The notes under the pieces were generated by a model. It did no database searches, was not told the DNA's origin, and saw nothing but the letters and a program-made list of their open reading frames with translations. Positions 1 to 64,000 of a DNA stretch of 64,000 nt are shown here, in pieces. Origin of the DNA: Trichocoleus sp. FACHB-40 (GTDB lineage: Bacteria; Cyanobacteriota; Cyanobacteriia; Cyanobacteriales; FACHB-T130). The position numbers and the translations under genes were made by a program. Location: NCBI RefSeq assembly GCF_014695915.1, contig NZ_JACJPF010000101.1, positions 186,001-250,000 on the forward strand, in the 5' to 3' direction. The first letter of the stretch is position 1. Each line of letters opens with the position of its first letter.

Positions 1-2
1 AG

Positions 3-1055
3 GATGAATCTTGGCATGAGGTTCTGCGCCTAGTTACGGGAATGATTGATACAAAATTTGCAGGTGAAATCCTAGATTATCTGATGGCGCAGAAGGGCGA
101 AGATGAAAAGTTTATCAATCTATTTTTAGCAGCTGAGTGCCTTTTAGAAGTCAGGAATCGCTCGGCAATTGCAGTAACATCTGACCAACTCCTCAATCAG
201 ATGAAGGGCTTAAGTCAGTATGACCTACCTTACGATTACATACCCTATGGAGTTGAGGCAAACTTGGTTTGGGAAATTCGCACTCAAGCTGTTTCATCTG
301 TCGCCACAACTTGGAAAGATGACCCGGATACCTTACCTTGGCTCAAACAACGGGCGCAAGCGGATGACGATTCGGATGTGCGACAAGCAGCGGTGCAAGA
401 ATTAGCCCGTGGTTGGAAAGATGACCCGGATACCTTACCTTGGCTCAAACAACGGGCGCAAGCGGATGACGATTCGGATGTGCGACAAGCGGCGGTGCAA
501 GAATTAGCCCGTGGTTGGAAAGATGACCCGGATACCTTACCTATTCTCAAACAACGGGCGCAAGCGGATGACAATCCGGCTGTGCGACAAGTGGCGGTGC
601 AAAAATTAGCCCGTGGTTGGAAAGATGACCCGGATACCTTACCTATTCTCAAACAACAGGCGCAAGCGAATGACGATTGGAGAGTACGACAAGCGGCGGT
701 GCGAGAATTAGCCCGTGGTTGGAAAGATGACCCGGATACCTTACCTTGGCTCAAACAACGGGCGCAAACGGATGACCATTGGTATGTGCGGCACGCGGCG
801 CTGGAAGAATTAGCCCCTGGCTGGAACGATGAGCCTGATATGTTTGAATTTTTGCACAATCGCGCCCTCAACGACTCATTTAAGCGTGAGTACGACTTTC
901 AAACCAACCCTCGGCAATACGCACTTGAGGCAGTTATCAAAAATTATCCTGACCATCCCCGGACTCTATCGCTGTTGCGCGATCGCTCTCTCAATGACCC
1001 AGACGAGACAGTGCGCGAGTTCGCCAGCGAGGAACTAAAAAAATTAGATCAATAA
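3..1055 (+). CDS. C-terminal part of a NACHT-type HEAT-repeat protein (5' end outside window)
   Basis: The reading frame is open from the first complete codon at position 3, so the ATG at 42 is internal and the gene begins before the window. The first residues (ESWHEVLRLVTGM) resemble the segment after the NTPase core in cyanobacterial NACHT proteins. Then come at least six 34-residue helical repeats with the core WKDDPDTLP, a DVRQAA turn and LARG, which is a HEAT/PBS-lyase-like pattern; a diverged repeat ends the protein. Such proteins couple a STAND-type NTPase to a repeat sensor, and several bacterial NACHT proteins are antiphage. That role here is inference, because the NTPase motifs are not visible. 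Units are nearly identical at DNA level, so the sensor is changing by duplication. Confidence 0.7.
   Translation, partial: DESWHEVLRLVTGMIDTKFAGEILDYLMAQKGEDEKFINLFLAAECLLEVRNRSAIAVTSDQLLNQMKGLSQYDLPYDYIPYGVEANLVWEIRTQAVSSVATTWKDDPDTLPWLKQRAQADDDSDVRQAAVQELARGWKDDPDTLPWLKQRAQADDDSDVRQAAVQELARGWKDDPDTLPILKQRAQADDNPAVRQVAVQKLARGWKDDPDTLPILKQQAQANDDWRVRQAAVRELARGWKDDPDTLPWLKQRAQTDDHWYVRHAALEELAPGWNDEPDMFEFLHNRALNDSFKREYDFQTNPRQYALEAVIKNYPDHPRTLSLLRDRSLNDPDETVREFASEELKKLDQ
311..820 (+). repeat. Five tandem 102-bp units encoding HEAT repeats
   Basis: Unit starts lie at 311, 413, 515, 617 and 719, exactly 102 bp apart, and a diverged sixth unit starts near 821. Units 1 and 2 differ by a single base; units 3 to 5 differ mostly at the codons for the exposed helix residues (after LP, and in the DDDSD segment). 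The frame is kept throughout. This is a coding repeat, not an array with spacers. Confidence 0.95.
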
Positions 1056-1081
1056 AATTAGAGAAAAATGGAGATAAACTC

Positions 1082-1333
1082 ATGACCGCTGTAAAGACAA
1101 CCAAAGTCTATGACGAAATTATTGATTTCATTGCTGCTGGAACTACTCCTCAAAGTGTTGTTAATTTTCGACTATCAGAAGCAGCGCAAGAACGTTTAGA
1201 AGACCTGGTTTATAAACACAAAGCAGGAGAACTTACACCAGATGAAAAACGGGAATTAGACTATTTCCTGACGCTAAAACATATAATGATCCTAGCAAAA
1301 GCACGGGCTTATAAGTATATTAAAGCTGAGTAA
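1082..1333 (+). CDS. Small protein of the family that usually precedes an HNH endonuclease
   Basis: An 83-residue acidic, helical protein with the N-terminal signature VYDEIIDFIAAGTTPQSV. I recognise it as a widespread cyanobacterial family, normally the upstream partner of a small HNH endonuclease gene; the molecular role is not established. The start ATG follows a purine-rich stretch 26 bp after the HEAT-repeat gene, so both may share a transcript. The downstream nuclease is broken here, leaving this gene as an orphan. An antitoxin or immunity role is possible from the pairing alone, but nothing in the sequence proves it. Confidence 0.7.
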   Translation: MTAVKTTKVYDEIIDFIAAGTTPQSVVNFRLSEAAQERLEDLVYKHKAGELTPDEKRELDYFLTLKHIMILAKARAYKYIKAE

Positions 1334-1349
1334 GTATTTAAAGTAAAAA

Positions 1350-1414
1350 GGGCGAATATAATTCGCATCTAGACAGACTAAACCCGCATAGGCGAACTTT
1401 GTTTATGTAGCCGC
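1350..1414. repeat. Dispersed structured repeat at the nuclease breakpoint
   Basis: GGGCGAATATAATTCGC opens a run that ends GTTTATGTAGCCGC and resembles a family of short cyanobacterial dispersed repeats (GCGGCTACA..AAACAAAGT type on the other strand). It sits exactly where the N-terminal part of the HNH gene should be. Family membership is from memory of such elements. Confidence 0.45.
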
Positions 1415-1599
1415 AATTTACAATCGCCAGGTATATTTTTCGACTAGATGAGAATACGATTCAACCGCTGACAGATATTGGCGAAGTAACTGCACGAATT
1501 CTAGATTTTAACAACGATGAGCGCATTCTAGAGCGACAAGAATTAATAGTAGTTGGTAAGTATCCGTCTGCATCTGCCCTAAGACGGATTAATAAGTAG
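1415..1599 (+). pseudogene. C-terminal remnant of an HNH endonuclease
   Basis: An open frame without a usable start runs to a TAG at 1597. It reads IFRLDENTIQPLTDIGEVTA, then LDFNNDERILERQEL and a final GKYP. The order 'FRLD..I.PLT..G..T...L..N..ER..ER' is the C-terminal pattern of the HNH nucleases that follow the 83-residue partner family. The catalytic HNH part is absent; a stop and the 1350-1414 repeat lie directly upstream. I infer deletion of the nuclease core. Confidence 0.5.
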
Positions 1600-1857
1600 A
1601 TTTACTGAGTTTAAAATAGTGCGACTTGAGCGATCGCATCCGTTTCTCTGCGTATTACTGGCGCGATCGCTTCACAGAAACTTTATAATTAGGCGGAAAT
1701 ATACCGATGTTTGTAAATATTTAGTAAAGATGTACTCGGAACAGTGGCAGCTTTACTTAAAGATTACGTAAAGTTAAATTGAGTGTATACGTATATTTGC
1801 GTAATAACCTCGGTTTCGTCCAGAAGACGAGTATTGTACTAAAGTAACGGAACACCT
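1600..1857. other. Gap, no gene recognised
   Basis: Contains two HIP1-type sites and an AT-rich run just before the gene at 1858, which may hold its promoter. I see no ORF, RNA or hairpin that I can support. Confidence 0.4.
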
Positions 1858-2340
1858 ATGAACTTGCGGACTATATCAAAAGAAGCATACAAAAGTAAGT
1901 ATTTACTCTTAAGCGTTTTAAGCCTGTCTATAGTTGCAGGGATCTCTTCTTTTGTCAGTTTTACATTAATTTCCCAGCGCAATTCCCGGACAGATTTCGT
2001 GCAGCAAGCTTCCTCTAAGGAGAGTGGCACGAAAAAGAGTTCTTCAAGCAAGAAGAACAAAGCTAAAAAAAATACCAATAAGTCGAAACTCTTTACAATG
2101 GAGCCAAGTTTTACAACTACTCCCCAGCCTAAAACTTTGCCACCTGCGTCAATAGCTACGCCTACCACCACTTTGCCGACTAAGTATCCCTCGGCACCTG
2201 TTACAACAACGAATTATGGAGGGATGATAACCACACCCTCGACTACCTTACCAAGCGCGTATCCCATCGCCCCTAGTACGACAAATAATAGTGGGACGAT
2301 AGGTATACTGAACATAACAACCAGCCCTAGAAGTTATTAG
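1858..2340 (+). CDS. Single-pass envelope protein with Ser/Lys and Thr/Pro low-complexity tail
   Basis: A 160-residue protein with no family that I recognise. Residues about 17 to 39 form one hydrophobic helix (LLLSVLSLSIVAGISSFVSF) after a basic N-terminus, so it is either membrane-anchored or secreted. A Ser/Lys-rich stretch (SSSKKNKAKKN) follows, then a Thr/Pro-rich tail with two similar copies of 'TTTLPxxYPxAP'. The tail resembles flexible surface linkers. Base composition and the presence of a clean stop argue for a real gene, but it has no partner in the neighbourhood. Confidence 0.5.
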   Translation: MNLRTISKEAYKSKYLLLSVLSLSIVAGISSFVSFTLISQRNSRTDFVQQASSKESGTKKSSSSKKNKAKKNTNKSKLFTMEPSFTTTPQPKTLPPASIATPTTTLPTKYPSAPVTTTNYGGMITTPSTTLPSAYPIAPSTTNNSGTIGILNITTSPRSY

Positions 2341-2360
2341 ATGGGCTATGGGGCTGAGTG

Positions 2361-2414
2361 CTACGATTTTTTGTAGTGCAAAAACTTGCCAGAGATGATA
2401 ACTACGCGATCGCT
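2361..2414 (-). pseudogene. Second, broken 3' end of a cyanase gene
   Basis: Read on the minus strand, these 54 bases give SDRVVIISGKFLHYKKS and a stop. This aligns with the last residues of the intact CynS encoded at 2749 ([18 protein letters not shown]), with one codon missing and several substitutions. An in-frame stop lies just upstream, so only the tail survives. It is best read as the relic of a duplicated or displaced cynS copy; the PCP-reductase-domain gene lies between the two. Confidence 0.6.
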
Positions 2415-2460
2415 ATCTCAACTAAACATCAAACGATCGCCCCTAAACTTTACGGCGCTG

Positions 2461-2652
2461 CTACTGCCCAAACTGTTGTTTAGCTTGCTGATAAACTTCC
2501 GCTGTTATTAATTTTTGCCCTGCTTCTTGGGCAAATTTTTCGATTTTTTTCCTAGCGGCGGGACGAACAAAAAAGGGAATTTCTTTCAACTTCGCTTCAG
2601 CTTCGGGTGTCCACTCTACCGCATTAGGTTGATTCGCCACAGTTTTCTCCAA
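2461..2652 (-). CDS. Stand-alone PCP-reductase-domain protein (ChlB/BchB C-terminal domain type)
   Basis: A 63-residue protein made almost entirely of the small domain found at the C-terminus of light-independent protochlorophyllide reductase subunit B. Visible signature: WTPEAEAKLKEIPFFVR, then ARKKIEKFAQEAG and an ITAEVY helix. Free-standing copies are common in cyanobacteria and their role is unknown. Protochlorophyllide reduction itself needs the large subunits, which are not here. It reads in the same direction as cynS upstream, with about 100 bp between them. Confidence 0.8.
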   Translation of the reverse strand: MEKTVANQPNAVEWTPEAEAKLKEIPFFVRPAARKKIEKFAQEAGQKLITAEVYQQAKQQFGQ

Positions 2653-2748
2653 AAAAAATCCTTAAAACAGGAGTTTAACAGGTAAGCGATCGCTCTTTCC
2701 AGCGTCTCATCAAGAACGCGATCGCCTTTCCTCAACCCTAGCAACGAG

Positions 2749-3189
2749 TTACCACTTTTTGTAGGGCAAAAACTTGCCAGACATGATGACTTTTACGCGA
2801 TCGCCTTTGGGATCTTCTTCCTTCTCCACATCCAAGGTAAAATCAATTGCGCTCATAATGCCATCACCAAACTTTTCGTGAATCACGCTTTTGATCGGCA
2901 TTCCGTAAACCTGCATTATTTCATAAAATCGATAAATCAAAGGGTCAGTAGGAACAACTGGCCCCAAGCCTTTTAGAGGGCTTTCTGTTAATTCTTTAGC
3001 ATAAACCGGGTTAACATCTAATGCAGCAACCAGCTTATTCGCCTCTTCCTCAGAAGCACTAGCTTGACGGTAGATCACCGCTGCAATCCATACCTCGTCA
3101 CGTCCCAATATTTTTTCTAAATCGCCAAAGCTTAGTTTCTTATTTTTTTTCGCATCTAAGAGTGTCTGAGTAATTTCTGGAACTTGCAT
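2749..3189 (-). CDS. cynS: Cyanate hydratase (cyanase)
   Basis: Decomposes cyanate with bicarbonate to ammonia and CO2 in the cytoplasm, supplying nitrogen and detoxifying cyanate. The protein has the CynS layout: an N-terminal helical DNA-binding-like fold ([20 protein letters not shown]) and a C-terminal catalytic part with [26 protein letters not shown] and a GKFLPYKKW end. The active-site Arg and Glu (RFYE) and the Ser in MSAIDF are present. I chose the ATG at 3189 over the one at 3207, because GAGGAG lies 7 to 8 bases before it; this gives 146 residues. No cynABD transporter is adjacent. Confidence 0.93.
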
Positions 3190-3227
3190 TATCAACTCCT
3201 CACCCATTATTTATTTAAGCTAAACAT

Positions 3228-3263
3228 GAAAAAGGCAAAAGTGATTTTCCTTTTGCCTTTTTC
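3228..3263 (-). terminator. Hairpin terminator after ndhH
   Basis: Perfect 14-bp inverted repeat, GAAAAAGGCAAAAG against CTTTTGCCTTTTTC, with an 8-base loop. Read from ndhH the stem ends in a T run. It separates ndhH from cynS, so cynS probably has its own promoter in the short gap. Confidence 0.75.
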
Positions 3264-3270
3264 ATTTTCT

Positions 3271-4455
3271 TTATCGATCCACTGAACCCATGATGATATC
3301 GATACTGCCCAAAATTGTCACGATATCAGCCACTTTCACACCCTTAATGATGTGAGGTAGGATTTGCACGTTAACAAAATCGGGAGTGCGAATCTTCCAA
3401 CGCCAGGGGAAAACGTTATCATCCCCAATCAAGAAAATTCCCAGTTCACCTTTGCCACACTCGACGCGGACATAGTGTTCGCCTTTAGGAATCTTGAAGG
3501 TAGGGGAGATTTTCTTACCGATGTACTGGTAATCAAAATCGTTCCACTCAGATTTTGCCCCTTCTGCCATGCGCTTAGCTTCCAAGTTTTCGTAAGGGCC
3601 ACCAGGAAGTCCCTTAAGGGCTTGGCGAAGAATTTTCACAGATTCGCGCATCTCCCGAATCCGCACTAAGTAACGGGCAAAACAATCCCCGGCAGTTTCC
3701 CACTGCACATCCCAGTCGAAATCGTCGTAGCATTCGTAGTGGTCAACTTTCCGCAAATCCCACTTCACCCCGGAAGCGCGCAGCATGGGGCCAGAAAGTC
3801 CCCAGTTAATCGCTTCTTCCCGGCTGATAGTGCCAACGCCCTCAACCCGACGGCGGAAAATGGGGTTGTCGGTAATCAAGCGTTCGTATTCGTCAACCTT
3901 GGGGTAAAAGTAGTCGCAGAAGTCTTGGCACTTGTCAACCCACCCGTAAGGCAAATCAACGGCAACTCCTCCAATGCGGAAGTAGTTGTTGTTCACCATC
4001 CGATAACCAGTAGCGGCTTCCCACAGGTCATAAATCAACTCCCGTTCCCGGAAAATGTAAAAGAAGGGAGTCTGTGCGCCAACGTCAGCCATGAACGGGC
4101 CAAGCCACAGCAAGTGGTTGGCGATGCGGTTCAGTTCTAGCATGATGACACGGATGTAGCTGGCGCGTTTGGGAACCGCAATATCAGCCAGCTTTTCTGG
4201 GGCGTTGACGGAGATAGCCTCGTTAAACATCCCTTCGGCGTAGTCCCAGCGACTAACGTAAGGAACGTACATGATGTTGGTGCGGTTTTCGGCAATTTTT
4301 TCCATGCCGCGATGCAGGTAGCCGATTACGGGTTCGCAATCTACGACATCCTCGCCGTCTAGGGTGACGATTAGTCGCATCACTCCGTGCATGGAGGGAT
4401 GGTGCGGCCCCATGTTCAGCACCATCGGTTCAGTTCTAGTTTCTAACTTTGCCAT
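3271..4455 (-). CDS. ndhH: NAD(P)H-quinone oxidoreductase subunit H
   Basis: The 49-kDa subunit of the cyanobacterial NDH-1 complex in the thylakoid membrane; it forms part of the quinone-binding peripheral arm used in respiration and cyclic electron flow. The 394-residue length is normal for the family. Signatures seen are [14 protein letters not shown] near the N-terminus, GYLHRGMEK, and the C-terminal [15 protein letters not shown] and DIIMGSVDR. It is encoded alone, divergent from rsmH with only 90 bp between the chosen starts, so the two promoters must overlap. Confidence 0.97.
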
Positions 4456-4545
4456 AAATTACATTTTGTTTCGCGGCCTCTTGATTCTAATTATGACGCT
4501 TTGAGGCTTAATGAGATTGAGGCATTGATGTTAAAGGCAAATAGG

Positions 4546-5415
4546 ATGAATAAGGCAAGTTTTTATCATGTTCCTGTTTTGAGTCGGGAGTTAATTGAGG
4601 GGTTGGCAATCCGTCCAGGGGGACACTATTTAGATGCAACGGTGGGGGGTGGTGGTCACAGTCGGTTAATTCTGGAAGCTGCGCCGGATACTCAAGTGAC
4701 GGCTATTGACCAAGATCAGCAAGCGATCGCATCCGCCCAAACCGAACTCGCCCAGTATAGCGATCGCATCCACTTCTACCACGGCAATTTTTCTGAGTAT
4801 CAGCCGAAAAATCTCAGTTTTGATGGTATAATAGCCGACTTGGGTGTTAGCTCGGCTCAGTTCGATGTACCAGAGCGAGGCTTTAGTTTTCGCCACGAAG
4901 CCGAGTTAGATATGCGGATGAACAGGGAGCGATCGCTTACAGCAGCTGAGGCGATCAATCACTGGGAAGAATCGAAACTGGCAGATATCTTCTTTAAATA
5001 CGGGGAAGAACGCCTATCTAGACGAATTGCCAGGGCAATTGTGGAAAAACGCCCGTTTCAGACGACAACACAGTTAGCAGAAGCGATCGCTTATAGCGTT
5101 CCCAAAGCATACCGTTACGGCAGAATTCACCCAGCTACTCGCGTCTTTCAAGCTTTGCGAATTGTAGTTAACGATGAATTAACCGCACTGGAAACCTTCA
5201 TAAATAAAGCACCCACTTGGTTAAAACCAGAAGGCAGAATTGGAATTATCAGTTTTCACAGTTTAGAAGACCGACTGGTAAAGCACGGGCTGCGGGGAAC
5301 GTCAATCTTACGGGTGTTGACGAAAAAGCCGATTATACCACAAGAAGATGAAATAGGAAATAATCCGCGATCGCGTTCAGCTAAGCTGCGAATAGCAGAA
5401 CGAAAGGAGCCTTGA
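4546..5415 (+). CDS. rsmH: 16S rRNA (cytosine1402-N4)-methyltransferase
   Basis: Methylates C1402 in the decoding centre of 16S rRNA using S-adenosylmethionine. Seen: N-terminal [10 protein letters not shown], the SAM-binding [25 protein letters not shown], the RGFSF motif, [14 protein letters not shown], and a C-terminal [12 protein letters not shown]. The frame opens at a TTG at 4501, with ATGs at 4528 and 4546. I prefer 4546 because related proteins begin only a few residues before YHVPVL. The shadow frames inside carry nothing. Confidence 0.93.
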
Positions 5416-5456
5416 TATACCGTCGCCCGTAATATCTGCGACAGAAACACGGGCAA

Positions 5457-5477
5457 GGGCATGGCAATGCCATGCCC
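5457..5477. repeat. GGGCATGGC hairpin, dispersed
   Basis: GGGCATGGC-AAT-GCCATGCCC, a perfect 9-bp stem between the convergent rsmH and kinase genes, followed by CCTACAGG. The same hairpin recurs at 18624. It may end transcription, but it lacks a T run. Confidence 0.6.
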
Positions 5478-5536
5478 CTACAGGCAATTGATATGTTGTA
5501 TTCTTTTTTAAAATTGGTACTATTAATTGCTAACTT

Positions 5537-6880
5537 TTAACTTAAAACTTCTAACTCCACAGGAATTTGTCTTGGCAATTCCACCTGAAAAATGGAGCCT
5601 TCCCCCAGCTGACTCTCTACCTTAATCTTTCCCTGCATCATCCGAACCAAGCGATCGCTAATCGCCAGCCCCAAACCAGTACCGCCCCTGTCGCGTGTTA
5701 GACTCTGATTGAGTTGGCGAAATTCTTGAAAAATGTGCTGTAAGTCGGACGGATCAATGCCAATCCCCGTGTCTTTAACAGCGATCGCTACTCGGTTATC
5801 AGACAACTCCTGCGCCTCCAGCAAGATGCTACCAGAGTCAGTAAACTTAATTGCGTTGGAGATGAGATTAACTAAAATCTGCCTCAAACGGGCTTTGTCA
5901 TTGACAACACAAGGGTTATCCAGACAACATTGAATATTCAGTTCCAACTGCTTCTGCTCTGCCAAACACTGGAGTTCTTCAACGGTTTCCTTCACCAGTC
6001 CGACTAAGTTAAATTCTGCTAAGTCAAGATCCAGCCGTCCAGCCTCCAGCTTAGAGAAATCTAGAATCTCCTCGATCATCTTCAGCAGGTGCTTACCACT
6101 GTTAAGAATGCGCTCCACCATATTTGCTTGACTTGGGGGCAAGTGATGGTTACGCTGGCGCAGCAGCAATTGGGAAAAGCCAATAATCGCGTTCATTGGA
6201 GTACGCAGTTCGTGGGACATCAACGCCAAAAACTGCGATTTCAACCGAGAAGCTTCTTGAAGTTGGAGATTTTGCAGATGATAGGCGCGAATTTTTTCTT
6301 CAGCTTCCTTGCGGGCGGTGATGTCGCGCATCATCCAGCGCAAAGAGACAACCTTATCTTGGCGATCGCGCACACTGGCGACAGTCAGAGCAGCATGAAA
6401 GCAGTTGTCATGACGCGGTTTTACAACCACCTCCCACTCACGCTCCGAGCCGCCTTCGCGCAGCCGCAGAAGTTTGGTACGAAAAGCGCGTCGTTCTTCC
6501 TGGGAGATAAAGATGATTAACGGCTTCCCCATTAAATAATTGTGCGCGATACCCAGCAAATCAGCGGCGGCGCGATTGGCTTCCCGAATTGTCCCATCAG
6601 CATCAGTCACCAGGTAGCCATCTGGCGCGAACTCGAACAACTCCTGATAGCGCTGGCGTTCCGCTTCCACTGTTTCCCGCGCCGATTCCAGTTGCTCATT
6701 TTGCTGGCGCAGTTCCTCTTCAGCGACGCGCAGTTCTTCCAACGAGGTGCGGAGTTCTTCGAGAGAGTCCGCCAGCAGTGCTGGATACTCTATTACATGG
6801 GATTCCCCAGCTCGCTGATATAAGCTACCAGCGCGGTTATACACCTTCTTCATGTGCTGGGTAAATTCGTTGGTGTTCAT
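5537..6880 (-). CDS. Cytoplasmic PAS sensor histidine kinase
   Basis: 447 residues without a membrane segment. A coiled coil (repeated EELR units, residues about 38 to 78) leads into one PAS domain (about 80 to 195), a short linker, the dimerisation/phosphoacceptor domain with SHELRTPMNAIIGF (His near residue 220), and an ATP-binding domain with LVNLISNAIKFTD, DTGIGI and GGTGLGLAI. It autophosphorylates and should pass phosphate to a receiver; none is fused. The closest separate receivers in the window are at 15137 and 32520. The last residues (ELEVLS) are encoded by a heptanucleotide repeat that also supplies the stop. Confidence 0.88.
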   Translation of the reverse strand: MNTNEFTQHMKKVYNRAGSLYQRAGESHVIEYPALLADSLEELRTSLEELRVAEEELRQQNEQLESARETVEAERQRYQELFEFAPDGYLVTDADGTIREANRAAADLLGIAHNYLMGKPLIIFISQEERRAFRTKLLRLREGGSEREWEVVVKPRHDNCFHAALTVASVRDRQDKVVSLRWMMRDITARKEAEEKIRAYHLQNLQLQEASRLKSQFLALMSHELRTPMNAIIGFSQLLLRQRNHHLPPSQANMVERILNSGKHLLKMIEEILDFSKLEAGRLDLDLAEFNLVGLVKETVEELQCLAEQKQLELNIQCCLDNPCVVNDKARLRQILVNLISNAIKFTDSGSILLEAQELSDNRVAIAVKDTGIGIDPSDLQHIFQEFRQLNQSLTRDRGGTGLGLAISDRLVRMMQGKIKVESQLGEGSIFQVELPRQIPVELEVLS

Positions 6881-7740
6881 TTTGGGAACTACAGGTTGTT
6901 TTTAAAAATAAAGGGTATAAAAGGATTCTTCAATTTTTCTTGTCTTGCTTCCAGGTTTGGGAAATAAAGCTACTTTTTTTTGTTTTCGGCCCTTTTGGCT
7001 TTTCTCTTCCTATAGAGAGATTTCCTAGAGAGAGATTAATTGTTGCGATCGCTTGTGCTTACGCGCTGGCGGAACATCACTAACCTAGATGTATTGGTTT
7101 GAATAGGGTTTCTTTTAGAGTAAGTGAATATTACTATACGCCCCTAGAGCTTTAAAGTAATCCACAATTTGGTGATTATTACAAAAACCCAAGTTTATTA
7201 AGGCATTTGTGGGATTTGGCTGGCCCTCGTCCCCATCCACGATCCTTATTCAAACCGGATTTTACTGCTTCTGGAAAGCAATGTCGGAAAAAATTCCTTT
7301 TCACCCACCAGTCATTGAATGGAGTAGTAACAAAATTATGCTTTTCATGTTAAAGCCTTTTTGAGATTCTACACGACCAATGTGTTTTAAGTTTCTGCTT
7401 ACTTTCTCAGAAAAGCCCTTGTTTATTAGCCATTTTGCCAAACTCAGCCGAAAACTAGATTTTTCGGCTTATAGCTTCAGCTATCTCACGATTCCTGGGT
7501 AAATGTTTCAAACTATTAAAACGGGTTTAAGTTTTTAGCTTGAAATTTATTTCCAGGCTCATGAATCCAAGAAGTTTATTTTTTTGTTAAGAATTTCGCC
7601 ATTTGTTACTTTCCTGTGTAATTACGTAATTTGAAATTGGTATATCCTTATAGACATAAGATTTACAAACTTAGGATGTTTATCACTCCCCTATCAGGCT
7701 GAAACTAACTAGCTCTTAAGTTATATACAAGATTTCACCT
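6881..7740. other. Long gap without recognised gene
   Basis: About 860 bp between the PAS kinase and the first structured repeat. It is AT-rich, with scattered stops in all frames. I see no tRNA, conserved ORF or riboswitch. The segment near 7230-7330 looks faintly coding but I cannot assign it. Confidence 0.4.
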
Positions 7741-7776
7741 AAGAGGATGTCCCAGAAGTGTCAAAAGTTAGTTTGA

Positions 7777-7840
7777 CCCCCCAGCCCCCGCGCTAACGCG
7801 CCGCTGCGCTAGAAAAAAGGGGGGAGAATCAAGTCTTAGT
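7777..7840. repeat. CCCCCC..GGGGGG structured repeat, copy 1
   Basis: Starts with a C run and CAGCCCCCGCGCTAACGCG, then CGCTGCGCTAG, AAAAAAGGGGGG and a tail ending CAAGTCTTAGT. The C and G runs can pair to fold the whole unit into a hairpin. Preceded by GTGTCAAAAGTTAG, which is also found before copy 3. Confidence 0.85.
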
Positions 7841-7890
7841 ACCTACCGTGTATACACAAGTCTTCTAGCGCTGTCCTATAACGTTTTGAT

Positions 7891-7984
7891 CCCCCCTAGC
7901 CCCCGCGCTAACGCGCCGCTGCGCTAGAAAAAAGGGGGGAGAATCAAGTCTTAGTCCCCCTTTTTAAGGGGGATGCAAGGGGGA
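7891..7984. repeat. CCCCCC..GGGGGG structured repeat, copy 2
   Basis: Same core as copy 1 with one C/T difference in the first arm. It continues with CCCCCTTTTTAAGGGGG and ATGCAAGGGGGAT, a second hairpin that copy 3 also has. The 50-bp distance between copies 1 and 2 suggests local duplication. Confidence 0.85.
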
Positions 7985-8045
7985 TCTCCACGGGTGTATC
8001 CCAAGTTTTGCAAAAATACTAGGCGATTTCCAGTCTGTGGGCGAT

Positions 8046-9926
8046 TTACTTTTCAGACATCCTCTCAGAAGCTTCTAGCGCCTCTTGCTCCTCCATCACC
8101 AAAATCGCTCCCTGAATTTCTCGTTGGGTGTTAACCAGTGGCGTGCAGGTAACTTTACACGCTATCGCCTTACCGCGCCGATTGATAGCATTTGCTATCA
8201 CTTCTTCATAATCACTTTCCCCAGACAAACATCTGCGGATGCACTGTTTAAGTTGCTCTACAGGTAAGCCAATATCCAGATTCAGAAAGTGCTGTCCCTG
8301 AACTTCATCGACTCGCAGCCCCCACAAATCTTCCGCTTTGTAGTTCCAAATCTGGATGTACAAATCTTGATTCACCACCACAATACCGCCTCGCAGACTG
8401 GTAAAGATAGCCTCTAAAAAGGCGTTTACTTGGTTGAGTTCTTCGGTGCGGCGGCGCATTTCATCGTTGAGAGCTTGCAATTCCTCGTTAGTGGATTGCA
8501 ATTCCTCATTCATTGTTTCTAATTCTTCATTGGAAGATTGCAGTTCTTCGTTAGTTGTTTCTAATTCTTCATTAGAAGATTGCAGTTCTTCGTTAGTCGT
8601 TTCTAACTCTTCATTTGTAGACTGGAGTTCTTCATAAGCCATCTCCAGTTCTTGGCTAGAGTGCTGCAAGTCGTCTTGCAGCCGTTTATAGCGGCTGACA
8701 TCGGTAAAAGAAATCGCAACGCCCAGGATATTGCCGCTCATCTCTACCAGGGGTGACACTAGCACCTCTAGATAGATTAATTCACCGGAGAAACTTCTCC
8801 ATTCAACCTCTTTGATGTGAACCGGACGGCGATCCGTATAAGCTTGCTCGATGCAGGAACGCAACTCTACCGGACGATAAGAAATTTCTAAATCTTGCAA
8901 GGGACGACCGAGATCCCCAGGCTTCAAGCCAAACATGGCTCTGGCTCGTTCATTTACTTGCATCAGGAAGCCATTGACATTTACCACTATCTGTGGAACT
9001 ACGGAGTTATCAAAGGCGGCTTCTCGGATGCGTGTATAACTGCCGATATTGTTCACTTTCTGGTCTTTATCAGTATCTGCCATGAATAATAAGCGATCGC
9101 GCATACCTATCTTAGGTACTGTTGTAAAAACTCGTAGCTTCAAATCTACAGGTATAAAACGATGAGCCTGAGTAACCAACATCTCAGCTTTCCCCAAAAA
9201 CAGAAAGCCGCCCTCTCGCAGGGCAAAGTGAAAGCGGTTGAGAATTTTGGCTTGAGTTTCGGCATTGAAATACATCAGGGCGTTGCGGCACACCAGCAAG
9301 TCAATGCGGGAGATGGGAGCATCGATAGTTAAGTTGTTCCGCCCAAAAATCAGGGTACGACGTAGATCCTTACGGAAGCTGTAGCCGCGTTCGCATCGCT
9401 CGAAATACTTATCTAGCATTTCTGGCGAAAGGCTCCCCACTGCCTGAAGAGTGTAACTAGCTTGGCGGGCTTGGGCGAGTGCGTCTTCGTCTAACTCAGT
9501 GGCGTAAATTTTCACTCGTGCTTTGAACTGTTCCACCCCCAGCGCCTCAGCCAGTACCATTGCCAGGGTATAAGCTTCTTCTCCGGAGGCACAGGCAGCA
9601 CTCCAGACGCGGATCGGTTCGTTGGCTTCTTTATTGGCAGTGATGAGGGGAACGATTTTTTCGCCGATGTAATCCCAGGCTTCGCGATCGCGAAAGAAGC
9701 AAGTAACGTTAATTAATAGGGTATTGAATAGGGGAATAAATTCGTCTTGATGTACTTGCAAGTAGTCTAAATAATCGTTGTAGGTTTCTATCTCTACAGT
9801 TTGCATTCTTTTGTTTACCCGACGCATCAAGCTAGAACGCTTATAACCTGTGAAATCAAAACCACGGTTGTTTTTAATGTACTCTAATAACGCTTCAAAT
9901 TCAGGATCAATGTTTAGCCGATTCAT
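8046..9926 (-). CDS. CheR-type methyltransferase with PAS domains and Glu-rich coiled coil
   Basis: 626 residues. Order: CheR N-terminal helical domain (about 10 to 65); SAM-dependent methyltransferase (about 75 to 270) with NVTCFFRD, SAACASGEEAYTLAM, YATELDEDAL and LLVCRNALMYF; a PAS domain (about 295 to 410); a coiled coil of repeated NEELQS/NEELET units (about 415 to 495); and a second PAS domain. Classical CheR methylates glutamates of chemoreceptors. Here no receptor, CheA or CheW is near, and the CheB partner is the next gene upstream, so this pair may adjust other sensors, such as the adjacent kinases. That target is inference. The coiled-coil DNA is itself a 42-bp repeat. Confidence 0.88.
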   Translation of the reverse strand: MNRLNIDPEFEALLEYIKNNRGFDFTGYKRSSLMRRVNKRMQTVEIETYNDYLDYLQVHQDEFIPLFNTLLINVTCFFRDREAWDYIGEKIVPLITANKEANEPIRVWSAACASGEEAYTLAMVLAEALGVEQFKARVKIYATELDEDALAQARQASYTLQAVGSLSPEMLDKYFERCERGYSFRKDLRRTLIFGRNNLTIDAPISRIDLLVCRNALMYFNAETQAKILNRFHFALREGGFLFLGKAEMLVTQAHRFIPVDLKLRVFTTVPKIGMRDRLLFMADTDKDQKVNNIGSYTRIREAAFDNSVVPQIVVNVNGFLMQVNERARAMFGLKPGDLGRPLQDLEISYRPVELRSCIEQAYTDRRPVHIKEVEWRSFSGELIYLEVLVSPLVEMSGNILGVAISFTDVSRYKRLQDDLQHSSQELEMAYEELQSTNEELETTNEELQSSNEELETTNEELQSSNEELETMNEELQSTNEELQALNDEMRRRTEELNQVNAFLEAIFTSLRGGIVVVNQDLYIQIWNYKAEDLWGLRVDEVQGQHFLNLDIGLPVEQLKQCIRRCLSGESDYEEVIANAINRRGKAIACKVTCTPLVNTQREIQGAILVMEEQEALEASERMSEK

Positions 9927-10022
9927 TAGAAAAATTTAATTTTTGGTCGTTTGTCAGTGACTAATAAGTCATAGGTTGGTTTTTGAACAATTAGCTATTA
10001 GCTAACGACAATTTATTAAAGA

Positions 10023-11708
10023 CTATGAATAACGACTATTCATCGTCAGATTTAACAAAGTAGTAGCGATTTCATCTAATGGGAGAATCCAATCGATACA
10101 GCCTGTATCAATGGCGTTTCCTGGCATCCCAAAACTATCTGAAGATGTTTGATCCTGCGCGATCGTTTTGCCTCCCATTTTTTTGATCGCCTGGATACCG
10201 CTGGCACCATCGCAACCTTTGCCCGTGAGGATGACGGCGATCGCTCGTTCTTTAAAACTAGCTGCTACTGACTCAAATAGCAGATCGGCTGAGGGGCGGA
10301 CAAAGTGTACCAATTCGGTTTTTGATAGGGAGATGGTAGCGTCTGGGTTAACCAGCAGATGATGATTGGCAGGAGCGATGTAGACTCCTCCGGGACGCAA
10401 TTGATCTCCCTCTTGTGCCTGCTTAACCGCCAGAGTTATGCGATCATCCAAGATTTCAGATAGTTGGCTGGCACGGTGGGGTTCTAGGTGCTGCACTATT
10501 GCGATCGCTGCCGGAAAGTTTTCCGGTAAGGCAGACAGAAGCTCAGTTAAGGCTTTCAACCCTCCAGCTGAGGATGCGATCGCCACTATGGGGAATGGGG
10601 ACTGGGGATTGGGGACTGGGGATTGGGGAATTGTTACTCTCCCACTCTCTCCCTCTTGCCCGTTTTTGTTGTTTACTCCGTTCCCATTCTGCCCATTTTC
10701 CACTTGCTCCCCATCTCCATCTTTAAGGCCTTTTAACAGCACTTGCCGGATAACGGCGGCGTTTTGCTGTGCCTCCTGTTCCTGCTGGGCAAAGCGTTGG
10801 GCTGACTTGGTGTGGTTGCGATCGTGTGCGCCTTTAAACATCCGATGGGCAAGAGCCGCCCGCTCCTCCAGCGCTCGGAGTCCGCTCCACAGTGCGGTTT
10901 CTAGCGCCTCTGATTGCTCCGCTAGGAGAGTTTCCCCAGAAAAGGCGTGACCTGTGCGACACCGGAAGCGAAGCAGTTTTCCGTCACCCAGTTCCCACAA
11001 TGCGCCGCCGCAATCTGGACAGGCAAAACCAGAGGGTGTCCCTGGTCTCTCATATTTTGAGTGAGCAGCCATATCTAATTCCACCAGATCGGTTTCTATT
11101 TCCATCTGAGCAGATGCAGAACCTCCTTGTCTCTCTTCCACTTGCTCTTGAGCCAAGCGTACTAAGAAGGGAGCGATCGCATTCAAAGGCAAAATATGAT
11201 CTACATCTACATTCTCGATAGCGCTGCGCGGCATTCCACTAAACAGGGAATCGTCGGGATTTTGAACAATTGCTATACCGCCTCGGCTTTTCACTGCTGC
11301 TAAACCAGCAGTACCGTCGTCAAGATTTCCTGACAGCACCACACCAATTACTCGCCGCCCGTAGTGCTGTGCTGCCGTGCGAAACAGAGGATCGACTGCT
11401 GGTCTGTGACCGTTCTCTTTGGGCCCACGCGCTACCTGGACGCATCCACGTTTGACCAGTAGGTGATAATTTGGCGGTGCTATGTATATCTGCCCGTGCT
11501 GAATTGGCGCTCCGTCTTCGGGGTGCCAGGCTCTCAAGGTGCCGCAACGGTTCAGGATATTTGGCATCAAGCTGGTGTTTTGGGCTGGAACGTGAAGAAC
11601 TATAAAAATTGCAGCTGGCAGATCAGTCGGCAAAGCCTTGACCAGCTTTGACAGAGCTTCTACTCCACCTGCGGAGGCACCAATAACAATTATGTCGTGA
11701 CCGGGCAT
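10023..11708 (-). CDS. Double CheB methylesterase (two catalytic domains, no receiver)
   Basis: 561 residues. CheB domain 1 (about 1 to 190) has GASAGGVEAL, VLHVPA and NLDDGTAGL. A middle region (about 225 to 260) contains a zinc-ribbon-like CPDCGG and FRCRTGHAF. CheB domain 2 (about 370 to 555) has SSAGGLKAL, VQHLEP and GCDGASG. Both copies keep the Ser, His and Asp of the methylesterase triad. The receiver that normally gates CheB is missing, so activity must be controlled another way. The linker between the halves includes a Pro/Gln-rich insert encoded by heptanucleotide repeats. The gene lies 96 bp upstream of the CheR gene, in the same direction; a two-gene operon is likely. Confidence 0.88.
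   Translation of the reverse strand: MPGHDIIVIGASAGGVEALSKLVKALPTDLPAAIFIVLHVPAQNTSLMPNILNRCGTLRAWHPEDGAPIQHGQIYIAPPNYHLLVKRGCVQVARGPKENGHRPAVDPLFRTAAQHYGRRVIGVVLSGNLDDGTAGLAAVKSRGGIAIVQNPDDSLFSGMPRSAIENVDVDHILPLNAIAPFLVRLAQEQVEERQGGSASAQMEIETDLVELDMAAHSKYERPGTPSGFACPDCGGALWELGDGKLLRFRCRTGHAFSGETLLAEQSEALETALWSGLRALEERAALAHRMFKGAHDRNHTKSAQRFAQQEQEAQQNAAVIRQVLLKGLKDGDGEQVENGQNGNGVNNKNGQEGESGRVTIPQSPVPNPQSPFPIVAIASSAGGLKALTELLSALPENFPAAIAIVQHLEPHRASQLSEILDDRITLAVKQAQEGDQLRPGGVYIAPANHHLLVNPDATISLSKTELVHFVRPSADLLFESVAASFKERAIAVILTGKGCDGASGIQAIKKMGGKTIAQDQTSSDSFGMPGNAIDTGCIDWILPLDEIATTLLNLTMNSRYS
10588..10633. repeat. GGGGAxT heptamer repeat inside a coding region
   Basis: Alternating TGGGGAC and TGGGGAT heptamers. 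On the coding strand they specify IPQSPVPNPQSPFP in the linker between the two CheB domains. This is the short tandemly repeated type known from cyanobacteria; the frame is kept. Confidence 0.85.
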
Positions 11709-11860
11709 TTAACTCCTAATTACTTTTGTGAAAGTAGCCTTTTGTGTCTAGTGGAAGATGCTTTTTTAGAGATAAAGTAGATTGTTATTCAGGCTACAAT
11801 TTGTTATTAGTCAGTAGCTATAGCAGTCTTAAATGGAATGGCACTTAACTTTGGCTCTGC

Positions 11861-12147
11861 GCTCAAGCCCTGAACTAAAGTTCGGGCTGAAAGCTTTAGT
11901 CCGTTAAAACGGACTAAAAGGCTTGGTATTTATTAATTTGAACCCGTTTCAACGGGTTTGAGCTTTGAGCTGTGAAATTTATTTCACGACTCTTTCGTTG
12001 GTAGCTCAAGCCCTGAACTAAAGTTCGGGCTGAAAGCTTAAGTCCGTTTTAACGGACTAAAATGCTTGCTATTTATTAATTTAAACCCGTTTCAACGGGT
12101 TTGAGCTTTGAGCTGTGAAATTTATTTCACGACTCTGTCGTTGGTAG
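11861..12147. repeat. Two tandem copies of a 143-bp structured repeat
   Basis: Copies at 11861-12003 and 12004-12147 begin GCTCAAGCCCTGAACTAAAG and end CGTTGGTAG, with a handful of differences. Each contains inverted pairs: AGTCCGTTxxAACGGACT, AACCCGTTTCAACGGGTTT and GTGAAATTTATTTCAC. A shorter relative lies at 41671. There is no ORF. Confidence 0.85.
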
Positions 12148-12344
12148 TATCAGCTGCGACTGGCTCTCCTAAGTCCTAAATCTATAAATAAAATAGGACT
12201 TCTATGGTAACCATTAGTTATTGCTTATTAGTTATGATTTATCGGTTAGTTAATATTAATTATACTTTGGTTTCGCGCCTGCTCAAACTGCACATCCCTC
12301 CAGGGGGGAAAATATACTTACGTGCGAGTCCAACCTCCGCTGAC

Positions 12345-15029
12345 TTACTTACTAACGTTGCGAGCCAACACTACTTCAAAAGTAGACCCCTGTCCCAGCT
12401 TACTCTCTACTGATATTTTACCGTGCATTAATTGTACTAATGAGCTAGTGATGGCAAGTCCCAAACCTGTACCAGCATACCTTTTGGAGAGAGATTGATC
12501 GACTTGCCGAAATTCTTCAAAAATATGGTTTAGGTTTTCCTGGGCAATGCCGATACCTGTATCTTTAACAGCGATCGCAACTTCATCAGGAGAAACTTCC
12601 CGCAGCTTGACCCATACACCACCGAAATCGGTAAACTTAATCGCATTGGAAAGAAGATTTACCAAAATTTGCCGCACGCGAGCGCTATCGTTTATTATTT
12701 GCGGGTTAGCTAAATCTGCCTGAACCTCTAAACTCAGATGCTTCTCCGAAGCAAGCGATCGCAATTCATCAGTTGTTGCTCTCACTAGATGCACCAGGTT
12801 AAATTCGTCTGGTTTGAGTTGCAGTTTTCCGGCTTCAATTTTCGATAAGTCGAGAATGTCATTGATTAGCGTTAACAGGTGTTTGCCATTGCTGAGAATC
12901 CGTTGCACCATGTCTTCTTGGTGCTGGGTAAGCTTATTTTGCCGCTGGCGCAACAGTAACTGAGAAAACCCAATCACAGCATTCATTGGTGTCCGCAGTT
13001 CGTGGGACATGGTGGCGAGAAACTGCGATTTCAATCTAGCAGCTTCCATTAATTGCAGGTTTTGCAGTTGAATCTGAGTTGAAAGGCTTTCCAAATCCCG
13101 GTTTTGTTGAGCCAAGATTTCATTCTGGTAAGCTAAACGTTCCTCTCGCTCCTCTAAAGTATTAATCAGACGAGCATTATTGATTGCGATCGCTGCTTGT
13201 TCTCCCACCGCCGCCAGCAGAAATCCGTCTTCCTGGTCAAAAGCATGAGTGTCTTCCCAGTTACCAATCGCCAGCACTCCTAACCGTCCCGCCTGCGCCG
13301 ACTCAATCGCCACCACATACATCGAAGCAGCCATCTCGGAACCTTGGCTGTGCCCCTCTTTCCCTCTTTCCTCGTCCTGAATCAGCTGGGAAACTCCTGT
13401 CAAAAACACCTGAGAAAGCAATCCTTCCTCTGAACCAAAGCCATCTTCTAGCTGCAACTTGTCCGTACCTATTCCCGCCGTGACCGTCAGCACCAAGCGA
13501 TCGCATTGGGGATTTTGCAACATTATGAAACAAAACTGAGCGCCTGCGATCGCATCGCAAACTGCTTGCACCATCACTCGCAACAACCCTGGTAAGTCAG
13601 ACAGACGCTGGTTAAGTAAATTTGTCAGTTGCTGTAGCGTCCGCAGTTGTTGCTGTTGTTCCCCCAGAATGATAATTGCCCTACGTAAATTATTACTCGC
13701 TTCCTGCGCTTCCCGGTATAGTTGCCCATTTTCCACCGATAAGGCAGCACGACGGGCGAGTTCTTCCGCCAGCGCTAAGTCTGATACGTCGTAGGCTGCT
13801 TTTACTTGGGTGCAAACCAACGAAATCGCGCCGATTGCCCGCCCGCGCACCAACAGCGGCACTACTATATAAGAGCGGAAGCCCATATCCCGAACTATTT
13901 GCAGGTGTTCGGCATCGCGGGTAGCGGCTACCAATATGTCGTCGGTAATTTCTGGAACTAATTCCGAGTTGCCAGTACGCAACACTTTCATCGCCGGATG
14001 TTCTCCGTTGATATCCGGCGGGTAGCGGTGCTTTAGCTGGCGCACCAAATTTTCTTGGCTGGGATCTGAAACAGCCGCCCCCAGCCGACGCACTAAGCCA
14101 TCTGCTTCCAAAATGTCTATTAGGCACACGTCTGCTATGTGAGCCACCACCAGTCGCGCCAGAGTTTCCATAGTTCCCTGGTAGTCTAGGGAAGCAGAGA
14201 GGACGGCACTAGCCTCAGCCAGGAAACGCTGCCTTTCTAAAGCTTGCTTGCGCTCCGTAATGTCGCTAATAATACCGGACATCCGGAACGCTTTGCCTGT
14301 GCTATCCCGTTGAGCTTTGCCTTTGGCAATACAGTAACGATATTCCCCGGAGACATGGCGCAGTCTAAATTCCACATTACATTCACGCTCTAGGTCTAGG
14401 TGAGCGGTGACGATCTTGATAATCCCCTGTCTATCTTCTGGATGTATTAGTTGACAAAACGCATCGTAAGTGCTTACAAACCCATCGCCGGACAAGCCAG
14501 TGATTTCAAAACAGCGCTCATTGCAGTAAATTTGGTTTCTACTGATATCCCAGTCCCAAATCCCGTCGTTTGATCCTTCTAGAACAAATCGGTAGCGTTG
14601 TTCGCTTTCTTGAAGTAGCTGATTGGCTGTCTGGGCAAGCGTTTCAGCCCGATTTAGCCGAATGGCATTTCTGAGCGACCGGGCGAGACTTTCTGGGGAG
14701 ACTTTGCTTTTAGAAATATAATCTGATGCACCTGCTTTCATCACCTCGACGGCGATTTGTTCGTCTCCTTGGCCAGTTAATACTACCAGGGCGGCTTTAA
14801 ACCCAGACGAGCGGATATCTTGCACCAAGCTCAGTCCGTCACCGTCGGGGAGGCGATAGTCGAGAAAGACGCAGTCAAAATCATCACGACGTAAAGATGC
14901 GATCGCTTCTTGACAATTGATTGCTTCCACCACCTCCATTTTTATGCCAGCAGTTTTTAGCGATCGCCGCACCGCCATTCGATCTACTTCATCGTCATCA
15001 ACTATCAGTATCTTTAAAGTTTCTTCCAT
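12345..15029 (-). CDS. Receiver-PAS-GAF-GAF hybrid histidine kinase
   Basis: 894 residues, soluble. Order: receiver (1 to about 125) with ILIVDDDEVDR, the phospho-Asp in FLDYRLPDGDG and the SKSK-type lysine; PAS (about 140 to 265); GAF 1 (about 285 to 430, LARLVVAHIADVCLIDIL); GAF 2 (about 475 to 615); coiled coil; phosphoacceptor domain with SHELRTPMNAVIGF; ATP-binding domain with LVNLLSNAIKFTD, DTGIGI and GTGLGLAI. The N-terminal receiver suggests that it is fed by an upstream kinase before its own autophosphorylation. Neither GAF shows an obvious chromophore Cys at the usual place, so I do not call it a phytochrome. The receiver gene 15137 reads into it. Confidence 0.88.
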   Translation of the reverse strand: MEETLKILIVDDDEVDRMAVRRSLKTAGIKMEVVEAINCQEAIASLRRDDFDCVFLDYRLPDGDGLSLVQDIRSSGFKAALVVLTGQGDEQIAVEVMKAGASDYISKSKVSPESLARSLRNAIRLNRAETLAQTANQLLQESEQRYRFVLEGSNDGIWDWDISRNQIYCNERCFEITGLSGDGFVSTYDAFCQLIHPEDRQGIIKIVTAHLDLERECNVEFRLRHVSGEYRYCIAKGKAQRDSTGKAFRMSGIISDITERKQALERQRFLAEASAVLSASLDYQGTMETLARLVVAHIADVCLIDILEADGLVRRLGAAVSDPSQENLVRQLKHRYPPDINGEHPAMKVLRTGNSELVPEITDDILVAATRDAEHLQIVRDMGFRSYIVVPLLVRGRAIGAISLVCTQVKAAYDVSDLALAEELARRAALSVENGQLYREAQEASNNLRRAIIILGEQQQQLRTLQQLTNLLNQRLSDLPGLLRVMVQAVCDAIAGAQFCFIMLQNPQCDRLVLTVTAGIGTDKLQLEDGFGSEEGLLSQVFLTGVSQLIQDEERGKEGHSQGSEMAASMYVVAIESAQAGRLGVLAIGNWEDTHAFDQEDGFLLAAVGEQAAIAINNARLINTLEEREERLAYQNEILAQQNRDLESLSTQIQLQNLQLMEAARLKSQFLATMSHELRTPMNAVIGFSQLLLRQRQNKLTQHQEDMVQRILSNGKHLLTLINDILDLSKIEAGKLQLKPDEFNLVHLVRATTDELRSLASEKHLSLEVQADLANPQIINDSARVRQILVNLLSNAIKFTDFGGVWVKLREVSPDEVAIAVKDTGIGIAQENLNHIFEEFRQVDQSLSKRYAGTGLGLAITSSLVQLMHGKISVESKLGQGSTFEVVLARNVSK

Positions 15030-15136
15030 ATAAATTAGTTTTTAGTCTGTTGTCTGTTGACGTTTTAACGTTTGAATATTTCCAAGCTTTAATATGTTGT
15101 AATAATTTCTAACGTTTCAACTTGACAACTGACTAA

Positions 15137-15553
15137 TTACGGCATTTCACTGAGCATCCAGTATTGATTGAGTGTTGCCACTGCTTCCACAAATTTAGTA
15201 AATGTTACTGGTTTAAGGATATAGCCTGCCACATTCAAATTATAAGCTTCTACCTTATCTTTGTCTTCATTGGAAGTAGTGAGGACAATCACGGGCGTTG
15301 CTCGGAGTTCCGGATCTGCCCGCAACTCGCGCAAAAACTCAATCCCGCCCATTTTCGGCATATTTAGGTCGAGTAAGATTAACCGACGCTCTCGCGGAAT
15401 TTTTGTTACATTGTCCTCATCCCGCAAAATAGCCAGCGCTTCTAACCCATTGTGGGCGACATAAAACGGATTGGTGATATTGTTTTTTTTAAAGGCTCGT
15501 CGCACCGTCATCACATCAACTTCATCGTCATCAACCAGTAACAAGTTTGTCAT
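15137..15553 (-). CDS. Single-domain response regulator, Rcp1-like
   Basis: A stand-alone receiver. Seen: LLLVDDDEVDVMTVRRAFKK, the long insert after the second strand (ILRDEDNVTKIPRERR) that typifies phytochrome-partner receivers, phospho-Asp in LILLDLNMPKMGG, and the conserved Lys in GYILKPVTF. I chose the ATG at 15553 over that at 15565 because GGAAGG precedes it. It lies 68 bp downstream of the kinase at 15634, whose phosphoacceptor domain is of the phytochrome-associated type, so that kinase is the likely donor. There is no output domain, so it acts by protein contact or as a relay step. Confidence 0.9.
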   Translation of the reverse strand: MTNLLLVDDDEVDVMTVRRAFKKNNITNPFYVAHNGLEALAILRDEDNVTKIPRERRLILLDLNMPKMGGIEFLRELRADPELRATPVIVLTTSNEDKDKVEAYNLNVAGYILKPVTFTKFVEAVATLNQYWMLSEMP

Positions 15554-15633
15554 TTTACCTTCCATATTTTAAAGATAATTGAAACTGGTAATTGGGTGCA
15601 TCCTCCCCCAGTCTCCAATCACTTACTTTTTGG

Positions 15634-18399
15634 CTATTTGGGCCAGGTGAAATAGAAAGTTGCTCCTTGCCCTAATTGAGATTTCAGCCAAATTGTTCCT
15701 CCTTGCTGTTCAATGATTTTCTTAACAATAGCTAGACCAACACCAGTATTTTCTACCTTGTCTCGCGCTTCCAGTGTCTGAAACATCACGAAAACTTTTT
15801 CATGATATTGGGGAGCGATCCCATTTCCGTCATCTGCGACAGCAAATTCGTAGCACGTTTCTCTATTCTGGACAGATATTGTCACATTTCCCTCTGACCG
15901 AGGGTGGTGTTTAATACAGTTGCTCAGCAGATTAGCAAACACTTGCTCTAAGAGCAAGCGTCCTGTAAATAACGTTGGCATTTCCGGCTCTATGGTAATG
16001 GTAAAGGTTGGAGGAGCTGCCAAGGAGCCGATAATATTTGCCAGCAAGGTTGCTACGTTTACAAGTTCTGGTGGTTTGCTCACCCGTCCGACGCGGGAAT
16101 ACTGCAAAAGTGCATTAATTAGTGCTTCCATGCGATGAACGCGCCCGCGCAGTAAATCCATGTTACGGCGCGTTTCCAGATCGAGTTTATCTTCGATATC
16201 TTCTTCAATCCAAGTCGAGAGATTTGCGATCGCTCTCAATGGTGCCTTCAAGTCATGGGAGACAATATAAGCAAACTGGTCGAGTTCTTTGTTGCGTTTC
16301 TCTAGGTCAGCGTTAGTCTGGGCGAGAATACTACTCAGACGGGCTAATTCCTCCGCACGGGCTAGCAAATCTTCTTCAGCTTTTTTGCGCTCGCTGATGT
16401 CAACACAAGAGCCAATATAGCCAGCAAAAGTGCCATCGGGTGTAAATCGCGGTCTTCCTGTATCCAAAACCCAGCGATACTCCCCATCTGCACGCAAAAG
16501 ACGGTATTCCATCTGGAAATTTTCGCGGACATGAAAAGCCGTCATGTAGGTATCCAAGCAACGTTGGAAATCATCTGGATGCACTCCTTGAGTCCAACCG
16601 TGGCCCATTTCTTGCTCCAGAGTCCGTCCTCCGAAGGTAAGCCAACTTTGATTGAAGAAATTACACAACCCATCTGTCCCCGACATCCATAACAACACTG
16701 GCGCACTATCTGCCATTGTGCGGAAACGTTCTTCGCTTTCTTGCAATGCTGCTTGCGATCGCTTACGCTCAGTCAGTTCTTGTTCCACTGTTTGGAACAG
16801 ACGAGCGTTGTCAACTGCTAAAGCAGCACGACGAGCCAGTTCAGAGGCAAATATGAGGTCAGATTCGTTGTAGTGACGATTAGACTCAGCCCAGACAAAG
16901 GTAATCGCCCCCAGTGTCCGCCCGCGAGCTACCAACGGTACGATCATTGCAGATGTGTAGCCAATTTGCCTGAGCAGTTCCAGTTGTTCTGCGTCGCGGG
17001 CTACCTCCACCAGGAGCGAGTCGGGAATCTCTGGGTATAATTCTGCCTGACCAGTACGCAGCACCTTCGCCAGACCATACGGCTCGTTCATGTCGGGGGG
17101 GTAGCGTTGATGCAATTGTTGCGCCCATTCCACCTTTGACGGGTCTACATGGATAACTGCCAAGCGGCGGGGTGTCTGTTCCTCATCAAGGATATCGACG
17201 CAGCACCAGTCAGCCAGATGGGGGACGGCGAGGTGAGCCAAGGTTTCCAGGGTGGTTTGGTAGTCAAGGCTGTTAGAAAGTAGGGTGCTAGCCTCGACAA
17301 GAAACTGCTGTTGTTCTTGCGATCGCTTATTCTCGGTGATATCCATGCACACGCCGAGCATTCTGACTGCATTTCCTGTTTCGTCGCAAAAAACCTGACC
17401 TTTTCCCCCAATCCAGCAGATATTGCCGTTAGGCGAAATAATCCGGAATTCAATGGCGTAATTGGTTTTCTGCTCTACAGATTGCGCGATCGCTTTCTCT
17501 ACAAACTCCCGGTCTTCCGGATAAATCTTTTCAACAAAATCTGCAAAAGTGCCGCTTCCAGTAGCTATAGCATTCATAGGTTCCAGCGTATCCGACCACG
17601 CCAGCTCCCCTGTCAGAATGTTCCAGTCCCAAATCCCCATTACTCCCGCGTCTAGGGATAACCGCAGTCTCTCCTCACTTTTACGCAGCGCTGTTTCCGT
17701 CTGCTGTCGCTCAGTAATATCTAAAATCAGAGACAGCACTGAAACGACATTCCCCGACTCATCTACTAAAGCCGAGTTGTACCACTCGCAGTAGACAATC
17801 GAGCCATCTTTTGTATAGTTCCGGTTGTGGGAAATATTACGCCGTTCGCTGCCATTGAGTAACCGGGATACTACCCCATTGACAGATGCCAAATCTTCTG
17901 GTAATACGAATTTCCATTCGCTCGGATGTTTACCCATTAGTTGGTCGCTTTCCCATCCGAATAGGGTTTCGGCTTGCTGCGACCACTTGATCACCCGAAA
18001 GTTACTATCCCACTCGATGACTGCTAGTGGCGAGTTTTCTAGATGAAAGCTGAGTATCTGGAGTGGATCTTGTGTAGTTTCTTGTTGTTGGGTAGGGATA
18101 GCGCGATCGCCTTGCAGCTTTTGGCGATAAGTATTAACCACACTCGCTACGCTTGCTGTCGCCAAAGTAGTTTTACTTTCGCGACTTCTAGTTGCTTGAT
18201 GCTTTTTTACCTGCAAGAAAGCGGCTAAAATAGAGGTCAACATTCCTCTTTTGATGCCACTATACAAGACACTAATTAAAATAGCCATAAAAATTAAGCT
18301 AAAGTAGCCATTTTTATCGCTATTTATATTGAGAGTGTCTACTAGCAGTTTAATTAGCAAAGCTAGTATTACCGCTACTATAGGGACACCGTAACGCAT
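15634..18399 (-). CDS. Membrane-anchored PAS-PAS-GAF-PAS histidine kinase
   Basis: 921 residues. The N-terminal 65 residues hold about three hydrophobic helices (GVPIVAVILALLIKLLVDTL, FSLIFMAILISVLYSG, then MLTSILAAFL), resembling half of a DUF4118/KdpD-type membrane domain. Then PAS (about 120 to 235), PAS (about 240 to 360), GAF (about 370 to 520), PAS (about 545 to 665), and a kinase core with FAYIVSHDLKAPLRAIANL-type phosphoacceptor and VADDGNGI, TGVGLAIVKKI. This phosphoacceptor type is found in phytochrome-like kinases that signal to Rcp1 receivers, matching the receiver gene directly downstream. The kinase at 18767 shares its C-terminal half and probably arose by duplication. Confidence 0.88.
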   Translation of the reverse strand: MRYGVPIVAVILALLIKLLVDTLNINSDKNGYFSLIFMAILISVLYSGIKRGMLTSILAAFLQVKKHQATRSRESKTTLATASVASVVNTYRQKLQGDRAIPTQQQETTQDPLQILSFHLENSPLAVIEWDSNFRVIKWSQQAETLFGWESDQLMGKHPSEWKFVLPEDLASVNGVVSRLLNGSERRNISHNRNYTKDGSIVYCEWYNSALVDESGNVVSVLSLILDITERQQTETALRKSEERLRLSLDAGVMGIWDWNILTGELAWSDTLEPMNAIATGSGTFADFVEKIYPEDREFVEKAIAQSVEQKTNYAIEFRIISPNGNICWIGGKGQVFCDETGNAVRMLGVCMDITENKRSQEQQQFLVEASTLLSNSLDYQTTLETLAHLAVPHLADWCCVDILDEEQTPRRLAVIHVDPSKVEWAQQLHQRYPPDMNEPYGLAKVLRTGQAELYPEIPDSLLVEVARDAEQLELLRQIGYTSAMIVPLVARGRTLGAITFVWAESNRHYNESDLIFASELARRAALAVDNARLFQTVEQELTERKRSQAALQESEERFRTMADSAPVLLWMSGTDGLCNFFNQSWLTFGGRTLEQEMGHGWTQGVHPDDFQRCLDTYMTAFHVRENFQMEYRLLRADGEYRWVLDTGRPRFTPDGTFAGYIGSCVDISERKKAEEDLLARAEELARLSSILAQTNADLEKRNKELDQFAYIVSHDLKAPLRAIANLSTWIEEDIEDKLDLETRRNMDLLRGRVHRMEALINALLQYSRVGRVSKPPELVNVATLLANIIGSLAAPPTFTITIEPEMPTLFTGRLLLEQVFANLLSNCIKHHPRSEGNVTISVQNRETCYEFAVADDGNGIAPQYHEKVFVMFQTLEARDKVENTGVGLAIVKKIIEQQGGTIWLKSQLGQGATFYFTWPK

Positions 18400-18539
18400 A
18401 AGCTAAGAGCAAACCACTAGGCAAAAGCTCCATCCTCCTAATGACAAAATGCCACACAACAGCTGCTTCGACATCCACCACTAGGAGGGCAACTAATTTT
18501 TTTAATAGTTTTGGGTTTTGAGTAAAAACGCCTTCTAAA

Positions 18540-18569
18540 TGTAGAGACTTTGCTAGCAAAGTCTCTACA
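18540..18569. repeat. 30-bp perfect palindrome, dispersed type
   Basis: TGTAGAGACTTTGCT and its exact complement. This TGTAGAGAC..GTCTCTACA element is common between cyanobacterial genes. It lies between two kinase genes, upstream of the 15634 kinase, and may act as an RNA hairpin. Confidence 0.8.
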
Positions 18570-18623
18570 CGCGGGTACACAAACAGGACTTAGGCAGTTA
18601 ATTAGTGAATGCCTGATTCTGTC

Positions 18624-18652
18624 GTAGGGGCATGGCAATGCCATGCCCCTAC
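18624..18652. repeat. GTAGGGGCATGGC hairpin, dispersed
   Basis: A 13-bp perfect stem around an AAT loop, and a longer version of the hairpin at 5457. It is located 115 bp after the end of the CHASE3 kinase. Confidence 0.7.
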
Positions 18653-18766
18653 AGCGTGTTGACGTGCGTAAGCCCTAACAAACCAAGCTACCCTCCCCCA
18701 AGGGGAAGGCTTAGCCTACAGCCTAGAGGCGTATATTTAACAAGGAAACTTCTCGCCTCTCAACTC

Positions 18767-20968
18767 CTAACTCATAACTTCTAACTCCTCGCTTCTTGGC
18801 GGAAATTTAGACCAGGTAAAGCGAAATGTCGATCCTTGACCTATTTGAGATTCCAAGCGGACGCTTCCCCCTTGAGTCTCGACAATTTTTTTAACTAGAG
18901 ATAAACCAACGCCAGTGTTTTCCGCCGTATCGCGGGCTTTTAAGGTTTGAAAAATCTCAAAAACTTTCTCATGGTACTCGGTAGCAATTCCTGGCCCATC
19001 ATCTGCTACGGCAAATTCGTAAAAGTTGCCTTGGTCTTGAACAGATATTGTCACCGTTCCATCGGCTCGATCGTGGTGTTTGATGGCGTTGGAAAGCAGG
19101 TTGGCAAAAACTTGTTGTAAGAGCAGGCGTTGGGTGGAAAGAGTAGGCATTCCTGGTTGTACGCTGATGGTAAAGGCGGGTGGGGGTGCTAGGGAGTCTA
19201 CGATCTCTGCTAGTAAGTTAGCAACGTCCACTTTTTCAACTGATGCTTTGACTCTTCCGACGCGGGAATAATGGAGGATGCCATCGATCAGTGCTTCCAT
19301 ACGATGAACGCGCGATCGCAGTAAAGTTATATTGCGCTGGGTTTCTTCGGATTCACCAGGTAAATCTTCTTCAATCCAAGTGGAGAGGTTAGCGATCGCT
19401 CTCAAGGGTGCTTTCAGGTCATGGGAGACAATATAAGCAAACTGGTCGAGTTCTTGGTTACGTTTTTCTAGGGCGGTGTTAGTTTGAACCAAGATAGAAC
19501 CAAGTCTGGCTAATTCCCCTGCACGCGATCGCAAATCTTCTTCAGCTTTTTTGCGGTCGGTGATGTCGCTGTTAATTTCCAGAATTGCTAACGGTTCCCC
19601 GTCATCATCCACCTGCAACGACCAACGACTAGAAACAGTAATCTTGCTTCCGTCGCGCTTGGTGTGAACAACTTCACCCTTCCAATAACCTTCTTCTTGG
19701 AAGACTTCTTGAATTTCTTCTAACGGTTGCGGAAATTCGGTTTTGAATAAGGCGTGGCTCAATTGACCAATGGCTTCTTCTTTTCTCCAGCCATAAATCC
19801 GCACTGCACCCTGATTCCAATAGGTAATCAGATCGTGGCGATCGCGCACAATAATCGTATCATTTGCCAAGTCGAGCAGAGTCGCTTGTTTTCGCAGAAT
19901 TTCCTCCGACTGTTTGCGCTCCGTAATGTCGCGGACAATCCCAATTAACAGGTGCTGATTGTCCAATCGCATTTCGCTAAAGACTAACTCCATCGGGAAC
20001 ACTGTCCCATTCTGCCGCTGTCCCACCGTCTCTTGCAGCCGCCGAATTTTGGAATAGTCATTGCCAACAAAGCGGTTTAGAGTTTGGACACTATCACCGC
20101 TAAAGTATTGTGCCAGCAAGAGTTTTAGGTTTTTGCCAACAACTTCCTCTGGTTCATAACCAAACATCATCCCCGCAGCTTTATTAAAAGACTCCAGGTG
20201 TCCCTGCTCATTGATAGTAATAATCCCATCAACCACATTATCCAAAATTGCTTGGATGCGAATGTTACTTTCGCGCAAGCCAGTTTGCCGTTCTGCAAGT
20301 TCCCGGTCTAACTGGTCAAACAGATACACAGCTGCCAGCGAGCCTAGCACCCCAAGTATGACCGTAGTGCCTAGTACGCCTATGGTCATTACCTGCTGCT
20401 GGTTTAATTCCTGTTTGCGCTGAGAAAGCAGTATCTCCTCTTCCCTAGAAAAATCAGTAATTTGCCGACGAATGGCATCCATAGTGATTTTGTCTTGAGC
20501 ATCCAATCTGAAGGTGTCAGTGGCTCCTTGTTGGATGGCTCTTAACCTAGCCACATTTTGGTTCATAATGTCGATTTTTCGCTGGGAAAGCGATTGAATC
20601 TCTCGGACTCGTTGTTGCTGTTCTGGTTTATCTTTGACTAGCTGACTCAGTTCCTCAATAGTGTGAGGAATGCTAGCCATCCCAGAATCATAGGGTTGCA
20701 GATATTCAGGGCGATTCGTCAGAGCATAACCCCGAACTCCAGTTTCGGCATTCACTAAAGCTGTGAGCAAGCGATTGGCATACAAAAGCACCTTTTGAGT
20801 ATGGTCTACATACTGTTGCGCCACTGCGTTACTGCGTTGAAGTGCCGCAAACGCTACTACTGAAGTTAAAAGACACAAAATGGGAATGGCGATAATCAGC
20901 GCACCCCGCCGACGCACGGGTAAGTCTGACCAGAGAAGACGCAGTTGTTGAGTTCCAGAGGCGGTCAT
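18767..20968 (-). CDS. CHASE3-PAS-PAS sensor histidine kinase
   Basis: 733 residues. Transmembrane helix 1 (about 20 to 45), periplasmic CHASE3 domain (about 50 to 190) with the hallmark NAETGVRGYALT, transmembrane helix 2 (about 195 to 220), PAS (about 235 to 355), PAS (about 360 to 475), a coiled coil, then SHDLKAPLRAIANLSTWIEE and an ATP-binding domain with VADDGPGIA and TGVGLSLVKKI. It senses an unknown extracytoplasmic cue. Its kinase core is close to that of the 15634 kinase. The final residues EELEVMS and the stop are encoded by GAGTTAG-type heptamers that continue past the gene. Confidence 0.9.
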   Translation of the reverse strand: MTASGTQQLRLLWSDLPVRRRGALIIAIPILCLLTSVVAFAALQRSNAVAQQYVDHTQKVLLYANRLLTALVNAETGVRGYALTNRPEYLQPYDSGMASIPHTIEELSQLVKDKPEQQQRVREIQSLSQRKIDIMNQNVARLRAIQQGATDTFRLDAQDKITMDAIRRQITDFSREEEILLSQRKQELNQQQVMTIGVLGTTVILGVLGSLAAVYLFDQLDRELAERQTGLRESNIRIQAILDNVVDGIITINEQGHLESFNKAAGMMFGYEPEEVVGKNLKLLLAQYFSGDSVQTLNRFVGNDYSKIRRLQETVGQRQNGTVFPMELVFSEMRLDNQHLLIGIVRDITERKQSEEILRKQATLLDLANDTIIVRDRHDLITYWNQGAVRIYGWRKEEAIGQLSHALFKTEFPQPLEEIQEVFQEEGYWKGEVVHTKRDGSKITVSSRWSLQVDDDGEPLAILEINSDITDRKKAEEDLRSRAGELARLGSILVQTNTALEKRNQELDQFAYIVSHDLKAPLRAIANLSTWIEEDLPGESEETQRNITLLRSRVHRMEALIDGILHYSRVGRVKASVEKVDVANLLAEIVDSLAPPPAFTISVQPGMPTLSTQRLLLQQVFANLLSNAIKHHDRADGTVTISVQDQGNFYEFAVADDGPGIATEYHEKVFEIFQTLKARDTAENTGVGLSLVKKIVETQGGSVRLESQIGQGSTFRFTWSKFPPRSEELEVMS

Positions 20969-21638
20969 TACGAACTTTTTGTTTTGTGCTTTTATTTCAA
21001 TCCCTGATAGGGATTAATATAGAACCACCCCTGTTCCAACAAGTCAAACCCTAATAGGCATTAGGCAGACTATACCATGTCCATGACGCAACGCTGTATT
21101 TGCTTTGCCCTAATCCCCAATCCCTCTTGAAGATCGAGATTTTAAGAAATCCGCAAAAAGGGTGATTCTAAGGCTGCCAACCCGGTATACTCATACCAGC
21201 GCTAGTTGAAAACCGTGATTGTTCTAATGGCACCGACTCAAGCAATGTGGAGAATTATAGCCGATAACATCCAGCGATTTCCAGCAACGCCTATGTCTGG
21301 CTGCGATCGCGTGGTTTGCTTTGGCTGTGTTCCGTGTTTAAGTATAGGGTCTTGACAAAATCAAGAGCAGTGGTGGTTTAAAGGGCGCGATCGCTCACAG
21401 GTTTGTACTACAATTAACCAGTCCCTAAACTGTCACCAGAAACAAACGCTGCCCTTGACATTAATGTAGTGTAATGTTTACCTAGACTACCCTTAGTAAA
21501 CAAAAGCGCTGAAATTTGCTTGGGAGGGAATAAATTATCAGAACACTGAAGGGATGCACTTTAATTGACTGCTGCAAAATGTTTATAAACTCAATTATTT
21601 TAAGAAAGTCATAGAATTGGAAAGTGTGGAAGTAGAAG
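20969..21638. other. Divergent control region between sensory genes
   Basis: A 670-bp gap between the leftward kinase and the rightward NarL-type regulator. It contains several HIP1-type sites and an isolated AATCCCTGATAGGGATT palindrome near 20998. I could not place a convincing promoter. Confidence 0.4.
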
Positions 21639-22361
21639 ATGAGCCAAATTCGCGTAGCTTTAATTGAAGACCACGACCTAACCAGGGTCGGGATACGAAC
21701 AGCGCTGCAACAGCGTGGGGAAATAGAATTTGTCGGCGAGGCAGCAAATGCCGCCGAAGGTCTGAAGTTACTGGAAGCGACCAAGCCAGATGTCGCCATT
21801 GTCGATATTGGTCTGCCAGATATGGACGGGATTGAATTAACAAGAACGTTCAAAGAAGCGCAGGCAGCATTGGAAGACCCAGCTAACACGAAAGTATTGG
21901 TGTTGACCTTGCAAGATGACGAAGAAGCAGTGCTGGCGGCATTCGCAGCAGGTGCAGACTCGTACTGCATGAAGAATATCAGTTTTGATAAATTGCTCGA
22001 AGCGCTGCAAGTGACTCACGAAGGCAACGGATGGATCGATCCAGCGATCGCCCGAATTGTCTTAAGGCAGACCAGAGCCAGTCAAGCAGGAGGCGATTTA
22101 GCACCTGCATCAAAAACGGTAATAATTCATGCTACAGAGCCAGAATACTCTCAGCTAATAGAAGCTTACCCCCTGACAGAAAGGGAATTGGAAGTTCTCC
22201 AACTGATTGTTGAAGGCTGTAGCAATGCCGCGATCGCCGAAAAACTATACATCACCGTAGGAACCGTAAAAACCCACGTCCGGAACATCTTAAATAAGCT
22301 GTGTGCCGATGACCGCACCCAAGCAGCTGTGCGTGCATTGCGCTCTGGTTTAGTAGGATAA
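21639..22361 (+). CDS. NarL/FixJ-type response regulator
   Basis: 240 residues. Receiver (1 to about 135) with VALIEDHDLTRVGI, the phospho-Asp in VAIVDIGLPDMDG and MKNISFDKL; linker; LuxR-type helix-turn-helix (about 172 to 236) with LTERELEVLQLIVEG and VGTVKTHVRNILNKL. It is a transcription factor, activated by phosphorylation, and the only DNA-binding output of the sensory block. It lies head to head with the CHASE3 kinase, 670 bp apart, so that kinase is a plausible donor. The receiver has an extra stretch (EAQAALEDPANT) before the fourth strand. Confidence 0.92.
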   Translation: MSQIRVALIEDHDLTRVGIRTALQQRGEIEFVGEAANAAEGLKLLEATKPDVAIVDIGLPDMDGIELTRTFKEAQAALEDPANTKVLVLTLQDDEEAVLAAFAAGADSYCMKNISFDKLLEALQVTHEGNGWIDPAIARIVLRQTRASQAGGDLAPASKTVIIHATEPEYSQLIEAYPLTERELEVLQLIVEGCSNAAIAEKLYITVGTVKTHVRNILNKLCADDRTQAAVRALRSGLVG

Positions 22362-22670
22362 ACACTCTTGAGCCATCAGAGTTTGAAATGCAAAATTAAA
22401 AATTAAAAAAGCGATGATTAATTTATTAATTTTGCATTTTAAACTTTTTATCAGCTGTCGTTCTGACCAAATCATCAATCAGCGGCATCTAACAGGGTAA
22501 AAACGCTTTTAGCGTTGTCTCCGGTTGGCTGTATTAAAACAAAGTATGACCATTTGGATTACCCTTAAGCTGTCGATGTTTAATCTTAACCCTCAAGCGA
22601 TATATGGAGAGGAGGTGACTGGGGAAGAGGTGAAAAGCAAAAATGGGGTGTTAGCAATTACCTTTTTTCC

Positions 22671-22710
22671 ATTCCACAATCCACAATCCACAATCCACAA
22701 TCCACAATTG
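22671..22710. repeat. TCCACAA heptamer array
   Basis: Five consecutive CCACAAT heptamers ending 10 bp before the ATG at 22721. They occupy the leader where the ribosome-binding site should be. Confidence 0.85.
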
Positions 22711-22720
22711 GTATGAGCCG

Positions 22721-24421
22721 ATGAGTCAGGCAGAAGGGAGCAAACTCAAACTGATGGTGGTTGATGATGAGCATGACAACCTAGATTTGCTGTATCGAAC
22801 ATTCCGCCGAGATTTTCGAGTCTTCAAAGCCGACAGTGCCGCCTTGGCGCTGCAAGTATTGGAGGCAGAAGGGGAAATGGCTGTGATTATCTCTGACCAG
22901 CGAATGCCCCAGATGAACGGCACGGAATTTTTAAGCAAAACAGTTGAGCGCTTCCCTGATACAATTCGCATCCTGTTAACCGGATATACGGATGTTGAAG
23001 ACTTGGTGGACGCAATTAACTCAGGTCAGGTATTCAAATACATCACCAAACCCTGGAACCCAGAGAACCTGAAAGCAGTAGTTCAACAAGCTTCAGAAAC
23101 TTACAAGGTTCTAAAGCAAAGAACAAACGAACTGCGCCGTGCTTTGCGACGAGAAGAACTGTTTAATGCAGTGACAACTGCCATTCGGGAGTCACTTGAC
23201 TACAACAGTATGCTGCAAACGGTTGTCAATACAATTGGTCAGACATTTGAGGCAAGCCGTTGTATTCTCAGACCAGTAGAAGGCGATCGCTTGACGAGCG
23301 AAGCCTTCTCATACCAAAATCCTAATGCCGCCGCTAGTCAATTCCCTAATATTGATTCCGCCCTCGAAGCTGCCCTTGAGACTCACCAAACACAATTGGC
23401 TCAAGGCGAAGAACAAGGAACGCAATACACCCATCTAGTTGTACCCCTGATCTACCAGCAACAGCAGCAATCAGTTCTCTGCCTCTATCAGGACACTCAA
23501 AATGGGATGTGGGAACCCCAAGAAGTGCAGCTAATTGAAGGTGTTGCCGAACAAGCAGCATTGGCAATTTCTCAGGCAAAACTCTACCAGCGCACGCAAC
23601 AGCAGGCTCAGCAAATGCGCGCCGAACTAGAAGTAGCACGGCAAATCCAAAACAACCTACTGCGGCAAAGCTGGCCAGAAGTAGAAGGTCTTAAGGTACA
23701 AGCCTGTTGCGTAGCAGCTAGAGAAGTGGGGGGTGATTTTTTTGAAGTATATTTCCATCCCCAAGGCGACATCTGGCTGGCAGTAGGAGATGTATCTGGT
23801 AAAGGCGTACCAGCCGCGTTATTTATGGCTAGTGCGATTTCCGTGTTGCGCCGGGAACTGGCTCAAGAAATTTCTCCGGAGCCAGATGTCGTAATGCGGA
23901 ATTTAAACAGTATTATGTCAGATGATTTAGTCAGCACTAACTGCTTTATTACAATGGTGCTGGCTCGTTATACCCCAGCAGATCATACTCTCGTCTATGC
24001 CAATGCTGGTCACATCTATCCCCTCATATGGTCGCATCAAGCAGTGTTGCAACAATCAGCACAACTTGAGGACTCGGCACTTGAGCCGAATTTCCTGAAG
24101 ACTCGTGGCATTCCTCTAGGGATTCTACCAGTCTGGAAAGCCAAGCAGGGACAGGTAACTTTAAATGCAGGGGAAATATTCTTGCTGACGAGTGACGGGA
24201 TCACCGAAGCGACTGTCACTCAGTCGAGCGAACCGGGTCAATCGGATGTTGGTGGGAGCTTGGAACCCCAGGGTAGTATGCTGACACAAGATGGTCTTTG
24301 GAAACTTCTTAGGCAAGAGCCAGCGCCTTTCAATTTGACCAACTTATTAGCCCGGATTCGAGAACAGACGAACAACGTTCAGGAAGACGACCAAACTATA
24401 CTCTCTCTGGAGGTTCTTTAA
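22721..24421 (+). CDS. Receiver-GAF-PP2C (RsbU-like) phosphatase
   Basis: 566 residues. Receiver (1 to about 125) with LMVVDDEHDNLDLL, phospho-Asp in VIISDQRMPQMNG and KYITKPW; a GAF domain (about 150 to 300); a short coiled coil; a SpoIIE/PP2C catalytic domain (about 320 to 566) with GGDFFEVYF, VGDVSGKGVPAALFMA and LLTSDGITEA, which bind the two metals. It dephosphorylates a Ser/Thr phosphoprotein, typically a STAS anti-sigma antagonist. It is followed 4 bp later by an RsbW-like ATPase, so the two form one unit. No STAS gene is visible in the window. Confidence 0.92.
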   Translation: MSQAEGSKLKLMVVDDEHDNLDLLYRTFRRDFRVFKADSAALALQVLEAEGEMAVIISDQRMPQMNGTEFLSKTVERFPDTIRILLTGYTDVEDLVDAINSGQVFKYITKPWNPENLKAVVQQASETYKVLKQRTNELRRALRREELFNAVTTAIRESLDYNSMLQTVVNTIGQTFEASRCILRPVEGDRLTSEAFSYQNPNAAASQFPNIDSALEAALETHQTQLAQGEEQGTQYTHLVVPLIYQQQQQSVLCLYQDTQNGMWEPQEVQLIEGVAEQAALAISQAKLYQRTQQQAQQMRAELEVARQIQNNLLRQSWPEVEGLKVQACCVAAREVGGDFFEVYFHPQGDIWLAVGDVSGKGVPAALFMASAISVLRRELAQEISPEPDVVMRNLNSIMSDDLVSTNCFITMVLARYTPADHTLVYANAGHIYPLIWSHQAVLQQSAQLEDSALEPNFLKTRGIPLGILPVWKAKQGQVTLNAGEIFLLTSDGITEATVTQSSEPGQSDVGGSLEPQGSMLTQDGLWKLLRQEPAPFNLTNLLARIREQTNNVQEDDQTILSLEVL

Positions 24422-24425
24422 ATAA

Positions 24426-24854
24426 ATGAGAACTGAGCTGCACGTACCAAGTGACTTAAAGTTTTTGACGATTGTCGAAAGCTGGCTGCTGGGCTGTTTG
24501 GAAGTTGAGCTGACCGACTCGGTTGATTGGCCTCGTCAATCGAATCGCTTACGATTGGCTTTGGTGGAGGCATACTCAAACGTGGTGCGTCATGCTCATA
24601 GAGATCAACCAAATCTGCCAGTGTTGATTCGTCTGGAGCTGAAAGAGCGGGATATTGCTCTAGAAATTTGGGATCACGGTCAGGGATTTGATTTATCAAC
24701 TTATCTACCACCCAACCCGGATGATAAACAGGAAAGCGGCTATGGTTGGTTAATTATGAACCGACTGATGGACAGGGTGGAATACCGCTTACAGGTAAAT
24801 GGTCGCAACTGTCTGAAGCTGGAAGCAAGCTTACCAGAGGCAACTAAAGCTTAG
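24426..24854 (+). CDS. Anti-sigma-factor-type serine kinase (RsbW-like ATPase)
   Basis: 142 residues of the GHKL ATPase fold: N-box RLALVEAYSNVVRHAH, G1 box IWDHGQGFD and G2 region GYGWLIMNRLMD. Proteins of this kind phosphorylate a STAS antagonist and hold a sigma factor or another target. The ATG lies 4 bp after the phosphatase stop. With the phosphatase it forms two of the three arms of a partner-switching module. Confidence 0.88.
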   Translation: MRTELHVPSDLKFLTIVESWLLGCLEVELTDSVDWPRQSNRLRLALVEAYSNVVRHAHRDQPNLPVLIRLELKERDIALEIWDHGQGFDLSTYLPPNPDDKQESGYGWLIMNRLMDRVEYRLQVNGRNCLKLEASLPEATKA

Positions 24855-25106
24855 GGACGTATCAACGAATATTCAATTAGGGTGTCTTACAGTTAAACAC
24901 AGGGGACTCAAGCAAAGCTTTTGACCTAAAATTTGCTTACCTTTTAAAGCTGGTTGTTGGCAATGGGGATGGGATAGCTTTGTAAAAAAGGTTGAATAAA
25001 AAACCTTTTTGTCAAGTTTTACTAAGAAGAATTGATTTAATCTAATTAATATTTACTATTTGAAAAAGTTAAGACATTAAATTTTAATTTTGCGTTGGCG
25101 ATCGCT

Positions 25107-25538
25107 ATGAAACACTTGTTTCCCCTGGCTCCGCGTTACCGCCTTGATGATGAATCACCCTGGCTGGAGGGAATCGATCCAGCACGCTACTACTGGATTG
25201 CGGTAAATGGTGATCGCACTCTGAAAGTAGCAATTCCTGGCTTAAATGTATGCTCTCTGGATGAGTGGAAGCAAACAATTCGGCTGTTTAAAGCTATGCA
25301 GCCAGAGGAGCAGATGAGGATAGAGCGGACAACCTGTTTTTGTACCATTCACTGTATCAGCGCAAATTGCTTTGCCGTAGCGTCTGTTGTGAATGGCGCA
25401 CCCGTATGGCACCTTTTTGACCAAGAAACACTCGAAAGTCTGCTGCGGACAAGTCACCCAGATTGGGTATGCGCTCCCAAGGATCTAGAGTTATGGCGTG
25501 AGATGTTGGCACTTTCTTGGCAACAATCAGCAGCGTAA
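25107..25538 (+). CDS. Conserved-looking protein of unknown function
   Basis: About 143 residues from the ATG at 25107; the frame extends upstream only to a TTG. I do not recognise the family. Visible features are HLFPLAPRYRL at the start, a central CFCTIHCISANC with four Cys in twelve residues, and a Trp-rich C-terminus (HPDWVCAPKDLELWREML). No signal peptide or membrane helix. The Cys cluster may bind metal. It stands alone, 250 bp after the RsbW-like gene. Confidence 0.6.
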   Translation: MKHLFPLAPRYRLDDESPWLEGIDPARYYWIAVNGDRTLKVAIPGLNVCSLDEWKQTIRLFKAMQPEEQMRIERTTCFCTIHCISANCFAVASVVNGAPVWHLFDQETLESLLRTSHPDWVCAPKDLELWREMLALSWQQSAA

Positions 25539-25677
25539 TCAAATTGCCCTCGTTTCCAGGCGGGGACCCGGAATGCCAATTGGGAGGTGCCTGCTTTCTC
25601 TTCAAATTTAAGCGTGTTAGCGAAGCCAACACAGCAGGCATTCTCAGTCTGTGACTCTTAACGAGAGACAATATCAT

Positions 25678-26109
25678 TTAGCGGCGTAGATTTAAGAGTT
25701 CTTGGGGAGATGCCAAGAGTTTGATAGTGGTGGAAATAATTTGACGTTCTGGGTTAAGGATAAATAGCCAGGAGACATTGATACCAAACACAGGTGTTTG
25801 CACTTTGCCGCTGACTTGGACTTGTGTATTAGTGTCTTCTAAAGTTTCGGCAATTCCCTGACGGGGAGAAAGTGTAAATCCTTGGGCTTCTGCTTTCAGG
25901 TAAGATGCGATCGCCTCTGGCCCCACTATCGGCGACTCAAACGGAGGATTCATTGCTCCATCTTCTGCAAACAAAGCAGCTGTTGCTTCAAAGTCACTTG
26001 CGTTCATCGTTTCAAAGTAACGCAGTACCACTGGCTCATTTAGTCCTTCAATTTTAAACTCAGTGGTAGAAACAGATTCGGTTGCGGGCAAATTGTCGGC
26101 AAGTGTCAT
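25678..26109 (-). CDS. Homologue of the orange carotenoid protein C-terminal domain (CTDH)
   Basis: 143 residues of NTF2-like fold. LRYFETMNASDFEATAALF, AEDGAMNPPF, IVGPEAI, VSGKVQTPVFG, a Trp in NVSWLF and the end LLASPQELLNL match the OCP C-terminal domain along its length, without the helical N-terminal domain. CTDHs exchange carotenoid with separate helical carotenoid proteins. Two differences are visible: the TPWFG motif reads TPVFG, losing a pocket Trp, and there is no Cys, so it cannot form the disulfide dimers described for some CTDHs. It may belong to a clade with weak or no carotenoid binding (inference). No helical partner gene is near. Confidence 0.78.
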   Translation of the reverse strand: MTLADNLPATESVSTTEFKIEGLNEPVVLRYFETMNASDFEATAALFAEDGAMNPPFESPIVGPEAIASYLKAEAQGFTLSPRQGIAETLEDTNTQVQVSGKVQTPVFGINVSWLFILNPERQIISTTIKLLASPQELLNLRR

Positions 26110-26296
26110 CAGTTTAAGAAGAAACCACGCTATTAGTATTAAACAAAAAAGCAGGTTTACACCTGCTCTTTTAGAGGGATTTTCTCAAAATGTCCTGATT
26201 AGCCATTTTTATAAGAAAAACCGTACAGAAAAGCTAAAGTATATAGTCTTTTATTGAGGTTAGAATGAAATTCGGATAATTAAAAACGTATCCAAA

Positions 26297-27247
26297 ATGA
26301 GTGTGAAAGTGTCCGTCAGCAGCAGTCAGGTGAAGCAACTCGCCTTGGAGTTAGGATTCCACAAGGCGGGAATTGCGGCTGTAGATGGGGCAGCAGACGG
26401 TTTAGAGGCGCAGAGATTGCAGGCGTGGCTGGCACAAGGCTATCAGGCAGATATGGAATGGATGGCGAATCCCAAGCGTCAGGATATTCGCCTGGTGATG
26501 CCAGAGGCGCGATCGCTCATTTGTGTTGCCCTCAACTATTACACGCCTCAGCAGCGTCCCGAAGGCAGCGAATATGCGAAAATTTCCCGTTACGGTTGGG
26601 GACGGGATTATCACAAAGTTTTGCATAAAAAGTTGAAAGCACTAGCTAACTGGTTGCAAGAACAAGGCGAAGGTATTCAGGCGCGTTACTATGCTGATAC
26701 TGGGCCAGTGCAAGATAAAGCCTGGGCGCAGCAGGCTGGGATTGGCTGGACTGCCAAAAATGGGAATGTCATTACGCGAGAGTACGGTTCTTGGGTGTTT
26801 TTGGGGGAAGTTTTGACTAACCTCGACTTAACGCCTGACTTGCCTCATACTGAACATTGTGGGACTTGTACTCGTTGTCTAGATGCTTGTCCTACGGGTG
26901 CAATTACTCAGCCCTTTGTGGTAGACGCTTCGCGGTGCATCGCTTACCACACGATTGAGAATCGAACTCAAAAGTTGCCAGATGCGATCGCCCCCCATTT
27001 ACAAGGCTGGGTTGCTGGTTGCGATATCTGCCAGGATGTTTGCCCTTGGAACCAGCGTTTCGCTAAGCCTACTGACCTTACAGAGTTTCAGCCTTATCCT
27101 GAAAATGTGGCTCCCACTTTAACAGAATTAGCTGAAATTTCTGATGAAGAATGGGATCGTCGGTTTCCAGCCTCAGCCCTGCGGCGGATCAAACCAGAGA
27201 TGTTGCGGCGCAATGCCAGAACAAATCTAGAAGCTTCAGGCAACTAA
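26297..27247 (+). CDS. queG: Epoxyqueuosine reductase
   Basis: Catalyses the last step of queuosine synthesis on tRNA (epoxyqueuosine to queuosine) with a cobalamin-type cofactor and two 4Fe-4S clusters. Seen: GFHKAGIAAVD near the start, ARYYADTGPVQDKAWAQQAG, the first cluster site CGTCTRCLDACPTGAI and the second CDICQDVCPWN. 316 residues is the usual bacterial length without the C-terminal HEAT extension. It stands alone, with 187 bp upstream. Confidence 0.95.
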   Translation: MSVKVSVSSSQVKQLALELGFHKAGIAAVDGAADGLEAQRLQAWLAQGYQADMEWMANPKRQDIRLVMPEARSLICVALNYYTPQQRPEGSEYAKISRYGWGRDYHKVLHKKLKALANWLQEQGEGIQARYYADTGPVQDKAWAQQAGIGWTAKNGNVITREYGSWVFLGEVLTNLDLTPDLPHTEHCGTCTRCLDACPTGAITQPFVVDASRCIAYHTIENRTQKLPDAIAPHLQGWVAGCDICQDVCPWNQRFAKPTDLTEFQPYPENVAPTLTELAEISDEEWDRRFPASALRRIKPEMLRRNARTNLEASGN

Positions 27248-27318
27248 ACCAATAAAATAGGGTGGAGAAGTGGGCGGTACACAAAACAAAATTTATCCCA
27301 AGAGATACACCCAAACCA

Positions 27319-27960
27319 ATGACCGAAAAAGCCATTATTTTTGATTTTGATGGCACAATTGCTGATACGTTCGATGCCATTGTGAGTATTACTAATTGTT
27401 TAGCCTTAGAATTTGGTTATAAGCTAGCCACTCTAGAGGATATAGAACAATTCCGAAATTTAAGTTCTAGAGAAATTATTCACAAATCTGGTGTTTCCTT
27501 CTTTAAGTTACCCTTTCTGCTCAGGAAAGTTAGAGCAGGCTTAAATAATAAAATTCAAGAGCTAAAACCATTTCCCGGAATTAAAGAAGCTCTTATAGAG
27601 CTAAAAGCTCAAGGTAATACTTTAGGAATTATTACTTCTAATTCCCAAGATAATGTGACATTATTTTTGGAAAATAATGTATTTTTAGAAATTTTTGATT
27701 TTCTTTACTCAGCTCCTACTGTTTTTGGCAAGCACAAGGTAATAAATAGTTTTTTAAAACAACATAACATCAAACAACAAGATGTTATTTATGTTGGAGA
27801 TGAAACTAGAGATATAGAAGCAGCTAGAAAAAGTAATGTGAAAGCAATCGCAGTCACTTGGGGGTTTAATTCCAAAGAAGTGTTAGCCAAGCATAATCCA
27901 GATTTTCTAATTTACAATCCCCAGGAATTGATTGAAGTTATAGAAAGCTTGAAAAAATAG
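27319..27960 (+). CDS. HAD-family phosphatase (phosphoglycolate phosphatase-like)
   Basis: 213 residues from the ATG at 27319. HAD motif I FDFDGTIADTF (nucleophile Asp), motif II TSNSQD, conserved Lys in GKHKVI, and motif IV YVGDETRDIEAA are all present, with a small helical cap between motifs I and II. Phosphoglycolate and related small phosphates are typical substrates; the true one cannot be read from sequence. The gene is far more AT-rich than its neighbours and contains no HIP1 octamer, suggesting later acquisition. It is 71 bp after queG. Confidence 0.85.
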   Translation: MTEKAIIFDFDGTIADTFDAIVSITNCLALEFGYKLATLEDIEQFRNLSSREIIHKSGVSFFKLPFLLRKVRAGLNNKIQELKPFPGIKEALIELKAQGNTLGIITSNSQDNVTLFLENNVFLEIFDFLYSAPTVFGKHKVINSFLKQHNIKQQDVIYVGDETRDIEAARKSNVKAIAVTWGFNSKEVLAKHNPDFLIYNPQELIEVIESLKK

Positions 27961-28010
27961 GGTTTTCAAAAACAAGGCGCAGGATTAGATTACCAAATTT
28001 GTAGAAGCAA

Positions 28011-28062
28011 GTAGGTTGGGTTGAGGTAACGAAAACCAAAGCTAATATTGGGTTTATTGGGT
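28011..28062. repeat. GTAGGTTGGGTTGAGG dispersed repeat
   Basis: GTAGGTTGGGTTGAGGTAAC and then a GGGTTTATTGGGTTT run. This Thr-free GGTTGGGTT sequence is a common cyanobacterial intergenic repeat. It abuts the truncated gene at 28063. Confidence 0.5.
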
Positions 28063-28275
28063 TTAGGAGCATCCCTTCACCTGTCCTTCCAAAACTTTTC
28101 CTGCTGTTAAGTAGTGCCGAAAGTCATTCCTGATTTGTACAAGTTCTTGGTGTTCAAATTCTGTCAGAGTTTCTAGCGATAATAAAGGCGTGAATGAGCC
28201 GTTGTACTGCTCTTGAAATCTTAAAAAACGATGAGCATCGTCTAGAGATAAATTGCGGGCGTTTAGTGTTGTCAT
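28063..28275 (-). pseudogene. N-terminal remnant of a restriction-endonuclease-like protein
   Basis: The 70 residues (MTTLNARNLSLDDAHRFLRF, SFTPLLSLETLTEFE, RNDFRHYLTAGKVLEGQVK) match, from memory, the N-terminus of a cyanobacterial family of about 190 residues with a type I restriction R-like nuclease fold. In intact members GQVK is followed by FLTLAPL; here it is followed by three residues and a stop, then by a dispersed repeat. The catalytic part is missing, so it is probably inactive. It could still be expressed as a short peptide. Confidence 0.55.
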
Positions 28276-28343
28276 AAGTTAATCAATAGCTAATGGTAAT
28301 AAACTTAGCAATTAGTCATTAGCAATGAGCTAATGACTAATGA

Positions 28344-29642
28344 CTAACGCGAGGTAATTGCCATGCCAGTTTGTGGATCGAAGAAATGAATTTTTTCTGG
28401 TGTTAAGGATAACCACAAACGATCGCCTATTTTCACCTCTTTGTCTGGTGGGATTCGGACTTGTAAGGGAGATGTGGTAGGTGAATCAAGCAAAGTTACA
28501 GATAAATAAGTTTCGTTGCCTAGTGCTTCCACCAAATCGACTCGTACTTGTAGATTTTTAGGGGCGGGAACGCCGATACTTAAGTGTTCGGGACGGATGC
28601 CTAAAGTAAGCGATCGCGTGTCGTATTTTTGCAGTGTCGATGCCCAAATATCAGGTAAGGTGAGGCGAAACTGAGAATGGGTAATTAACAAAGGGGCTTT
28701 CACCTGTACTGGGAGAAAATTCATCGGCGGAGAACCGATAAATTCCGCCACGAAGCGGTTAGCAGGATGGTTATAAATTTCCAAAGGTGCGGCGATTTGC
28801 TGGATTTTACCGTGATTCATCACCGCAATGCGATCGCCCATCGTCATCGCTTCAGTTTGGTCGTGGGTGACGTATATTGTTGTCGTACCTAGTTGTCGCT
28901 GAAGCTTGACAATTTGGGCGCGAGTTTCCGCCCGGAGTTTAGCATCTAAGTTAGATAGGGGTTCGTCCATCAAAAACACTTGGGGGTTTCGCGCGATCGC
29001 GCGTCCCAGTGCAACTCGCTGCTTTTGTCCTCCCGACAGTTGTTTTGGCAACCTGTTTAAGAGCGGCTCAATTTGCAACAATTGAGCAACCGTCCGCACC
29101 TGCTCATTAATCGCTTTCTCGCGTTCGGGTATGTAGCGAAGATGTTTAGGAAGCGATCGCGTCATCTCCACCAACAGATTTTCCGCCCAAATTGGCAAAG
29201 AGGACTTAGGAGTGAGTGAAGGGTTTTTCTCCCCTTCTCCCCCTCTCCCTGTGCGTCGCAATCCAAAGGCGATGTTGTCATAAACCGTCATGTGGGGATA
29301 GAGGGCGTAGCTTTGAAACACCATCGCGATGTCTCGTTCCTTCGGCGGTAAGTCGTTCACCAAGGAGTCGCCTACCCAGATATTGCCGCCAGTCAACTCT
29401 TCGAGTCCGGCAATAATCCTTAACAGGGTACTTTTGCCGCAACCCGAAGGCCCCACCAACACCATAAACTCGCCATCTTCCACCGTCAGATGAATCCGTC
29501 GCAAAACATTCGTATTTCCAGTAGGCGAAGACTTGTCTGCTTCATCTACTGATGTCAGCAGTTCTGCCGTTACTGGTGCGACAACTTCCCCTTTACGAAC
29601 GGAAAAGCTTTTGTAAACGTTCTCTATAACAACTTTTGCCAC
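28344..29642 (-). CDS. ABC transporter ATPase, MalK/UgpC type
   Basis: 432 residues. Walker A GPSGCGKST, Q loop FQSYALYPHM, signature LSGGQKQRV, Walker B VFLMDEPLSNLDAK, then a C-terminal MalK-type OB domain (GIRPEHLSIGV). It energises uptake of sugars or glycerol phosphate. No permease or binding protein is adjacent, so it may serve several transporters, as MsmK/UgpC-type ATPases often do. It is about 60 residues longer than relatives: an insert between the Q loop and the signature (about residues 130 to 180) contains a Gly/Glu/Pro-rich part encoded by a C-rich repeat. The insert follows the AFGLR helix, so it should be tolerated. Confidence 0.9.
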   Translation of the reverse strand: MAKVVIENVYKSFSVRKGEVVAPVTAELLTSVDEADKSSPTGNTNVLRRIHLTVEDGEFMVLVGPSGCGKSTLLRIIAGLEELTGGNIWVGDSLVNDLPPKERDIAMVFQSYALYPHMTVYDNIAFGLRRTGRGGEGEKNPSLTPKSSLPIWAENLLVEMTRSLPKHLRYIPEREKAINEQVRTVAQLLQIEPLLNRLPKQLSGGQKQRVALGRAIARNPQVFLMDEPLSNLDAKLRAETRAQIVKLQRQLGTTTIYVTHDQTEAMTMGDRIAVMNHGKIQQIAAPLEIYNHPANRFVAEFIGSPPMNFLPVQVKAPLLITHSQFRLTLPDIWASTLQKYDTRSLTLGIRPEHLSIGVPAPKNLQVRVDLVEALGNETYLSVTLLDSPTTSPLQVRIPPDKEVKIGDRLWLSLTPEKIHFFDPQTGMAITSR

Positions 29643-29779
29643 GATGAATCAATATCCACTACCAATCTATTCTCGGTTACTTACAAAGCCGCGCAACAAT
29701 CAGCGTTGCACATTGATTGGATGTCCAGAATTTAGCGATCGCGTGCAGCATCTTCACGACTGGTCGCAGGTTGCCATAA

Positions 29780-29838
29780 CTAATAGCTAATAGCTAATTG
29801 TTTTCTCTTCCCATTAGCTATTAGCTATTAGCCATTAG
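29780..29838. repeat. TAGCTAT/ATTAGCT heptamer array
   Basis: Two runs of TAATAGC-type heptamers flank a T-rich spacer and form an inverted pair (TAATAGCTAATAGC against GCTATTAGCTATTAG). They begin right at the stop codon of the topoisomerase gene and may serve as its terminator. Confidence 0.75.
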
Positions 29839-32355
29839 CTACTGACCAATAACTACATTGACGATTTTTTCGTCAGCGTTGGGTTGAAGAATGCGATCGC
29901 CTGTCCCATCTTTCCCCCAAAACCTGATTGAATCTATAGGACTTCGCACTACTCGCTCTCGACTCGTCAGCAGCATTACCGCCTCTCCCTTCCTAGCTGG
30001 TATCATTCCCAGCAAAACATCAGTTTTATCAGTAAACTGCATCACCTGAGTTCCAATGTCGCCCAAATTTCCCAATCTCAGAGTATTTTCAGGCAAGCGT
30101 TTAGCGTAACCCAACCCAGAAACCAGCAATACACTATCATCAGGACGCAGCGTTACACACCCGACAACTTGCTCACCACGGCGCAACCGGGATGCTTGCA
30201 CCCCCATCGTTGCCCGTCCCATTGCCGGGAACTGTTCCTCAGTAACTTCCACCTTAAGCAAGCGCCCACCAGTAGTTGCCAAAATTAAATGTTCGCCGCT
30301 TTGAGTCAGGTTGACATACTTCAATTCATCATCTTCTTTCAATTTAATTATCGTCAAGCCGCGACCGGAAATATTAGCAAGTTCTACCATTGGTAAACGC
30401 TTAATTTTCCCCTGTTTGCTCAAAAGAATTAAATCGGCGTTTTCCGGCTCTTTTGGTAAAACAAAGTGGGAAACAATTGTTTCAGCAGCAGCTTGAGCAG
30501 AACTAGACAACAATGTTATGAGTGGCGTGCCTCGCGACTGCCCAGTTGTGGGCGGAATATCGCGAACTTTGACCGGGTAAGCTTTGCCGCCACCAGTCAG
30601 AACTATTAATTCTGCTGTAGTGTCAGTCTGCTCTAATTGCACCACAAAATCATCTGGACGACTTCCACCGTTACCTTTACCAGACGCTGATTTATTTCCA
30701 CTTTTTGACAGCCGCCGCACATACCCCCGGCGGGTAAATTCCAGAGTAACTTCTTCTAAGGATTGTGGATTGTCTGTTGTTTGTTGTGGGTTGTCGGCTG
30801 TGGTTTTTTTGTCAGTTTTTCGTTCTTTAGCTTCAGCCGTTTGTCGCGACTTACGAGGGACAACTATTTTGGTGCGACGCGCATCTGCGAATTTACGTTT
30901 GAGAGTTCGCAAATCTTTCTTCAAAGCTTTTAGCAATTCATGGCGATCGCTTAGTAAAACCCGCAATACTCCTATTCTCTCTGAAAGTTGTTCAAACTCA
31001 GCTTGTAAGTTTTGCCTCTCCAACCCCGTCAGGCGGCGCATTGGCATTGCCAGAATTGCATCTGACTGCACTTCGCTGATGTTCAACCGTTCTTGCAGGG
31101 AGATTTTCGCACTGCTACCATCGGGAGCATTTCTCAGAATTTCAATTACAGCATCCAGCTGAGATAAAGATGCTACCAACCCTTGCACAATGTGGAGGCG
31201 TCTTTCTGCCTCCCCTAACTCGTGACTATACTGCCGAGTCAGGGTTTGTTCGCGGAAATTGATAAATTCGTGCAACATTTCGCGCAGTGTCAGTTGGCGC
31301 GGTTGTCCGTCTACCAACGCCAGCAAAATCGCTCCAAAGTTTGTACACAGCGCAGTTTGCTTGTAGAGATTACTGAGGACATCTTGAGGGTTGGCGTCTC
31401 GTTTCAGTTCTACCACCACGCGCATACCCTCGCGATCGCTCTCATCCCGCAGATCGGCGATGCCCTCCATTCGACCATGATTGACCAGTTCCGCCACCTT
31501 TTCAATCCAAGATGCTTTATTCACCTGGAAAGGCAACTCTGTCACCACCAGCGCCGTCCGCCCTCGGCGACCGCGACTGGCTGGCATTTCCTCAATCGTA
31601 GCCACTCCCCGCACCGGGATAATACCGCGCCCAGTGCTGTAAGCTTCTCTAATTCCCTCCGTGCCAATAATTTCGCCCCCAGTCGGGAAATCTGGCCCCG
31701 GAACCAGCTCCCATAACTTTTCGTCCGATAAATCAGGGCGATCGATAAGGGCAATTAAACCATCCACCACTTCACCCAAGTTGTGCGGCGGTACATTAGT
31801 CGCCATACCTACGGCAATTCCAGCGCAACCATTGAGTAACAAAATTGGCAACTGTGCTGGCAGTACAGTTGGTTCCTGTTGGGAGTTGTCAAAGTTGCCA
31901 ATAAAGTCAACTGTTGCCTCGCCAATTTCGCTCAAAAGCGCTTCATTGCCAATCGGCGCTAGTCGCGTCTCTGTATAGCGCATAGCAGCTGGTGGGTCAT
32001 TGTCCACCGAGCCAAAGTTACCATGACCAGCTAGTAGGGGATAGCGACTGGAAAAATCTTGCACCAGGCGCACCAAAGCGTCATAAACCGACTGGTCGCC
32101 GTGGGGGTGATATTTGCCTAAAACGTCTCCCACCACCCTCGCACACTTCCGATAAGGGCGGTCTGGAGTCAATCCCAGTTCGTGCATGGCATACAAAATA
32201 CGCCGATGAACTGGCTTTAATCCATCGCGGACATCGGGTAAGGCACGCCCGACAATCACACTCATGGCATATTCAAGATATGACCGTTGCATCTCCGCGT
32301 GTAGAGGCGTGGGGATGATCTGTCCAGTCGCCAGCAGGTTCAATTGTTTCGCCAT
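29839..32355 (-). CDS. gyrA: DNA gyrase / topoisomerase IV subunit A
   Basis: 838 residues. N-terminal breakage-reunion domain with [35 protein letters not shown] and the catalytic Tyr in [10 protein letters not shown], followed by the tower, coiled coil and a six-bladed C-terminal beta-pinwheel. It cuts and passes DNA with GyrB. In the first pinwheel blade, after YVRRLSKSG, the canonical GyrA box (QRRGGxG) is not present; the stretch is [17 protein letters not shown]. This makes a topoisomerase IV-like (ParC) role possible, and cyanobacteria often carry two paralogues. A linker insert ([17 protein letters not shown]) is repeat-encoded. Confidence 0.88.
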
Positions 32356-32519
32356 GAGTTTTATTTCCTATTTCCTGAACACACAAATTTTTTTTGCATC
32401 TAGAGATTGATGACAAATCGCTTAGCAAATGGCAACGTGACAAAGAACCTTTCACAATAGGATGGAACGCAGTTATGACCACGACTCTCCAAACAAGCGC
32501 CAAAGAAAGGAAAAACTCG

Positions 32520-32918
32520 ATGAAAACCGTTCTGATTGTAGAAGACGATCCGATTAATGCTCGGGTTTTTTCTAAGATTCTGAGCAAACGAGGTGGCTTG
32601 GCAGTTAAGCATACCGAAAATGTAGAAGAGGTAATGCAAATTGCCCAGTCCGGAGAAGCTGACATTATTTTGATGGATGTATCCCTGGCACACAGTGTTT
32701 ACCAAGGTAAGTCGGTTGATGGCATAAAAATTACCCAAATGTTGAAAGCTGATCCCCAAACGGCTAATTTGCCTATTATCCTGGTTACGGCTCACGCTAT
32801 GGAGGGTGATCGGGAAAATTTCCTTAAGCAAAGCGGTGCCGATAGCTACATTTCTAAACCAGTTGTCGATCATCAACTGTTTGTGGAGCAAATTATTGCA
32901 TTGTTGCCACCACAGTAG
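32520..32918 (+). CDS. CheY-like single-domain response regulator
   Basis: About 132 residues, a single receiver: VLIVEDDPINARVFSKIL (acidic pair), phospho-Asp in IILMDVSLAHS, the Thr in ILVTAHAM and the Lys in YISKPVVD. The frame opens further upstream but the ATG at 32520 has AAAGGA about ten bases before it, and the receiver fold starts immediately. It lacks an output domain. It lies divergent from gyrA with 164 bp between, and no kinase is adjacent, so it must receive phosphate from an unlinked kinase. Confidence 0.88.
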   Translation: MKTVLIVEDDPINARVFSKILSKRGGLAVKHTENVEEVMQIAQSGEADIILMDVSLAHSVYQGKSVDGIKITQMLKADPQTANLPIILVTAHAMEGDRENFLKQSGADSYISKPVVDHQLFVEQIIALLPPQ

Positions 32919-33309
32919 TCTTGAGTCGTAGGGGCAGTGCAATCGCCTGCCCAAAAGAGAAAGCCAAAGTATTCCACGAGAACTCGGTTGCGATCGCTTG
33001 ACCAAAGACTTTAGCATTTCTGCTTTTACCTCTGGACTGGGTAAAACCCAGTTTAGTACATCTGTATTATTAAAGGAATACGTTGGCTAGTAATGGCTGT
33101 TTGCTTATGCTTACAGCTTAATTCTGGCTGAAGCGGCTTGGCAGGGAATAGCGACAAGTGTTATCCGCTGCAAACTCCGCTCCCGCGTAAGTTGGGGGAT
33201 GAGTCCAAAAACCTAGCGCCCTAGCAGAAATTCTATTTTATTGTCTGCCCCCTAAGAAATTTCGCCCAGATGCTTCCACAAACTCAACCTACAATCATTC
33301 TTTAGAAAA

Positions 33310-33424
33310 GTGTCAAAACTTAGCTTGATCCCCCCAGCCCCCGCGCTAACGCGCCGCTGCGCTAGAGAAAAGGAGGGAAAATCAAGTCTTAGTCCCCCTT
33401 GAGAAGGGGGATGCAAGGGGGATA
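33310..33424. repeat. CCCCCC..GGGGGG structured repeat, copy 3
   Basis: Same order as at 7758-7984: GTGTCAAAACTTAG lead, C-run arm, CGCGCTAACGCGCC centre, GGAGGG arm, CAAGTCTTAGT, then a CCCCCTT..AAGGGGG hairpin and ATGCAAGGGGGAT. It sits 25 kb from the other copies. The rest of the 32919-33531 gap shows no gene. Confidence 0.8.
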
Positions 33425-33531
33425 TACACCCTCTAAGCGTCTCGATTATGACTTTTCAAACATCCTCTAAGATTTCAGAGTTACATACATAATTCAAACA
33501 TCCTCTTAGAAAGTAAGGCAACTTAGTTCAT

Positions 33532-33879
33532 CTATATTTCCCCAAACAAAGATTCAAATTCAGCCTTTAAGGAATTAAAATCAGCGACTCTGGCAACTAA
33601 TAAATTCTCTCTTCCCGCATCCTTTAACCGCTTGTTCCAATACTGGATATTTTCCGAATTGTTTACCCAGAAGTCAACTACTGTATTTAAAACTTCTTCT
33701 AAATCCCAGCCTCGCTTAGGCGGAACAACCTCGACTGATTCTAAAAAAGCGTCAAGAGTGCATTTAGGGGTTCCCAAATATTCCACCCCAATGCTGGGGT
33801 CTTTTTGAATTATTTCCTGTTGGTGGTTGAAGAAGTATAAAACGGGAGAAACACCTAAAATTTCAAAGGTATATTTCAT
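33532..33879 (-). CDS. Unknown small acidic protein
   Basis: 115 residues from the ATG at 33879, which has AGGTG eight bases before it; the frame also opens at a GTG at 33888. I do not recognise the family. It begins KYTFEILGVSPVLYFFNHQ and has a central PPKRGWDLEEVLNTVVDFWV, and looks like a small mixed alpha/beta cytoplasmic protein. No partner is adjacent. Confidence 0.6.
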   Translation of the reverse strand: MKYTFEILGVSPVLYFFNHQQEIIQKDPSIGVEYLGTPKCTLDAFLESVEVVPPKRGWDLEEVLNTVVDFWVNNSENIQYWNKRLKDAGRENLLVARVADFNSLKAEFESLFGEI

Positions 33880-34092
33880 AGCCGTCACCTGAATTTGTTC
33901 TCTCTTTGTGAGTCATACCAATTCTTAGAGGATAGTATGGTCACATTGGTTACATCCTTGGCATCCTACTAAAGTAAATTTTATTGATGTGCAATCAAGA
34001 AAAGTATCAGCCAAAAGGAGTGCGATACTGGTAGTAGGTTCTCTACCTTTAGATAAAATATACATCTAATTTAACCAAAGCCAGAGATTGTA

Positions 34093-35037
34093 ATGATATT
34101 TTTAGCAAATATTCTAATTGAGATTACAAATTTTAAAGGAGAACTGGCGGCGCTGGGTGCCGCATTTTTGTGGGCGATCGCATCCGTAGTTTATGGTCGC
34201 TTGGGTCGGCAAATTCCACCACTGGAACTAAATTTCCTCAAGGGAATAGTAGCGATCGCTCTTTTGATTCTCACCCTACTTTATTCTGGTCAGATGCTAC
34301 CTGAAATCAACTCAACTGCACTAACATTGCTGCTACTCAGCGGCGGACTGGGAATTGGCATAGGAGATACAGCTTATTTTGCCGCCATCAACTATCTGGG
34401 GCCTAGACGCACCTTAATATTAGAAACCTTAGCACCGCCCTTAGCAGCACTGCTTGCCCTGATTTTTTTACAAGAAAAGCTCAGCAGCGCTTCCTGGTGC
34501 GGTATTTTATTGACGATTTTAGGGGTTGCTTGGGTGGTGACGGAACGCTTGCCCAATTCCACCGCCAACACCACCCATCTGACTGTGCGCGGTATCAGTT
34601 GGGGAATGCTTGCAGCAGTCTCACAGGCAAATGGCGCAGTCCTCTCCCGTGCAGCGCTGGCGCAGTCGAGTATCAGCCCTTTGTGGAGTACCCTGGTGCG
34701 TTTGGGAGCTGGGGTGCTGGTATTGGTGCTGTGGTTGTTGCTCAAAGGTAAGCAGCAGAAGACTCCCGAAAGTGTCTCGACATTTAAGATTTTACAATCT
34801 TGGCAAGTGTTGGGAGCGATCGCTTTGACTTCCTTTTTCAGCACTTACCTCGGCATCTGGTTACAACAAACTTCTCTGAAATTCGCACCCGTTGGCATTT
34901 CTCAAACTCTCACCTCCACAAGCCCTTTGTTTGTTTTACCGCTGGTAATTTTGATGGGTGAAACGGTCAGTTCCAGAGCTATTCTAGGTGTTTTAATCGC
35001 ATTAGGCGGTGTTGCGGTGCTATTTACTTTGCAGTAG
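34093..35037 (+). CDS. EamA/DMT-superfamily transporter
   Basis: 314 residues and about ten membrane helices in two homologous halves, each an EamA domain (GAAFLWAIASVVYGRLGRQ in the first, ISWGMLAAVSQANGAVLSRA in the second). Members export amino acids, nucleosides or other metabolites across the inner membrane; the substrate cannot be read from sequence. The loop between halves is short. It stands alone, immediately before a MITE-like repeat and the TcmP cassette. Confidence 0.88.
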   Translation: MIFLANILIEITNFKGELAALGAAFLWAIASVVYGRLGRQIPPLELNFLKGIVAIALLILTLLYSGQMLPEINSTALTLLLLSGGLGIGIGDTAYFAAINYLGPRRTLILETLAPPLAALLALIFLQEKLSSASWCGILLTILGVAWVVTERLPNSTANTTHLTVRGISWGMLAAVSQANGAVLSRAALAQSSISPLWSTLVRLGAGVLVLVLWLLLKGKQQKTPESVSTFKILQSWQVLGAIALTSFFSTYLGIWLQQTSLKFAPVGISQTLTSTSPLFVLPLVILMGETVSSRAILGVLIALGGVAVLFTLQ

Positions 35038-35105
35038 CAAGGATGAGAATAGATTGTGGAAGCGATCGCCAGTTTTTGAGAATATAGGTATAGAGCGATC
35101 GCTTA

Positions 35106-35240
35106 GGAAGCATCCCACTTTTGTAAAAATGTCCGGCGACTAAAGTCGTGGCTAATATAAAGCCTGCGAAGGTAGGCTTCGTTCGTTTAGCCCTAAGCTG
35201 GAAGCCTGTGGGCTTATATTTGCAAAAACGGGATGCTCCC
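35106..35240. mobile_element. 135-bp MITE-like element with terminal inverted repeats
   Basis: The left end GGAAGCATCCCACTTTTG and the right end (reverse complement GGGAGCATCCCGTTTTTGC) are imperfect inverted repeats about 25 bp long. The interior holds small hairpins (GGCGACTAAAGTCG; AGCCTGCGAAGGTAGGCT) and no ORF. The same end, GGGAGCATCCCGGTTTTGC, borders the ISKra4-like transposase at 63718, so this is probably a non-autonomous relative moved by that type of transposase. It lies 131 bp before the TcmP gene. Confidence 0.65.
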
Positions 35241-35371
35241 GATCGCTTAACTCTTATTATCAATATTTACTGGGATATATACCTAAAATAGATTTTTCTC
35301 AAATACACCCCTACAGTGTTCTACTTTGGTATAACATTACTTTAATTTAAAACTAATGGATGGAGTTATAA

Positions 35372-36259
35372 ATGTTTGGTGGTAATTGGACAACTGATAA
35401 ACTGGAACGTGTACGCAAATACCTGAAAGCATATACAACAATTATGAGAAGACAAAATTTTAGTAATTTCATTTACATAGATGCTTTTGCTGGAACTGGA
35501 TGGCTAACCCTTAAACAGAATGAGCAATCAGAACAGCCCTCACAATTAGAATTATTTAATTTTGCTAGTCCTGCTGAAGAAACCTCAAGTAACACCTTGG
35601 AAGGTTCTGCACGAATGGCGCTTCAAGTCAACCCTGAATTTACAAAATATATTTTTATAGAAAGAGATAAAAAAAGATTTGAAGAACTAGAAAAAGTAAA
35701 ACTAGAATTTCCTAATAGGGATATTTTAATAAAAAACTCAGATGCAAATGTGTTTATTAGAGAAATATGTAATAACCAGAATTGGATAGAAATGAGAGAG
35801 CGGGCTGTTTTATTTCTAGATCCTTATGGTATGCAGGTTCCTTGGGAGACAGTTGAAGCTATTGCAAGAACACGAGCTATTGATCTCTGGTATCTTTTTC
35901 CAATAGGTGTAGCCTTAAATAGATTACTGAAAAAAGATGGAAAAATAAATGATTCATGCCGAAGGAAAATAGATATAATAATTGGTACAACTGAATGGTA
36001 CAATGTATTTTACGCAGAAGAGAAAAGTAAAGGGTTGTTTGGCGAAGAGTCTAGGATAATAAAAGTAGCAAATTTTGATTTAATTAAACAATACTTCATT
36101 GAACGCTTGCAAACTGTATTTCCAGGCGTTGCTAACAATCCTAGATTGCTATTGAATTCTAAAAACAATCCTCTCTATCTTCTATGTTTCGCATCAAGCA
36201 ATCTAAGGGGGACACCTACGGCAATTAAAATTGCTCAAGATATATTGAGAAGAGAATAA
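35372..36259 (+). CDS. tcmP: Three-Cys-motif partner protein TcmP
   Basis: 295 residues. I recognise the family that always accompanies a three-Cys-motif (DUF5131) protein. The fold looks like a class I methyltransferase: IDAFAGTGW at residues 36-44 resembles motif I, FIERD at 95-99 supplies the acidic residue, and LFLDPYG at 147-153 resembles the DPPY-type catalytic motif of N6-adenine methyltransferases. Catalysis and target are inference. The gene is very AT-rich and carries no HIP1 octamer, unlike its flanks. Its TAA is followed directly by the ATG of the next gene, so the pair is translationally coupled. A role in modifying nucleic acid, perhaps defensive, is the leading guess. Confidence 0.85.
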   Translation: MFGGNWTTDKLERVRKYLKAYTTIMRRQNFSNFIYIDAFAGTGWLTLKQNEQSEQPSQLELFNFASPAEETSSNTLEGSARMALQVNPEFTKYIFIERDKKRFEELEKVKLEFPNRDILIKNSDANVFIREICNNQNWIEMRERAVLFLDPYGMQVPWETVEAIARTRAIDLWYLFPIGVALNRLLKKDGKINDSCRRKIDIIIGTTEWYNVFYAEEKSKGLFGEESRIIKVANFDLIKQYFIERLQTVFPGVANNPRLLLNSKNNPLYLLCFASSNLRGTPTAIKIAQDILRRE

Positions 36260-37045
36260 ATGAGTACAAAATCACAAATTGAATGGACAGAATTCACTTG
36301 GAATCCCCTAACTGGCTGTACAAAGATTAGCCCTGGCTGTAAAAATTGTTACGCTGAAAGAATGGCCATGCGTCTTCAAGCGATGGGACAACCTAATTAT
36401 AAAGACGGGTTCAAACTCACTTTACATGAGCAAACATTAGAATTACCGTTGCAGTGGAAAAAGCCAAGAACTATATTTGTTAACTCGATGAGTGATTTAT
36501 TTCATAAAGATGTGCCAACCGAGTTTATTGTAAAAGTTTTTGAGGTGATGGAAAAAGCATATTGGCATAATTTTCAAATTTTAACTAAAAGGTCAAATCG
36601 ACTTCTAGAACTAAGTGATGAAATTCCTTGGATGTCTAATATTTGGATGGGAACCAGTGTAGAAGATAAAAACTACGTCTTTCGGATTGACGACCTTCGT
36701 AAAACTAAAGCAAAAATTAAATTTCTTTCTCTTGAACCTCTACTAGGACCATTATATAACCTAAATTTGACAGGAATAGATTGGGTTATTGTAGGCGGTG
36801 AGTCTGGCCCTAAAGCTAGATACATAGATCCATCATGGGTCATAGATATTCGCGATCAGTGTCAAAAAGCTGAAGTACCCTTCTTTTTCAAACAATGGGG
36901 CGGAACTAATAAAAAGAAGGCTGGACGATTACTAGAAAATCGGACATGGGATGAAATGCCTGTCACTCAGCAAAACTTAGGGAGTTATAGGGAGGACTTT
37001 GAAACGGTTAGTAGTCAAGAGCCATCGAAAGTGATTATCAGGTAA
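36260..37045 (+). CDS. DUF5131 three-Cys-motif protein (phage Gp37/Gp68 family)
   Basis: 261 residues. The N-terminus [20 protein letters not shown] is the family hallmark; Cys20, Cys27 and Cys30 form a C-x6-C-x2-C motif followed by YAERMA. The middle has [20 protein letters not shown] and IWMGTSVED, then [13 protein letters not shown] and FFFKQWGG. The overall pattern, a Cys trio at the N-terminus and a TIM-barrel-like series of strands, recalls radical-SAM proteins, but the spacing differs from CxxxCxxC. Family members occur in phages and mobile islands. It abuts tcmP with zero spacing and has the same unusual composition, so both came together. Confidence 0.87.
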
Positions 37046-37139
37046 ATTTAAACTCTTCGTTTGGAGCTTCTATATCTACACTAAACTGGACTAACGTTAT
37101 CAAGTCACCAAGACAAAATAACTGAAGCGATCGCATTCT

Positions 37140-38054
37140 TTAAACTACCGCTTTTAAAGTGCATTGATCCACACCTCTAAGAGTGTCGAGAAATGCGAAC
37201 ACAGCCGGACTTTGAAGGGAATTCGCTAGCACCGCCACTCTAATTACTCTCTCTAAAGGAACTGGTAAACTGTAAACCTGCACTTCTGGCGGTAATGGTT
37301 CGGCAGCAAGACGAGGAAGAATAGCTGCTCCTAAACCTTGCAAAACCATACCAACCGTTGTCGAATCTTGCTTAACTTCATAAGCAGGATTTATATGAAA
37401 GTTTAAATTTACCAAATGTTGTCGAAGCAAAGCGTAGCAGGCATTGCCGTAAGCCAAGATTAACGGGTAAGTTGCCAACTGCTCCCACGTAATTTTGTCA
37501 GTCTCTAGTTTGGGAGTCGGAGGCAGTACAACAATATACTCATCCCGCAAAATTTCCCAGCCTTCAAATTCATCACCACCGGGTAAAGCCGTGAAGCCAA
37601 TATCAGCATGACCATCGCGCAAAGCTTGTTCTGCACCCAGATAATCAGAATGTTCGATGATGCTGACGGCAATTTTTGGGTAGCGATCGCGAAATCGAGC
37701 GATCGCAGCTGGCAAGATGTGAGTTGCTACGCTACGAAAACAAGCAATTCGCACACTCCCGCCATGTAAGCCTTTTTCTAAATTAACTTCTTTCTCTATT
37801 GCTCCTAGCAGTTGCAGCACGCTTCGCGCATGATCGATGACTCGTTCCCCTACGGGTGTGAGATGAGCGCCGTGACGACCGCGATAGAGCAAAATCACGC
37901 CTAATTCTTCCTCTAGGGTAGCGATCGCATGACTGATCGCTGACTGGGAAAGTTCTAAATGCAGCGCGGCTTCGCTGAAATTGCCGTACTCTGCGACTGT
38001 AACCAAGGCCCGCAATTGGGAAAGCTTTATCCGACTGCTATTGATTTCATTCAT
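37140..38054 (-). CDS. LysR-family transcription regulator
   Basis: 304 residues. N-terminal winged helix-turn-helix (LRALVTVAEYGNFSEAALHL then SQSAISHAIATLEEELGV), linker helix and a two-lobed effector-binding domain (about 95 to 295) with PAAIARFRDRYPKIAVSIIE and GHADIGFTALP. LysR proteins bind T-N11-A sites and usually control their own gene and a divergent one. A perfect T-N11-A palindrome lies 54 bp before its ATG (38108-38122). The effector is unknown. The divergent gene is 390 bp away. Confidence 0.92.
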   Translation of the reverse strand: MNEINSSRIKLSQLRALVTVAEYGNFSEAALHLELSQSAISHAIATLEEELGVILLYRGRHGAHLTPVGERVIDHARSVLQLLGAIEKEVNLEKGLHGGSVRIACFRSVATHILPAAIARFRDRYPKIAVSIIEHSDYLGAEQALRDGHADIGFTALPGGDEFEGWEILRDEYIVVLPPTPKLETDKITWEQLATYPLILAYGNACYALLRQHLVNLNFHINPAYEVKQDSTTVGMVLQGLGAAILPRLAAEPLPPEVQVYSLPVPLERVIRVAVLANSLQSPAVFAFLDTLRGVDQCTLKAVV

Positions 38055-38107
38055 AGACGTTATGAAGGTAATGTATGAATTTTGCCAAAAGTCTTCATCC
38101 TCTATCT

Positions 38108-38122
38108 ATGAATTTTATTCAT
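38108..38122. promoter_or_regulatory. Candidate LysR operator
   Basis: ATGAATTTTATTCAT, a 15-bp palindrome that satisfies the LysR T-N11-A consensus. The nearby GTATGAATTTTGCC at about 38081 is a weaker half. It lies upstream of the regulator's own gene, the usual autoregulation site. Confidence 0.5.
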
Positions 38123-38256
38123 ACTAACTATGCAAATATTACTTTGTTTGTCAAATAAGCAATTGTTAGATTTAATTTATCAGCTAAATTTGTTTCTGCA
38201 ATCTAACAGCCTTGGTTTGTTTGCCCGATATTTTAAGTTTCATTTCGTGACAGAAC

Positions 38257-38287
38257 ATCACCCAACTGGGTGATTTGAATGGGTGAT
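38257..38287. promoter_or_regulatory. Three-half-site operator-like cluster
   Basis: ATCACCCA-AC-TGGGTGAT is a perfect 8-bp inverted repeat, with a further direct TGGGTGAT at 38280-38287. The arrangement looks like a protein-binding site. It sits in the 390-bp divergent region between the LysR gene and the 92-residue protein. Confidence 0.45.
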
Positions 38288-38444
38288 TTTACAGCGCCAT
38301 TAATTCACTCTAAGAAATATGTTTCCAGGCTGAGGTAGGATTATCCGTTACAAATTGGGAGATAAAACAAGTTGGCTATACCACATTTAATGAAAGCAGA
38401 ATCATAAATTTAGCGATTTACCATTTCCCATAAGGTACTTTTTT

Positions 38445-38723
38445 ATGCAATCTTACATCAGTGAGTTAGACAGACAAAAGCTGGAAGATATTTATGCCAA
38501 ACAATACCAGCAGCCAGTCAAAGAATCAAAACTATTGTTGGTACTCAATAAAATTTGGCAGCTCTTGATTACCACCTTAACCCAAGAGCCAGAAATAAAA
38601 GTTTGGCAGCGAAGCGATCGCTTCGGTAATACTTGGTGGGAAGCCTACAATCCTGCTAATGGTCGCTCTGCCACTTTTGGCAACGAAATAGAACTGTTGA
38701 GCTGGATTGAAAAGAGTTATTAG
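38445..38723 (+). CDS. Small cyanobacterial-type protein of unknown function
   Basis: 92 residues, cytoplasmic. SELDRQKLEDIYAKQYQQPV, then KIWQLLITTLTQEPEIKVWQ, and a Trp/Phe-rich end RFGNTWWEAYNPANGRSATF. I recall similar unnamed proteins in cyanobacteria but know no function. It follows the operator cluster at 38257 and precedes a possible 37-residue ORF. Confidence 0.7.
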   Translation: MQSYISELDRQKLEDIYAKQYQQPVKESKLLLVLNKIWQLLITTLTQEPEIKVWQRSDRFGNTWWEAYNPANGRSATFGNEIELLSWIEKSY

Positions 38724-38756
38724 GGATAATTTCAACCAGTTTCAGAGGTTAAAGCA

Positions 38757-38870
38757 ATGAAACTTTCATCTAACAACATTCCTAAATTAAGTTCTCAACA
38801 GATTGAGAAAACCGACAGCAATAAAAAAGGAAAATATCCTCCTCTGCTTCGCCTGTTGAGCGCGTTTTGA
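38757..38870 (+). CDS. Possible 37-residue small protein
   Basis: ATG at 38757, stop TGA at 38868-38870. Basic and Ser-rich: MKLSSNNIPKLSSQQIEK at the start and PPLLRLLSAF at the end. AGAGG lies about nine bases before the ATG. It follows the 92-residue gene by 33 bp in the same direction, so it could be co-translated. Too short to be sure. Confidence 0.35.
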   Translation: MKLSSNNIPKLSSQQIEKTDSNKKGKYPPLLRLLSAF

Positions 38871-38964
38871 GAGTTTAGCTATTATTATGCCGAATAAAAA
38901 GACCGCAGCAGAGGATAGTGAATAACTTTTGGGCGAATCTCATGAAGACTTGGCAGATGCTATA

Positions 38965-39633
38965 TCAACGCTTGAGTGCTAAAGTCAAACCATCAGCAAT
39001 TGGAACGATACTCAGAGAAACCCGTTCATCACCGTGCAATTTTTCATTAAAAGCTCTAATGCTTTTAGTGCTTTGATCCTGAACTTGAAGATCAGCGACT
39101 CGTCCAGACCACAAAACGTTATCGATGACAATTAGACCACCGCGACGGATTAATTGTAGCGATCGCTCATAATATCCGTCATAATTCCCCTTATCAGCAT
39201 CAATGAAGGCAAAATCAAACGTTTCCGCCTGTCCAGATGCCAACAATTGATCCAGCGTCTCTAGTGCTGGTGCAATACGCAGCTCAATTTTATCCGCCAC
39301 CCCAGCCGCCTGCCAATATCGCTGCGCTACCGAAGTGTACTGCTCACTGACATCGCAAGCGACAATTTTACCAGTCGAGGGAAGGGCAAGGGCAACACAC
39401 AAAGAGCTATAACCAGTAAATACGCCTACTTCTAGCGTTTTCGTAGCACCCAGCAACTGCACCAAAAGCGCCATAAATTGACCTTGTTCTGGTGAAATTT
39501 GCATTCTGGCTTGGGGATGATTGGCGGTTTCTTGTCGCAGTTGTCGCAAAATTTCTGATTCGCGCAAAGAAGCCGATAACAGATAATTGTAGAGCTGGTC
39601 ATCTAAGCCAAGGTCTTTTTTTCTTGACATCAT
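38965..39633 (-). CDS. Class I SAM-dependent O-methyltransferase
   Basis: 222 residues of the caffeoyl-CoA O-methyltransferase type. SAM motif I LEVGVFTGYSSL, CDVSEQY, the divalent-metal Asp in FIDADKGNYDGYYE, IVIDNVLWSGRV, and the conserved N-terminal EILRQLRQET. It methylates a catechol-like hydroxyl; cyanobacterial members have broad substrates. It is convergent with the two small genes before it. The start could also be the second Met. Confidence 0.9.
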   Translation of the reverse strand: MMSRKKDLGLDDQLYNYLLSASLRESEILRQLRQETANHPQARMQISPEQGQFMALLVQLLGATKTLEVGVFTGYSSLCVALALPSTGKIVACDVSEQYTSVAQRYWQAAGVADKIELRIAPALETLDQLLASGQAETFDFAFIDADKGNYDGYYERSLQLIRRGGLIVIDNVLWSGRVADLQVQDQSTKSIRAFNEKLHGDERVSLSIVPIADGLTLALKR

Positions 39634-39737
39634 AGATTTATAACTTGAAGAGACCCAAAGCTTATACTATCGCTTAAAAGCGCCACCTCGTTCACGGGTA
39701 CGAGGCGTATAGCAGGGTTATAAAAATTGGGTGCAAG

Positions 39738-40193
39738 ATGTCAAGGAAGCAGAGGAGAAGTAAGAGGGCGATGGTGCGGATATTCTTGACCGTGATTTTG
39801 GTAGGATTGCTGACAGCTTGTGGTGTTGCTGCACCGCTACTAAATAGCCAACTGATAGAGAAAGCGATCGCATTTCAAGTCAGTCAAACTCAAAAACAGC
39901 TAAGTCAGCAGTTGAACCAGCCAACCCCCAGTGTTCAAATTAGTCAGCTGCGAATTAAGAAGCAGGAATCTTCGATAGTTAACAAGTTACCCACTTACCA
40001 CCTTCAGGGAACCTACAACCTTAACCTCGAATTCCCCAGTCGTCAGGTGACTCAAAAGCAAAACCTTTTTGATGTTTACCTGCAAAGTCAAATTGAGGGT
40101 AAAACTTGGCGTTTGTTGATTCCCGAATCCACAACCAAAGACAAAGACACTAAACCTATTTGGCGCAGTTATTTAATTCCTCCTTTGTATTAG
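39738..40193 (+). CDS. Putative lipoprotein
   Basis: 151 residues. Basic start, hydrophobic run FLTVILVGLLTAC with the lipobox Cys, then a predicted exported domain with a coiled segment SQTQKQLSQQLNQP. An alternative ATG at 39771 (MVRIFLTV) leaves an ideal lipoprotein signal with AGAGG before it. No family recognised. It lies 110 bp before alr. Confidence 0.6.
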   Translation: MSRKQRRSKRAMVRIFLTVILVGLLTACGVAAPLLNSQLIEKAIAFQVSQTQKQLSQQLNQPTPSVQISQLRIKKQESSIVNKLPTYHLQGTYNLNLEFPSRQVTQKQNLFDVYLQSQIEGKTWRLLIPESTTKDKDTKPIWRSYLIPPLY

Positions 40194-40302
40194 ATGATAC
40201 GGTTGGCGAATCTATTAATCTTAAACTGCGTCCGGGCGTGCCTGCCCAACCTACGCAGATTAAACTGGTGTGAGTGAGTGTGTGTGTGAGGAGTAAGTTT
40301 AA

Positions 40303-41562
40303 ATGCTGAGTTGGGAGCAGACTCCTAGAGAGATATCCCCCGAAGGGTATCTAAATGCTGCCATGCGCGGCGATCGTCTACAGACGCTACGCGACAGGGT
40401 ATCCGCGCCGCTACGCGATCGCGCTTGGGTAGAAATTGATTTAGCCGCTTTAACTCATAATGTGCGGCAATTGAGACATTTTCTATCGCCGCAGACGGAA
40501 CTAATGGCGGTGGTGAAGGCTGATGCTTACGGTCATGGTGCCATAACTGTTGCCCAAACGGTTTGTGAAGCGGGTGCTAGTTGGTTGGGTGTCGCTACGA
40601 TTCCAGAGGGGATTCAACTGCGAGAAGCTGGGATTGAAGCACCGATTTTGATTTTGGGCGCGAGTAATACTCCCGAACAAGTACAAGCGATCGCCCACTG
40701 GAATTTGCAACCTACTTTGTGTACGCCACAGCAAGCTTTGGTATTTTCAGAGACACTGGGCATTGAAAATCGTTCTTTGTCAGTTCATGTAAAATTAGAT
40801 ACCGGAATGTCACGGCTTGGCACCATCTGGCAGCAAGCAGCTGAGTTTGTCCAGCTAGTGCAACGGTTGCCGCATCTGAAAATTGCCAGTATATATTCCC
40901 ACTTTGCAACCGCTGACAGTCCAGACCCCACGGTGATGAGACAGCAGCACGAACGATTTGAGGAAGCGATCGCCTTCATCGAAGCCACTGGTATTAACGG
41001 GCCGAAACTACACTTAGCAAATTCCGCCGCCGCCTTAACTGACCGCTCCTTACACTACGACATGGTGCGAGTCGGTTTAGCTACTTACGGGCTTTACCCA
41101 GCGCCGCATCTAAAAGCCATTAACCTCAAGCCAGTTATGCAGGTAAAAGCGCGTATAACGCAAGTAAAAGATATTGCATCAGGTACTGGTGTCAGCTACG
41201 GTTATCAATTTATCGCCAGTGAGAATATGCGCCTCGCCGTTGTTGGCATTGGCTACGCCGATGGTATTCCTCGCAATCTCTCCAACAAAATGCAAGTTTT
41301 GATCCGAGGTCAGCTAGTGCCGCAAGTGGGGGCAATTACGATGGATCAGTTGATGCTGGATGTCAGCGCTATTCCCGACTTGCAAACTGGCGAAGTTGTC
41401 ACTCTACTGGGGAAACAGGGAGAATTTCAAATTTCCGCCGACGACTGGGCGGCGACTTTAGGCACAATTTCCTGGGAAATTCTCTGCGGCTTCAAGCACC
41501 GTTTGCCTCGCGTAGCAGTGGGCGAAGCACTGGAAATTTCAGATCAAGCTGCATCATCTTAA
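40303..41562 (+). CDS. alr: Alanine racemase
   Basis: Interconverts L- and D-alanine with pyridoxal phosphate to supply D-alanine for peptidoglycan. Signatures: the PLP-binding AVVKADAYGHGA (Lys), VHVKLDTGMSRLG, SIYSHFATAD, and the catalytic Tyr in GVSYGYQF with a C-terminal VGIGYADGIPRNL. 419 residues, about 20 to 40 longer than typical because of an N-terminal segment of repeated RDR units (about residues 22 to 41) that looks like an in-frame dispersed repeat. A strong terminator follows. Confidence 0.95.
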   Translation: MLSWEQTPREISPEGYLNAAMRGDRLQTLRDRVSAPLRDRAWVEIDLAALTHNVRQLRHFLSPQTELMAVVKADAYGHGAITVAQTVCEAGASWLGVATIPEGIQLREAGIEAPILILGASNTPEQVQAIAHWNLQPTLCTPQQALVFSETLGIENRSLSVHVKLDTGMSRLGTIWQQAAEFVQLVQRLPHLKIASIYSHFATADSPDPTVMRQQHERFEEAIAFIEATGINGPKLHLANSAAALTDRSLHYDMVRVGLATYGLYPAPHLKAINLKPVMQVKARITQVKDIASGTGVSYGYQFIASENMRLAVVGIGYADGIPRNLSNKMQVLIRGQLVPQVGAITMDQLMLDVSAIPDLQTGEVVTLLGKQGEFQISADDWAATLGTISWEILCGFKHRLPRVAVGEALEISDQAASS

Positions 41563-41599
41563 CTTTTCTATCCCTGTTAGATACGGGAAGAACCTTACA

Positions 41600-41631
41600 A
41601 AAACCCCTCTTTGCTGGCAAAGAGGGGTTTT
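41600..41631 (+). terminator. Rho-independent terminator after alr
   Basis: AAAACCCCTCTTTG-CTGG-CAAAGAGGGGTTTT, a 14-bp perfect stem followed by T, 38 bp after the alr stop. Confidence 0.85.
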
Positions 41632-41670
41632 TGTGGCTTGCAGCTTTCTTAGTCCCACTTGGGAGGAATA

Positions 41671-41823
41671 GCACTTAACTTTTGCCCTGCCCTCAAGCCC
41701 TGAACTAACGTACTCTTCGAGAAGCCGCTTCGCGTTTACGGGCTGAAAAGCCTGCTATATATGGGTTTCAACCCGTTCAAACTGGTTGAAGCTTTGAGCT
41801 GTGAAATAAATTTCACAGCTCCA
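41671..41823. repeat. Third copy of the 143-bp structured repeat, rearranged
   Basis: GCACTTAACTTT, CTCAAGCCCTGAACTAA, a CGGGCTGAAA piece, AACCCGTTC..AACTGGTTGAA, and GTGAAATAAATTTCAC follow the same order as 11850-12140. A segment with GAGAAGCCGCTTCGCG is inserted after CTGAACTAA. Confidence 0.7.
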
Positions 41824-41947
41824 CTTTAGAGCGATCGCACATCTGACAGATTAAATTTCTGGAAAATGCCCAAGCTCTATTGGAGTAGAACATAGCTGCA
41901 CATTGGACAATCTATCCAAAGTCTTAAATAGTTAGTTTGAGGAAAAT

Positions 41948-42334
41948 ATGAGAACAGCTAAGAATGTTTTAGTCAATACTCAAGTAGTTGCTTTCACAGG
42001 GCTTGTGGCTACTTTGATGCTGTCAGCAGCACCTGCTTCTGCACAGTCAAAAATTCCTCAGCGTGAAATGTCTTATTGCATGGCAACGCTGACCGGTCAA
42101 ACTCCGGGGGCGCGGATTAATTTGCGTTCCGGCCCTGGCATCAACTATGAGCAGAAAGGCTATGGACTTGTGGGCGATCGCGTTCACATATTACGAGAGT
42201 CCGGTGGTACCCCTCAAGATTTAGCAGTCGTTGAGAATCGCCAAGGGTTTTCTTGGTACAGAGTTGGGTTTCCCAAAAGTGGCGCTCGTGGTTGGGTTCG
42301 CGGAGACTTCATGACTCCTGAATGCTTCAACTAA
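41948..42334 (+). CDS. Secreted SH3-like domain protein
   Basis: 128 residues. Signal peptide of about 30 residues (VVAFTGLVATLMLSAAPASA, cleaved after ASA), then a bacterial SH3 domain with RINLRSGPGINYEQ and GARGWVRGDFMT. SH3 domains bind cell wall or act as linkers; no catalytic domain is fused. A hairpin terminator follows, so it is monocistronic. Confidence 0.85.
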   Translation: MRTAKNVLVNTQVVAFTGLVATLMLSAAPASAQSKIPQREMSYCMATLTGQTPGARINLRSGPGINYEQKGYGLVGDRVHILRESGGTPQDLAVVENRQGFSWYRVGFPKSGARGWVRGDFMTPECFN

Positions 42335-42362
42335 TCTAAGTTGCGCTCAAAAATGTCATTTT

Positions 42363-42391
42363 AAGCGAAGCATCTTTGAGGGGCTTCGCTT
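42363..42391 (+). terminator. Terminator after the SH3-like gene
   Basis: AAGCGAAGC and GCTTCGCTT around an 11-base loop, followed by TATTCTATT. Located 29 bp after the stop codon. Confidence 0.7.
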
Positions 42392-42668
42392 TATTCTATT
42401 ACCAGTATTGCCCCCTAGTCTTTAAAAAGGGGGGTATTCTCAAAGCCTCTTTGGGTTTGGGCAAAGCAAATGGGTTGGGCAAACTGTATTCAGCGATCGC
42501 AGGCTATCGCTGATAGAATTATTTTACTTGCCAATTTTTATTCCTTAAACTTGTTAAAATGCGATATTGCCATTCACCCTGAATAAATATTCCTTGGCGT
42601 ATCCTTCAATAACAAATCCCAATCTTTTTATAGCAATCCTATTTGAGTTTTCAGATTACTAGCCCTTC

Positions 42669-42701
42669 AGATACCCGACTTCTTTAAGAAGTCGGGTATC
42701 T
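42669..42701. repeat. GATACCCGACTTC hairpin, dispersed, copy 1
   Basis: AGATACCCGACTTCTT with its complement GAAGTCGGGTATCT, a perfect 14-bp stem. The same 33-mer occurs at 51778 with one loop base changed. The rest of the 42392-42805 gap shows no gene. Confidence 0.8.
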
Positions 42702-42805
42702 CGCCTTCACAAATCATTTAGGACTGCGATCGCACATTACCGCTGCGCTGATTGTGGGGTAGATAAAAAAAGATATATTGATTGGAAGTATAAAGACGAT
42801 TGAGA

Positions 42806-43594
42806 ATGGATAATTTTTCTGTTGAGACTGCATCGCAGTTATGGAACTACCTGGTTAATCAAACGTACTTTAAGATTTTACAGAACCTTCTCTGGGCGGC
42901 TGGGATTCTGCTGCTCACACGATTAGCCGTAGGTTGGATAGGTGGTCTTACCCGCAAAACACTCAGTCGCACAGAACCAACTCTACGCAAGTTTCTGGTT
43001 CAGGTAGCGGAGATTTTTACGCTGGTGGTCGGAATTGTGGCAGTTCTCAATAAGTTGGGAATTCAGACAACCAGCGTCGTTGCGGTGCTGGGGGCTGCTG
43101 GTTTAGCGGTGGGTTTGGCATTGCAGAATACCCTATCCCACTTTGCTGCGGGTGTGATGCTAATTAGTACACGCCCGTTTGAGGTAGGAGATTTTATTGA
43201 AGGTGCAGGGGTTGCTGGTGTGGTAGATGCTATTGGGACTTTCTCTACTACGCTGATAACGCGAGATAACGTGGTGATTACGGTGCCGAATGGTCAATTA
43301 TTTAGTGGAAATCTCAAAAATACCTCCGCACTGGGTAAGCGACGAGTGGATTTGGAAATTGATATAGGCGATCGCCCGATTGAACCCACGATAACTCTAC
43401 TTTTATCCCTAGTTCAACCCCATCCCTTAATCTTGGATGAACCAAAACCTACTTGTCACGTTTCCTCAATTTCAGCAACAGGGACAGTTTTATATCTACG
43501 TCCTTGGTGTAGTACGGAAGCTTACGATCATGTGCGTTCAGAAGTGCAACAACTGGTTAAAGAAGCACTGCGGACTGACTCGCCAGTAGTATAA
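42806..43594 (+). CDS. MscS-family mechanosensitive channel
   Basis: 262 residues from the ATG at 42806; the frame starts at a TTG six bases earlier. Three membrane helices, the pore-lining third (AVLGAAGLAVGLALQNTLSHFAAG) rich in Gly and Ala as in MscS, then the cytoplasmic beta-domain with RPFEVGDFI, VPNGQLFSGN and a C-terminal cage fragment. It releases solutes on hypo-osmotic shock. It ends one base before the convergent kinase stop. Confidence 0.9.
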   Translation: MDNFSVETASQLWNYLVNQTYFKILQNLLWAAGILLLTRLAVGWIGGLTRKTLSRTEPTLRKFLVQVAEIFTLVVGIVAVLNKLGIQTTSVVAVLGAAGLAVGLALQNTLSHFAAGVMLISTRPFEVGDFIEGAGVAGVVDAIGTFSTTLITRDNVVITVPNGQLFSGNLKNTSALGKRRVDLEIDIGDRPIEPTITLLLSLVQPHPLILDEPKPTCHVSSISATGTVLYLRPWCSTEAYDHVRSEVQQLVKEALRTDSPVV

Positions 43595-43595
43595 G

Positions 43596-45266
43596 CTAAG
43601 AGCGATCGCTATCTGATTCCTTGCTTCCCTGAATCGGAATCTCAATCAAAAATTCTGTCCCTTTCCCTAGTTCAGACAGACACTTCAATACTCCTTTATG
43701 CTTCTCGACCACAATTTGATAGCTAATTGACAATCCTATTCCTGTTCCCTTGCCTACAGGTTTTGTGGTAAAAAACGGATCGAATATCTGTTCTCGGATC
43801 GCTTCCGATATCCCAGAACCATTATCAGCAATGGTGATTAAAACAGAATTTTCTACCACCTCGGTGCGAATGCGAATTGTAGGGGTTTTCGACTGGGGAT
43901 TGGTGATTGGGAATTGGGAAGAGGAAATTGCATCCTTCTGTTTCCCAGTCAAGAGTCCCCATTCCTCAGTTTCCATCTCCACCAGCGCATCAATAGCATT
44001 GCTCAAGATATTCATAAACACCTGGTTCAGGGGGCCAGGGTAGCATTCAACGGGTGGAAGGATGCCGTACTCTTTGATTACTACAATGCCAGGATTAACC
44101 CCTGTGGCTTTGAGTCGATGCTGTAGGATTAATAGCGTACTGTTGATACCTTCATGGATGTCAACACGTTTCTTTTTTGCCTCATCCAACCGGGAGAAGC
44201 TGCGTAGCGACTTAACGATTTGATGGATACGGTCGGTACCCACTTTCATAGAAGACAGGGTTTTAGGCAAATCTTGCGTGATAAAGTCCAAGTCAATCGC
44301 TTCTGCTTTTTCTTGGATATCTAAATCGGGATCGGGATACCGCTGTTGGTAGAGAGATAACAAATCGAGGAGCTCGCTAACGTAGTCATTAACATAGGGC
44401 AGATTGCCGTGGATGAAGGTGACGGGATTGTTAATCTCATGGGCAACACCAGCAACCAGTTGACCCAAGCTTGACATTTTTTCACTCTGAATCAGTTGAG
44501 CTTGAGTTTGCCGTAATGTTTTTAAAGTTTGCAACAGACGCTTATTAGTCTGGCGGAGTGCCTCTTCTACTCGCTGACTCTTAGCGATGGTACGTTCTAA
44601 CTTAGTTACATTAATCCGTAGATCCAGCTGCGCGATCGCTTGACGGCCCAATCTTTGCAGCGCATCCAGTTGTGCTGGCGTTAGATTGCGAGGAACCCGG
44701 TCAAGCACGCACAGAGTACCGATTCCAAAGCCATTGGCTGTTACTAGAGGTGTTCCGGCATAAAACCGGATATCGGGGCCATGTGTCACCAACGGATTAT
44801 TGGCAAATCGCTCATCTTCTAAGGCATCTGGCACAATCAGCATTTCATCCGGTTTGGATATAGCATGGGCGCAGAAAGCAAGCTCTCTGGGGGTTTCGGT
44901 TGCTTCCACGCCGATTTTTGACTTGAACCACTGTCTATGAGCATCGACCAAACTGATTAAGGCAATAGGAGTGCCGCAAATATGGGCTGCCAAAGCAGTT
45001 AGATCGTCGAATGCCTCTTCCGGGGGAGTATCGATAACTTTGTACTGATTTAGCTCTTTTAGCCTTTCTTCCTCATTGGGAGGCACTGGAGGGCTTTTAC
45101 TGACTGCTTTAGTAGGCGGGGTTTGCTCCGGGATGGCATCATTTGTAAGGTTTGGTTCGCGCCTTTTAGGAATTGACTGGCGATGCCTTGTTCTGGAAAA
45201 ATGAATGTAAAGAGCTTGAATACATTCATCAATAAAATCCAATATTCTTTGAAAAAGCCTTTTCAC
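43596..45266 (-). CDS. GAF-domain sensor histidine kinase
   Basis: 556 residues, soluble. GAF domain (about 60 to 215) with [26 protein letters not shown] and [19 protein letters not shown]; coiled coil; a phosphoacceptor of the HAMP-less type [15 protein letters not shown] (His near residue 280); ATP-binding domain (about 390 to 550) with [15 protein letters not shown] and GTGIGLSIS. An in-frame repeat insert ([14 protein letters not shown]) interrupts the ATP domain. The partner receiver is not adjacent. It is tail to tail with the MscS gene, with one base between the stops. Confidence 0.88.
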
Positions 45267-45398
45267 ACTTGGGTTATAAACGCTTATTTAAGGTTATGGT
45301 AGATCATTTATTATGACTACTATTTTGTACATAGACCCAAGTTATACAACTACGCAAATAGGCTTAAATTTTCTCAGCTAAAAAGCTGAATGTGAAAA

Positions 45399-45431
45399 AA
45401 ACCTCCAAGGCTGAGTACAGCAAGGAGGTTT
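45399..45431 (-). terminator. Terminator after the sucrose-phosphate-synthase-like gene
   Basis: AAACCTCC and GGAGGTTT around 17 bases that can also pair (CCAAGG..). Read leftwards from the glycosyltransferase gene, it is followed by an A/T run. Confidence 0.55.
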
Positions 45432-45517
45432 GTAGGGTTTTTTAGGGCTGTTTTATCCTCGTTACCGTAGAGTCAGTGTACCTACCGTAGCGAGAAACAG
45501 GTTCGCCAGAGCTAATT

Positions 45518-46783
45518 TTAGGCACTAACGGAACTCAGCTCTTTTGCTGGTTCTTCCAATAAATGAGTGTAGAGTTCACCCAGTTGCGATGCCACGCCAT
45601 CCCAGCTGAACTGCTTCTCTACCCGGACTCTGGCTTTCTTACCCAGTTCTTTAGCCCATTCTGGATTAGCCAGAATGCGGTCAATGGCGACGGCAAAAGC
45701 TGCATCATCCTTGGGAGGAGCCAGTAACCCAGTTTCTTCGGGTACGACGGTGTACTGGAGTCCACCGACATCGCTGGCGACTACGGGTGTTTCGGAAGCC
45801 ATCGCTTCAATTGCTACTAAACCGAAGGGTTCGTAGTGACTGGGGACGACGCAGACATCGGCAGCGGCGTAGTAACTGGGGAGGGTATCGTCACCCAGCC
45901 GTCCGGGGAAGGTGGTGATGTCTCGCAATCCCACTTCGCCTACAATTTTTTCAATGCGATCGCGTTCGATGCCATCACTTTGACCTGGACGAGATCCGCC
46001 ACCGATAACTAGCTTCACGTTTTGATCGCGCATCTGGGACTTGGCAACGGCGCGAACCACGGTTTCAATCCCTTTACGACGATCAAATCGACCCACATAA
46101 AACACGACTTTAGCGTTCGGGTCGATTCCTAGTTTCTCTCTTGCTGCTTCGCGGCTAACTGAACCAAACTTGCGGATATCGGTGCCACAGGGGATGATGT
46201 CGATGCTGCCTTTTGTGGAAACAAGCGATCGCATATGTTCTTTTTCCTGCGGGCTTGTTGCTACAATTCGATCCGCTTTCTCTAATACCTTCTTCTCTAC
46301 TTCTAATCGGGTAGTGGCAATTAGAGGAATGGTTGAAACCGACTTATACTTAACTGCTCCCAAGGAGTGGTATGTATGAACTAACTGGATCGGTTGGATT
46401 TTCTTTAGCTCCATTCCTACCCAAGAAGAGAGCCAATAATTAGTGTGTACTACAGAATATTCAATACCTTCTTGCTGCTGAAATTTTAGCAGTTGTTCAA
46501 CAAACGTTGGCAAATACTCGAACAGATTGTCTCTCGGCACAAATTGTTCAGGGCCTGCGCTTAAGCGAATCGTTCGGCAATTAGCACTATGTTCAACAAT
46601 CGTGGGTTGCTCTGGGCTCACTTTGCGGGTAAACATATCCACCTGCCACCCTTGTTTAGCTAGTGCCTCACCCACCTGCCTTACATAAACGTTTTGTCCG
46701 CCTGCTTCTTCCTTGCCAATTTCAATTGCTGGATCTCCGTGGACTGAGATTAGAGCAATGTGTTGTTTTATCGTGGATAGCAT
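45518..46783 (-). CDS. Sucrose-phosphate synthase-like glycosyltransferase (GT4)
   Basis: 421 residues, GT-B fold. N-terminal GGQNVYVRQVGEAL, HTNYWLSSWVGMEL, IIPCGTDIRKFG, YVGRFDRRKG, and the E-x7-E of EPFGLVAIEAM. Cyanobacterial SPS can be this compact (about 46 kDa) without the phosphatase domain, and the LVHTYHSLGAVK stretch matches sucrose enzymes. It would transfer glucose from a nucleotide sugar to fructose-6-phosphate, making the osmolyte sucrose phosphate. A sucrose-phosphate phosphatase is not nearby. Another GT4 role remains possible. Confidence 0.75.
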   Translation of the reverse strand: MLSTIKQHIALISVHGDPAIEIGKEEAGGQNVYVRQVGEALAKQGWQVDMFTRKVSPEQPTIVEHSANCRTIRLSAGPEQFVPRDNLFEYLPTFVEQLLKFQQQEGIEYSVVHTNYWLSSWVGMELKKIQPIQLVHTYHSLGAVKYKSVSTIPLIATTRLEVEKKVLEKADRIVATSPQEKEHMRSLVSTKGSIDIIPCGTDIRKFGSVSREAAREKLGIDPNAKVVFYVGRFDRRKGIETVVRAVAKSQMRDQNVKLVIGGGSRPGQSDGIERDRIEKIVGEVGLRDITTFPGRLGDDTLPSYYAAADVCVVPSHYEPFGLVAIEAMASETPVVASDVGGLQYTVVPEETGLLAPPKDDAAFAVAIDRILANPEWAKELGKKARVRVEKQFSWDGVASQLGELYTHLLEEPAKELSSVSA

Positions 46784-47312
46784 ATGTTTTGTTGGTGTTG
46801 AAACTCAACGATGTTTAGGGCGTAGGTTGATATTTTACTCAGGTGCCTCTTTAGCCCACTGAAATTTTGAGTTTGATATTTTACTGTTATCTAAATTTAG
46901 CTCACCGAATCTTAAAGAATCTTCATGAGCTATTGATTATTAGGATATAACCTTAACCTGATGTTCAACATCAACTACTGGGGGGAATCTGCCAGCCTAC
47001 TCATTTCCCACCTGGGAAGTAGGGATGAGTAAATCTGAGTATTTTGGCACCTTCCCAAAGAAATAAAAAATTTATATAAAATGAGATAGATTCTTGAGTG
47101 CGATCGCGAAGTGTATGCGCGTTAGCCCTACTCACGCTCAATGCTGTTGTTTCTGGGACTGAGTAAATGACCATTTCCTTGCTAGAACTGTATTATTTGA
47201 ATCGTCAAACCCATATCGTTACTGCCCCTATGCCTAATTTTAGTTTATTTCTTTAAAAAAGCAAAAAAAGCTTGAGGCGAACGGTTGCAATTTATTAAAA
47301 CCTGCTATTATA
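46784..47312. other. Gap upstream of tRNA-Ser, no gene recognised
   Basis: About 530 bp, AT-rich with a GCGATCGC near 47100. Stops in every frame. It must hold the promoter of the leftward glycosyltransferase gene. Confidence 0.4.
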
Positions 47313-47318
47313 TATAAT
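47313..47318 (+). promoter_or_regulatory. Candidate -10 box of tRNA-Ser
   Basis: TATAAT ending 9 bases before the mature 5' end. TTGCAA at 47285-47290 could be a -35, but the spacer is 22 bases, longer than ideal. Confidence 0.4.
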
Positions 47319-47327
47319 TGTCACCCT

Positions 47328-47419
47328 GGAGAGGTGGCTGAGTGGTCGAAAGCGACAGATTGCTAATCTGTTGTACGGTTGGTAACTCCGTACCGAGGGT
47401 TCGAATCCCTCCCTCTCCG
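47328..47419 (+). tRNA. tRNA-Ser (anticodon GCT)
   Basis: Acceptor GGAGAGG (47328-47334) pairs with CCTCTCC (47412-47418), discriminator G at 47419. D-arm GGCTGAGTGGTCGAAAGC, anticodon stem ACAGA/TCTGT with loop TTGCTAA giving GCT at 47362-47364, long variable arm typical of serine, and TTCGAAT in the T loop. CCA is not encoded. Confidence 0.97.
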
Positions 47420-47562
47420 TTTTTGAATATATAACCCCTGTCAGCTCGTTGCGATGTTCAATTACTTGCAGCGTTGCGGATATATTGCGGGTATAGTGAG
47501 TAACTTAAGATAAATAAAATATTTAATTTCCCTTGCGGACTGTGGAAGAGTTGAGCAAACAA

Positions 47563-48906
47563 ATGGATAAATCAGCAACAGCTTCACGGATCAAACCTGG
47601 TCGGGCGATCGCTTTGTTCATTACCACATTAGCTACAGGTTTATTGACCGCGGCTTGTGAGAATACTACCCAAAGCAGCAGTAACCCACAAACGAGTAGC
47701 CCCACCGAGACAACAACTGCTGCCCCAGCCACCAACGCCAAAGGACTCAAAATTGGCTCGCTGCTGCCGACAACAGGCGATCTATCCTCAGTTGGACAAC
47801 CCTTACCGGATGCCGTCCGGTTGTTAGTAGACACTGTAAACCAGTGCGGCGGTGTCAACGGCGAGCCAGTGACATTTATACCTGAAGATGACCAAACCGA
47901 TCCTAATGCTGGCGCAGCAGCAATGACTAAACTGGCGCAAGTAGACAGAGTTGCTGGTGTCGTTGGTTCCTTTGCCAGCAGCGTCTCTACTGCCGCCCTG
48001 CCTATAGCTGTACGCAACAAAGTAATGTTTATTTCTCCAGGCAGCACCAGCCCTGTATTTACAGAACGAGCCAAAACAGGAGAATATAACGGCTTTTGGG
48101 CGCGGACTGCTCCCCCCGATACCTATCAGGCGCAAGCGTTGGCAAAATTAGCCAGCGAGAGAGGCTTTAAGCGGGTTGCCACTGTAGTCATCAACAACGA
48201 TTATGGTGTTGGCTTTGAGAAAGAATTTGTGCAAGCCTTCAAAAAACTTGGTGGAACGGTTGTCAACGAAGCTAAGCCGACTCGCTACGACCCGAAAGCC
48301 GCCACATTTGAAAGTGAAGCAGCAGCAGCTTTTAATGACAAGCCTGACGCTGTGGCAGCTGTTCTCTACGCCGAAACTGGTAGTTTGTTCTTGAAGTCTG
48401 CCTACGAGCAAGGTTTAAGTAAAGACGTGACGGTGATGCTCACCGATGGTGTCTATTCCGAAGACTTTCCCGAACAAGTAGGTAAAAGCAGTGACGGTAA
48501 GTTTATTTTGGATGGAGCAATTGGGACAGTTCCTGGTGCCAATGGCCCAGCTTTAGCTGAGTTCACCAAGTTATGGAAAGACAAGACTGGAAAAGAACTG
48601 AGTGCCTATGTTCCGCACGGCTGGGATGCCGCAGCTTTGATGGTACTCGCCGCAGAATCCGCTAAGTCGAACACTGGCGAAGGCATTAAAAGCAAGATTC
48701 GTGATGTTGCTAACGCCCCAGGCACAGAAGTAACTGATGTCTGCAAAGCTATGGAGTTAGTGCGGAAGGGAGAAGATATTAACTACCAGGGAGCCAGCAG
48801 CAATGTGGATATCGATGCCAACGGCGATGTAGTTGGTAATTACGATGTCTGGAAGGTAGAACCGGATGGCAAAGTAGACGTAACGGGTAAAGTTAGCCCT
48901 CAATAG
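47563..48906 (+). CDS. ABC-transporter substrate-binding lipoprotein (amino acid/amide type)
   Basis: 447 residues from the ATG at 47563; the frame extends to a TTG at 47533. Lipobox TAAC after a hydrophobic run (FITTLATGLL), then the two-lobed periplasmic-binding fold typical of branched-chain amino-acid, amide or urea receptors: KIGSLLPTTGDLSSVG, EDDQTDPNAGAAAM, RVAGVVGSFASSVS and VVINNDYGVG. No permease or ATPase genes flank it, so it works with an unlinked transporter. It could also act as a sensor. Confidence 0.85.
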   Translation: MDKSATASRIKPGRAIALFITTLATGLLTAACENTTQSSSNPQTSSPTETTTAAPATNAKGLKIGSLLPTTGDLSSVGQPLPDAVRLLVDTVNQCGGVNGEPVTFIPEDDQTDPNAGAAAMTKLAQVDRVAGVVGSFASSVSTAALPIAVRNKVMFISPGSTSPVFTERAKTGEYNGFWARTAPPDTYQAQALAKLASERGFKRVATVVINNDYGVGFEKEFVQAFKKLGGTVVNEAKPTRYDPKAATFESEAAAAFNDKPDAVAAVLYAETGSLFLKSAYEQGLSKDVTVMLTDGVYSEDFPEQVGKSSDGKFILDGAIGTVPGANGPALAEFTKLWKDKTGKELSAYVPHGWDAAALMVLAAESAKSNTGEGIKSKIRDVANAPGTEVTDVCKAMELVRKGEDINYQGASSNVDIDANGDVVGNYDVWKVEPDGKVDVTGKVSPQ

Positions 48907-48916
48907 AAGGAGTAAC

Positions 48917-48962
48917 AAGGTAAAAGACAAAATTAAGAAATTCTTTTTTTGCCTTTTACCTT
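48917..48962. terminator. Shared terminator between convergent genes
   Basis: AAGGTAAAAGACAAAA and TTTTGCCTTTTACCTT pair with one mismatch around a 14-base loop. It lies in the 65-bp gap between the binding protein and the barrel protein, and can end both. Confidence 0.75.
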
Positions 48963-48971
48963 TTACTTTTT

Positions 48972-49880
48972 TTAGAAGCCGGAGAAGGTGTAACCAACAC
49001 CAACCATTAGCCCAACTGGTATTTCATCGTCTTGAAAACCGACATTTAAAGCCGCTGTTGCTGTAAATTGGCGTGACAAGGGAACATCGACACCGCCAGT
49101 AGCCAGGAAACCAATTGTGCTGTCATCACCTGTAGAAATGGTCACGCCGCCACCAACGTAAGGGGCGAATCTAAGAGTTTCAAATGGGTCTGTTTGCCGG
49201 ATGTTAAAGTCGTAAGTGACGGGAATCAAAAAGGTAGCATCGTCACCGATTAACACCGAGGGACGTACTGACAGAGTGTTGCTAAGACCGATTTTGCTAA
49301 TTATCGCGAAGCTGCCATCACCCAATGCGGTATCACCGCCAAAACCGATATTAACTCCAGCTCCGATGTAACTACGACCGGAACGGGTAGCGCGACCAAG
49401 TTCGATGTCTGTTTGGGCAACTTTGTTTTGCGATCGCGTTTCCGAACTTGTCTGTTGAGGCTGTGTTAGAGCAGCGGCAGAGGTGCTTGCGTCTGGAAAT
49501 GGTTTATTTGCCACCAGGTCGGCAGCTGTTCCGGTTCCATTTGCCACCGAGCGATCGCGCATCGAAGGCAGAGCAGTTGCATCTGCATTCTCATTGATAA
49601 CTTTCTCTTGGCTGCTGTCTTGTGGCAAGACTGAAGCAGTTGATTCGGTAGCGATTTGGACACCTAAAGCTGCAACGGCTGGGTTGCTTTCTGTTAGGGG
49701 TATCTCCGCTGGGGCTGTCGCTGCTTCCACCGCTACAGGTTCTGAATCCACGGTGACAGCAGTCTCCATGTCAGTCATGGCATCGGGTGTCTCAGCTTGC
49801 GCTGACAACCCACCACCTACGACACATAGAGCTGTCAGACCCAATAGGAAAGAAACGTGCTTGAAAAAATTAGTATTCAC
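48972..49880 (-). CDS. Outer-membrane beta-barrel protein
   Basis: 302 residues from the GTG at 49880, chosen because GGAGGAG lies 6 bases before it; the frame extends upstream to a TTG. Signal peptide (LLGLTALCVVGGGLSAQA), a Thr/Ala-rich linker, then alternating strands and a C-terminal Phe (VGVGYTFSGF), the hallmark of barrels inserted by BamA. A Cys in the signal is part of the hydrophobic core. Likely a small porin or structural barrel of the outer membrane. Confidence 0.8.
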   Translation of the reverse strand: MNTNFFKHVSFLLGLTALCVVGGGLSAQAETPDAMTDMETAVTVDSEPVAVEAATAPAEIPLTESNPAVAALGVQIATESTASVLPQDSSQEKVINENADATALPSMRDRSVANGTGTAADLVANKPFPDASTSAAALTQPQQTSSETRSQNKVAQTDIELGRATRSGRSYIGAGVNIGFGGDTALGDGSFAIISKIGLSNTLSVRPSVLIGDDATFLIPVTYDFNIRQTDPFETLRFAPYVGGGVTISTGDDSTIGFLATGGVDVPLSRQFTATAALNVGFQDDEIPVGLMVGVGYTFSGF

Positions 49881-50015
49881 CGACACTCCTCCAAAATTTA
49901 CTAAAAAACTTACCAAAGCCCAACTTTACAGCCTATTATCACGGAAATTATAATTCCATGACGTTAATTTAGAAAATTTTCCAAATTTTCGCTACCTACC
50001 AGGGAATAAACTTGG

Positions 50016-50045
50016 CTGGGGATTGGGAATTGGGAATTGGGGAGA
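50016..50045. repeat. GGGGATTG heptamer repeat
   Basis: TGGGGATTGGGAATTGGGAA, the same family as at 10588, located 13 bp beyond the stop of the class A hydrolase. Confidence 0.75.
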
Positions 50046-50057
50046 ATAATTTAGGGT

Positions 50058-51014
50058 TCAGGCTTCACCGTTTGGAGAAAGACTGCCCATTGCGGCGACG
50101 AATTGCTGGGAGAGAAAAGGCAGAATCGCTTTGTTTTGGCTGTTAGTTTTGCCTTCGGTAAAGGCAACTAGCAGAAAAGGTTGCAAGCCTGGTATCTCAA
50201 TATAGGCAGCATCGTGACGTACACTTGAAGTCCAACCAGCTTTAGACCACAATTGGGCTTTTTGGGGAAGTCCGGCACCTAAGAAACCGCGAACCTGATT
50301 TTCTTCGTTGGAGGTTTCATCGTCTTCTAGTTTGAGACTGCGTTTCATCAGGCTCATCATTGCTTGCGATCGCGCACTCTCAACCGCCACACCACCGACA
50401 ATGCTGTGCAGCAGCCTCGCGGTGGCATTCGTTGTCACCATATTGCGATTCTCCATCATCTCCCCCACAAATGCCCGTTCTCGCCCATAGGGGCCATCAC
50501 CCCACGTTTTTTGATTGACATTAATGGTTTCCATCTCTGTCCAACCGAGGGATTGAAAGTAACGATTGACAATGTTACGCTGCTGCTTCCAGGTTTCAAA
50601 TGGCCCAGGCGCTAACTGTGGCCCGCTAGTTGTCCCAGTCAATACATCCAGAACTAAACTGGTGGCATCGTTGCTGGAATCAATTATCATGTCGCGGATG
50701 GCTCGTTCTAACTCGGTTGAGGTTTGGATCATGCCTGTTTCCAGCCATTCTTGTACGGCGACGAGATAGAACAGTTTCACGATGCTGGCTGGGTAAATTC
50801 GCTCGACGCCGCGATAGCTAAAGCCTCGCACTGGGTATTTCCAAAATTCCGCTGCACTGAGCGCACCACCAGTATTTACTGGCACAGGGGGATCGTAAAC
50901 TATCCAGGTAAGGGCGATTTGGTTGCGCGCTAAACTGGGAAATTCTGCCCAGGCGGTTTCTAAGATGCGATCGCCCAGTTTTTCTAGTTGTTCGTTTTTT
51001 TGAAAAAATGTCAT
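50058..51014 (-). CDS. Class A beta-lactamase-fold serine hydrolase
   Basis: 318 residues. Catalytic Ser-x-x-Lys in YPASIVKLFYL, then SSNDATS in the SDN position and SKAGW in place of KTG. N-terminus lacks a clear signal peptide. Members cleave beta-lactams or peptidoglycan-related amides; the altered KTG and missing signal argue against a true resistance enzyme and for an uncharacterised hydrolase. It is divergent from the NlpC/P60 gene with 63 bp between, and both may act on the wall. Confidence 0.8.
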   Translation of the reverse strand: MTFFQKNEQLEKLGDRILETAWAEFPSLARNQIALTWIVYDPPVPVNTGGALSAAEFWKYPVRGFSYRGVERIYPASIVKLFYLVAVQEWLETGMIQTSTELERAIRDMIIDSSNDATSLVLDVLTGTTSGPQLAPGPFETWKQQRNIVNRYFQSLGWTEMETINVNQKTWGDGPYGRERAFVGEMMENRNMVTTNATARLLHSIVGGVAVESARSQAMMSLMKRSLKLEDDETSNEENQVRGFLGAGLPQKAQLWSKAGWTSSVRHDAAYIEIPGLQPFLLVAFTEGKTNSQNKAILPFLSQQFVAAMGSLSPNGEA

Positions 51015-51077
51015 TTGTCAGATGTTAAATGTCAGTTGTTGATTAGTTTTTACCATCAAGAGAGGTCGCACTGACTA

Positions 51078-51752
51078 ATGACCATTGACCAATTGTGTGA
51101 GTATCGTTGCCAAGTTAATCTGAATCTCTATGATTCCCCCAACTGTAGTCGTTTGGCAACTCAGGCAGCATCTGGGCGGCACTTGCGGGTTTCGTCGATG
51201 CACGACACAGCTTTGGAGGTGTGCCTGTGCGAGGATGACTATACAGCCTGGTTAGCGATTGAAGACAAGAGCAAAATTGAGCAGGCGAAAACGCCTTATC
51301 AAGCGATCGCACTCTCCAGGGCAGAAATCCAAAACCGCTTACACAAGGTAATTGCCTTTACCCTAGCAGCAATGCAACAGCCTAATTATTACCTGTGGGG
51401 TGGTACACTCGGCCCTAACTATGACTGTTCTGGGCTGATGCAGGCAGCTTTTGGCTCGGTAGGGATTTGGTTGCCCAGAGATTCCTATCAGCAAGAGGCT
51501 TTTGTAGAGACGCAAAATTTCGCTTCTCTAGAACCAGGCGATTTAATTTTTTTTGGCGTTAATGATAGAACAACCCATGTAGGTTTGTATCTAGGAGATG
51601 GGCGTTATATTCATAGTTCCGGTAAAGAGCAGGGACGCAACGGAATTGGAATTGATTGCCTCTCACAACAGGGTGATTCCATTAGTCAATCTTATTATGA
51701 ACAGTTGCGTTCTTGTGGGCGAGTGGTTGCAAGTTATCAGCCCCTGACATAA
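51078..51752 (+). CDS. SH3-NlpC/P60 peptidase (gamma-D-glutamyl-diamino acid endopeptidase type)
   Basis: 224 residues. N-terminal SH3 domain (about 10 to 80), then NlpC/P60 (about 90 to 222) with the catalytic Cys in NYDCSGLMQAAF, His in THVGLYLGDG and the second polar residue in YIHSSG. Cyanobacterial enzymes of this layout cut the stem peptide of recycled murein with a free N-terminus. No signal peptide, so cytoplasmic recycling is likely. It shares a short divergent control region with the serine hydrolase. Confidence 0.9.
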   Translation: MTIDQLCEYRCQVNLNLYDSPNCSRLATQAASGRHLRVSSMHDTALEVCLCEDDYTAWLAIEDKSKIEQAKTPYQAIALSRAEIQNRLHKVIAFTLAAMQQPNYYLWGGTLGPNYDCSGLMQAAFGSVGIWLPRDSYQQEAFVETQNFASLEPGDLIFFGVNDRTTHVGLYLGDGRYIHSSGKEQGRNGIGIDCLSQQGDSISQSYYEQLRSCGRVVASYQPLT

Positions 51753-51777
51753 AGAAACTAAATGATTTGTGAAGCCA

Positions 51778-51810
51778 AGATACCCGACTTCTTGAAGAAG
51801 TCGGGTATCT
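51778..51810. repeat. GATACCCGACTTC hairpin, dispersed, copy 2
   Basis: Identical to 42669-42701 except one loop base. It follows the NlpC/P60 stop by 25 bp and may end its transcript. The rest of the 51753-52061 gap has no gene. Confidence 0.8.
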
Positions 51811-52061
51811 GAAGGGATGGCATCTAAAACTCTGCTCTTGATTGCTATCGTAGGCTAAGTTTAGGAGCGTGACCCAGCACTCATATAGCAATCTTTGCAG
51901 GAGTTGGAAATTTTTTTTGTTTGTAGCGTAGGCCTCACGAGAGCGATACGGCTGTCTGATCTGTGAGATTGTTATAGTTGGGTTTCGCTACCGATTAACT
52001 CAACTATAGCTCTTAGTATTCACTGCTAAATTTCCCCTTTCTTCTGTTATAACTATCGTCT

Positions 52062-53687
52062 TCATTGCTCAGCACTTTTCTTCTCTAGCCGCCGGAGATT
52101 GGCACGTTTATCAACGGTCTTTATTTTATAATCTTTTTCCAGTTTAGAGTTTAATTCTTTGGAAGTATTATATACAAATATATCGCTGTAGCCATCAGGA
52201 ACCTGAGGAATATTTGGCTCAATTACTAATTGAAGCTGCACTTTTGAATCTAGAAGATAGCTAAGAGACAGTAAATCACCTGGATTCAGGGAATTATTAC
52301 TACTAATTAAAAGTGGGCGACTAGCTTGGTTGATTATTTCAGCCCTGTTTATATTGTAATGACTAGCTCCCTTGTTCCACCACGCTTCTGCTTGAGAACT
52401 CATGGCACATGACAGAACACCGCCCGAAAACAGCAAAGCCGCGATAACTTTCCATATTTGCTGATTTGATGAACGAATGGAGAAAATTTTAGCAGTCAAA
52501 AGGTAAGCTACAGCCAACTGACTTCCTAAATAAAAGGGAATTAAATATCGGGATCTTGTACTCAACTTCAATCCGAAGATTAAATCCGGAAGAATTAGAC
52601 CTATTAAGCTTATCCCCACCAAGCACAAAATAAATAACGCACCTTTTTTTGGAGCATTACGATAAACAAAATAAACCGCGTATCCTACCATTATTAAAAT
52701 TAAAGGAGCTGAATATAAGCCTAATTTAAAATCTAGAAAAACCTGCCCAAGGTCACTAGAAAAAGTTTGTAACCTAGAAAATAGGTTTACAGCTCTTTGA
52801 CCGCTACTCGTATTTTTTTCAATATTGCTCAAGTTAGCAATAAACACTAATATCCAGGGAACAAAGGTCAGACATCCAGCCAAAGATGCAACTATATAGG
52901 CGGTAGATATCTTATTCAATCGACGTTCAACAATAGCTACATAGATTCCATGTGCAATTGCTACCAAACCAGACATGAGAAAAGTATAAAAGCCTAATGA
53001 CAAACTTACTGCGTAAAGTCCCCAACTAGACTTTGTTTTTAGACGGATTGCTCGCAATAGTGCCGCGCTTGATAGTAAGATTGTCACTATCCACAAACTA
53101 TATTGTCTTGCTTCTTGTGCGTACAAAACGTGAAAGGGCGAAATACTAAATAGTGCTATGCTCATCCATCCGAGTAGCGATGAATTGAACAATTCCAGGC
53201 ATAACCAATAAACCAGAGGAAAAACTAAAAGGCTAATAGCAGCAGATAAACTTCGCGTTGCTGCTACCGAATCACCAAACCACTGCGTCCAAAATCTGGC
53301 GATTAGATAATACAGAGGCGGATGTTCAGCATTTCCTGCTAAAGCATTCATTGTGTCTTTTAAGTCTTTTTCAGGATTAAAAGTCTGGTACTTTTGTAAA
53401 TCTGCGGTGCTGATTACCTGTCCTTGAAAAAGTTGCTGAACATATTCGGAGTGCGTATGACCATGAATCCGTAACGAGGTCATGGTTTCATCGTACCAGT
53501 ACACTTTACGATCCAGATTAACAAACCGGAAGAATATGCCTAAGAATAACAAGGCAATAACTAAAATTTTTAACCAATTTGGAGGCAGTTCCCAACTTTG
53601 ACTTAGTTGCTCTTTTCTTTTGTCTTTGGTGAGTACGGCCTGATTTCTAATTTCTTGCTGTAGAACTTGCTGGTCATTCTGATACAT
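52062..53687 (-). CDS. Membrane glycosyltransferase, GT39/ArnT-like
   Basis: 541 residues from the ATG at 53687, with GGATGG before it; the longer frame adds an unlikely N-terminus. About eleven membrane helices, the periplasmic-loop motif VYWYDETMTSLR near the first helix (Asp-Glu pair as in lipid-linked sugar transferases), HPPLYYLIARFW with HPPLYYL shared by GT39 proteins, and a C-terminal soluble domain. It transfers a sugar from a lipid-phosphate donor outside the membrane. The GT2 gene on the other strand may make that donor. Confidence 0.82.
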   Translation of the reverse strand: MYQNDQQVLQQEIRNQAVLTKDKRKEQLSQSWELPPNWLKILVIALLFLGIFFRFVNLDRKVYWYDETMTSLRIHGHTHSEYVQQLFQGQVISTADLQKYQTFNPEKDLKDTMNALAGNAEHPPLYYLIARFWTQWFGDSVAATRSLSAAISLLVFPLVYWLCLELFNSSLLGWMSIALFSISPFHVLYAQEARQYSLWIVTILLSSAALLRAIRLKTKSSWGLYAVSLSLGFYTFLMSGLVAIAHGIYVAIVERRLNKISTAYIVASLAGCLTFVPWILVFIANLSNIEKNTSSGQRAVNLFSRLQTFSSDLGQVFLDFKLGLYSAPLILIMVGYAVYFVYRNAPKKGALFILCLVGISLIGLILPDLIFGLKLSTRSRYLIPFYLGSQLAVAYLLTAKIFSIRSSNQQIWKVIAALLFSGGVLSCAMSSQAEAWWNKGASHYNINRAEIINQASRPLLISSNNSLNPGDLLSLSYLLDSKVQLQLVIEPNIPQVPDGYSDIFVYNTSKELNSKLEKDYKIKTVDKRANLRRLEKKSAEQ

Positions 53688-54206
53688 ATTAATACCATCC
53701 GTTCTAGTAGATGTTTTGCTTGTGAGTGTGAACCAACTCTCTGCCGTTGCAGTCACATACTCCGTACTTCCACGTATAAAAAATACTCTAAATACAGAAA
53801 AAGTTTGAGAATTATGCTTAAACCGTAAAATTACTGAATTTATTATTGTGGTACATCCTAAACAAGTCCAAGGAAATACTGCTATCAATGAGAGGAATCT
53901 TTACTCAATCTTTACAATAGGGAGGGTTACGAGAATATATATAAATTTTGTGTAAAGCAAATGGTCAAACTAAGTAGAAATGCTGGGTGTAGGACAAACT
54001 GTGAGTAATCTAAATTTTGTGGCTAGTGGCTTCTAGCAGGGTGAGCTTTTGCAGACTGCTGACTCCGGCAGGATCTGGCAATATAAGTAAACGTCAAGGA
54101 ATCAAGCTTACATAAGCAAATTTGGTTTCTCCTGAAAACATATTTGCGGTGAGGAATTCTGGGTGAAACGCAGTATTTATAAGGCTTTGGCACTCAAGGT
54201 ATCAAC
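53688..54206. other. Gap between glycosyltransferase genes
   Basis: 520 bp separating the divergent GT39 and GT2 genes. It contains the upstream extension of the GT39 frame to 53888, which I do not consider coding. No RNA gene seen. Confidence 0.4.
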
Positions 54207-55238
54207 ATGAACACTTCGTCAATTTCACAGAACGCTCAAAGACAGGACATCTCAAGCCTGATTAGTCCAGAATTATCGGTGGTGGTTCCGGTGTATAACG
54301 AGGTGGAGAGTTTGCCTCATCTGATTGAAGCGATCGCTACCTCGTTGAAGGAAATGGCTTTCAGCTACGAAATTGTTTGTGTGGATGACGGTTCCAGAGA
54401 TGGCTCCGCAGAATTACTTAAATCTCTGGCACAAACCCGCACCGACTTAAGAGCAGTGCTGCTGCGTCGCAACTACGGTCAAACTCCGGCGATGTCAGCG
54501 GGGTTTAACTATGCGCGAGGCAAAGTAATTATCACAATGGATGGTGACTTGCAGAATGACCCGGCTGATATTCCCCGGCTATTGGCAAAGTTAGAAGAAG
54601 GCTATGACTTGGTAAGTGGTTGGCGAAAGAATCGACAGGATGCTGCACTGAGTCGCCTACTTCCTTCCAAAATTGCTAACTGGCTGATTGGTAGAGTTAC
54701 GGGCGTAGAGTTACACGACTACGGTTGTTCCCTGAAAGCCTATCGCAGCGAACTGGTAGCAGATATGAACCTCTACGGCGAGTTGCACCGATTTTTGCCC
54801 GCTTTGGCTTTCATTGAGGGGGCGAGAATTGCTGAGATGCAGGTACGTCACCACGCCCGTAAGTTTGGGCGCAGTAAGTATGGGATTTGGCGGACTTTTC
54901 GCGTCGTGATGGACTTGCTAACTGTCTACTTTATGAAAAAGTTTCTCACCCGTCCCATGCACGTATTTGGGCTGTTTGGGATGGTAGCGATCGCCTTGGG
55001 AATACTGCTGGGTTGTTATTTAACTTTCTTAAAGCTGGCTTTGGGTCAAAGCATCGGCGATCGCCCGTTACTAATTTTGGCTGTCGTGCTTCTGGTAACT
55101 GGCGTACAGCTATTTAGCTTTGGACTGCTGGCAGAACTGTTAATGAGAACTTATCACGAATCGCAAGGACGACCAATCTATCGGGTGAGGGAAGTAGTTG
55201 GAGAAAAGGTTAACAATAGTAACAAGATAGATGGCTAA
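54207..55238 (+). CDS. GT2 family glycosyltransferase, polyprenyl-phosphate sugar type
   Basis: 343 residues. Catalytic domain (about 20 to 230) with LSVVVPVYNEVESLPHLI, VDDGSRDGS, MDGDLQNDPADIPRLL and a RKFGRSKYG motif, then two membrane helices (about 255 to 305) and a short basic tail. Such enzymes make polyprenyl-phosphate sugars for membrane transferases. The GT39 gene lies divergent 520 bp away. It is followed after 21 bp by an MFS gene. Confidence 0.88.
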   Translation: MNTSSISQNAQRQDISSLISPELSVVVPVYNEVESLPHLIEAIATSLKEMAFSYEIVCVDDGSRDGSAELLKSLAQTRTDLRAVLLRRNYGQTPAMSAGFNYARGKVIITMDGDLQNDPADIPRLLAKLEEGYDLVSGWRKNRQDAALSRLLPSKIANWLIGRVTGVELHDYGCSLKAYRSELVADMNLYGELHRFLPALAFIEGARIAEMQVRHHARKFGRSKYGIWRTFRVVMDLLTVYFMKKFLTRPMHVFGLFGMVAIALGILLGCYLTFLKLALGQSIGDRPLLILAVVLLVTGVQLFSFGLLAELLMRTYHESQGRPIYRVREVVGEKVNNSNKIDG

Positions 55239-55259
55239 AGATTAAGAAGGAATTACGCT

Positions 55260-56507
55260 TTGAAAGTTTTTTGGACGCTAGAGCCACAAAGTCGCCGCAA
55301 TCTGCTGATTTTATTTACGGCTGGGCTATTATTTTGGTCTAGTATGGCTTCTTTGCTGCCGACTCTGCCTCTGTATGTGGAGTCTGTAGGCGGAACGACG
55401 CAGCAGATTGGTGTTGTCATGGGATCGTTTGCCGTCGGGCTGATTCTGTGCCGTTCGCGGCTGGGGCGTTTGGCAGATCGACGCAGTCGAAAACTGGTGG
55501 TGCTGATTGGCGCGGTAGTAGCTGCGATCGCGCCTTTAGGTTATCTGGTTGTAAATTCGATTCCCCTATTGATGGCGCTGCGGGCGTTCCACGGTATCAG
55601 CATTGCAGCTTTCACGACTGGTTACAGCGCCTTGGTGGTGGATTTGGCTCCGGTGTCCAAGCGGGGCGAGATAATTGGCTACATGAGCTTGGTGACACCA
55701 ATTGGGGTGGCAATGGGGCCGGCCATTGGCGGTTATCTACAGGCTGGGGCGGGCTACACACCGTTATTTCTGGGCGCATCTGGCTTGGGAATTTTGGGTT
55801 TAATTTGTGCCACTCTTGTCAAGGAACCTGGTATTACTAAAGAAACACTTGATTCTCAGGTATCTGCTGGTTCAGAAAATCCAGTCCAGTTTTGGAAGCT
55901 ACTAGCCAGCCCTCGCTTGCGAACTCCAGCTATAGTGTTGTTGCTGATTGGTTTGTCGTTTGGAGCGTTGAGTACCTTTGTACCTTTGTATATTAAGGCG
56001 ATTAAGGTTGACTTAAATCCTGGGTTATTTTACACAGCAGCAGCTTGTGCTTCTTTCATCTCCCGCATAATCGTTGGTCGCGCCAGCGATCGCTACGGAC
56101 GAGGAATATTTATCACTGGTAGTATATTTTGCTATGCCATAGCGATGCTAATTATTTCTTTCGCTGACACACCATCAAGCTTTTTGCTGGGTGGTTTTCT
56201 AGAAGGTGCAGGATCGGGAACGTTAATGCCAATGATAATTGCTTTAATTTCTGACCGTTCCACCGCCCAAGAAAGAGGTAAAGTTTTTGCTTTGTGCATT
56301 ACTGGATTTGATGTCGGGATTGCGATCGCTGGGCCTGTTTTAGGTTCTGTTGCTGAACCTCTCGGCTATCGGGGAATGTTTGTTATTACGACAGCTCTTT
56401 CATTCCTAGCTCTCATCGTTTTCGCCACATCTTCCAGCAAAAATATACCCCATTCCCTCCGCTTCGCCATAGGCAGAGAAAAGGATGTTTATGCTTTGAA
56501 TAAGTAA
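55260..56507 (+). CDS. MFS transporter
   Basis: 415 residues and about 12 membrane helices. The start is TTG (55260), preceded by AAGGA at the right distance; no ATG fits without losing the first helix. Typical A-loop GRLADRRSRK between helices 2 and 3 and SDRYGRG between 8 and 9. It exports a drug or metabolite; substrate unknown. It lies 21 bp after the GT2 gene in the same direction, an operon-like spacing. Confidence 0.88.
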   Translation: MKVFWTLEPQSRRNLLILFTAGLLFWSSMASLLPTLPLYVESVGGTTQQIGVVMGSFAVGLILCRSRLGRLADRRSRKLVVLIGAVVAAIAPLGYLVVNSIPLLMALRAFHGISIAAFTTGYSALVVDLAPVSKRGEIIGYMSLVTPIGVAMGPAIGGYLQAGAGYTPLFLGASGLGILGLICATLVKEPGITKETLDSQVSAGSENPVQFWKLLASPRLRTPAIVLLLIGLSFGALSTFVPLYIKAIKVDLNPGLFYTAAACASFISRIIVGRASDRYGRGIFITGSIFCYAIAMLIISFADTPSSFLLGGFLEGAGSGTLMPMIIALISDRSTAQERGKVFALCITGFDVGIAIAGPVLGSVAEPLGYRGMFVITTALSFLALIVFATSSSKNIPHSLRFAIGREKDVYALNK

Positions 56508-56576
56508 GTAGTGATAAAGATGCTAAGCTCCCCGAACGGCAGATAACCTCTTGGACTCAGCCGAATGCTCTTATCC

Positions 56577-56600
56577 AGCACTTCGGTAAAGCGAAGTGTT
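56577..56600. terminator. Hairpin between convergent MFS and cold-shock genes
   Basis: CACTTCG and CGAAGTG around a 6-base loop, without a strong T run. Weak terminator for either side. Confidence 0.35.
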
Positions 56601-56612
56601 GGGCTGCTGATA

Positions 56613-57182
56613 CTACCTCGGCGATTTACGCCAACCATTTGCTATAGCCTCTGACTCTGTGCAAAACCATCTCTCCCCACTTGCTGGATCAATCCGTGTT
56701 GACTCATAATCCTCTGCACCCGGAAGGTGGTAAATCTTGTTTCCAGTTCCAATGGAAATGTTTCCTTTAATATTGCATCCCGGTTTTGTTATAGATGTAA
56801 CAGATGTCATTGGAGATGAAGAACGGCTACCACTATATTCCGGAGAACGGCTACCGCTAAATTTCATTGCCACAATCGCAATAACACCCACAACTGCAAT
56901 GCGGATAACCTTTTCCAGCCCGTGTTTTGTTGGCTTTTGCTTATAAGGCAAAGGTCGAGGTGCAACCCCTTCAATTGAGGCATTGGAGGCACGAACTTTT
57001 CCATTTGCCTCCGTTGTTAGATCGTAAAGAACTGTATCCCCTACTTTTGGGCGGCGACTCGCTTCTTTGAGCGCACTGATATGAAGAAAAACTTCTTTAC
57101 TTCCATCACTAGGTTGTATGAAGCCGAAACCCCGATCATCCTTCCATGTTTTCAGTTGACCTTTACGCAGAACAGGTTTCAT
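56613..57182 (-). CDS. Cold-shock domain, membrane helix and sunset-type domain fusion
   Basis: 189 residues. Cold-shock domain (about 5 to 70) with KTWKDDRGFGFIQPSDG (RNP1) and VFLHISAL (RNP2); a basic linker; one membrane helix (VIRIAVVGVIAIVAMKF); and a C-terminal small domain (about 135 to 185) with CNIKGNIS, KIYHLPGAEDY and GERWFCTESEA, a Cys-pair fold of the type called sunset or Excalibur-like. A nucleic-acid-binding domain tethered to the membrane with an external Cys domain is unusual. The role is unknown. Confidence 0.8.
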   Translation of the reverse strand: MKPVLRKGQLKTWKDDRGFGFIQPSDGSKEVFLHISALKEASRRPKVGDTVLYDLTTEANGKVRASNASIEGVAPRPLPYKQKPTKHGLEKVIRIAVVGVIAIVAMKFSGSRSPEYSGSRSSSPMTSVTSITKPGCNIKGNISIGTGNKIYHLPGAEDYESTRIDPASGERWFCTESEAIANGWRKSPR

Positions 57183-57325
57183 GAAAGAGCCTCATTGTCT
57201 ATGCCCATTTTATAGTGTTTCCCCATAAAGACAAAGTAACAACGCTAATTTCTCCCATAGATAACCTTGGGATATCTTAAAGCTTAAACACCGACAGATA
57301 ACCTTGAAGTACCGCATCTTGGTGG

Positions 57326-57607
57326 ATGCGGTTTGAAGAAAGTTTAATTCGCCAACTTTTGCGGGAGGAAATTATGCAGGAATCTGTAACTTATCAAGCC
57401 ATTATCCGAAAAGGACGACAACAGGGAAAGCAAGAGGAGGCGCGATCGCTAGTTATGCGTATGCTAACCCGTCAATTTGGTAATCTAGATGAACAATTGC
57501 AACAGCGCATTGGGGCATTATCGGTCACGCAGTTAGAGGAATTGGCTTTGGCGTTGTTGGATTTTCACTCTGCTGCGGATTTAATTGTCTGGTTGGATGA
57601 GAATTAG
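57326..57607 (+). pseudogene. DUF4351 remnant of an Rpn-family nuclease
   Basis: 93 residues: RFEESLIRQLLREEIMQESV, then KQEEARSLVMRMLTRQFG and LEELALALLDF, the C-terminal DUF4351 domain of cyanobacterial Rpn-type (PD-(D/E)XK) proteins. A stop codon lies 18 bases before the ATG in frame, so the nuclease domain is gone. It may be a relic or a truncated regulator. Confidence 0.6.
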
Positions 57608-57720
57608 TTATGACTACACAGAGCGATCGCGCTTTGTCTAACCCAGAGCCATCGCGTTTGATTCCCAAAGCAAAAAGACAAAAGACACTTTTTTTGCCTT
57701 TTGCCTTTTTACTTATTAAA

Positions 57721-57794
57721 CGGGCTAGGAGGGATTCGAACCCCCGACACCGTGGTCCGTAGCCACGTGCTCTAGTCCACTGAGCTACAAGCCC
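57721..57794 (-). tRNA. tRNA-Arg (anticodon ACG)
   Basis: On the minus strand: acceptor GGGCTTG with a U-U mismatch at the sixth pair, D-arm GCTCAGTGGACTAGAGC, anticodon stem CGTGG/CCACG with loop CTACGGA giving ACG, and T arm GGGGGTTCGAATCCCTC. Discriminator G at 57721, no encoded CCA. The A34 is expected to be edited to inosine. Confidence 0.95.
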
Positions 57795-57828
57795 TTGCCC
57801 GAATCTCATAATAACACAACTCAAAGCG

Positions 57829-58338
57829 ATGACGCAAAATTTTTCTGAAATTCAACCGCTAACTCATCTGGATGCCCAAGGTGAGGCGCAGATGGTGGAT
57901 GTTTCCGGCAAATCCGCAACCAAACGCATTGCAGTCGCCGCCGCGCAGGTGCGGATGTTGCCAGAGACGTTGGCGGCGATTCAGGCGGGGAATGCGCCAA
58001 AAGGGGATGTCTTAGGAACCGCGAGACTGGCGGGAATTATGGCAGCAAAACAGACTTCAGGGCTAATCCCCCTGTGTCATCCCTTACCAATCAGTAAAGT
58101 AGAAGTGAATCTGACACCAGACCCCCAACTGCCGGGATACCAGATTCGGGCAGAAGTCGTAACCAAGGCTGAAACAGGTGTGGAAATGGAAGCCCTGACA
58201 GCAGTTTCCGTTGCCGCGCTTACACTGTACGACATGGCAAAAGCCTTGGAAAAGGGGATGATCATTGAATCAATTCGCTTAGTGAGTAAAACTGGCGGCA
58301 AGTCGGGAGATTATCAACGTCCGGAAGATGCCACTTAG
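57829..58338 (+). CDS. moaC: Cyclic pyranopterin monophosphate synthase
   Basis: Second step of molybdenum cofactor synthesis, making cyclic pyranopterin monophosphate with MoaA. Seen: [68 protein letters not shown], and VSKTGGKSG. 169 residues, full length. No other moa genes are adjacent. Confidence 0.96.
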
Positions 58339-58399
58339 AGCTTTAAAATGAAGTTAGTTGTTAGAAATGACAACTCATAACTCCTAACTCAGAACTTCC

Positions 58400-58732
58400 A
58401 TGCCTCCTCGTTGGCCTCGCAAACCCGACCGTAATGACCCCGCCTATCGTCGCCTTGATGACCGGATGAATTTTGCTATGCACGTAGCGATTTTTGCCGC
58501 CTGTAATTCTGGCTTGTGGTTTTTTCACAATTTGCAGAATGCTACATGGCCTTGGGCTAAATGGGTGACAGGAATCTGGGCAACGGTCATATTGATTCAC
58601 ATGATTTATATCTTTGGAGTGGCAGATTACTCCACTCCTGTAGTCGAATCTGTAGCCGCAACTCCTCAAGGGTTCCAACCAAAACCCAAAGAGAAGACAA
58701 AAAAAACAACCAACAAAACTACCAAAAGATAG
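58400..58732 (+). CDS. 2TM domain protein
   Basis: 110 residues. Two close membrane helices (FAMHVAIFAACNSGLWFF and GIWATVILIHMIYIFGV) separated by the WPWAKWV turn, of the 2TM type, then a Lys-rich C-terminal tail (KPKEKTKKTTNKTTKR). It begins 62 bp after moaC, in a gap made of heptamer repeats. Function unknown. Confidence 0.8.
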   Translation: MPPRWPRKPDRNDPAYRRLDDRMNFAMHVAIFAACNSGLWFFHNLQNATWPWAKWVTGIWATVILIHMIYIFGVADYSTPVVESVAATPQGFQPKPKEKTKKTTNKTTKR

Positions 58733-58826
58733 ACCGTAGGTTCTGCTTTTCGTTGATGCAAACTGCGAGGGGATCGATTGCAATTAAAGCAAGTAGATTC
58801 CCATTCACAAAAAGAGAGTAGATGTT

Positions 58827-59135
58827 ATGGCTAAAGCGAACACCAGCGAAGCAATTGAAGCACTCGCCGCTGAAATTGGCGAAAACATTTACATTGACAT
58901 TGCTAAATGGCATCTCTATTTACGGGATGCTCATCTGCACACCGTCTTGGCAGAACAGCTGTATCCCATGCTGGTTAATGATTCCTTACAAGAAGACCGG
59001 GTGCTGCAAGTTCTGGAAAATATCCCCGTCAAGTTAGGCGGAGGAAAACGGGAAGTTCCTCTGATAGAGTTGCTGCCTATGCAGTGCCAAGTTAATTTGA
59101 TGGATCTTTTAGAAGAGTATCAGCGCAACTTGTAA
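58827..59135 (+). CDS. DUF3181 family protein
   Basis: 102 residues. EAIEALAAEIGENIYIDIAK, WHLYLRDAHLHTVLAEQLYP and KREVPLIELLPMQCQVNLMD are the conserved stretches of this cyanobacteria-specific family of unknown function. Cytoplasmic and helical. It lies 94 bp after the 2TM gene. Confidence 0.9.
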   Translation: MAKANTSEAIEALAAEIGENIYIDIAKWHLYLRDAHLHTVLAEQLYPMLVNDSLQEDRVLQVLENIPVKLGGGKREVPLIELLPMQCQVNLMDLLEEYQRNL

Positions 59136-59274
59136 AAAGTTGTTAAATAAGAGCTTTTCCGTGGGCATCTGGGTGAGATAAATTGCGATCGCGCACGGGC
59201 GATCGCATAGTCTTCTCTTAGGGTAGGGCTACACTTGTTTATTGGTTCAAAAGCGCCATCAGTAAAGGGTTTCT

Positions 59275-59517
59275 TCAATACCGAGTTTTTAAGGATTTGC
59301 GACGATAAGCGTATTGACCATGAATATTGACAAGATAAGGCATTAGATAGGTAAGAGATCCGGCAATCCAGCGATCGCGAGTCATTTCTCCTCCGAAGAA
59401 GGCAAGACCGTGATTGATCAAAAATAAAACAGAGCCTACGAATAGAGCAGTCCGTAAGCCTGTCGGGATCAATTCTTTGTCAAATAGACTGGCTAGATAT
59501 CCTTTGAAGGCCTTCAT
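59275..59517 (-). CDS. nrtS: NrtS-like small membrane protein
   Basis: 80 residues with two hydrophobic segments. GLRTALFVGSVLFLINHG, a Gly-rich link, and LTYLMPYLVNIHGQYAYR resemble the nitrate/nitrite transporter NrtS of cyanobacteria, which forms small membrane pores for nitrate. The match is to the core pattern LINHG..LTYL.PY. It stands alone, about 140 bp upstream of the convergent end of the murJ region. Symbol given with caution. Confidence 0.68.
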   Translation of the reverse strand: MKAFKGYLASLFDKELIPTGLRTALFVGSVLFLINHGLAFFGGEMTRDRWIAGSLTYLMPYLVNIHGQYAYRRKSLKTRY

Positions 59518-59660
59518 TGGTTGCCTTTGTTATTAAGCTAACGAGCCAAGTTTCAAGACTCATCTCGGCTTAATATTTAGATATCACACCTTCCTGCCAG
59601 ACTTTGGTAGTGTTGCATACGGTTGAGTGAGTGCGTTTGCTTCAGGCCCCCTTGCCATCT

Positions 59661-61274
59661 TTATCTCACAAAGCGCTGGCGAATGCGGGAGACAAAAATA
59701 TCCACTTCTGGCAAATTCAGCCGCGTGGCAAATAAGGCATAAACCCCTAAGCCGACTAGCCCAGATATACTTAGCTGCAACAACTGCAACAGCAAACTGT
59801 TGGTGCCTAAAAATTGCTGAAAACCCCGACTAACGCCCCAGGTGGCTAACCCAGCCAAAAAGCTAGCGCCAGTTAAACTGAGGATAGGTAAGCACCATTC
59901 CCGCCAAGGTAAACCGTGAAGCTTGCGATCTAAAAACCACACCAGCGCTATTGTTGAAGTAATATTCACCCCCACCGTTGCCAGAATCAAACCGGGTGCG
60001 CCGAAACGTTGGACAAGAATATAGTCGAGTATGGCATTCAGGAAGATATTCACGATACTGATGCGAAACGGTGTTTCGCCATCCCCCAAAGCATAAAAGA
60101 CGCGCACCAGCACGTCACGCGCCAAGTAGACAAACATCCCAATGCTGTAAGCAATTAGCACTGAGGAAACTAGCTGGGATGCCCTCTGGTCGAAAGCATA
60201 ACGCTCATAAACCACGCGCACAATTGGCACTGCCAGAGTTACCATTAAGGCACTCAAAGGCAGCATGGTAACGGCGGTGAGGAGTATTCCCTGACGAATT
60301 CGCGCCTTGAGTTCAGTCCAATTTTCCGGGGCAGCCAGCCGCGAAAATATGGGCAGTAGCGGCACTAAAATTACATTGGAAATAATTCCCAGCGGCGTTT
60401 GCACTAAAAGCCCTGCATAGGTCATGGCTGCTGCTGCTTGGGGAATATAAGAAGCGAAAAATAAATCGGTGTAGAGGTTAATTTGCAGCATTCCAGAGGA
60501 AAGGGTTGCTGGCCCCATCACCTTGAGGACATCCTTAACTCCAGGCTGGTGCCAGTTAAAGCGCAGGCGTAATGTGCCCAAACCAGCCCGCCATTGTGCC
60601 GACAGCTGGATTAGCCACTGTAAAATGGCACCAGCAAGAGTTCCCCCAGCTAAAACTAATCCTCCCAGCTTGGCGTATTGGGGGGCGTTAATTTGGTCGC
60701 CGAGTTGCAGCGCTAAGATGCCGAGTCCGCCAATGACTGTAATGCTGGAGAATAAGGGACTAACGGAGGGCAACCAGTACATATCAGCGGCGTTGAGGGT
60801 GCCAAAGCCAATGCCGATGAGTCCAGCAAGGATTGCCATCGGAGCCATGATCTGTAATTGATCGATGGCGATCGCTTTCACTTGTATCCCGTAGGCTGTC
60901 TCGCTTAAACCGGGTGCGACCAGGTTAATGAAGACTCCGGCAAATACAATTAAAACGATGGTGACGATGAAGAGTATCCCTCCCACCAGCGTTGTAATTG
61001 TTTCCACCAAAGGTGCGGCTTCCGATTTGTCGCGCTTGGCTAAGACGCTGACAATGGCACTATGAAAAGGGCCATTGATGCCGCCCAGTAAGATCAACAA
61101 AAAGCCAGGGATGACATAGGCGTAGTTGTAGGCATCGGCGGTGACACCCACACCAAAAGCAGCTGCGATCGCTTGCTGGCGCACTAACCCAAAAACTTTA
61201 CTAATCAGTGTGGCAATTGCCACAATCCCAGCAATTCCAGCTAGGGAACGAGCGGTTTTTTGCTTTTCAGTCAC
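59661..61274 (-). CDS. murJ: Lipid II flippase
   Basis: 537 residues with about 14 membrane helices. SLAGIAGIVAIATLISKVFG, AFGVGVTADAYNYAYVIP, FHSAIVSVLAK and GDGETPFRISIVNIFLN are typical of MurJ. It flips lipid II to the periplasmic face for murein synthesis. The C-terminus (FVSRIRQRFVR) is basic and inside. It stands alone. Confidence 0.93.
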   Translation of the reverse strand: MTEKQKTARSLAGIAGIVAIATLISKVFGLVRQQAIAAAFGVGVTADAYNYAYVIPGFLLILLGGINGPFHSAIVSVLAKRDKSEAAPLVETITTLVGGILFIVTIVLIVFAGVFINLVAPGLSETAYGIQVKAIAIDQLQIMAPMAILAGLIGIGFGTLNAADMYWLPSVSPLFSSITVIGGLGILALQLGDQINAPQYAKLGGLVLAGGTLAGAILQWLIQLSAQWRAGLGTLRLRFNWHQPGVKDVLKVMGPATLSSGMLQINLYTDLFFASYIPQAAAAMTYAGLLVQTPLGIISNVILVPLLPIFSRLAAPENWTELKARIRQGILLTAVTMLPLSALMVTLAVPIVRVVYERYAFDQRASQLVSSVLIAYSIGMFVYLARDVLVRVFYALGDGETPFRISIVNIFLNAILDYILVQRFGAPGLILATVGVNITSTIALVWFLDRKLHGLPWREWCLPILSLTGASFLAGLATWGVSRGFQQFLGTNSLLLQLLQLSISGLVGLGVYALFATRLNLPEVDIFVSRIRQRFVR

Positions 61275-61414
61275 AAATGCTTAAAGATACCTCAAGAGAC
61301 TCATTTTATTTAAACGCAAAGAATGCAAACGTTAACGGTTTAGGTAGCAAAGGTTTGTCTGACTCTGCGATCGCCTAAGATTACCTTTGCGTTACTCTGC
61401 ATTAAAAAACTACT

Positions 61415-62149
61415 ATGGATTGGCTTTACCAATACCCAACTCTGTATCCGGGTGTTTTACTCAAACGTTATAAGCGGTTTTTTGCCGATATTGAGCTGGC
61501 GACCGGGGAAGTAATCACCGCCCACTGTCCTAATACTGGCCCAATGACGGCGGTTTCTACGCCTGGGAGTCCGGTGCAGGTGTCCTACAGTGACAATCCT
61601 AACCGCAAGTTGCCTTATACCTGGGAAATGATTCAGGTTTGCGATACTGAACCAGCCTGGGTAGGAGTGAATACAGCTTTGCCAAATCGGGTGATTAAGT
61701 TGGCGTTGGAGAAGTTCCTGTTTCCTTTAGGTAAGTACAGTCTAATTCGCTTTGAAGTACCTTATGGGAAAGAGAAAAGCCGGGTAGATTTTTTGCTGAC
61801 TGGCGATGAGTCTGACAAACCGATTTATCTGGAAGTGAAAAGTACAACTTGGGCGCAAGGTAAACTGGTGCTATTTCCCGATACGGTCACGACGAGGGGA
61901 CAAAAGCACCTTCGGGAACTAACGGCGCTAATTCCCCAGGCGCGGGCGGTGATGCTTTATTTTATTAATCGTGGCGACTGTAACCAGTTTGCGCCCGGAG
62001 ACATTGCCGATCCTTTGTATGGGGAGTTGTTGCGCGATGCTTTTTCCTTAGGGGTGGAGGTGTTACCTTGCCGCTTTGAAATTAACCCAGAGGGAATTCG
62101 CTACTTGGGGTTAGCTGATTTTATCCCATCAATGCCGAACGCTGTCTAA
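61415..62149 (+). CDS. sfsA: SfsA DNA/RNA nuclease family protein
   Basis: 244 residues. YPGVLLKRYKRFFADIEL with an OB-like N-terminal part, HCPNTGPMTAVSTPGSPV, then a restriction-endonuclease-like core with SRVDFLL (Asp), PIYLEVKSTT (Glu-x-Lys), and TTRGQKHLRELTAL. The Asp-Glu-x-Lys set matches a PD-(D/E)XK nuclease. The family was first named for maltose fermentation stimulation in E. coli. Standalone. Confidence 0.93.
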   Translation: MDWLYQYPTLYPGVLLKRYKRFFADIELATGEVITAHCPNTGPMTAVSTPGSPVQVSYSDNPNRKLPYTWEMIQVCDTEPAWVGVNTALPNRVIKLALEKFLFPLGKYSLIRFEVPYGKEKSRVDFLLTGDESDKPIYLEVKSTTWAQGKLVLFPDTVTTRGQKHLRELTALIPQARAVMLYFINRGDCNQFAPGDIADPLYGELLRDAFSLGVEVLPCRFEINPEGIRYLGLADFIPSMPNAV

Positions 62150-62266
62150 TTGTCGCTAAAAGAACATTACGAGGAGGAGTACCCTAGCTTAAGATAGGGA
62201 GGCGATCGCCCAAACGCAAAAATAAGCACGCGCGATCGCGCTCTATAGGTTTAGGGTAAATAATCA

Positions 62267-63187
62267 GTGGAGCTGAAAAACGTTATTATTGCTCACAAAG
62301 CGGGAGATCCCCTAAGCCGCAGTTGGGCAGAAAAATGCGCTAGGCAACTTGAAAAACGCAATTGCCATGTTTTAATGGGGCCAAGTGGGGCGAAGGATAA
62401 TCCCTATCCGGTTTTTTTGGCTTCCGCAATGCACCGCATCGATCTGGCGTTGGTGCTGGGTGGTGACGGCACAGCATTGGCAGCAGTTCGGCATCTATCT
62501 CCAGAGAGAATCCCAATTTTAGCGGTGAATGTCGGGGGACATCTGGGATTTTTAACACAGCCATTTGAGGAATTTCAAGACACTGAGAGGGTTTGGGACA
62601 GGTTAGAGGAGGATCGCTATGCTATCGAACGCCGGATGATGTTGCAGGCGGCGTTATTTGAGGGCGATCGCACGAATATGGAACCTGTAAGCGATCGCTA
62701 CCTCGCACTGAATGAAATGTGCATCAAACCCGCCTCCGCTGACCGCATGATTACCTCGATATTAGAAATGGAAATTGACGGCGAGGTGGTCGATCAATAT
62801 CAAGGGGATGGGCTGATTGTCGCCACGCCCACTGGTTCCACCTGCTACACTGTCTCTGCCAACGGCCCCATCGTCCATTCTGGCATGGAAGCTATTACCG
62901 TCACCCCAATCTGCCCTTTGAGTCTCTCCAGTCGCCCAATTGTCATCCCCTCCGGTTCTGTAGTGAGCGTCTGGCCTTTAGCTGACTACGAATTAAACAC
63001 TAAACTATGGATGGATGGGGTGATGGCAACTGCAATTTGGCCCGGACAGCGGGTAGACATCCGCATGGCAAATTGTCTGGCTAAGTTTATTATTTTGCGC
63101 GAAAACTATTCCTATTACCAAACGTTACGAGAAAAACTCCAGTGGGCAGGAGCTAGGATTCGGTATAGTAACAATCACCGCAATTAA
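62267..63187 (+). CDS. nadK: NAD kinase
   Basis: 306 residues from a GTG at 62267 with AGGGTAAAT upstream. Phosphorylates NAD to NADP. ALVLGGDGTALAAVRHL carries the GGDG motif; NVGGHLGFL, LALNEMCIK, QYQGDGLIVATPTGSTCYT and WMDGVMATAIWPGQ are conserved. Standalone; SfsA precedes it by 118 bp in the same direction. Confidence 0.95.
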   Translation: MELKNVIIAHKAGDPLSRSWAEKCARQLEKRNCHVLMGPSGAKDNPYPVFLASAMHRIDLALVLGGDGTALAAVRHLSPERIPILAVNVGGHLGFLTQPFEEFQDTERVWDRLEEDRYAIERRMMLQAALFEGDRTNMEPVSDRYLALNEMCIKPASADRMITSILEMEIDGEVVDQYQGDGLIVATPTGSTCYTVSANGPIVHSGMEAITVTPICPLSLSSRPIVIPSGSVVSVWPLADYELNTKLWMDGVMATAIWPGQRVDIRMANCLAKFIILRENYSYYQTLREKLQWAGARIRYSNNHRN

Positions 63188-63234
63188 ATTATTGTGGCGT
63201 TTGTAAAAGCAGAAATAGGAATAGTGAATCGCTT

Positions 63235-63624
63235 TCACTCCATACAAACTGCATCAGCTTCTACCTCAATTAACATTGCCGGCTCAAGGAGGGATTTTAC
63301 TTCTATCATCGTTGAAGCTGGAGGATTTTCTCCAAAAAATTCTTTGTGCGCCTCACCAAATTCTGTCCAGCGAGAAATGTCTGTGACATACATCCGAGTT
63401 CGGACAACACAGCTACAATCAGTACCCAGCTCCTGCAAGGCTTTTTGGATTATTTCAAAGCAGCGCTTTGCTTGAGCATAGGCATTTTCTGGAGCAAACA
63501 CTGCACCCATCTCATCGACGGGCGCAGTGCCAGAAACATAAATGATATTTCCTACTTTTACAGCGCGACAGTAGCCGACTTGGGACTCCCAAGAAGCTCC
63601 AGAAAACACCCGATGGACTTGCAT
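63235..63624 (-). CDS. RidA/YjgF family protein
   Basis: 129 residues. VGNIIYVSGTAP, CFEIIQKALQELG, VVRTRMYVTD (the substrate Arg), and MLIEVEADAV (the Glu). The family deaminates reactive imines from PLP enzymes or acts on related intermediates. It has MQVHRVFSGASWESQVGY at the start, as in the RidA subfamily of the cyanobacterial type. It precedes the ISKra4-like end, with an interrupted gene between. Confidence 0.85.
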   Translation of the reverse strand: MQVHRVFSGASWESQVGYCRAVKVGNIIYVSGTAPVDEMGAVFAPENAYAQAKRCFEIIQKALQELGTDCSCVVRTRMYVTDISRWTEFGEAHKEFFGENPPASTMIEVKSLLEPAMLIEVEADAVCME

Positions 63625-63656
63625 ACTCAGGCACTCCTAACGCTGATTAGCCAATT

Positions 63657-63717
63657 TTACCTGTAATAACGTTGCTCAATCCACGAACGCACCTCAGCTT
63701 CTGAGCCAAGATAGCTA
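63657..63717 (-). pseudogene. C-terminal stub cut by the ISKra4-like end
   Basis: Minus-strand frame reads YLGSEAEVRSWIEQRYYR and ends at TAA (63657-63659). It opens straight into the GGGAGCATCCC end of the element at 63718, so a gene upstream of ridA seems to have been interrupted. Only about 20 residues survive; the family is not recognisable. Confidence 0.35.
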
Positions 63718-64000
63718 GGGAGCATCCCGGTTTTGCGCTTTTGAGCATCAAACGGATATTGATCCGTTAAGGTAGGCGCACCGAAGCTTAAGCATTTGAT
63801 TAACATTTTTCATCAACCACTGCGCTCCTGAAATTTTCAACCTTCTATCAATTTGTTTTACTGCCGACTCTACAGCTCCCGAACCGATTGAGCAAACCTT
63901 TTGTGTTGACAATTGCTCGTAGTTAACAATCCGGGAGCGATGCTTCTCCAAATAAGCGCAGAACTTTTGCGCTTGTTTTTGACGGCAAGACTTAAATAAA
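63718..64000 (-). mobile_element. 3' end of an ISKra4-like insertion element (transposase C-terminus)
   Basis: The transposase frame 63748-64000 is open to the window edge; the minus-strand text LEKHRSRIVNYEQL, SIGSGAVESAVKQI, GRRLKISGAQW-like and NVNQMLKLRCAYLNG matches ISKra4-type transposases. The stop is at 63748. The element ends at or near GGGAGCATCCCGGTTTTGC (63718), which matches the ends of the MITE at 35106-35240. The 5' part lies outside the window. Confidence 0.72.

Follow-up and report, generated by a model that had tools for sequence, protein, structure and literature searches.

The window, a stretch of 64,000 nucleotides corresponding to C4:186001-250000 of its own genome, carries a block of ten sensory and regulatory genes, which is more than a chance assembly, since these genes are found grouped in relatives as well. 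The four histidine kinases, the CheR with PAS domains, the double CheB, the receiver-GAF-PP2C phosphatase and the RsbW-like ATPase that the first-pass annotation had listed were all confirmed with Pfam. Its two receivers or regulators are also real, namely a lone receiver domain protein and a LuxR-type regulator, but the reading frame given for the latter (21482-21970, minus strand) was wrong: this frame is spurious, belongs to no Pfam family and overlaps the LuxR-type gene on the opposite strand. No CheA, CheW or MCP was found inside the block with Pfam, in agreement with the first reading, and the CheB has no receiver for phosphorylation by CheA, two methylesterase domains being present instead.

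Features of the sensory block (positions are those of the window)
Feature	Position	Strand	Domains or parts	Basis
HK1	5537-6880	-	N-terminal coil, PAS, HisKA, HATPase	Pfam
CheR-PAS-helix-PAS methyltransferase (CheR-PAS), 626 aa	8046-9926	-	CheR_N, CheR catalytic, PAS, 100-residue helix, PAS	Pfam, AF2, orthologues
CheR catalytic domain, residues 73-261	9144-9710	-		Pfam CheR E 1.3e-50; alignment with solved CheR structures
Tandem heptads EEL[EQ][ST][ST]N, CheR-PAS residues 432-484, candidate methylation helix	8475-8633	-
Double CheB methylesterase, receiver-less	10023-11708	-	catalytic domains ~11166-11690, ~10056-10586	Pfam, genome matches, solved CheB
HK2 kinase	12345-15029	-	receiver-PAS-GAF-GAF-HisKA-HATPase	Pfam
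Lone receiver domain protein	15137-15565	-		Pfam
HK3 histidine kinase	15634-18399	-	PAS/GAF	Pfam
HK4 histidine kinase	18767-20968	-	CHASE3-PAS-PAS	Pfam
LuxR-type response regulator	21639-22361	+	receiver + GerE	Pfam
Receiver-GAF-PP2C (SpoIIE) phosphatase	22721-24421	+		Pfam, orthologues
RsbW-like serine kinase/anti-sigma ATPase	24426-24854	+	HATPase_c_2	Pfam

The block is composed of two joined modules. Module A comprises the receiver-less double CheB, CheR-PAS and the kinase HK1, and module B the remaining kinases and the lone receiver, facing the LuxR-type regulator, the phosphatase (REC-GAF-PP2C, hereafter PP2C) and RsbW. In 31 of 40 orthologous loci CheB is located just upstream of CheR-PAS, on the same strand and at no more than 1.5 kb, and an HK1-type kinase is found near CheR-PAS, in varied gene order, in 31 of 38 cyanobacterial loci (absent from 7); the orthologues are mutually related, so these counts do not represent independent events. 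CheR-PAS and the receiver-less CheB are a conserved gene pair, which in cyanobacteria mostly comes with an HK1-type kinase. In the order of Mycolicibacterium, CheB is encoded on the same strand as CheR-PAS in 37 of 40 loci. The neighbour labels (HK1-type, ANTAR) are approximate, as they rely on small home-made profiles and on best matches among our own reference proteins.

In module B, RsbW adjoins PP2C in all 30 loci examined, 18 of which have a LuxR regulator at no more than 1.5 kb from PP2C, and PP2C with RsbW is conserved as a separate unit. Orthologues of the lone receiver (80-89% identical) adjoin relatives of HK2. Only 4 of 49 genomes have PP2C and CheR-PAS at most 20 kb apart, with kinases between them, a count in which the contig ends of draft genomes may hide some cases; in G004 the two modules are approximately 140-150 kb apart. 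Given the separation of PP2C from CheR-PAS in the other 45 of these 49 genomes, one tightly kept ten-gene unit was rejected, and all ten genes as a single unit are uncommon. A fiftieth genome (G152) has its PP2C match in two pieces, on a contig different from that of CheR-PAS.

CheR-PAS belongs to the CheR family, as both CheR_N and the SAM-binding CheR domain were recognized by Pfam and by alignment to the structures 5ftw and 1bc5. An insertion in the loop of the beta-subdomain marks pentapeptide-dependent CheR proteins. CheR-PAS does not have this insertion, its loop being shorter than that of Salmonella CheR (1bc5), with a gap of 3 + 1 residues; that features exist which distinguish the pentapeptide-dependent enzymes is stated in the accessible portion of PMC7698151. 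A long helix with tandem E-E-x-x-[ST]-[ST] heptads separates the two PAS domains of CheR-PAS; AF2 predicted it as a single helix (residues 411-510, mean pLDDT 83.2) in a monomer model whose pTM of 0.44 does not fix domain placement. No part of the protein is better conserved than helix residues 432-484: among 40 orthologues only 6.2% of amino-acid pairs differ, compared with 34.9% for the catalytic region and 48.5% and 42.6% for the PAS domains, while four-fold synonymous divergence is alike across regions (0.65-0.70). Of the 1652 reading frames in 1.11 Mb, 38 contain at least three tandem heptads; each of these frames comes from a different locus and is located at the place of CheR-PAS. With M allowed at position g, 39 of 40 actinobacterial loci contain such a run as well. 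The helix is absent from 4 of the 24 members of the CheR-PAS clade and from several shorter CheR relatives.

The published methylation consensus, [ASTG][ASTG]xx[EQ][EQ]xx[ASTG][ASTG], with the modified residue typically at heptad position c (PMC6829392, available part), is matched in full nowhere in CheR-PAS, but five heptads agree at five of its six constrained positions, the first small residue being replaced by E or Q. HK1 to HK4 likewise hold no full match, and only one site, in HK3, agrees at five of six positions. The better candidate sites therefore lie inside CheR-PAS, which weakens the earlier proposal that the neighbouring PAS or GAF kinases are methylated. Conservation by heptad position is 1.000 at c, 0.996 at b, 0.982 at a, 0.986 at d, 0.975 at e, 0.954 at f and 0.800 at g. 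The conservation of the helix could also serve partner binding.

Taken as a statement on the whole genome, the lack of a chemotaxis core noted in the first-pass annotation does not hold. A profile search of the contigs returned 4 MCPsignal, 7 CheW, 3 CheR and 5 CheB matches, and a complete che operon (CheR-TPR, CheW-CheW, MCP, CheA-REC and REC-CheB) is located at C4:135-143 kb, ending about 43 kb before the start of the window. A complete che operon elsewhere that accounts for the CheR and CheB of the block had been named as grounds for refuting a role of the pair outside chemotaxis; the operon is present, but having its own CheR and REC-CheB it has no need of these two proteins. Action of the pair apart from chemotaxis gains further support from the relatives. 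Among 43 genomes that encode CheR-PAS or one of its fused relatives, hand-picked and non-random from 80 loci, 15 have neither an MCP over the cut-off nor CheW, so that relatives of this CheR are not restricted to MCP-bearing genomes. Eight of the 15 carry the unfused full-length form (49-55% identical), among them Mycolicibacterium senegalense, whose chromosome is titled complete; L167, likewise non-cyanobacterial and unfused, comes from a genome that has both MCP and CheW. The CheB/CheR-PAS pair or its fused relative thus persists where MCPs over the cut-off and CheW are both missing.

The explanations that compete with an MCP-independent module are not mutually exclusive. That the pair serves the MCPs of the cell, such as those of the C57 and C126 clusters, we regard as very improbable. 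On neither of these contigs, which have MCP and CheW matches, was a CheR or CheB match found (C4, C6 and C33 hold them all), and MCPs are present in all 63 cyanobacteria with CheR-PAS that were tested, none being MCP-free, so the pair may still serve MCPs in the source organism. However, its relatives persist where MCPs over the cut-off and CheW are missing, near-full-length CheR-PAS occurs in only 54 of 291 genomes of the class, and the MCP on C57 lacks a full consensus site (the one on C126 has two). Methylation of a neighbouring kinase, HK1 above all, would parallel RsbM, which methylates the S-helix of the kinase RsbK in Bacillus cereus (PMC4574943, accessible text). It is compatible with the frequent presence of an HK1-type kinase, with an EEL-rich N-terminal coil in HK1 that includes one EELRTS, and with two CheB-CheR proteins (L041 and L043) that continue into a kinase-like H-box, as read by eye. 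The kinases nevertheless offer a single near-match, the exposed positions e and f in the coil of HK1 are not specially conserved, and a kinase profile matched only 3 of 40 actinobacterial loci, which leaves this explanation possible but doubtful.

If the helix were only a structural relay of signals from PAS to PAS, with the targets of CheR and CheB elsewhere, the predicted PAS-helix-PAS layout and the unmet full consensus would both be accommodated. The exposed positions b and c are, however, as strictly kept as the core positions a and d, or more strictly, and e and f nearly so. In the HK1 coil b (0.86) and c (0.81) also exceed a (0.71), though not d (0.94), but e (0.37) and f (0.48) are not kept as they are in CheR-PAS, and we consider a pure relay unlikely. 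A single stress pathway formed by the whole block, with CheR-PAS and CheB tuning a kinase that acts on REC-GAF-PP2C and then RsbW, as in RsbK-RsbM-RsbY, appears decidedly unlikely. The parts list resembles that system as far as it is laid out in the available text of PMC4574943, the two ends are linked through intervening kinases in four genomes, and CheB/CheR-PAS has a STAS-ATPase protein nearby in 19 of 40 loci of one actinobacterial order; on the other hand, there are only these four, the modules are far apart in G004, and contig C4 holds none of the 12 STAS matches that the profile search found in the genome. The earlier suggestion that the block ends in a partner switch is supported in part: it is questioned by this rare linkage and by the STAS-free contig, but the STAS-ATPase protein of the actinobacterial order is an independent link of the CheB/CheR-PAS pair to partner switching. 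Among the neighbours Pfam recognized ANTAR in three proteins, one of them below the cut-off, and STAS in three; the ATPase half of the STAS-ATPase protein matches weakly (sub-cut-off in L174, no match in L176) and is supported by a fold search, for which the model was of low confidence (mean pLDDT 63.3, from three sequences).

Among the closest known systems is RsbK-RsbM-RsbY, where a methyltransferase acts on the signalling helix of a sensor kinase that is not an MCP, and a receiver-PP2C phosphatase and an RsbW-type partner switch lie downstream (PMC4574943, accessible text). A receiver-PP2C and an RsbW are present in the window, but their linkage to the methyltransferase is confined to 4 of 49 genomes; HK1 adjoins the CheR-type gene, but HK1 has no strong site. 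RsbM is, in that text, unpaired to a cognate methylesterase, whereas a dedicated double CheB is encoded here, and CheR-PAS bears PAS domains and a helix of its own and is usually unlinked to the phosphatase. CheR-TPR/FrzF and ACF pathways likewise combine a CheR with an extra regulatory domain and have non-canonical outputs, but the substrate of FrzF is an MCP, FrzCD (available parts of PMC3447774 and PMC2535941); a separate CheR-TPR is present in the che operon of the source genome. Mycobacterial RsbK/RsbM homologues include CheR-type genes proposed to act in sigma-F activation, although the accessible portion of PMC8115616 describes no CheB or STAS-ATPase gene alongside, and an RsbM homologue is absent from M. 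smegmatis (PMC10950880, accessible portion). Four CheB-CheR fusions (L041, L043, L045 and L047) combine this CheR and its NEEL helix with CheB in a single polypeptide, sharing the helix at 27-30% overall identity, but here CheB, CheR-PAS and HK1 are separate genes, and CheR-PAS groups in a clade with other unfused members (support 0.909). Further fusions occurred in a wider scan of relatives. The literature searched, which left out most subscription journals, yielded no functional study of these fusions and, for the helix sequence and CheB-CheR/PAS proteins, no study of the CheR-PAS family.

The core of the block is probably a CheB/CheR module for adaptation that does not depend on MCPs; its likeliest substrate would be CheR-PAS itself, the methylation being putative and predicted from the helix sequence. 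In such a module the PAS domains would sense a cytoplasmic cue and switch the helix of a CheR-PAS dimer to another state, position-c glutamates on the same subunit's helix or on that of the partner would be methylated by the CheR domain, and CheB would strip the methyl groups, giving a sensor with an adjustable, chemoreceptor-like set point. A partner encoded alongside might read the state of the helix; this would be HK1 in cyanobacteria, a STAS-ATPase or GAF-ANTAR protein in actinobacteria, and a fused kinase in some relatives. HK2 to HK4 and the PP2C-RsbW pair form a second module that adjoins the first in the source lineage, whether or not the two are functionally connected. More tentatively, CheR-PAS could be a self-adapting sensor with its own chemoreceptor-like methylation helix, which together with its dedicated CheB would need no MCP, CheA or CheW to be a complete device for adaptation. 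Depending on the phylum, this device would be coupled to kinases, partner switches or antiterminators.

The enzyme pair that tunes chemotaxis also occurs in bacteria where searches found no chemoreceptor genes, and the CheR-PAS helix resembles the enzyme's own would-be substrate site. To our knowledge, chemoreceptors are the main known case of sensory adaptation based on methylation. A few purified proteins would suffice for a direct test of the question. Should CheB/CheR-PAS adapt sensors without chemoreceptors, reversible glutamate methylation would be a more general bacterial tuning device, one that would extend to groups such as mycobacteria and streptomycetes, and a large family would be misleadingly labelled 'chemotaxis protein'.

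Pfam searches bore out the first-pass annotation of the signalling genes in the block (see table) apart from one regulator, for which a minus-strand ORF at 21482 was rejected in favour of a LuxR-type gene on the plus strand. The double CheB (CheBB) is separated by 96 bp from CheR-PAS, the CheR methyltransferase with two PAS domains, and no ORF of 90 aa was found in the gap of ~1.2 kb between CheR-PAS and the kinase HK1. A 21-base GC-rich element is present in three exact copies (window 7790-7810, 7905-7925 and 33343-33363 (-); none expected from shuffles), two of which sit in this gap, by eye within near-identical ~60-bp repeats; among 324 loci it matches only two, both from the window's own genome and covering the same place. 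Three relatives carry an extra gene between CheR-PAS and HK1 that resembles the helix-PAS end of CheR-PAS, and in one relative (L062:8861-11323(+)) CheB is joined to CheR-PAS-PAS in one 820-aa frame. The block is bordered at window 2749-5415 by a cyanate lyase gene, a NADH dehydrogenase 49-kDa family gene and a further gene which, from its sequence, we take to be rsmH; an rsmH-like gene also adjoins HK1 in L060, L063 and L067.

Signalling genes of the window block, and related genes in fetched loci (L-numbers)
Feature	Coordinates	Strand	Transcription order	Basis
HK4, CHASE3-PAS-PAS kinase		-	1st	Pfam
HK3, kinase		-	2nd	Pfam
Lone receiver		-	3rd	Pfam
HK2, receiver-PAS-GAF-GAF-kinase		-	4th	Pfam
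CheBB, two CheB methylesterase domains, receiver absent		-	5th	Pfam
CheR-PAS, CheR and two PAS domains		-	6th	Pfam
HK1, coil-PAS-kinase		-	7th, last	Pfam
LuxR-type regulator	21639-22361	+		Pfam
PP2C, receiver-GAF-PP2C protein		+		Pfam
RsbW-like ATPase		+		Pfam
Extra helix-PAS-like gene	L057:9013-10023	-		
Extra helix-PAS-like gene	L058:8540-9454	-		
Extra helix-PAS-like gene	L067:8820-9464	-		
Mycobacterial STAS-ATPase without usual N-box glutamate, beside CheR-PAS	L174:7159-7920	+		
Mycobacterial STAS-ATPase without usual N-box glutamate, beside CheR-PAS	L176:7128-7940	+		

The ten-gene block is composed of two modules. Near-full-length CheR-PAS orthologues were found in 13 of 40 relatives, the own genome counted (one match in two pieces, several with an internal stop in the matched stretch), and in 54 of 291 genomes of a class sample, with partial matches in two more. 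For 31 of the 40 CheR-PAS orthologues of 600-830 aa extracted from fetched loci, a CheB gene lies no more than 1.5 kb upstream in the same orientation. Across 38 loci of 6-20 kb, several ending prematurely at contig ends, 30 contain CheB and 31 an HK1-type kinase, which shares the CheR strand in 29; the order is HK1-CheB-CheR or CheB-CheR-HK1, and retention of the set in changing order argues for selection on it. Of 63 CheR-PAS genomes, 49 have a nearly full-length receiver-PP2C orthologue (a 50th, G152, has it in two pieces), but its distance from CheR-PAS is under 20 kb in just four, G000, G002, G003 and G024, draft contigs possibly hiding some. RsbW directly follows PP2C in all 30 loci examined from the 49, with LuxR within 1.5 kb of PP2C in 18. 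The breakpoint in G004 falls between CheBB and HK2, with HK2-REC-HK3-HK4 grouped with LuxR-PP2C-RsbW about 140-150 kb away. The module boundary is not sharp everywhere, since HK2 and its receiver remain beside CheR-PAS in G020 and G029.

The first-pass annotation had named complete che operons elsewhere that account for the window CheR and CheB as grounds for dropping its proposal. The window corresponds to C4:186001-250000, and a complete che operon is present on the same contig (C4:135-143 kb; CheR-TPR, CheW-CheW, MCP, CheA-REC, REC-CheB), but has its own adaptation enzymes. The 6.38 Mb genome yielded profile matches to MCPsignal (4), CheW (7), CheR (3) and CheB (5). Contig C33 bears a lone CheB, and C6 a second CheR/CheB pair between a ten-HAMP hybrid kinase and another hybrid kinase. 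At this locus (L021:3953-13979(-)) the CheB is lone, the ten-HAMP kinase has three receivers, and the pair is without an adjoining MCP.

CheB/CheR-PAS or a fused relative occurs in some genomes with neither CheW nor an MCP over the cut-off. Among the best 80 of at least 588 stretches in a scan of named genomes, unfused CheR-PAS-helix-PAS proteins of 49-60% identity come from cyanobacteria, actinobacteria, one Gemmatimonadetes and one Planctomycetales MAG, and relatives of ~30% identity from many phyla. In 43 genomes picked by us from these 80, MCP exceeded the cut-off in 28 and CheW in 27; neither did in 15, including two with a single MCP match below threshold. The unfused form is found in eight of these 15: Umezawaea, two mycobacteria, Actinomycetospora, Streptomyces, Nonomuraea and two possibly incomplete MAGs. 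Among the eight, the record of Mycolicibacterium senegalense bears the title of a complete chromosome. One more non-cyanobacterial genome with the unfused form was tested, the ninth; this Planctomycetales MAG (L167) has MCP as well as CheW. MCPs are present in all 63 cyanobacterial CheR-PAS genomes tested.

In the order of M. senegalense, CheR-PAS was found in 51 of 200 genomes, and 40 of these loci (~8-12 kb each) were analyzed with home-made profiles. CheB is present in 37 on the CheR strand (39 on either strand), and STAS-ATPase proteins occur in 19 loci, each covered in both halves and 14 of them encoded on the CheR strand. GAF-ANTAR-type proteins were seen in 21 loci, either STAS or ANTAR in 36 and a kinase in three; MCP and CheW were found in none of the 40. 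The M. senegalense order is CheB, STAS-ATPase, CheR-PAS. Pfam recognizes STAS in the STAS-ATPase proteins, with HATPase_c below cut-off in L174, and an AF2 model (mean pLDDT 63.3) matches RsfB/SpoIIAA-type STAS structures, and SpoIIAB at E 3.9e-4. These neighbours are an independent link of CheB/CheR-PAS to partner switching. The N-box glutamate, four residues ahead of the asparagine and presumably significant as in GHKL kinases, is kept in the window RsbW and several other loci and absent from most mycobacterial-type sequences listed, which suggests that the L174 and L176 proteins have lost kinase activity.

Between its PAS domains CheR-PAS carries tandem heptads NEEL[EQ][ST][ST] (N = a, L = d), within a single helix modelled by AF2 at residues 411-510. 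Over all 40 orthologues, none excluded for an absent motif, the helix ranks first in conservation among 30-residue stretches (0.977). Amino-acid difference amounts to 6.2% for the helix and 34.9% for the catalytic domain, at comparable four-fold synonymous divergence (0.663 versus 0.652); selection therefore acts on the protein, and DNA homogenisation is not the cause. Across the seven heptads position c never varies (1.000) and b hardly does (0.996), values at or above those of core a (0.982) and d (0.986). For the HK1 coil, scores drop to 0.37 and 0.48 at exposed e and f, with b (0.86) and c (0.81) still above a (0.71). Of 1652 reading frames in 1.11 Mb, 38 contain tandem heptads, every one at the CheR-PAS place; these are orthologues rather than independent cases, and L065 fell below the count's 10-kb limit. 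Fused CheB-CheR proteins retain the helix at 27-30% overall identity, and in L043 it passes by eye directly into a kinase-like H-box. As evidence on the other side, the helix is absent from four of 24 CheRs of the window's clade and several shorter relatives.

Published methylation sites follow [ASTG][ASTG]xx[EQ][EQ]xx[ASTG][ASTG], typically methylated at heptad position c (PMC6829392), and sites seven residues apart share one accessible face (PMC2535941). Five heptads of the helix satisfy five of the six constrained positions and none all six. Five-of-six matches number one in HK3 and zero in HK1, HK2 and HK4; full matches, in a comparison that left out the C44 MCP, number two (overlapping) in the che-operon MCP, two in the C126 MCP and none in the C57 MCP.

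CheR acting outside MCPs is already known from RsbM, whose action on the RsbK S-helix is the closest experimental precedent; RsbM is described as having no cognate methylesterase, whereas the window module has one, CheB (PMC4574943). CheR-TPR fusions have been described (PMC3447774), and rsbM homologues have been reported in mycobacteria (PMC8115616). In the literature searched, which takes in few subscription journals, no account of the CheR-PAS helix as a substrate came to light, nor any of a CheB/STAS-ATPase/CheR-PAS gene arrangement.

The association, the presence in genomes without MCP and CheW, the extreme helix conservation and the recognisable CheR and CheB domains are results of the computation. 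The CheR-PAS loop is shorter than that of Salmonella CheR, which presumably fits a substrate without a pentapeptide tether. In the proposed module, CheR would methylate the helix, in cis or within a dimer, and CheB would strip the methyl groups; because this CheB is without a receiver, its domain composition suggests a brake not set by CheA phosphorylation. Methylation would set the gain of a PAS sensor, whose state may be read by HK1, a STAS-ATPase or an ANTAR protein.
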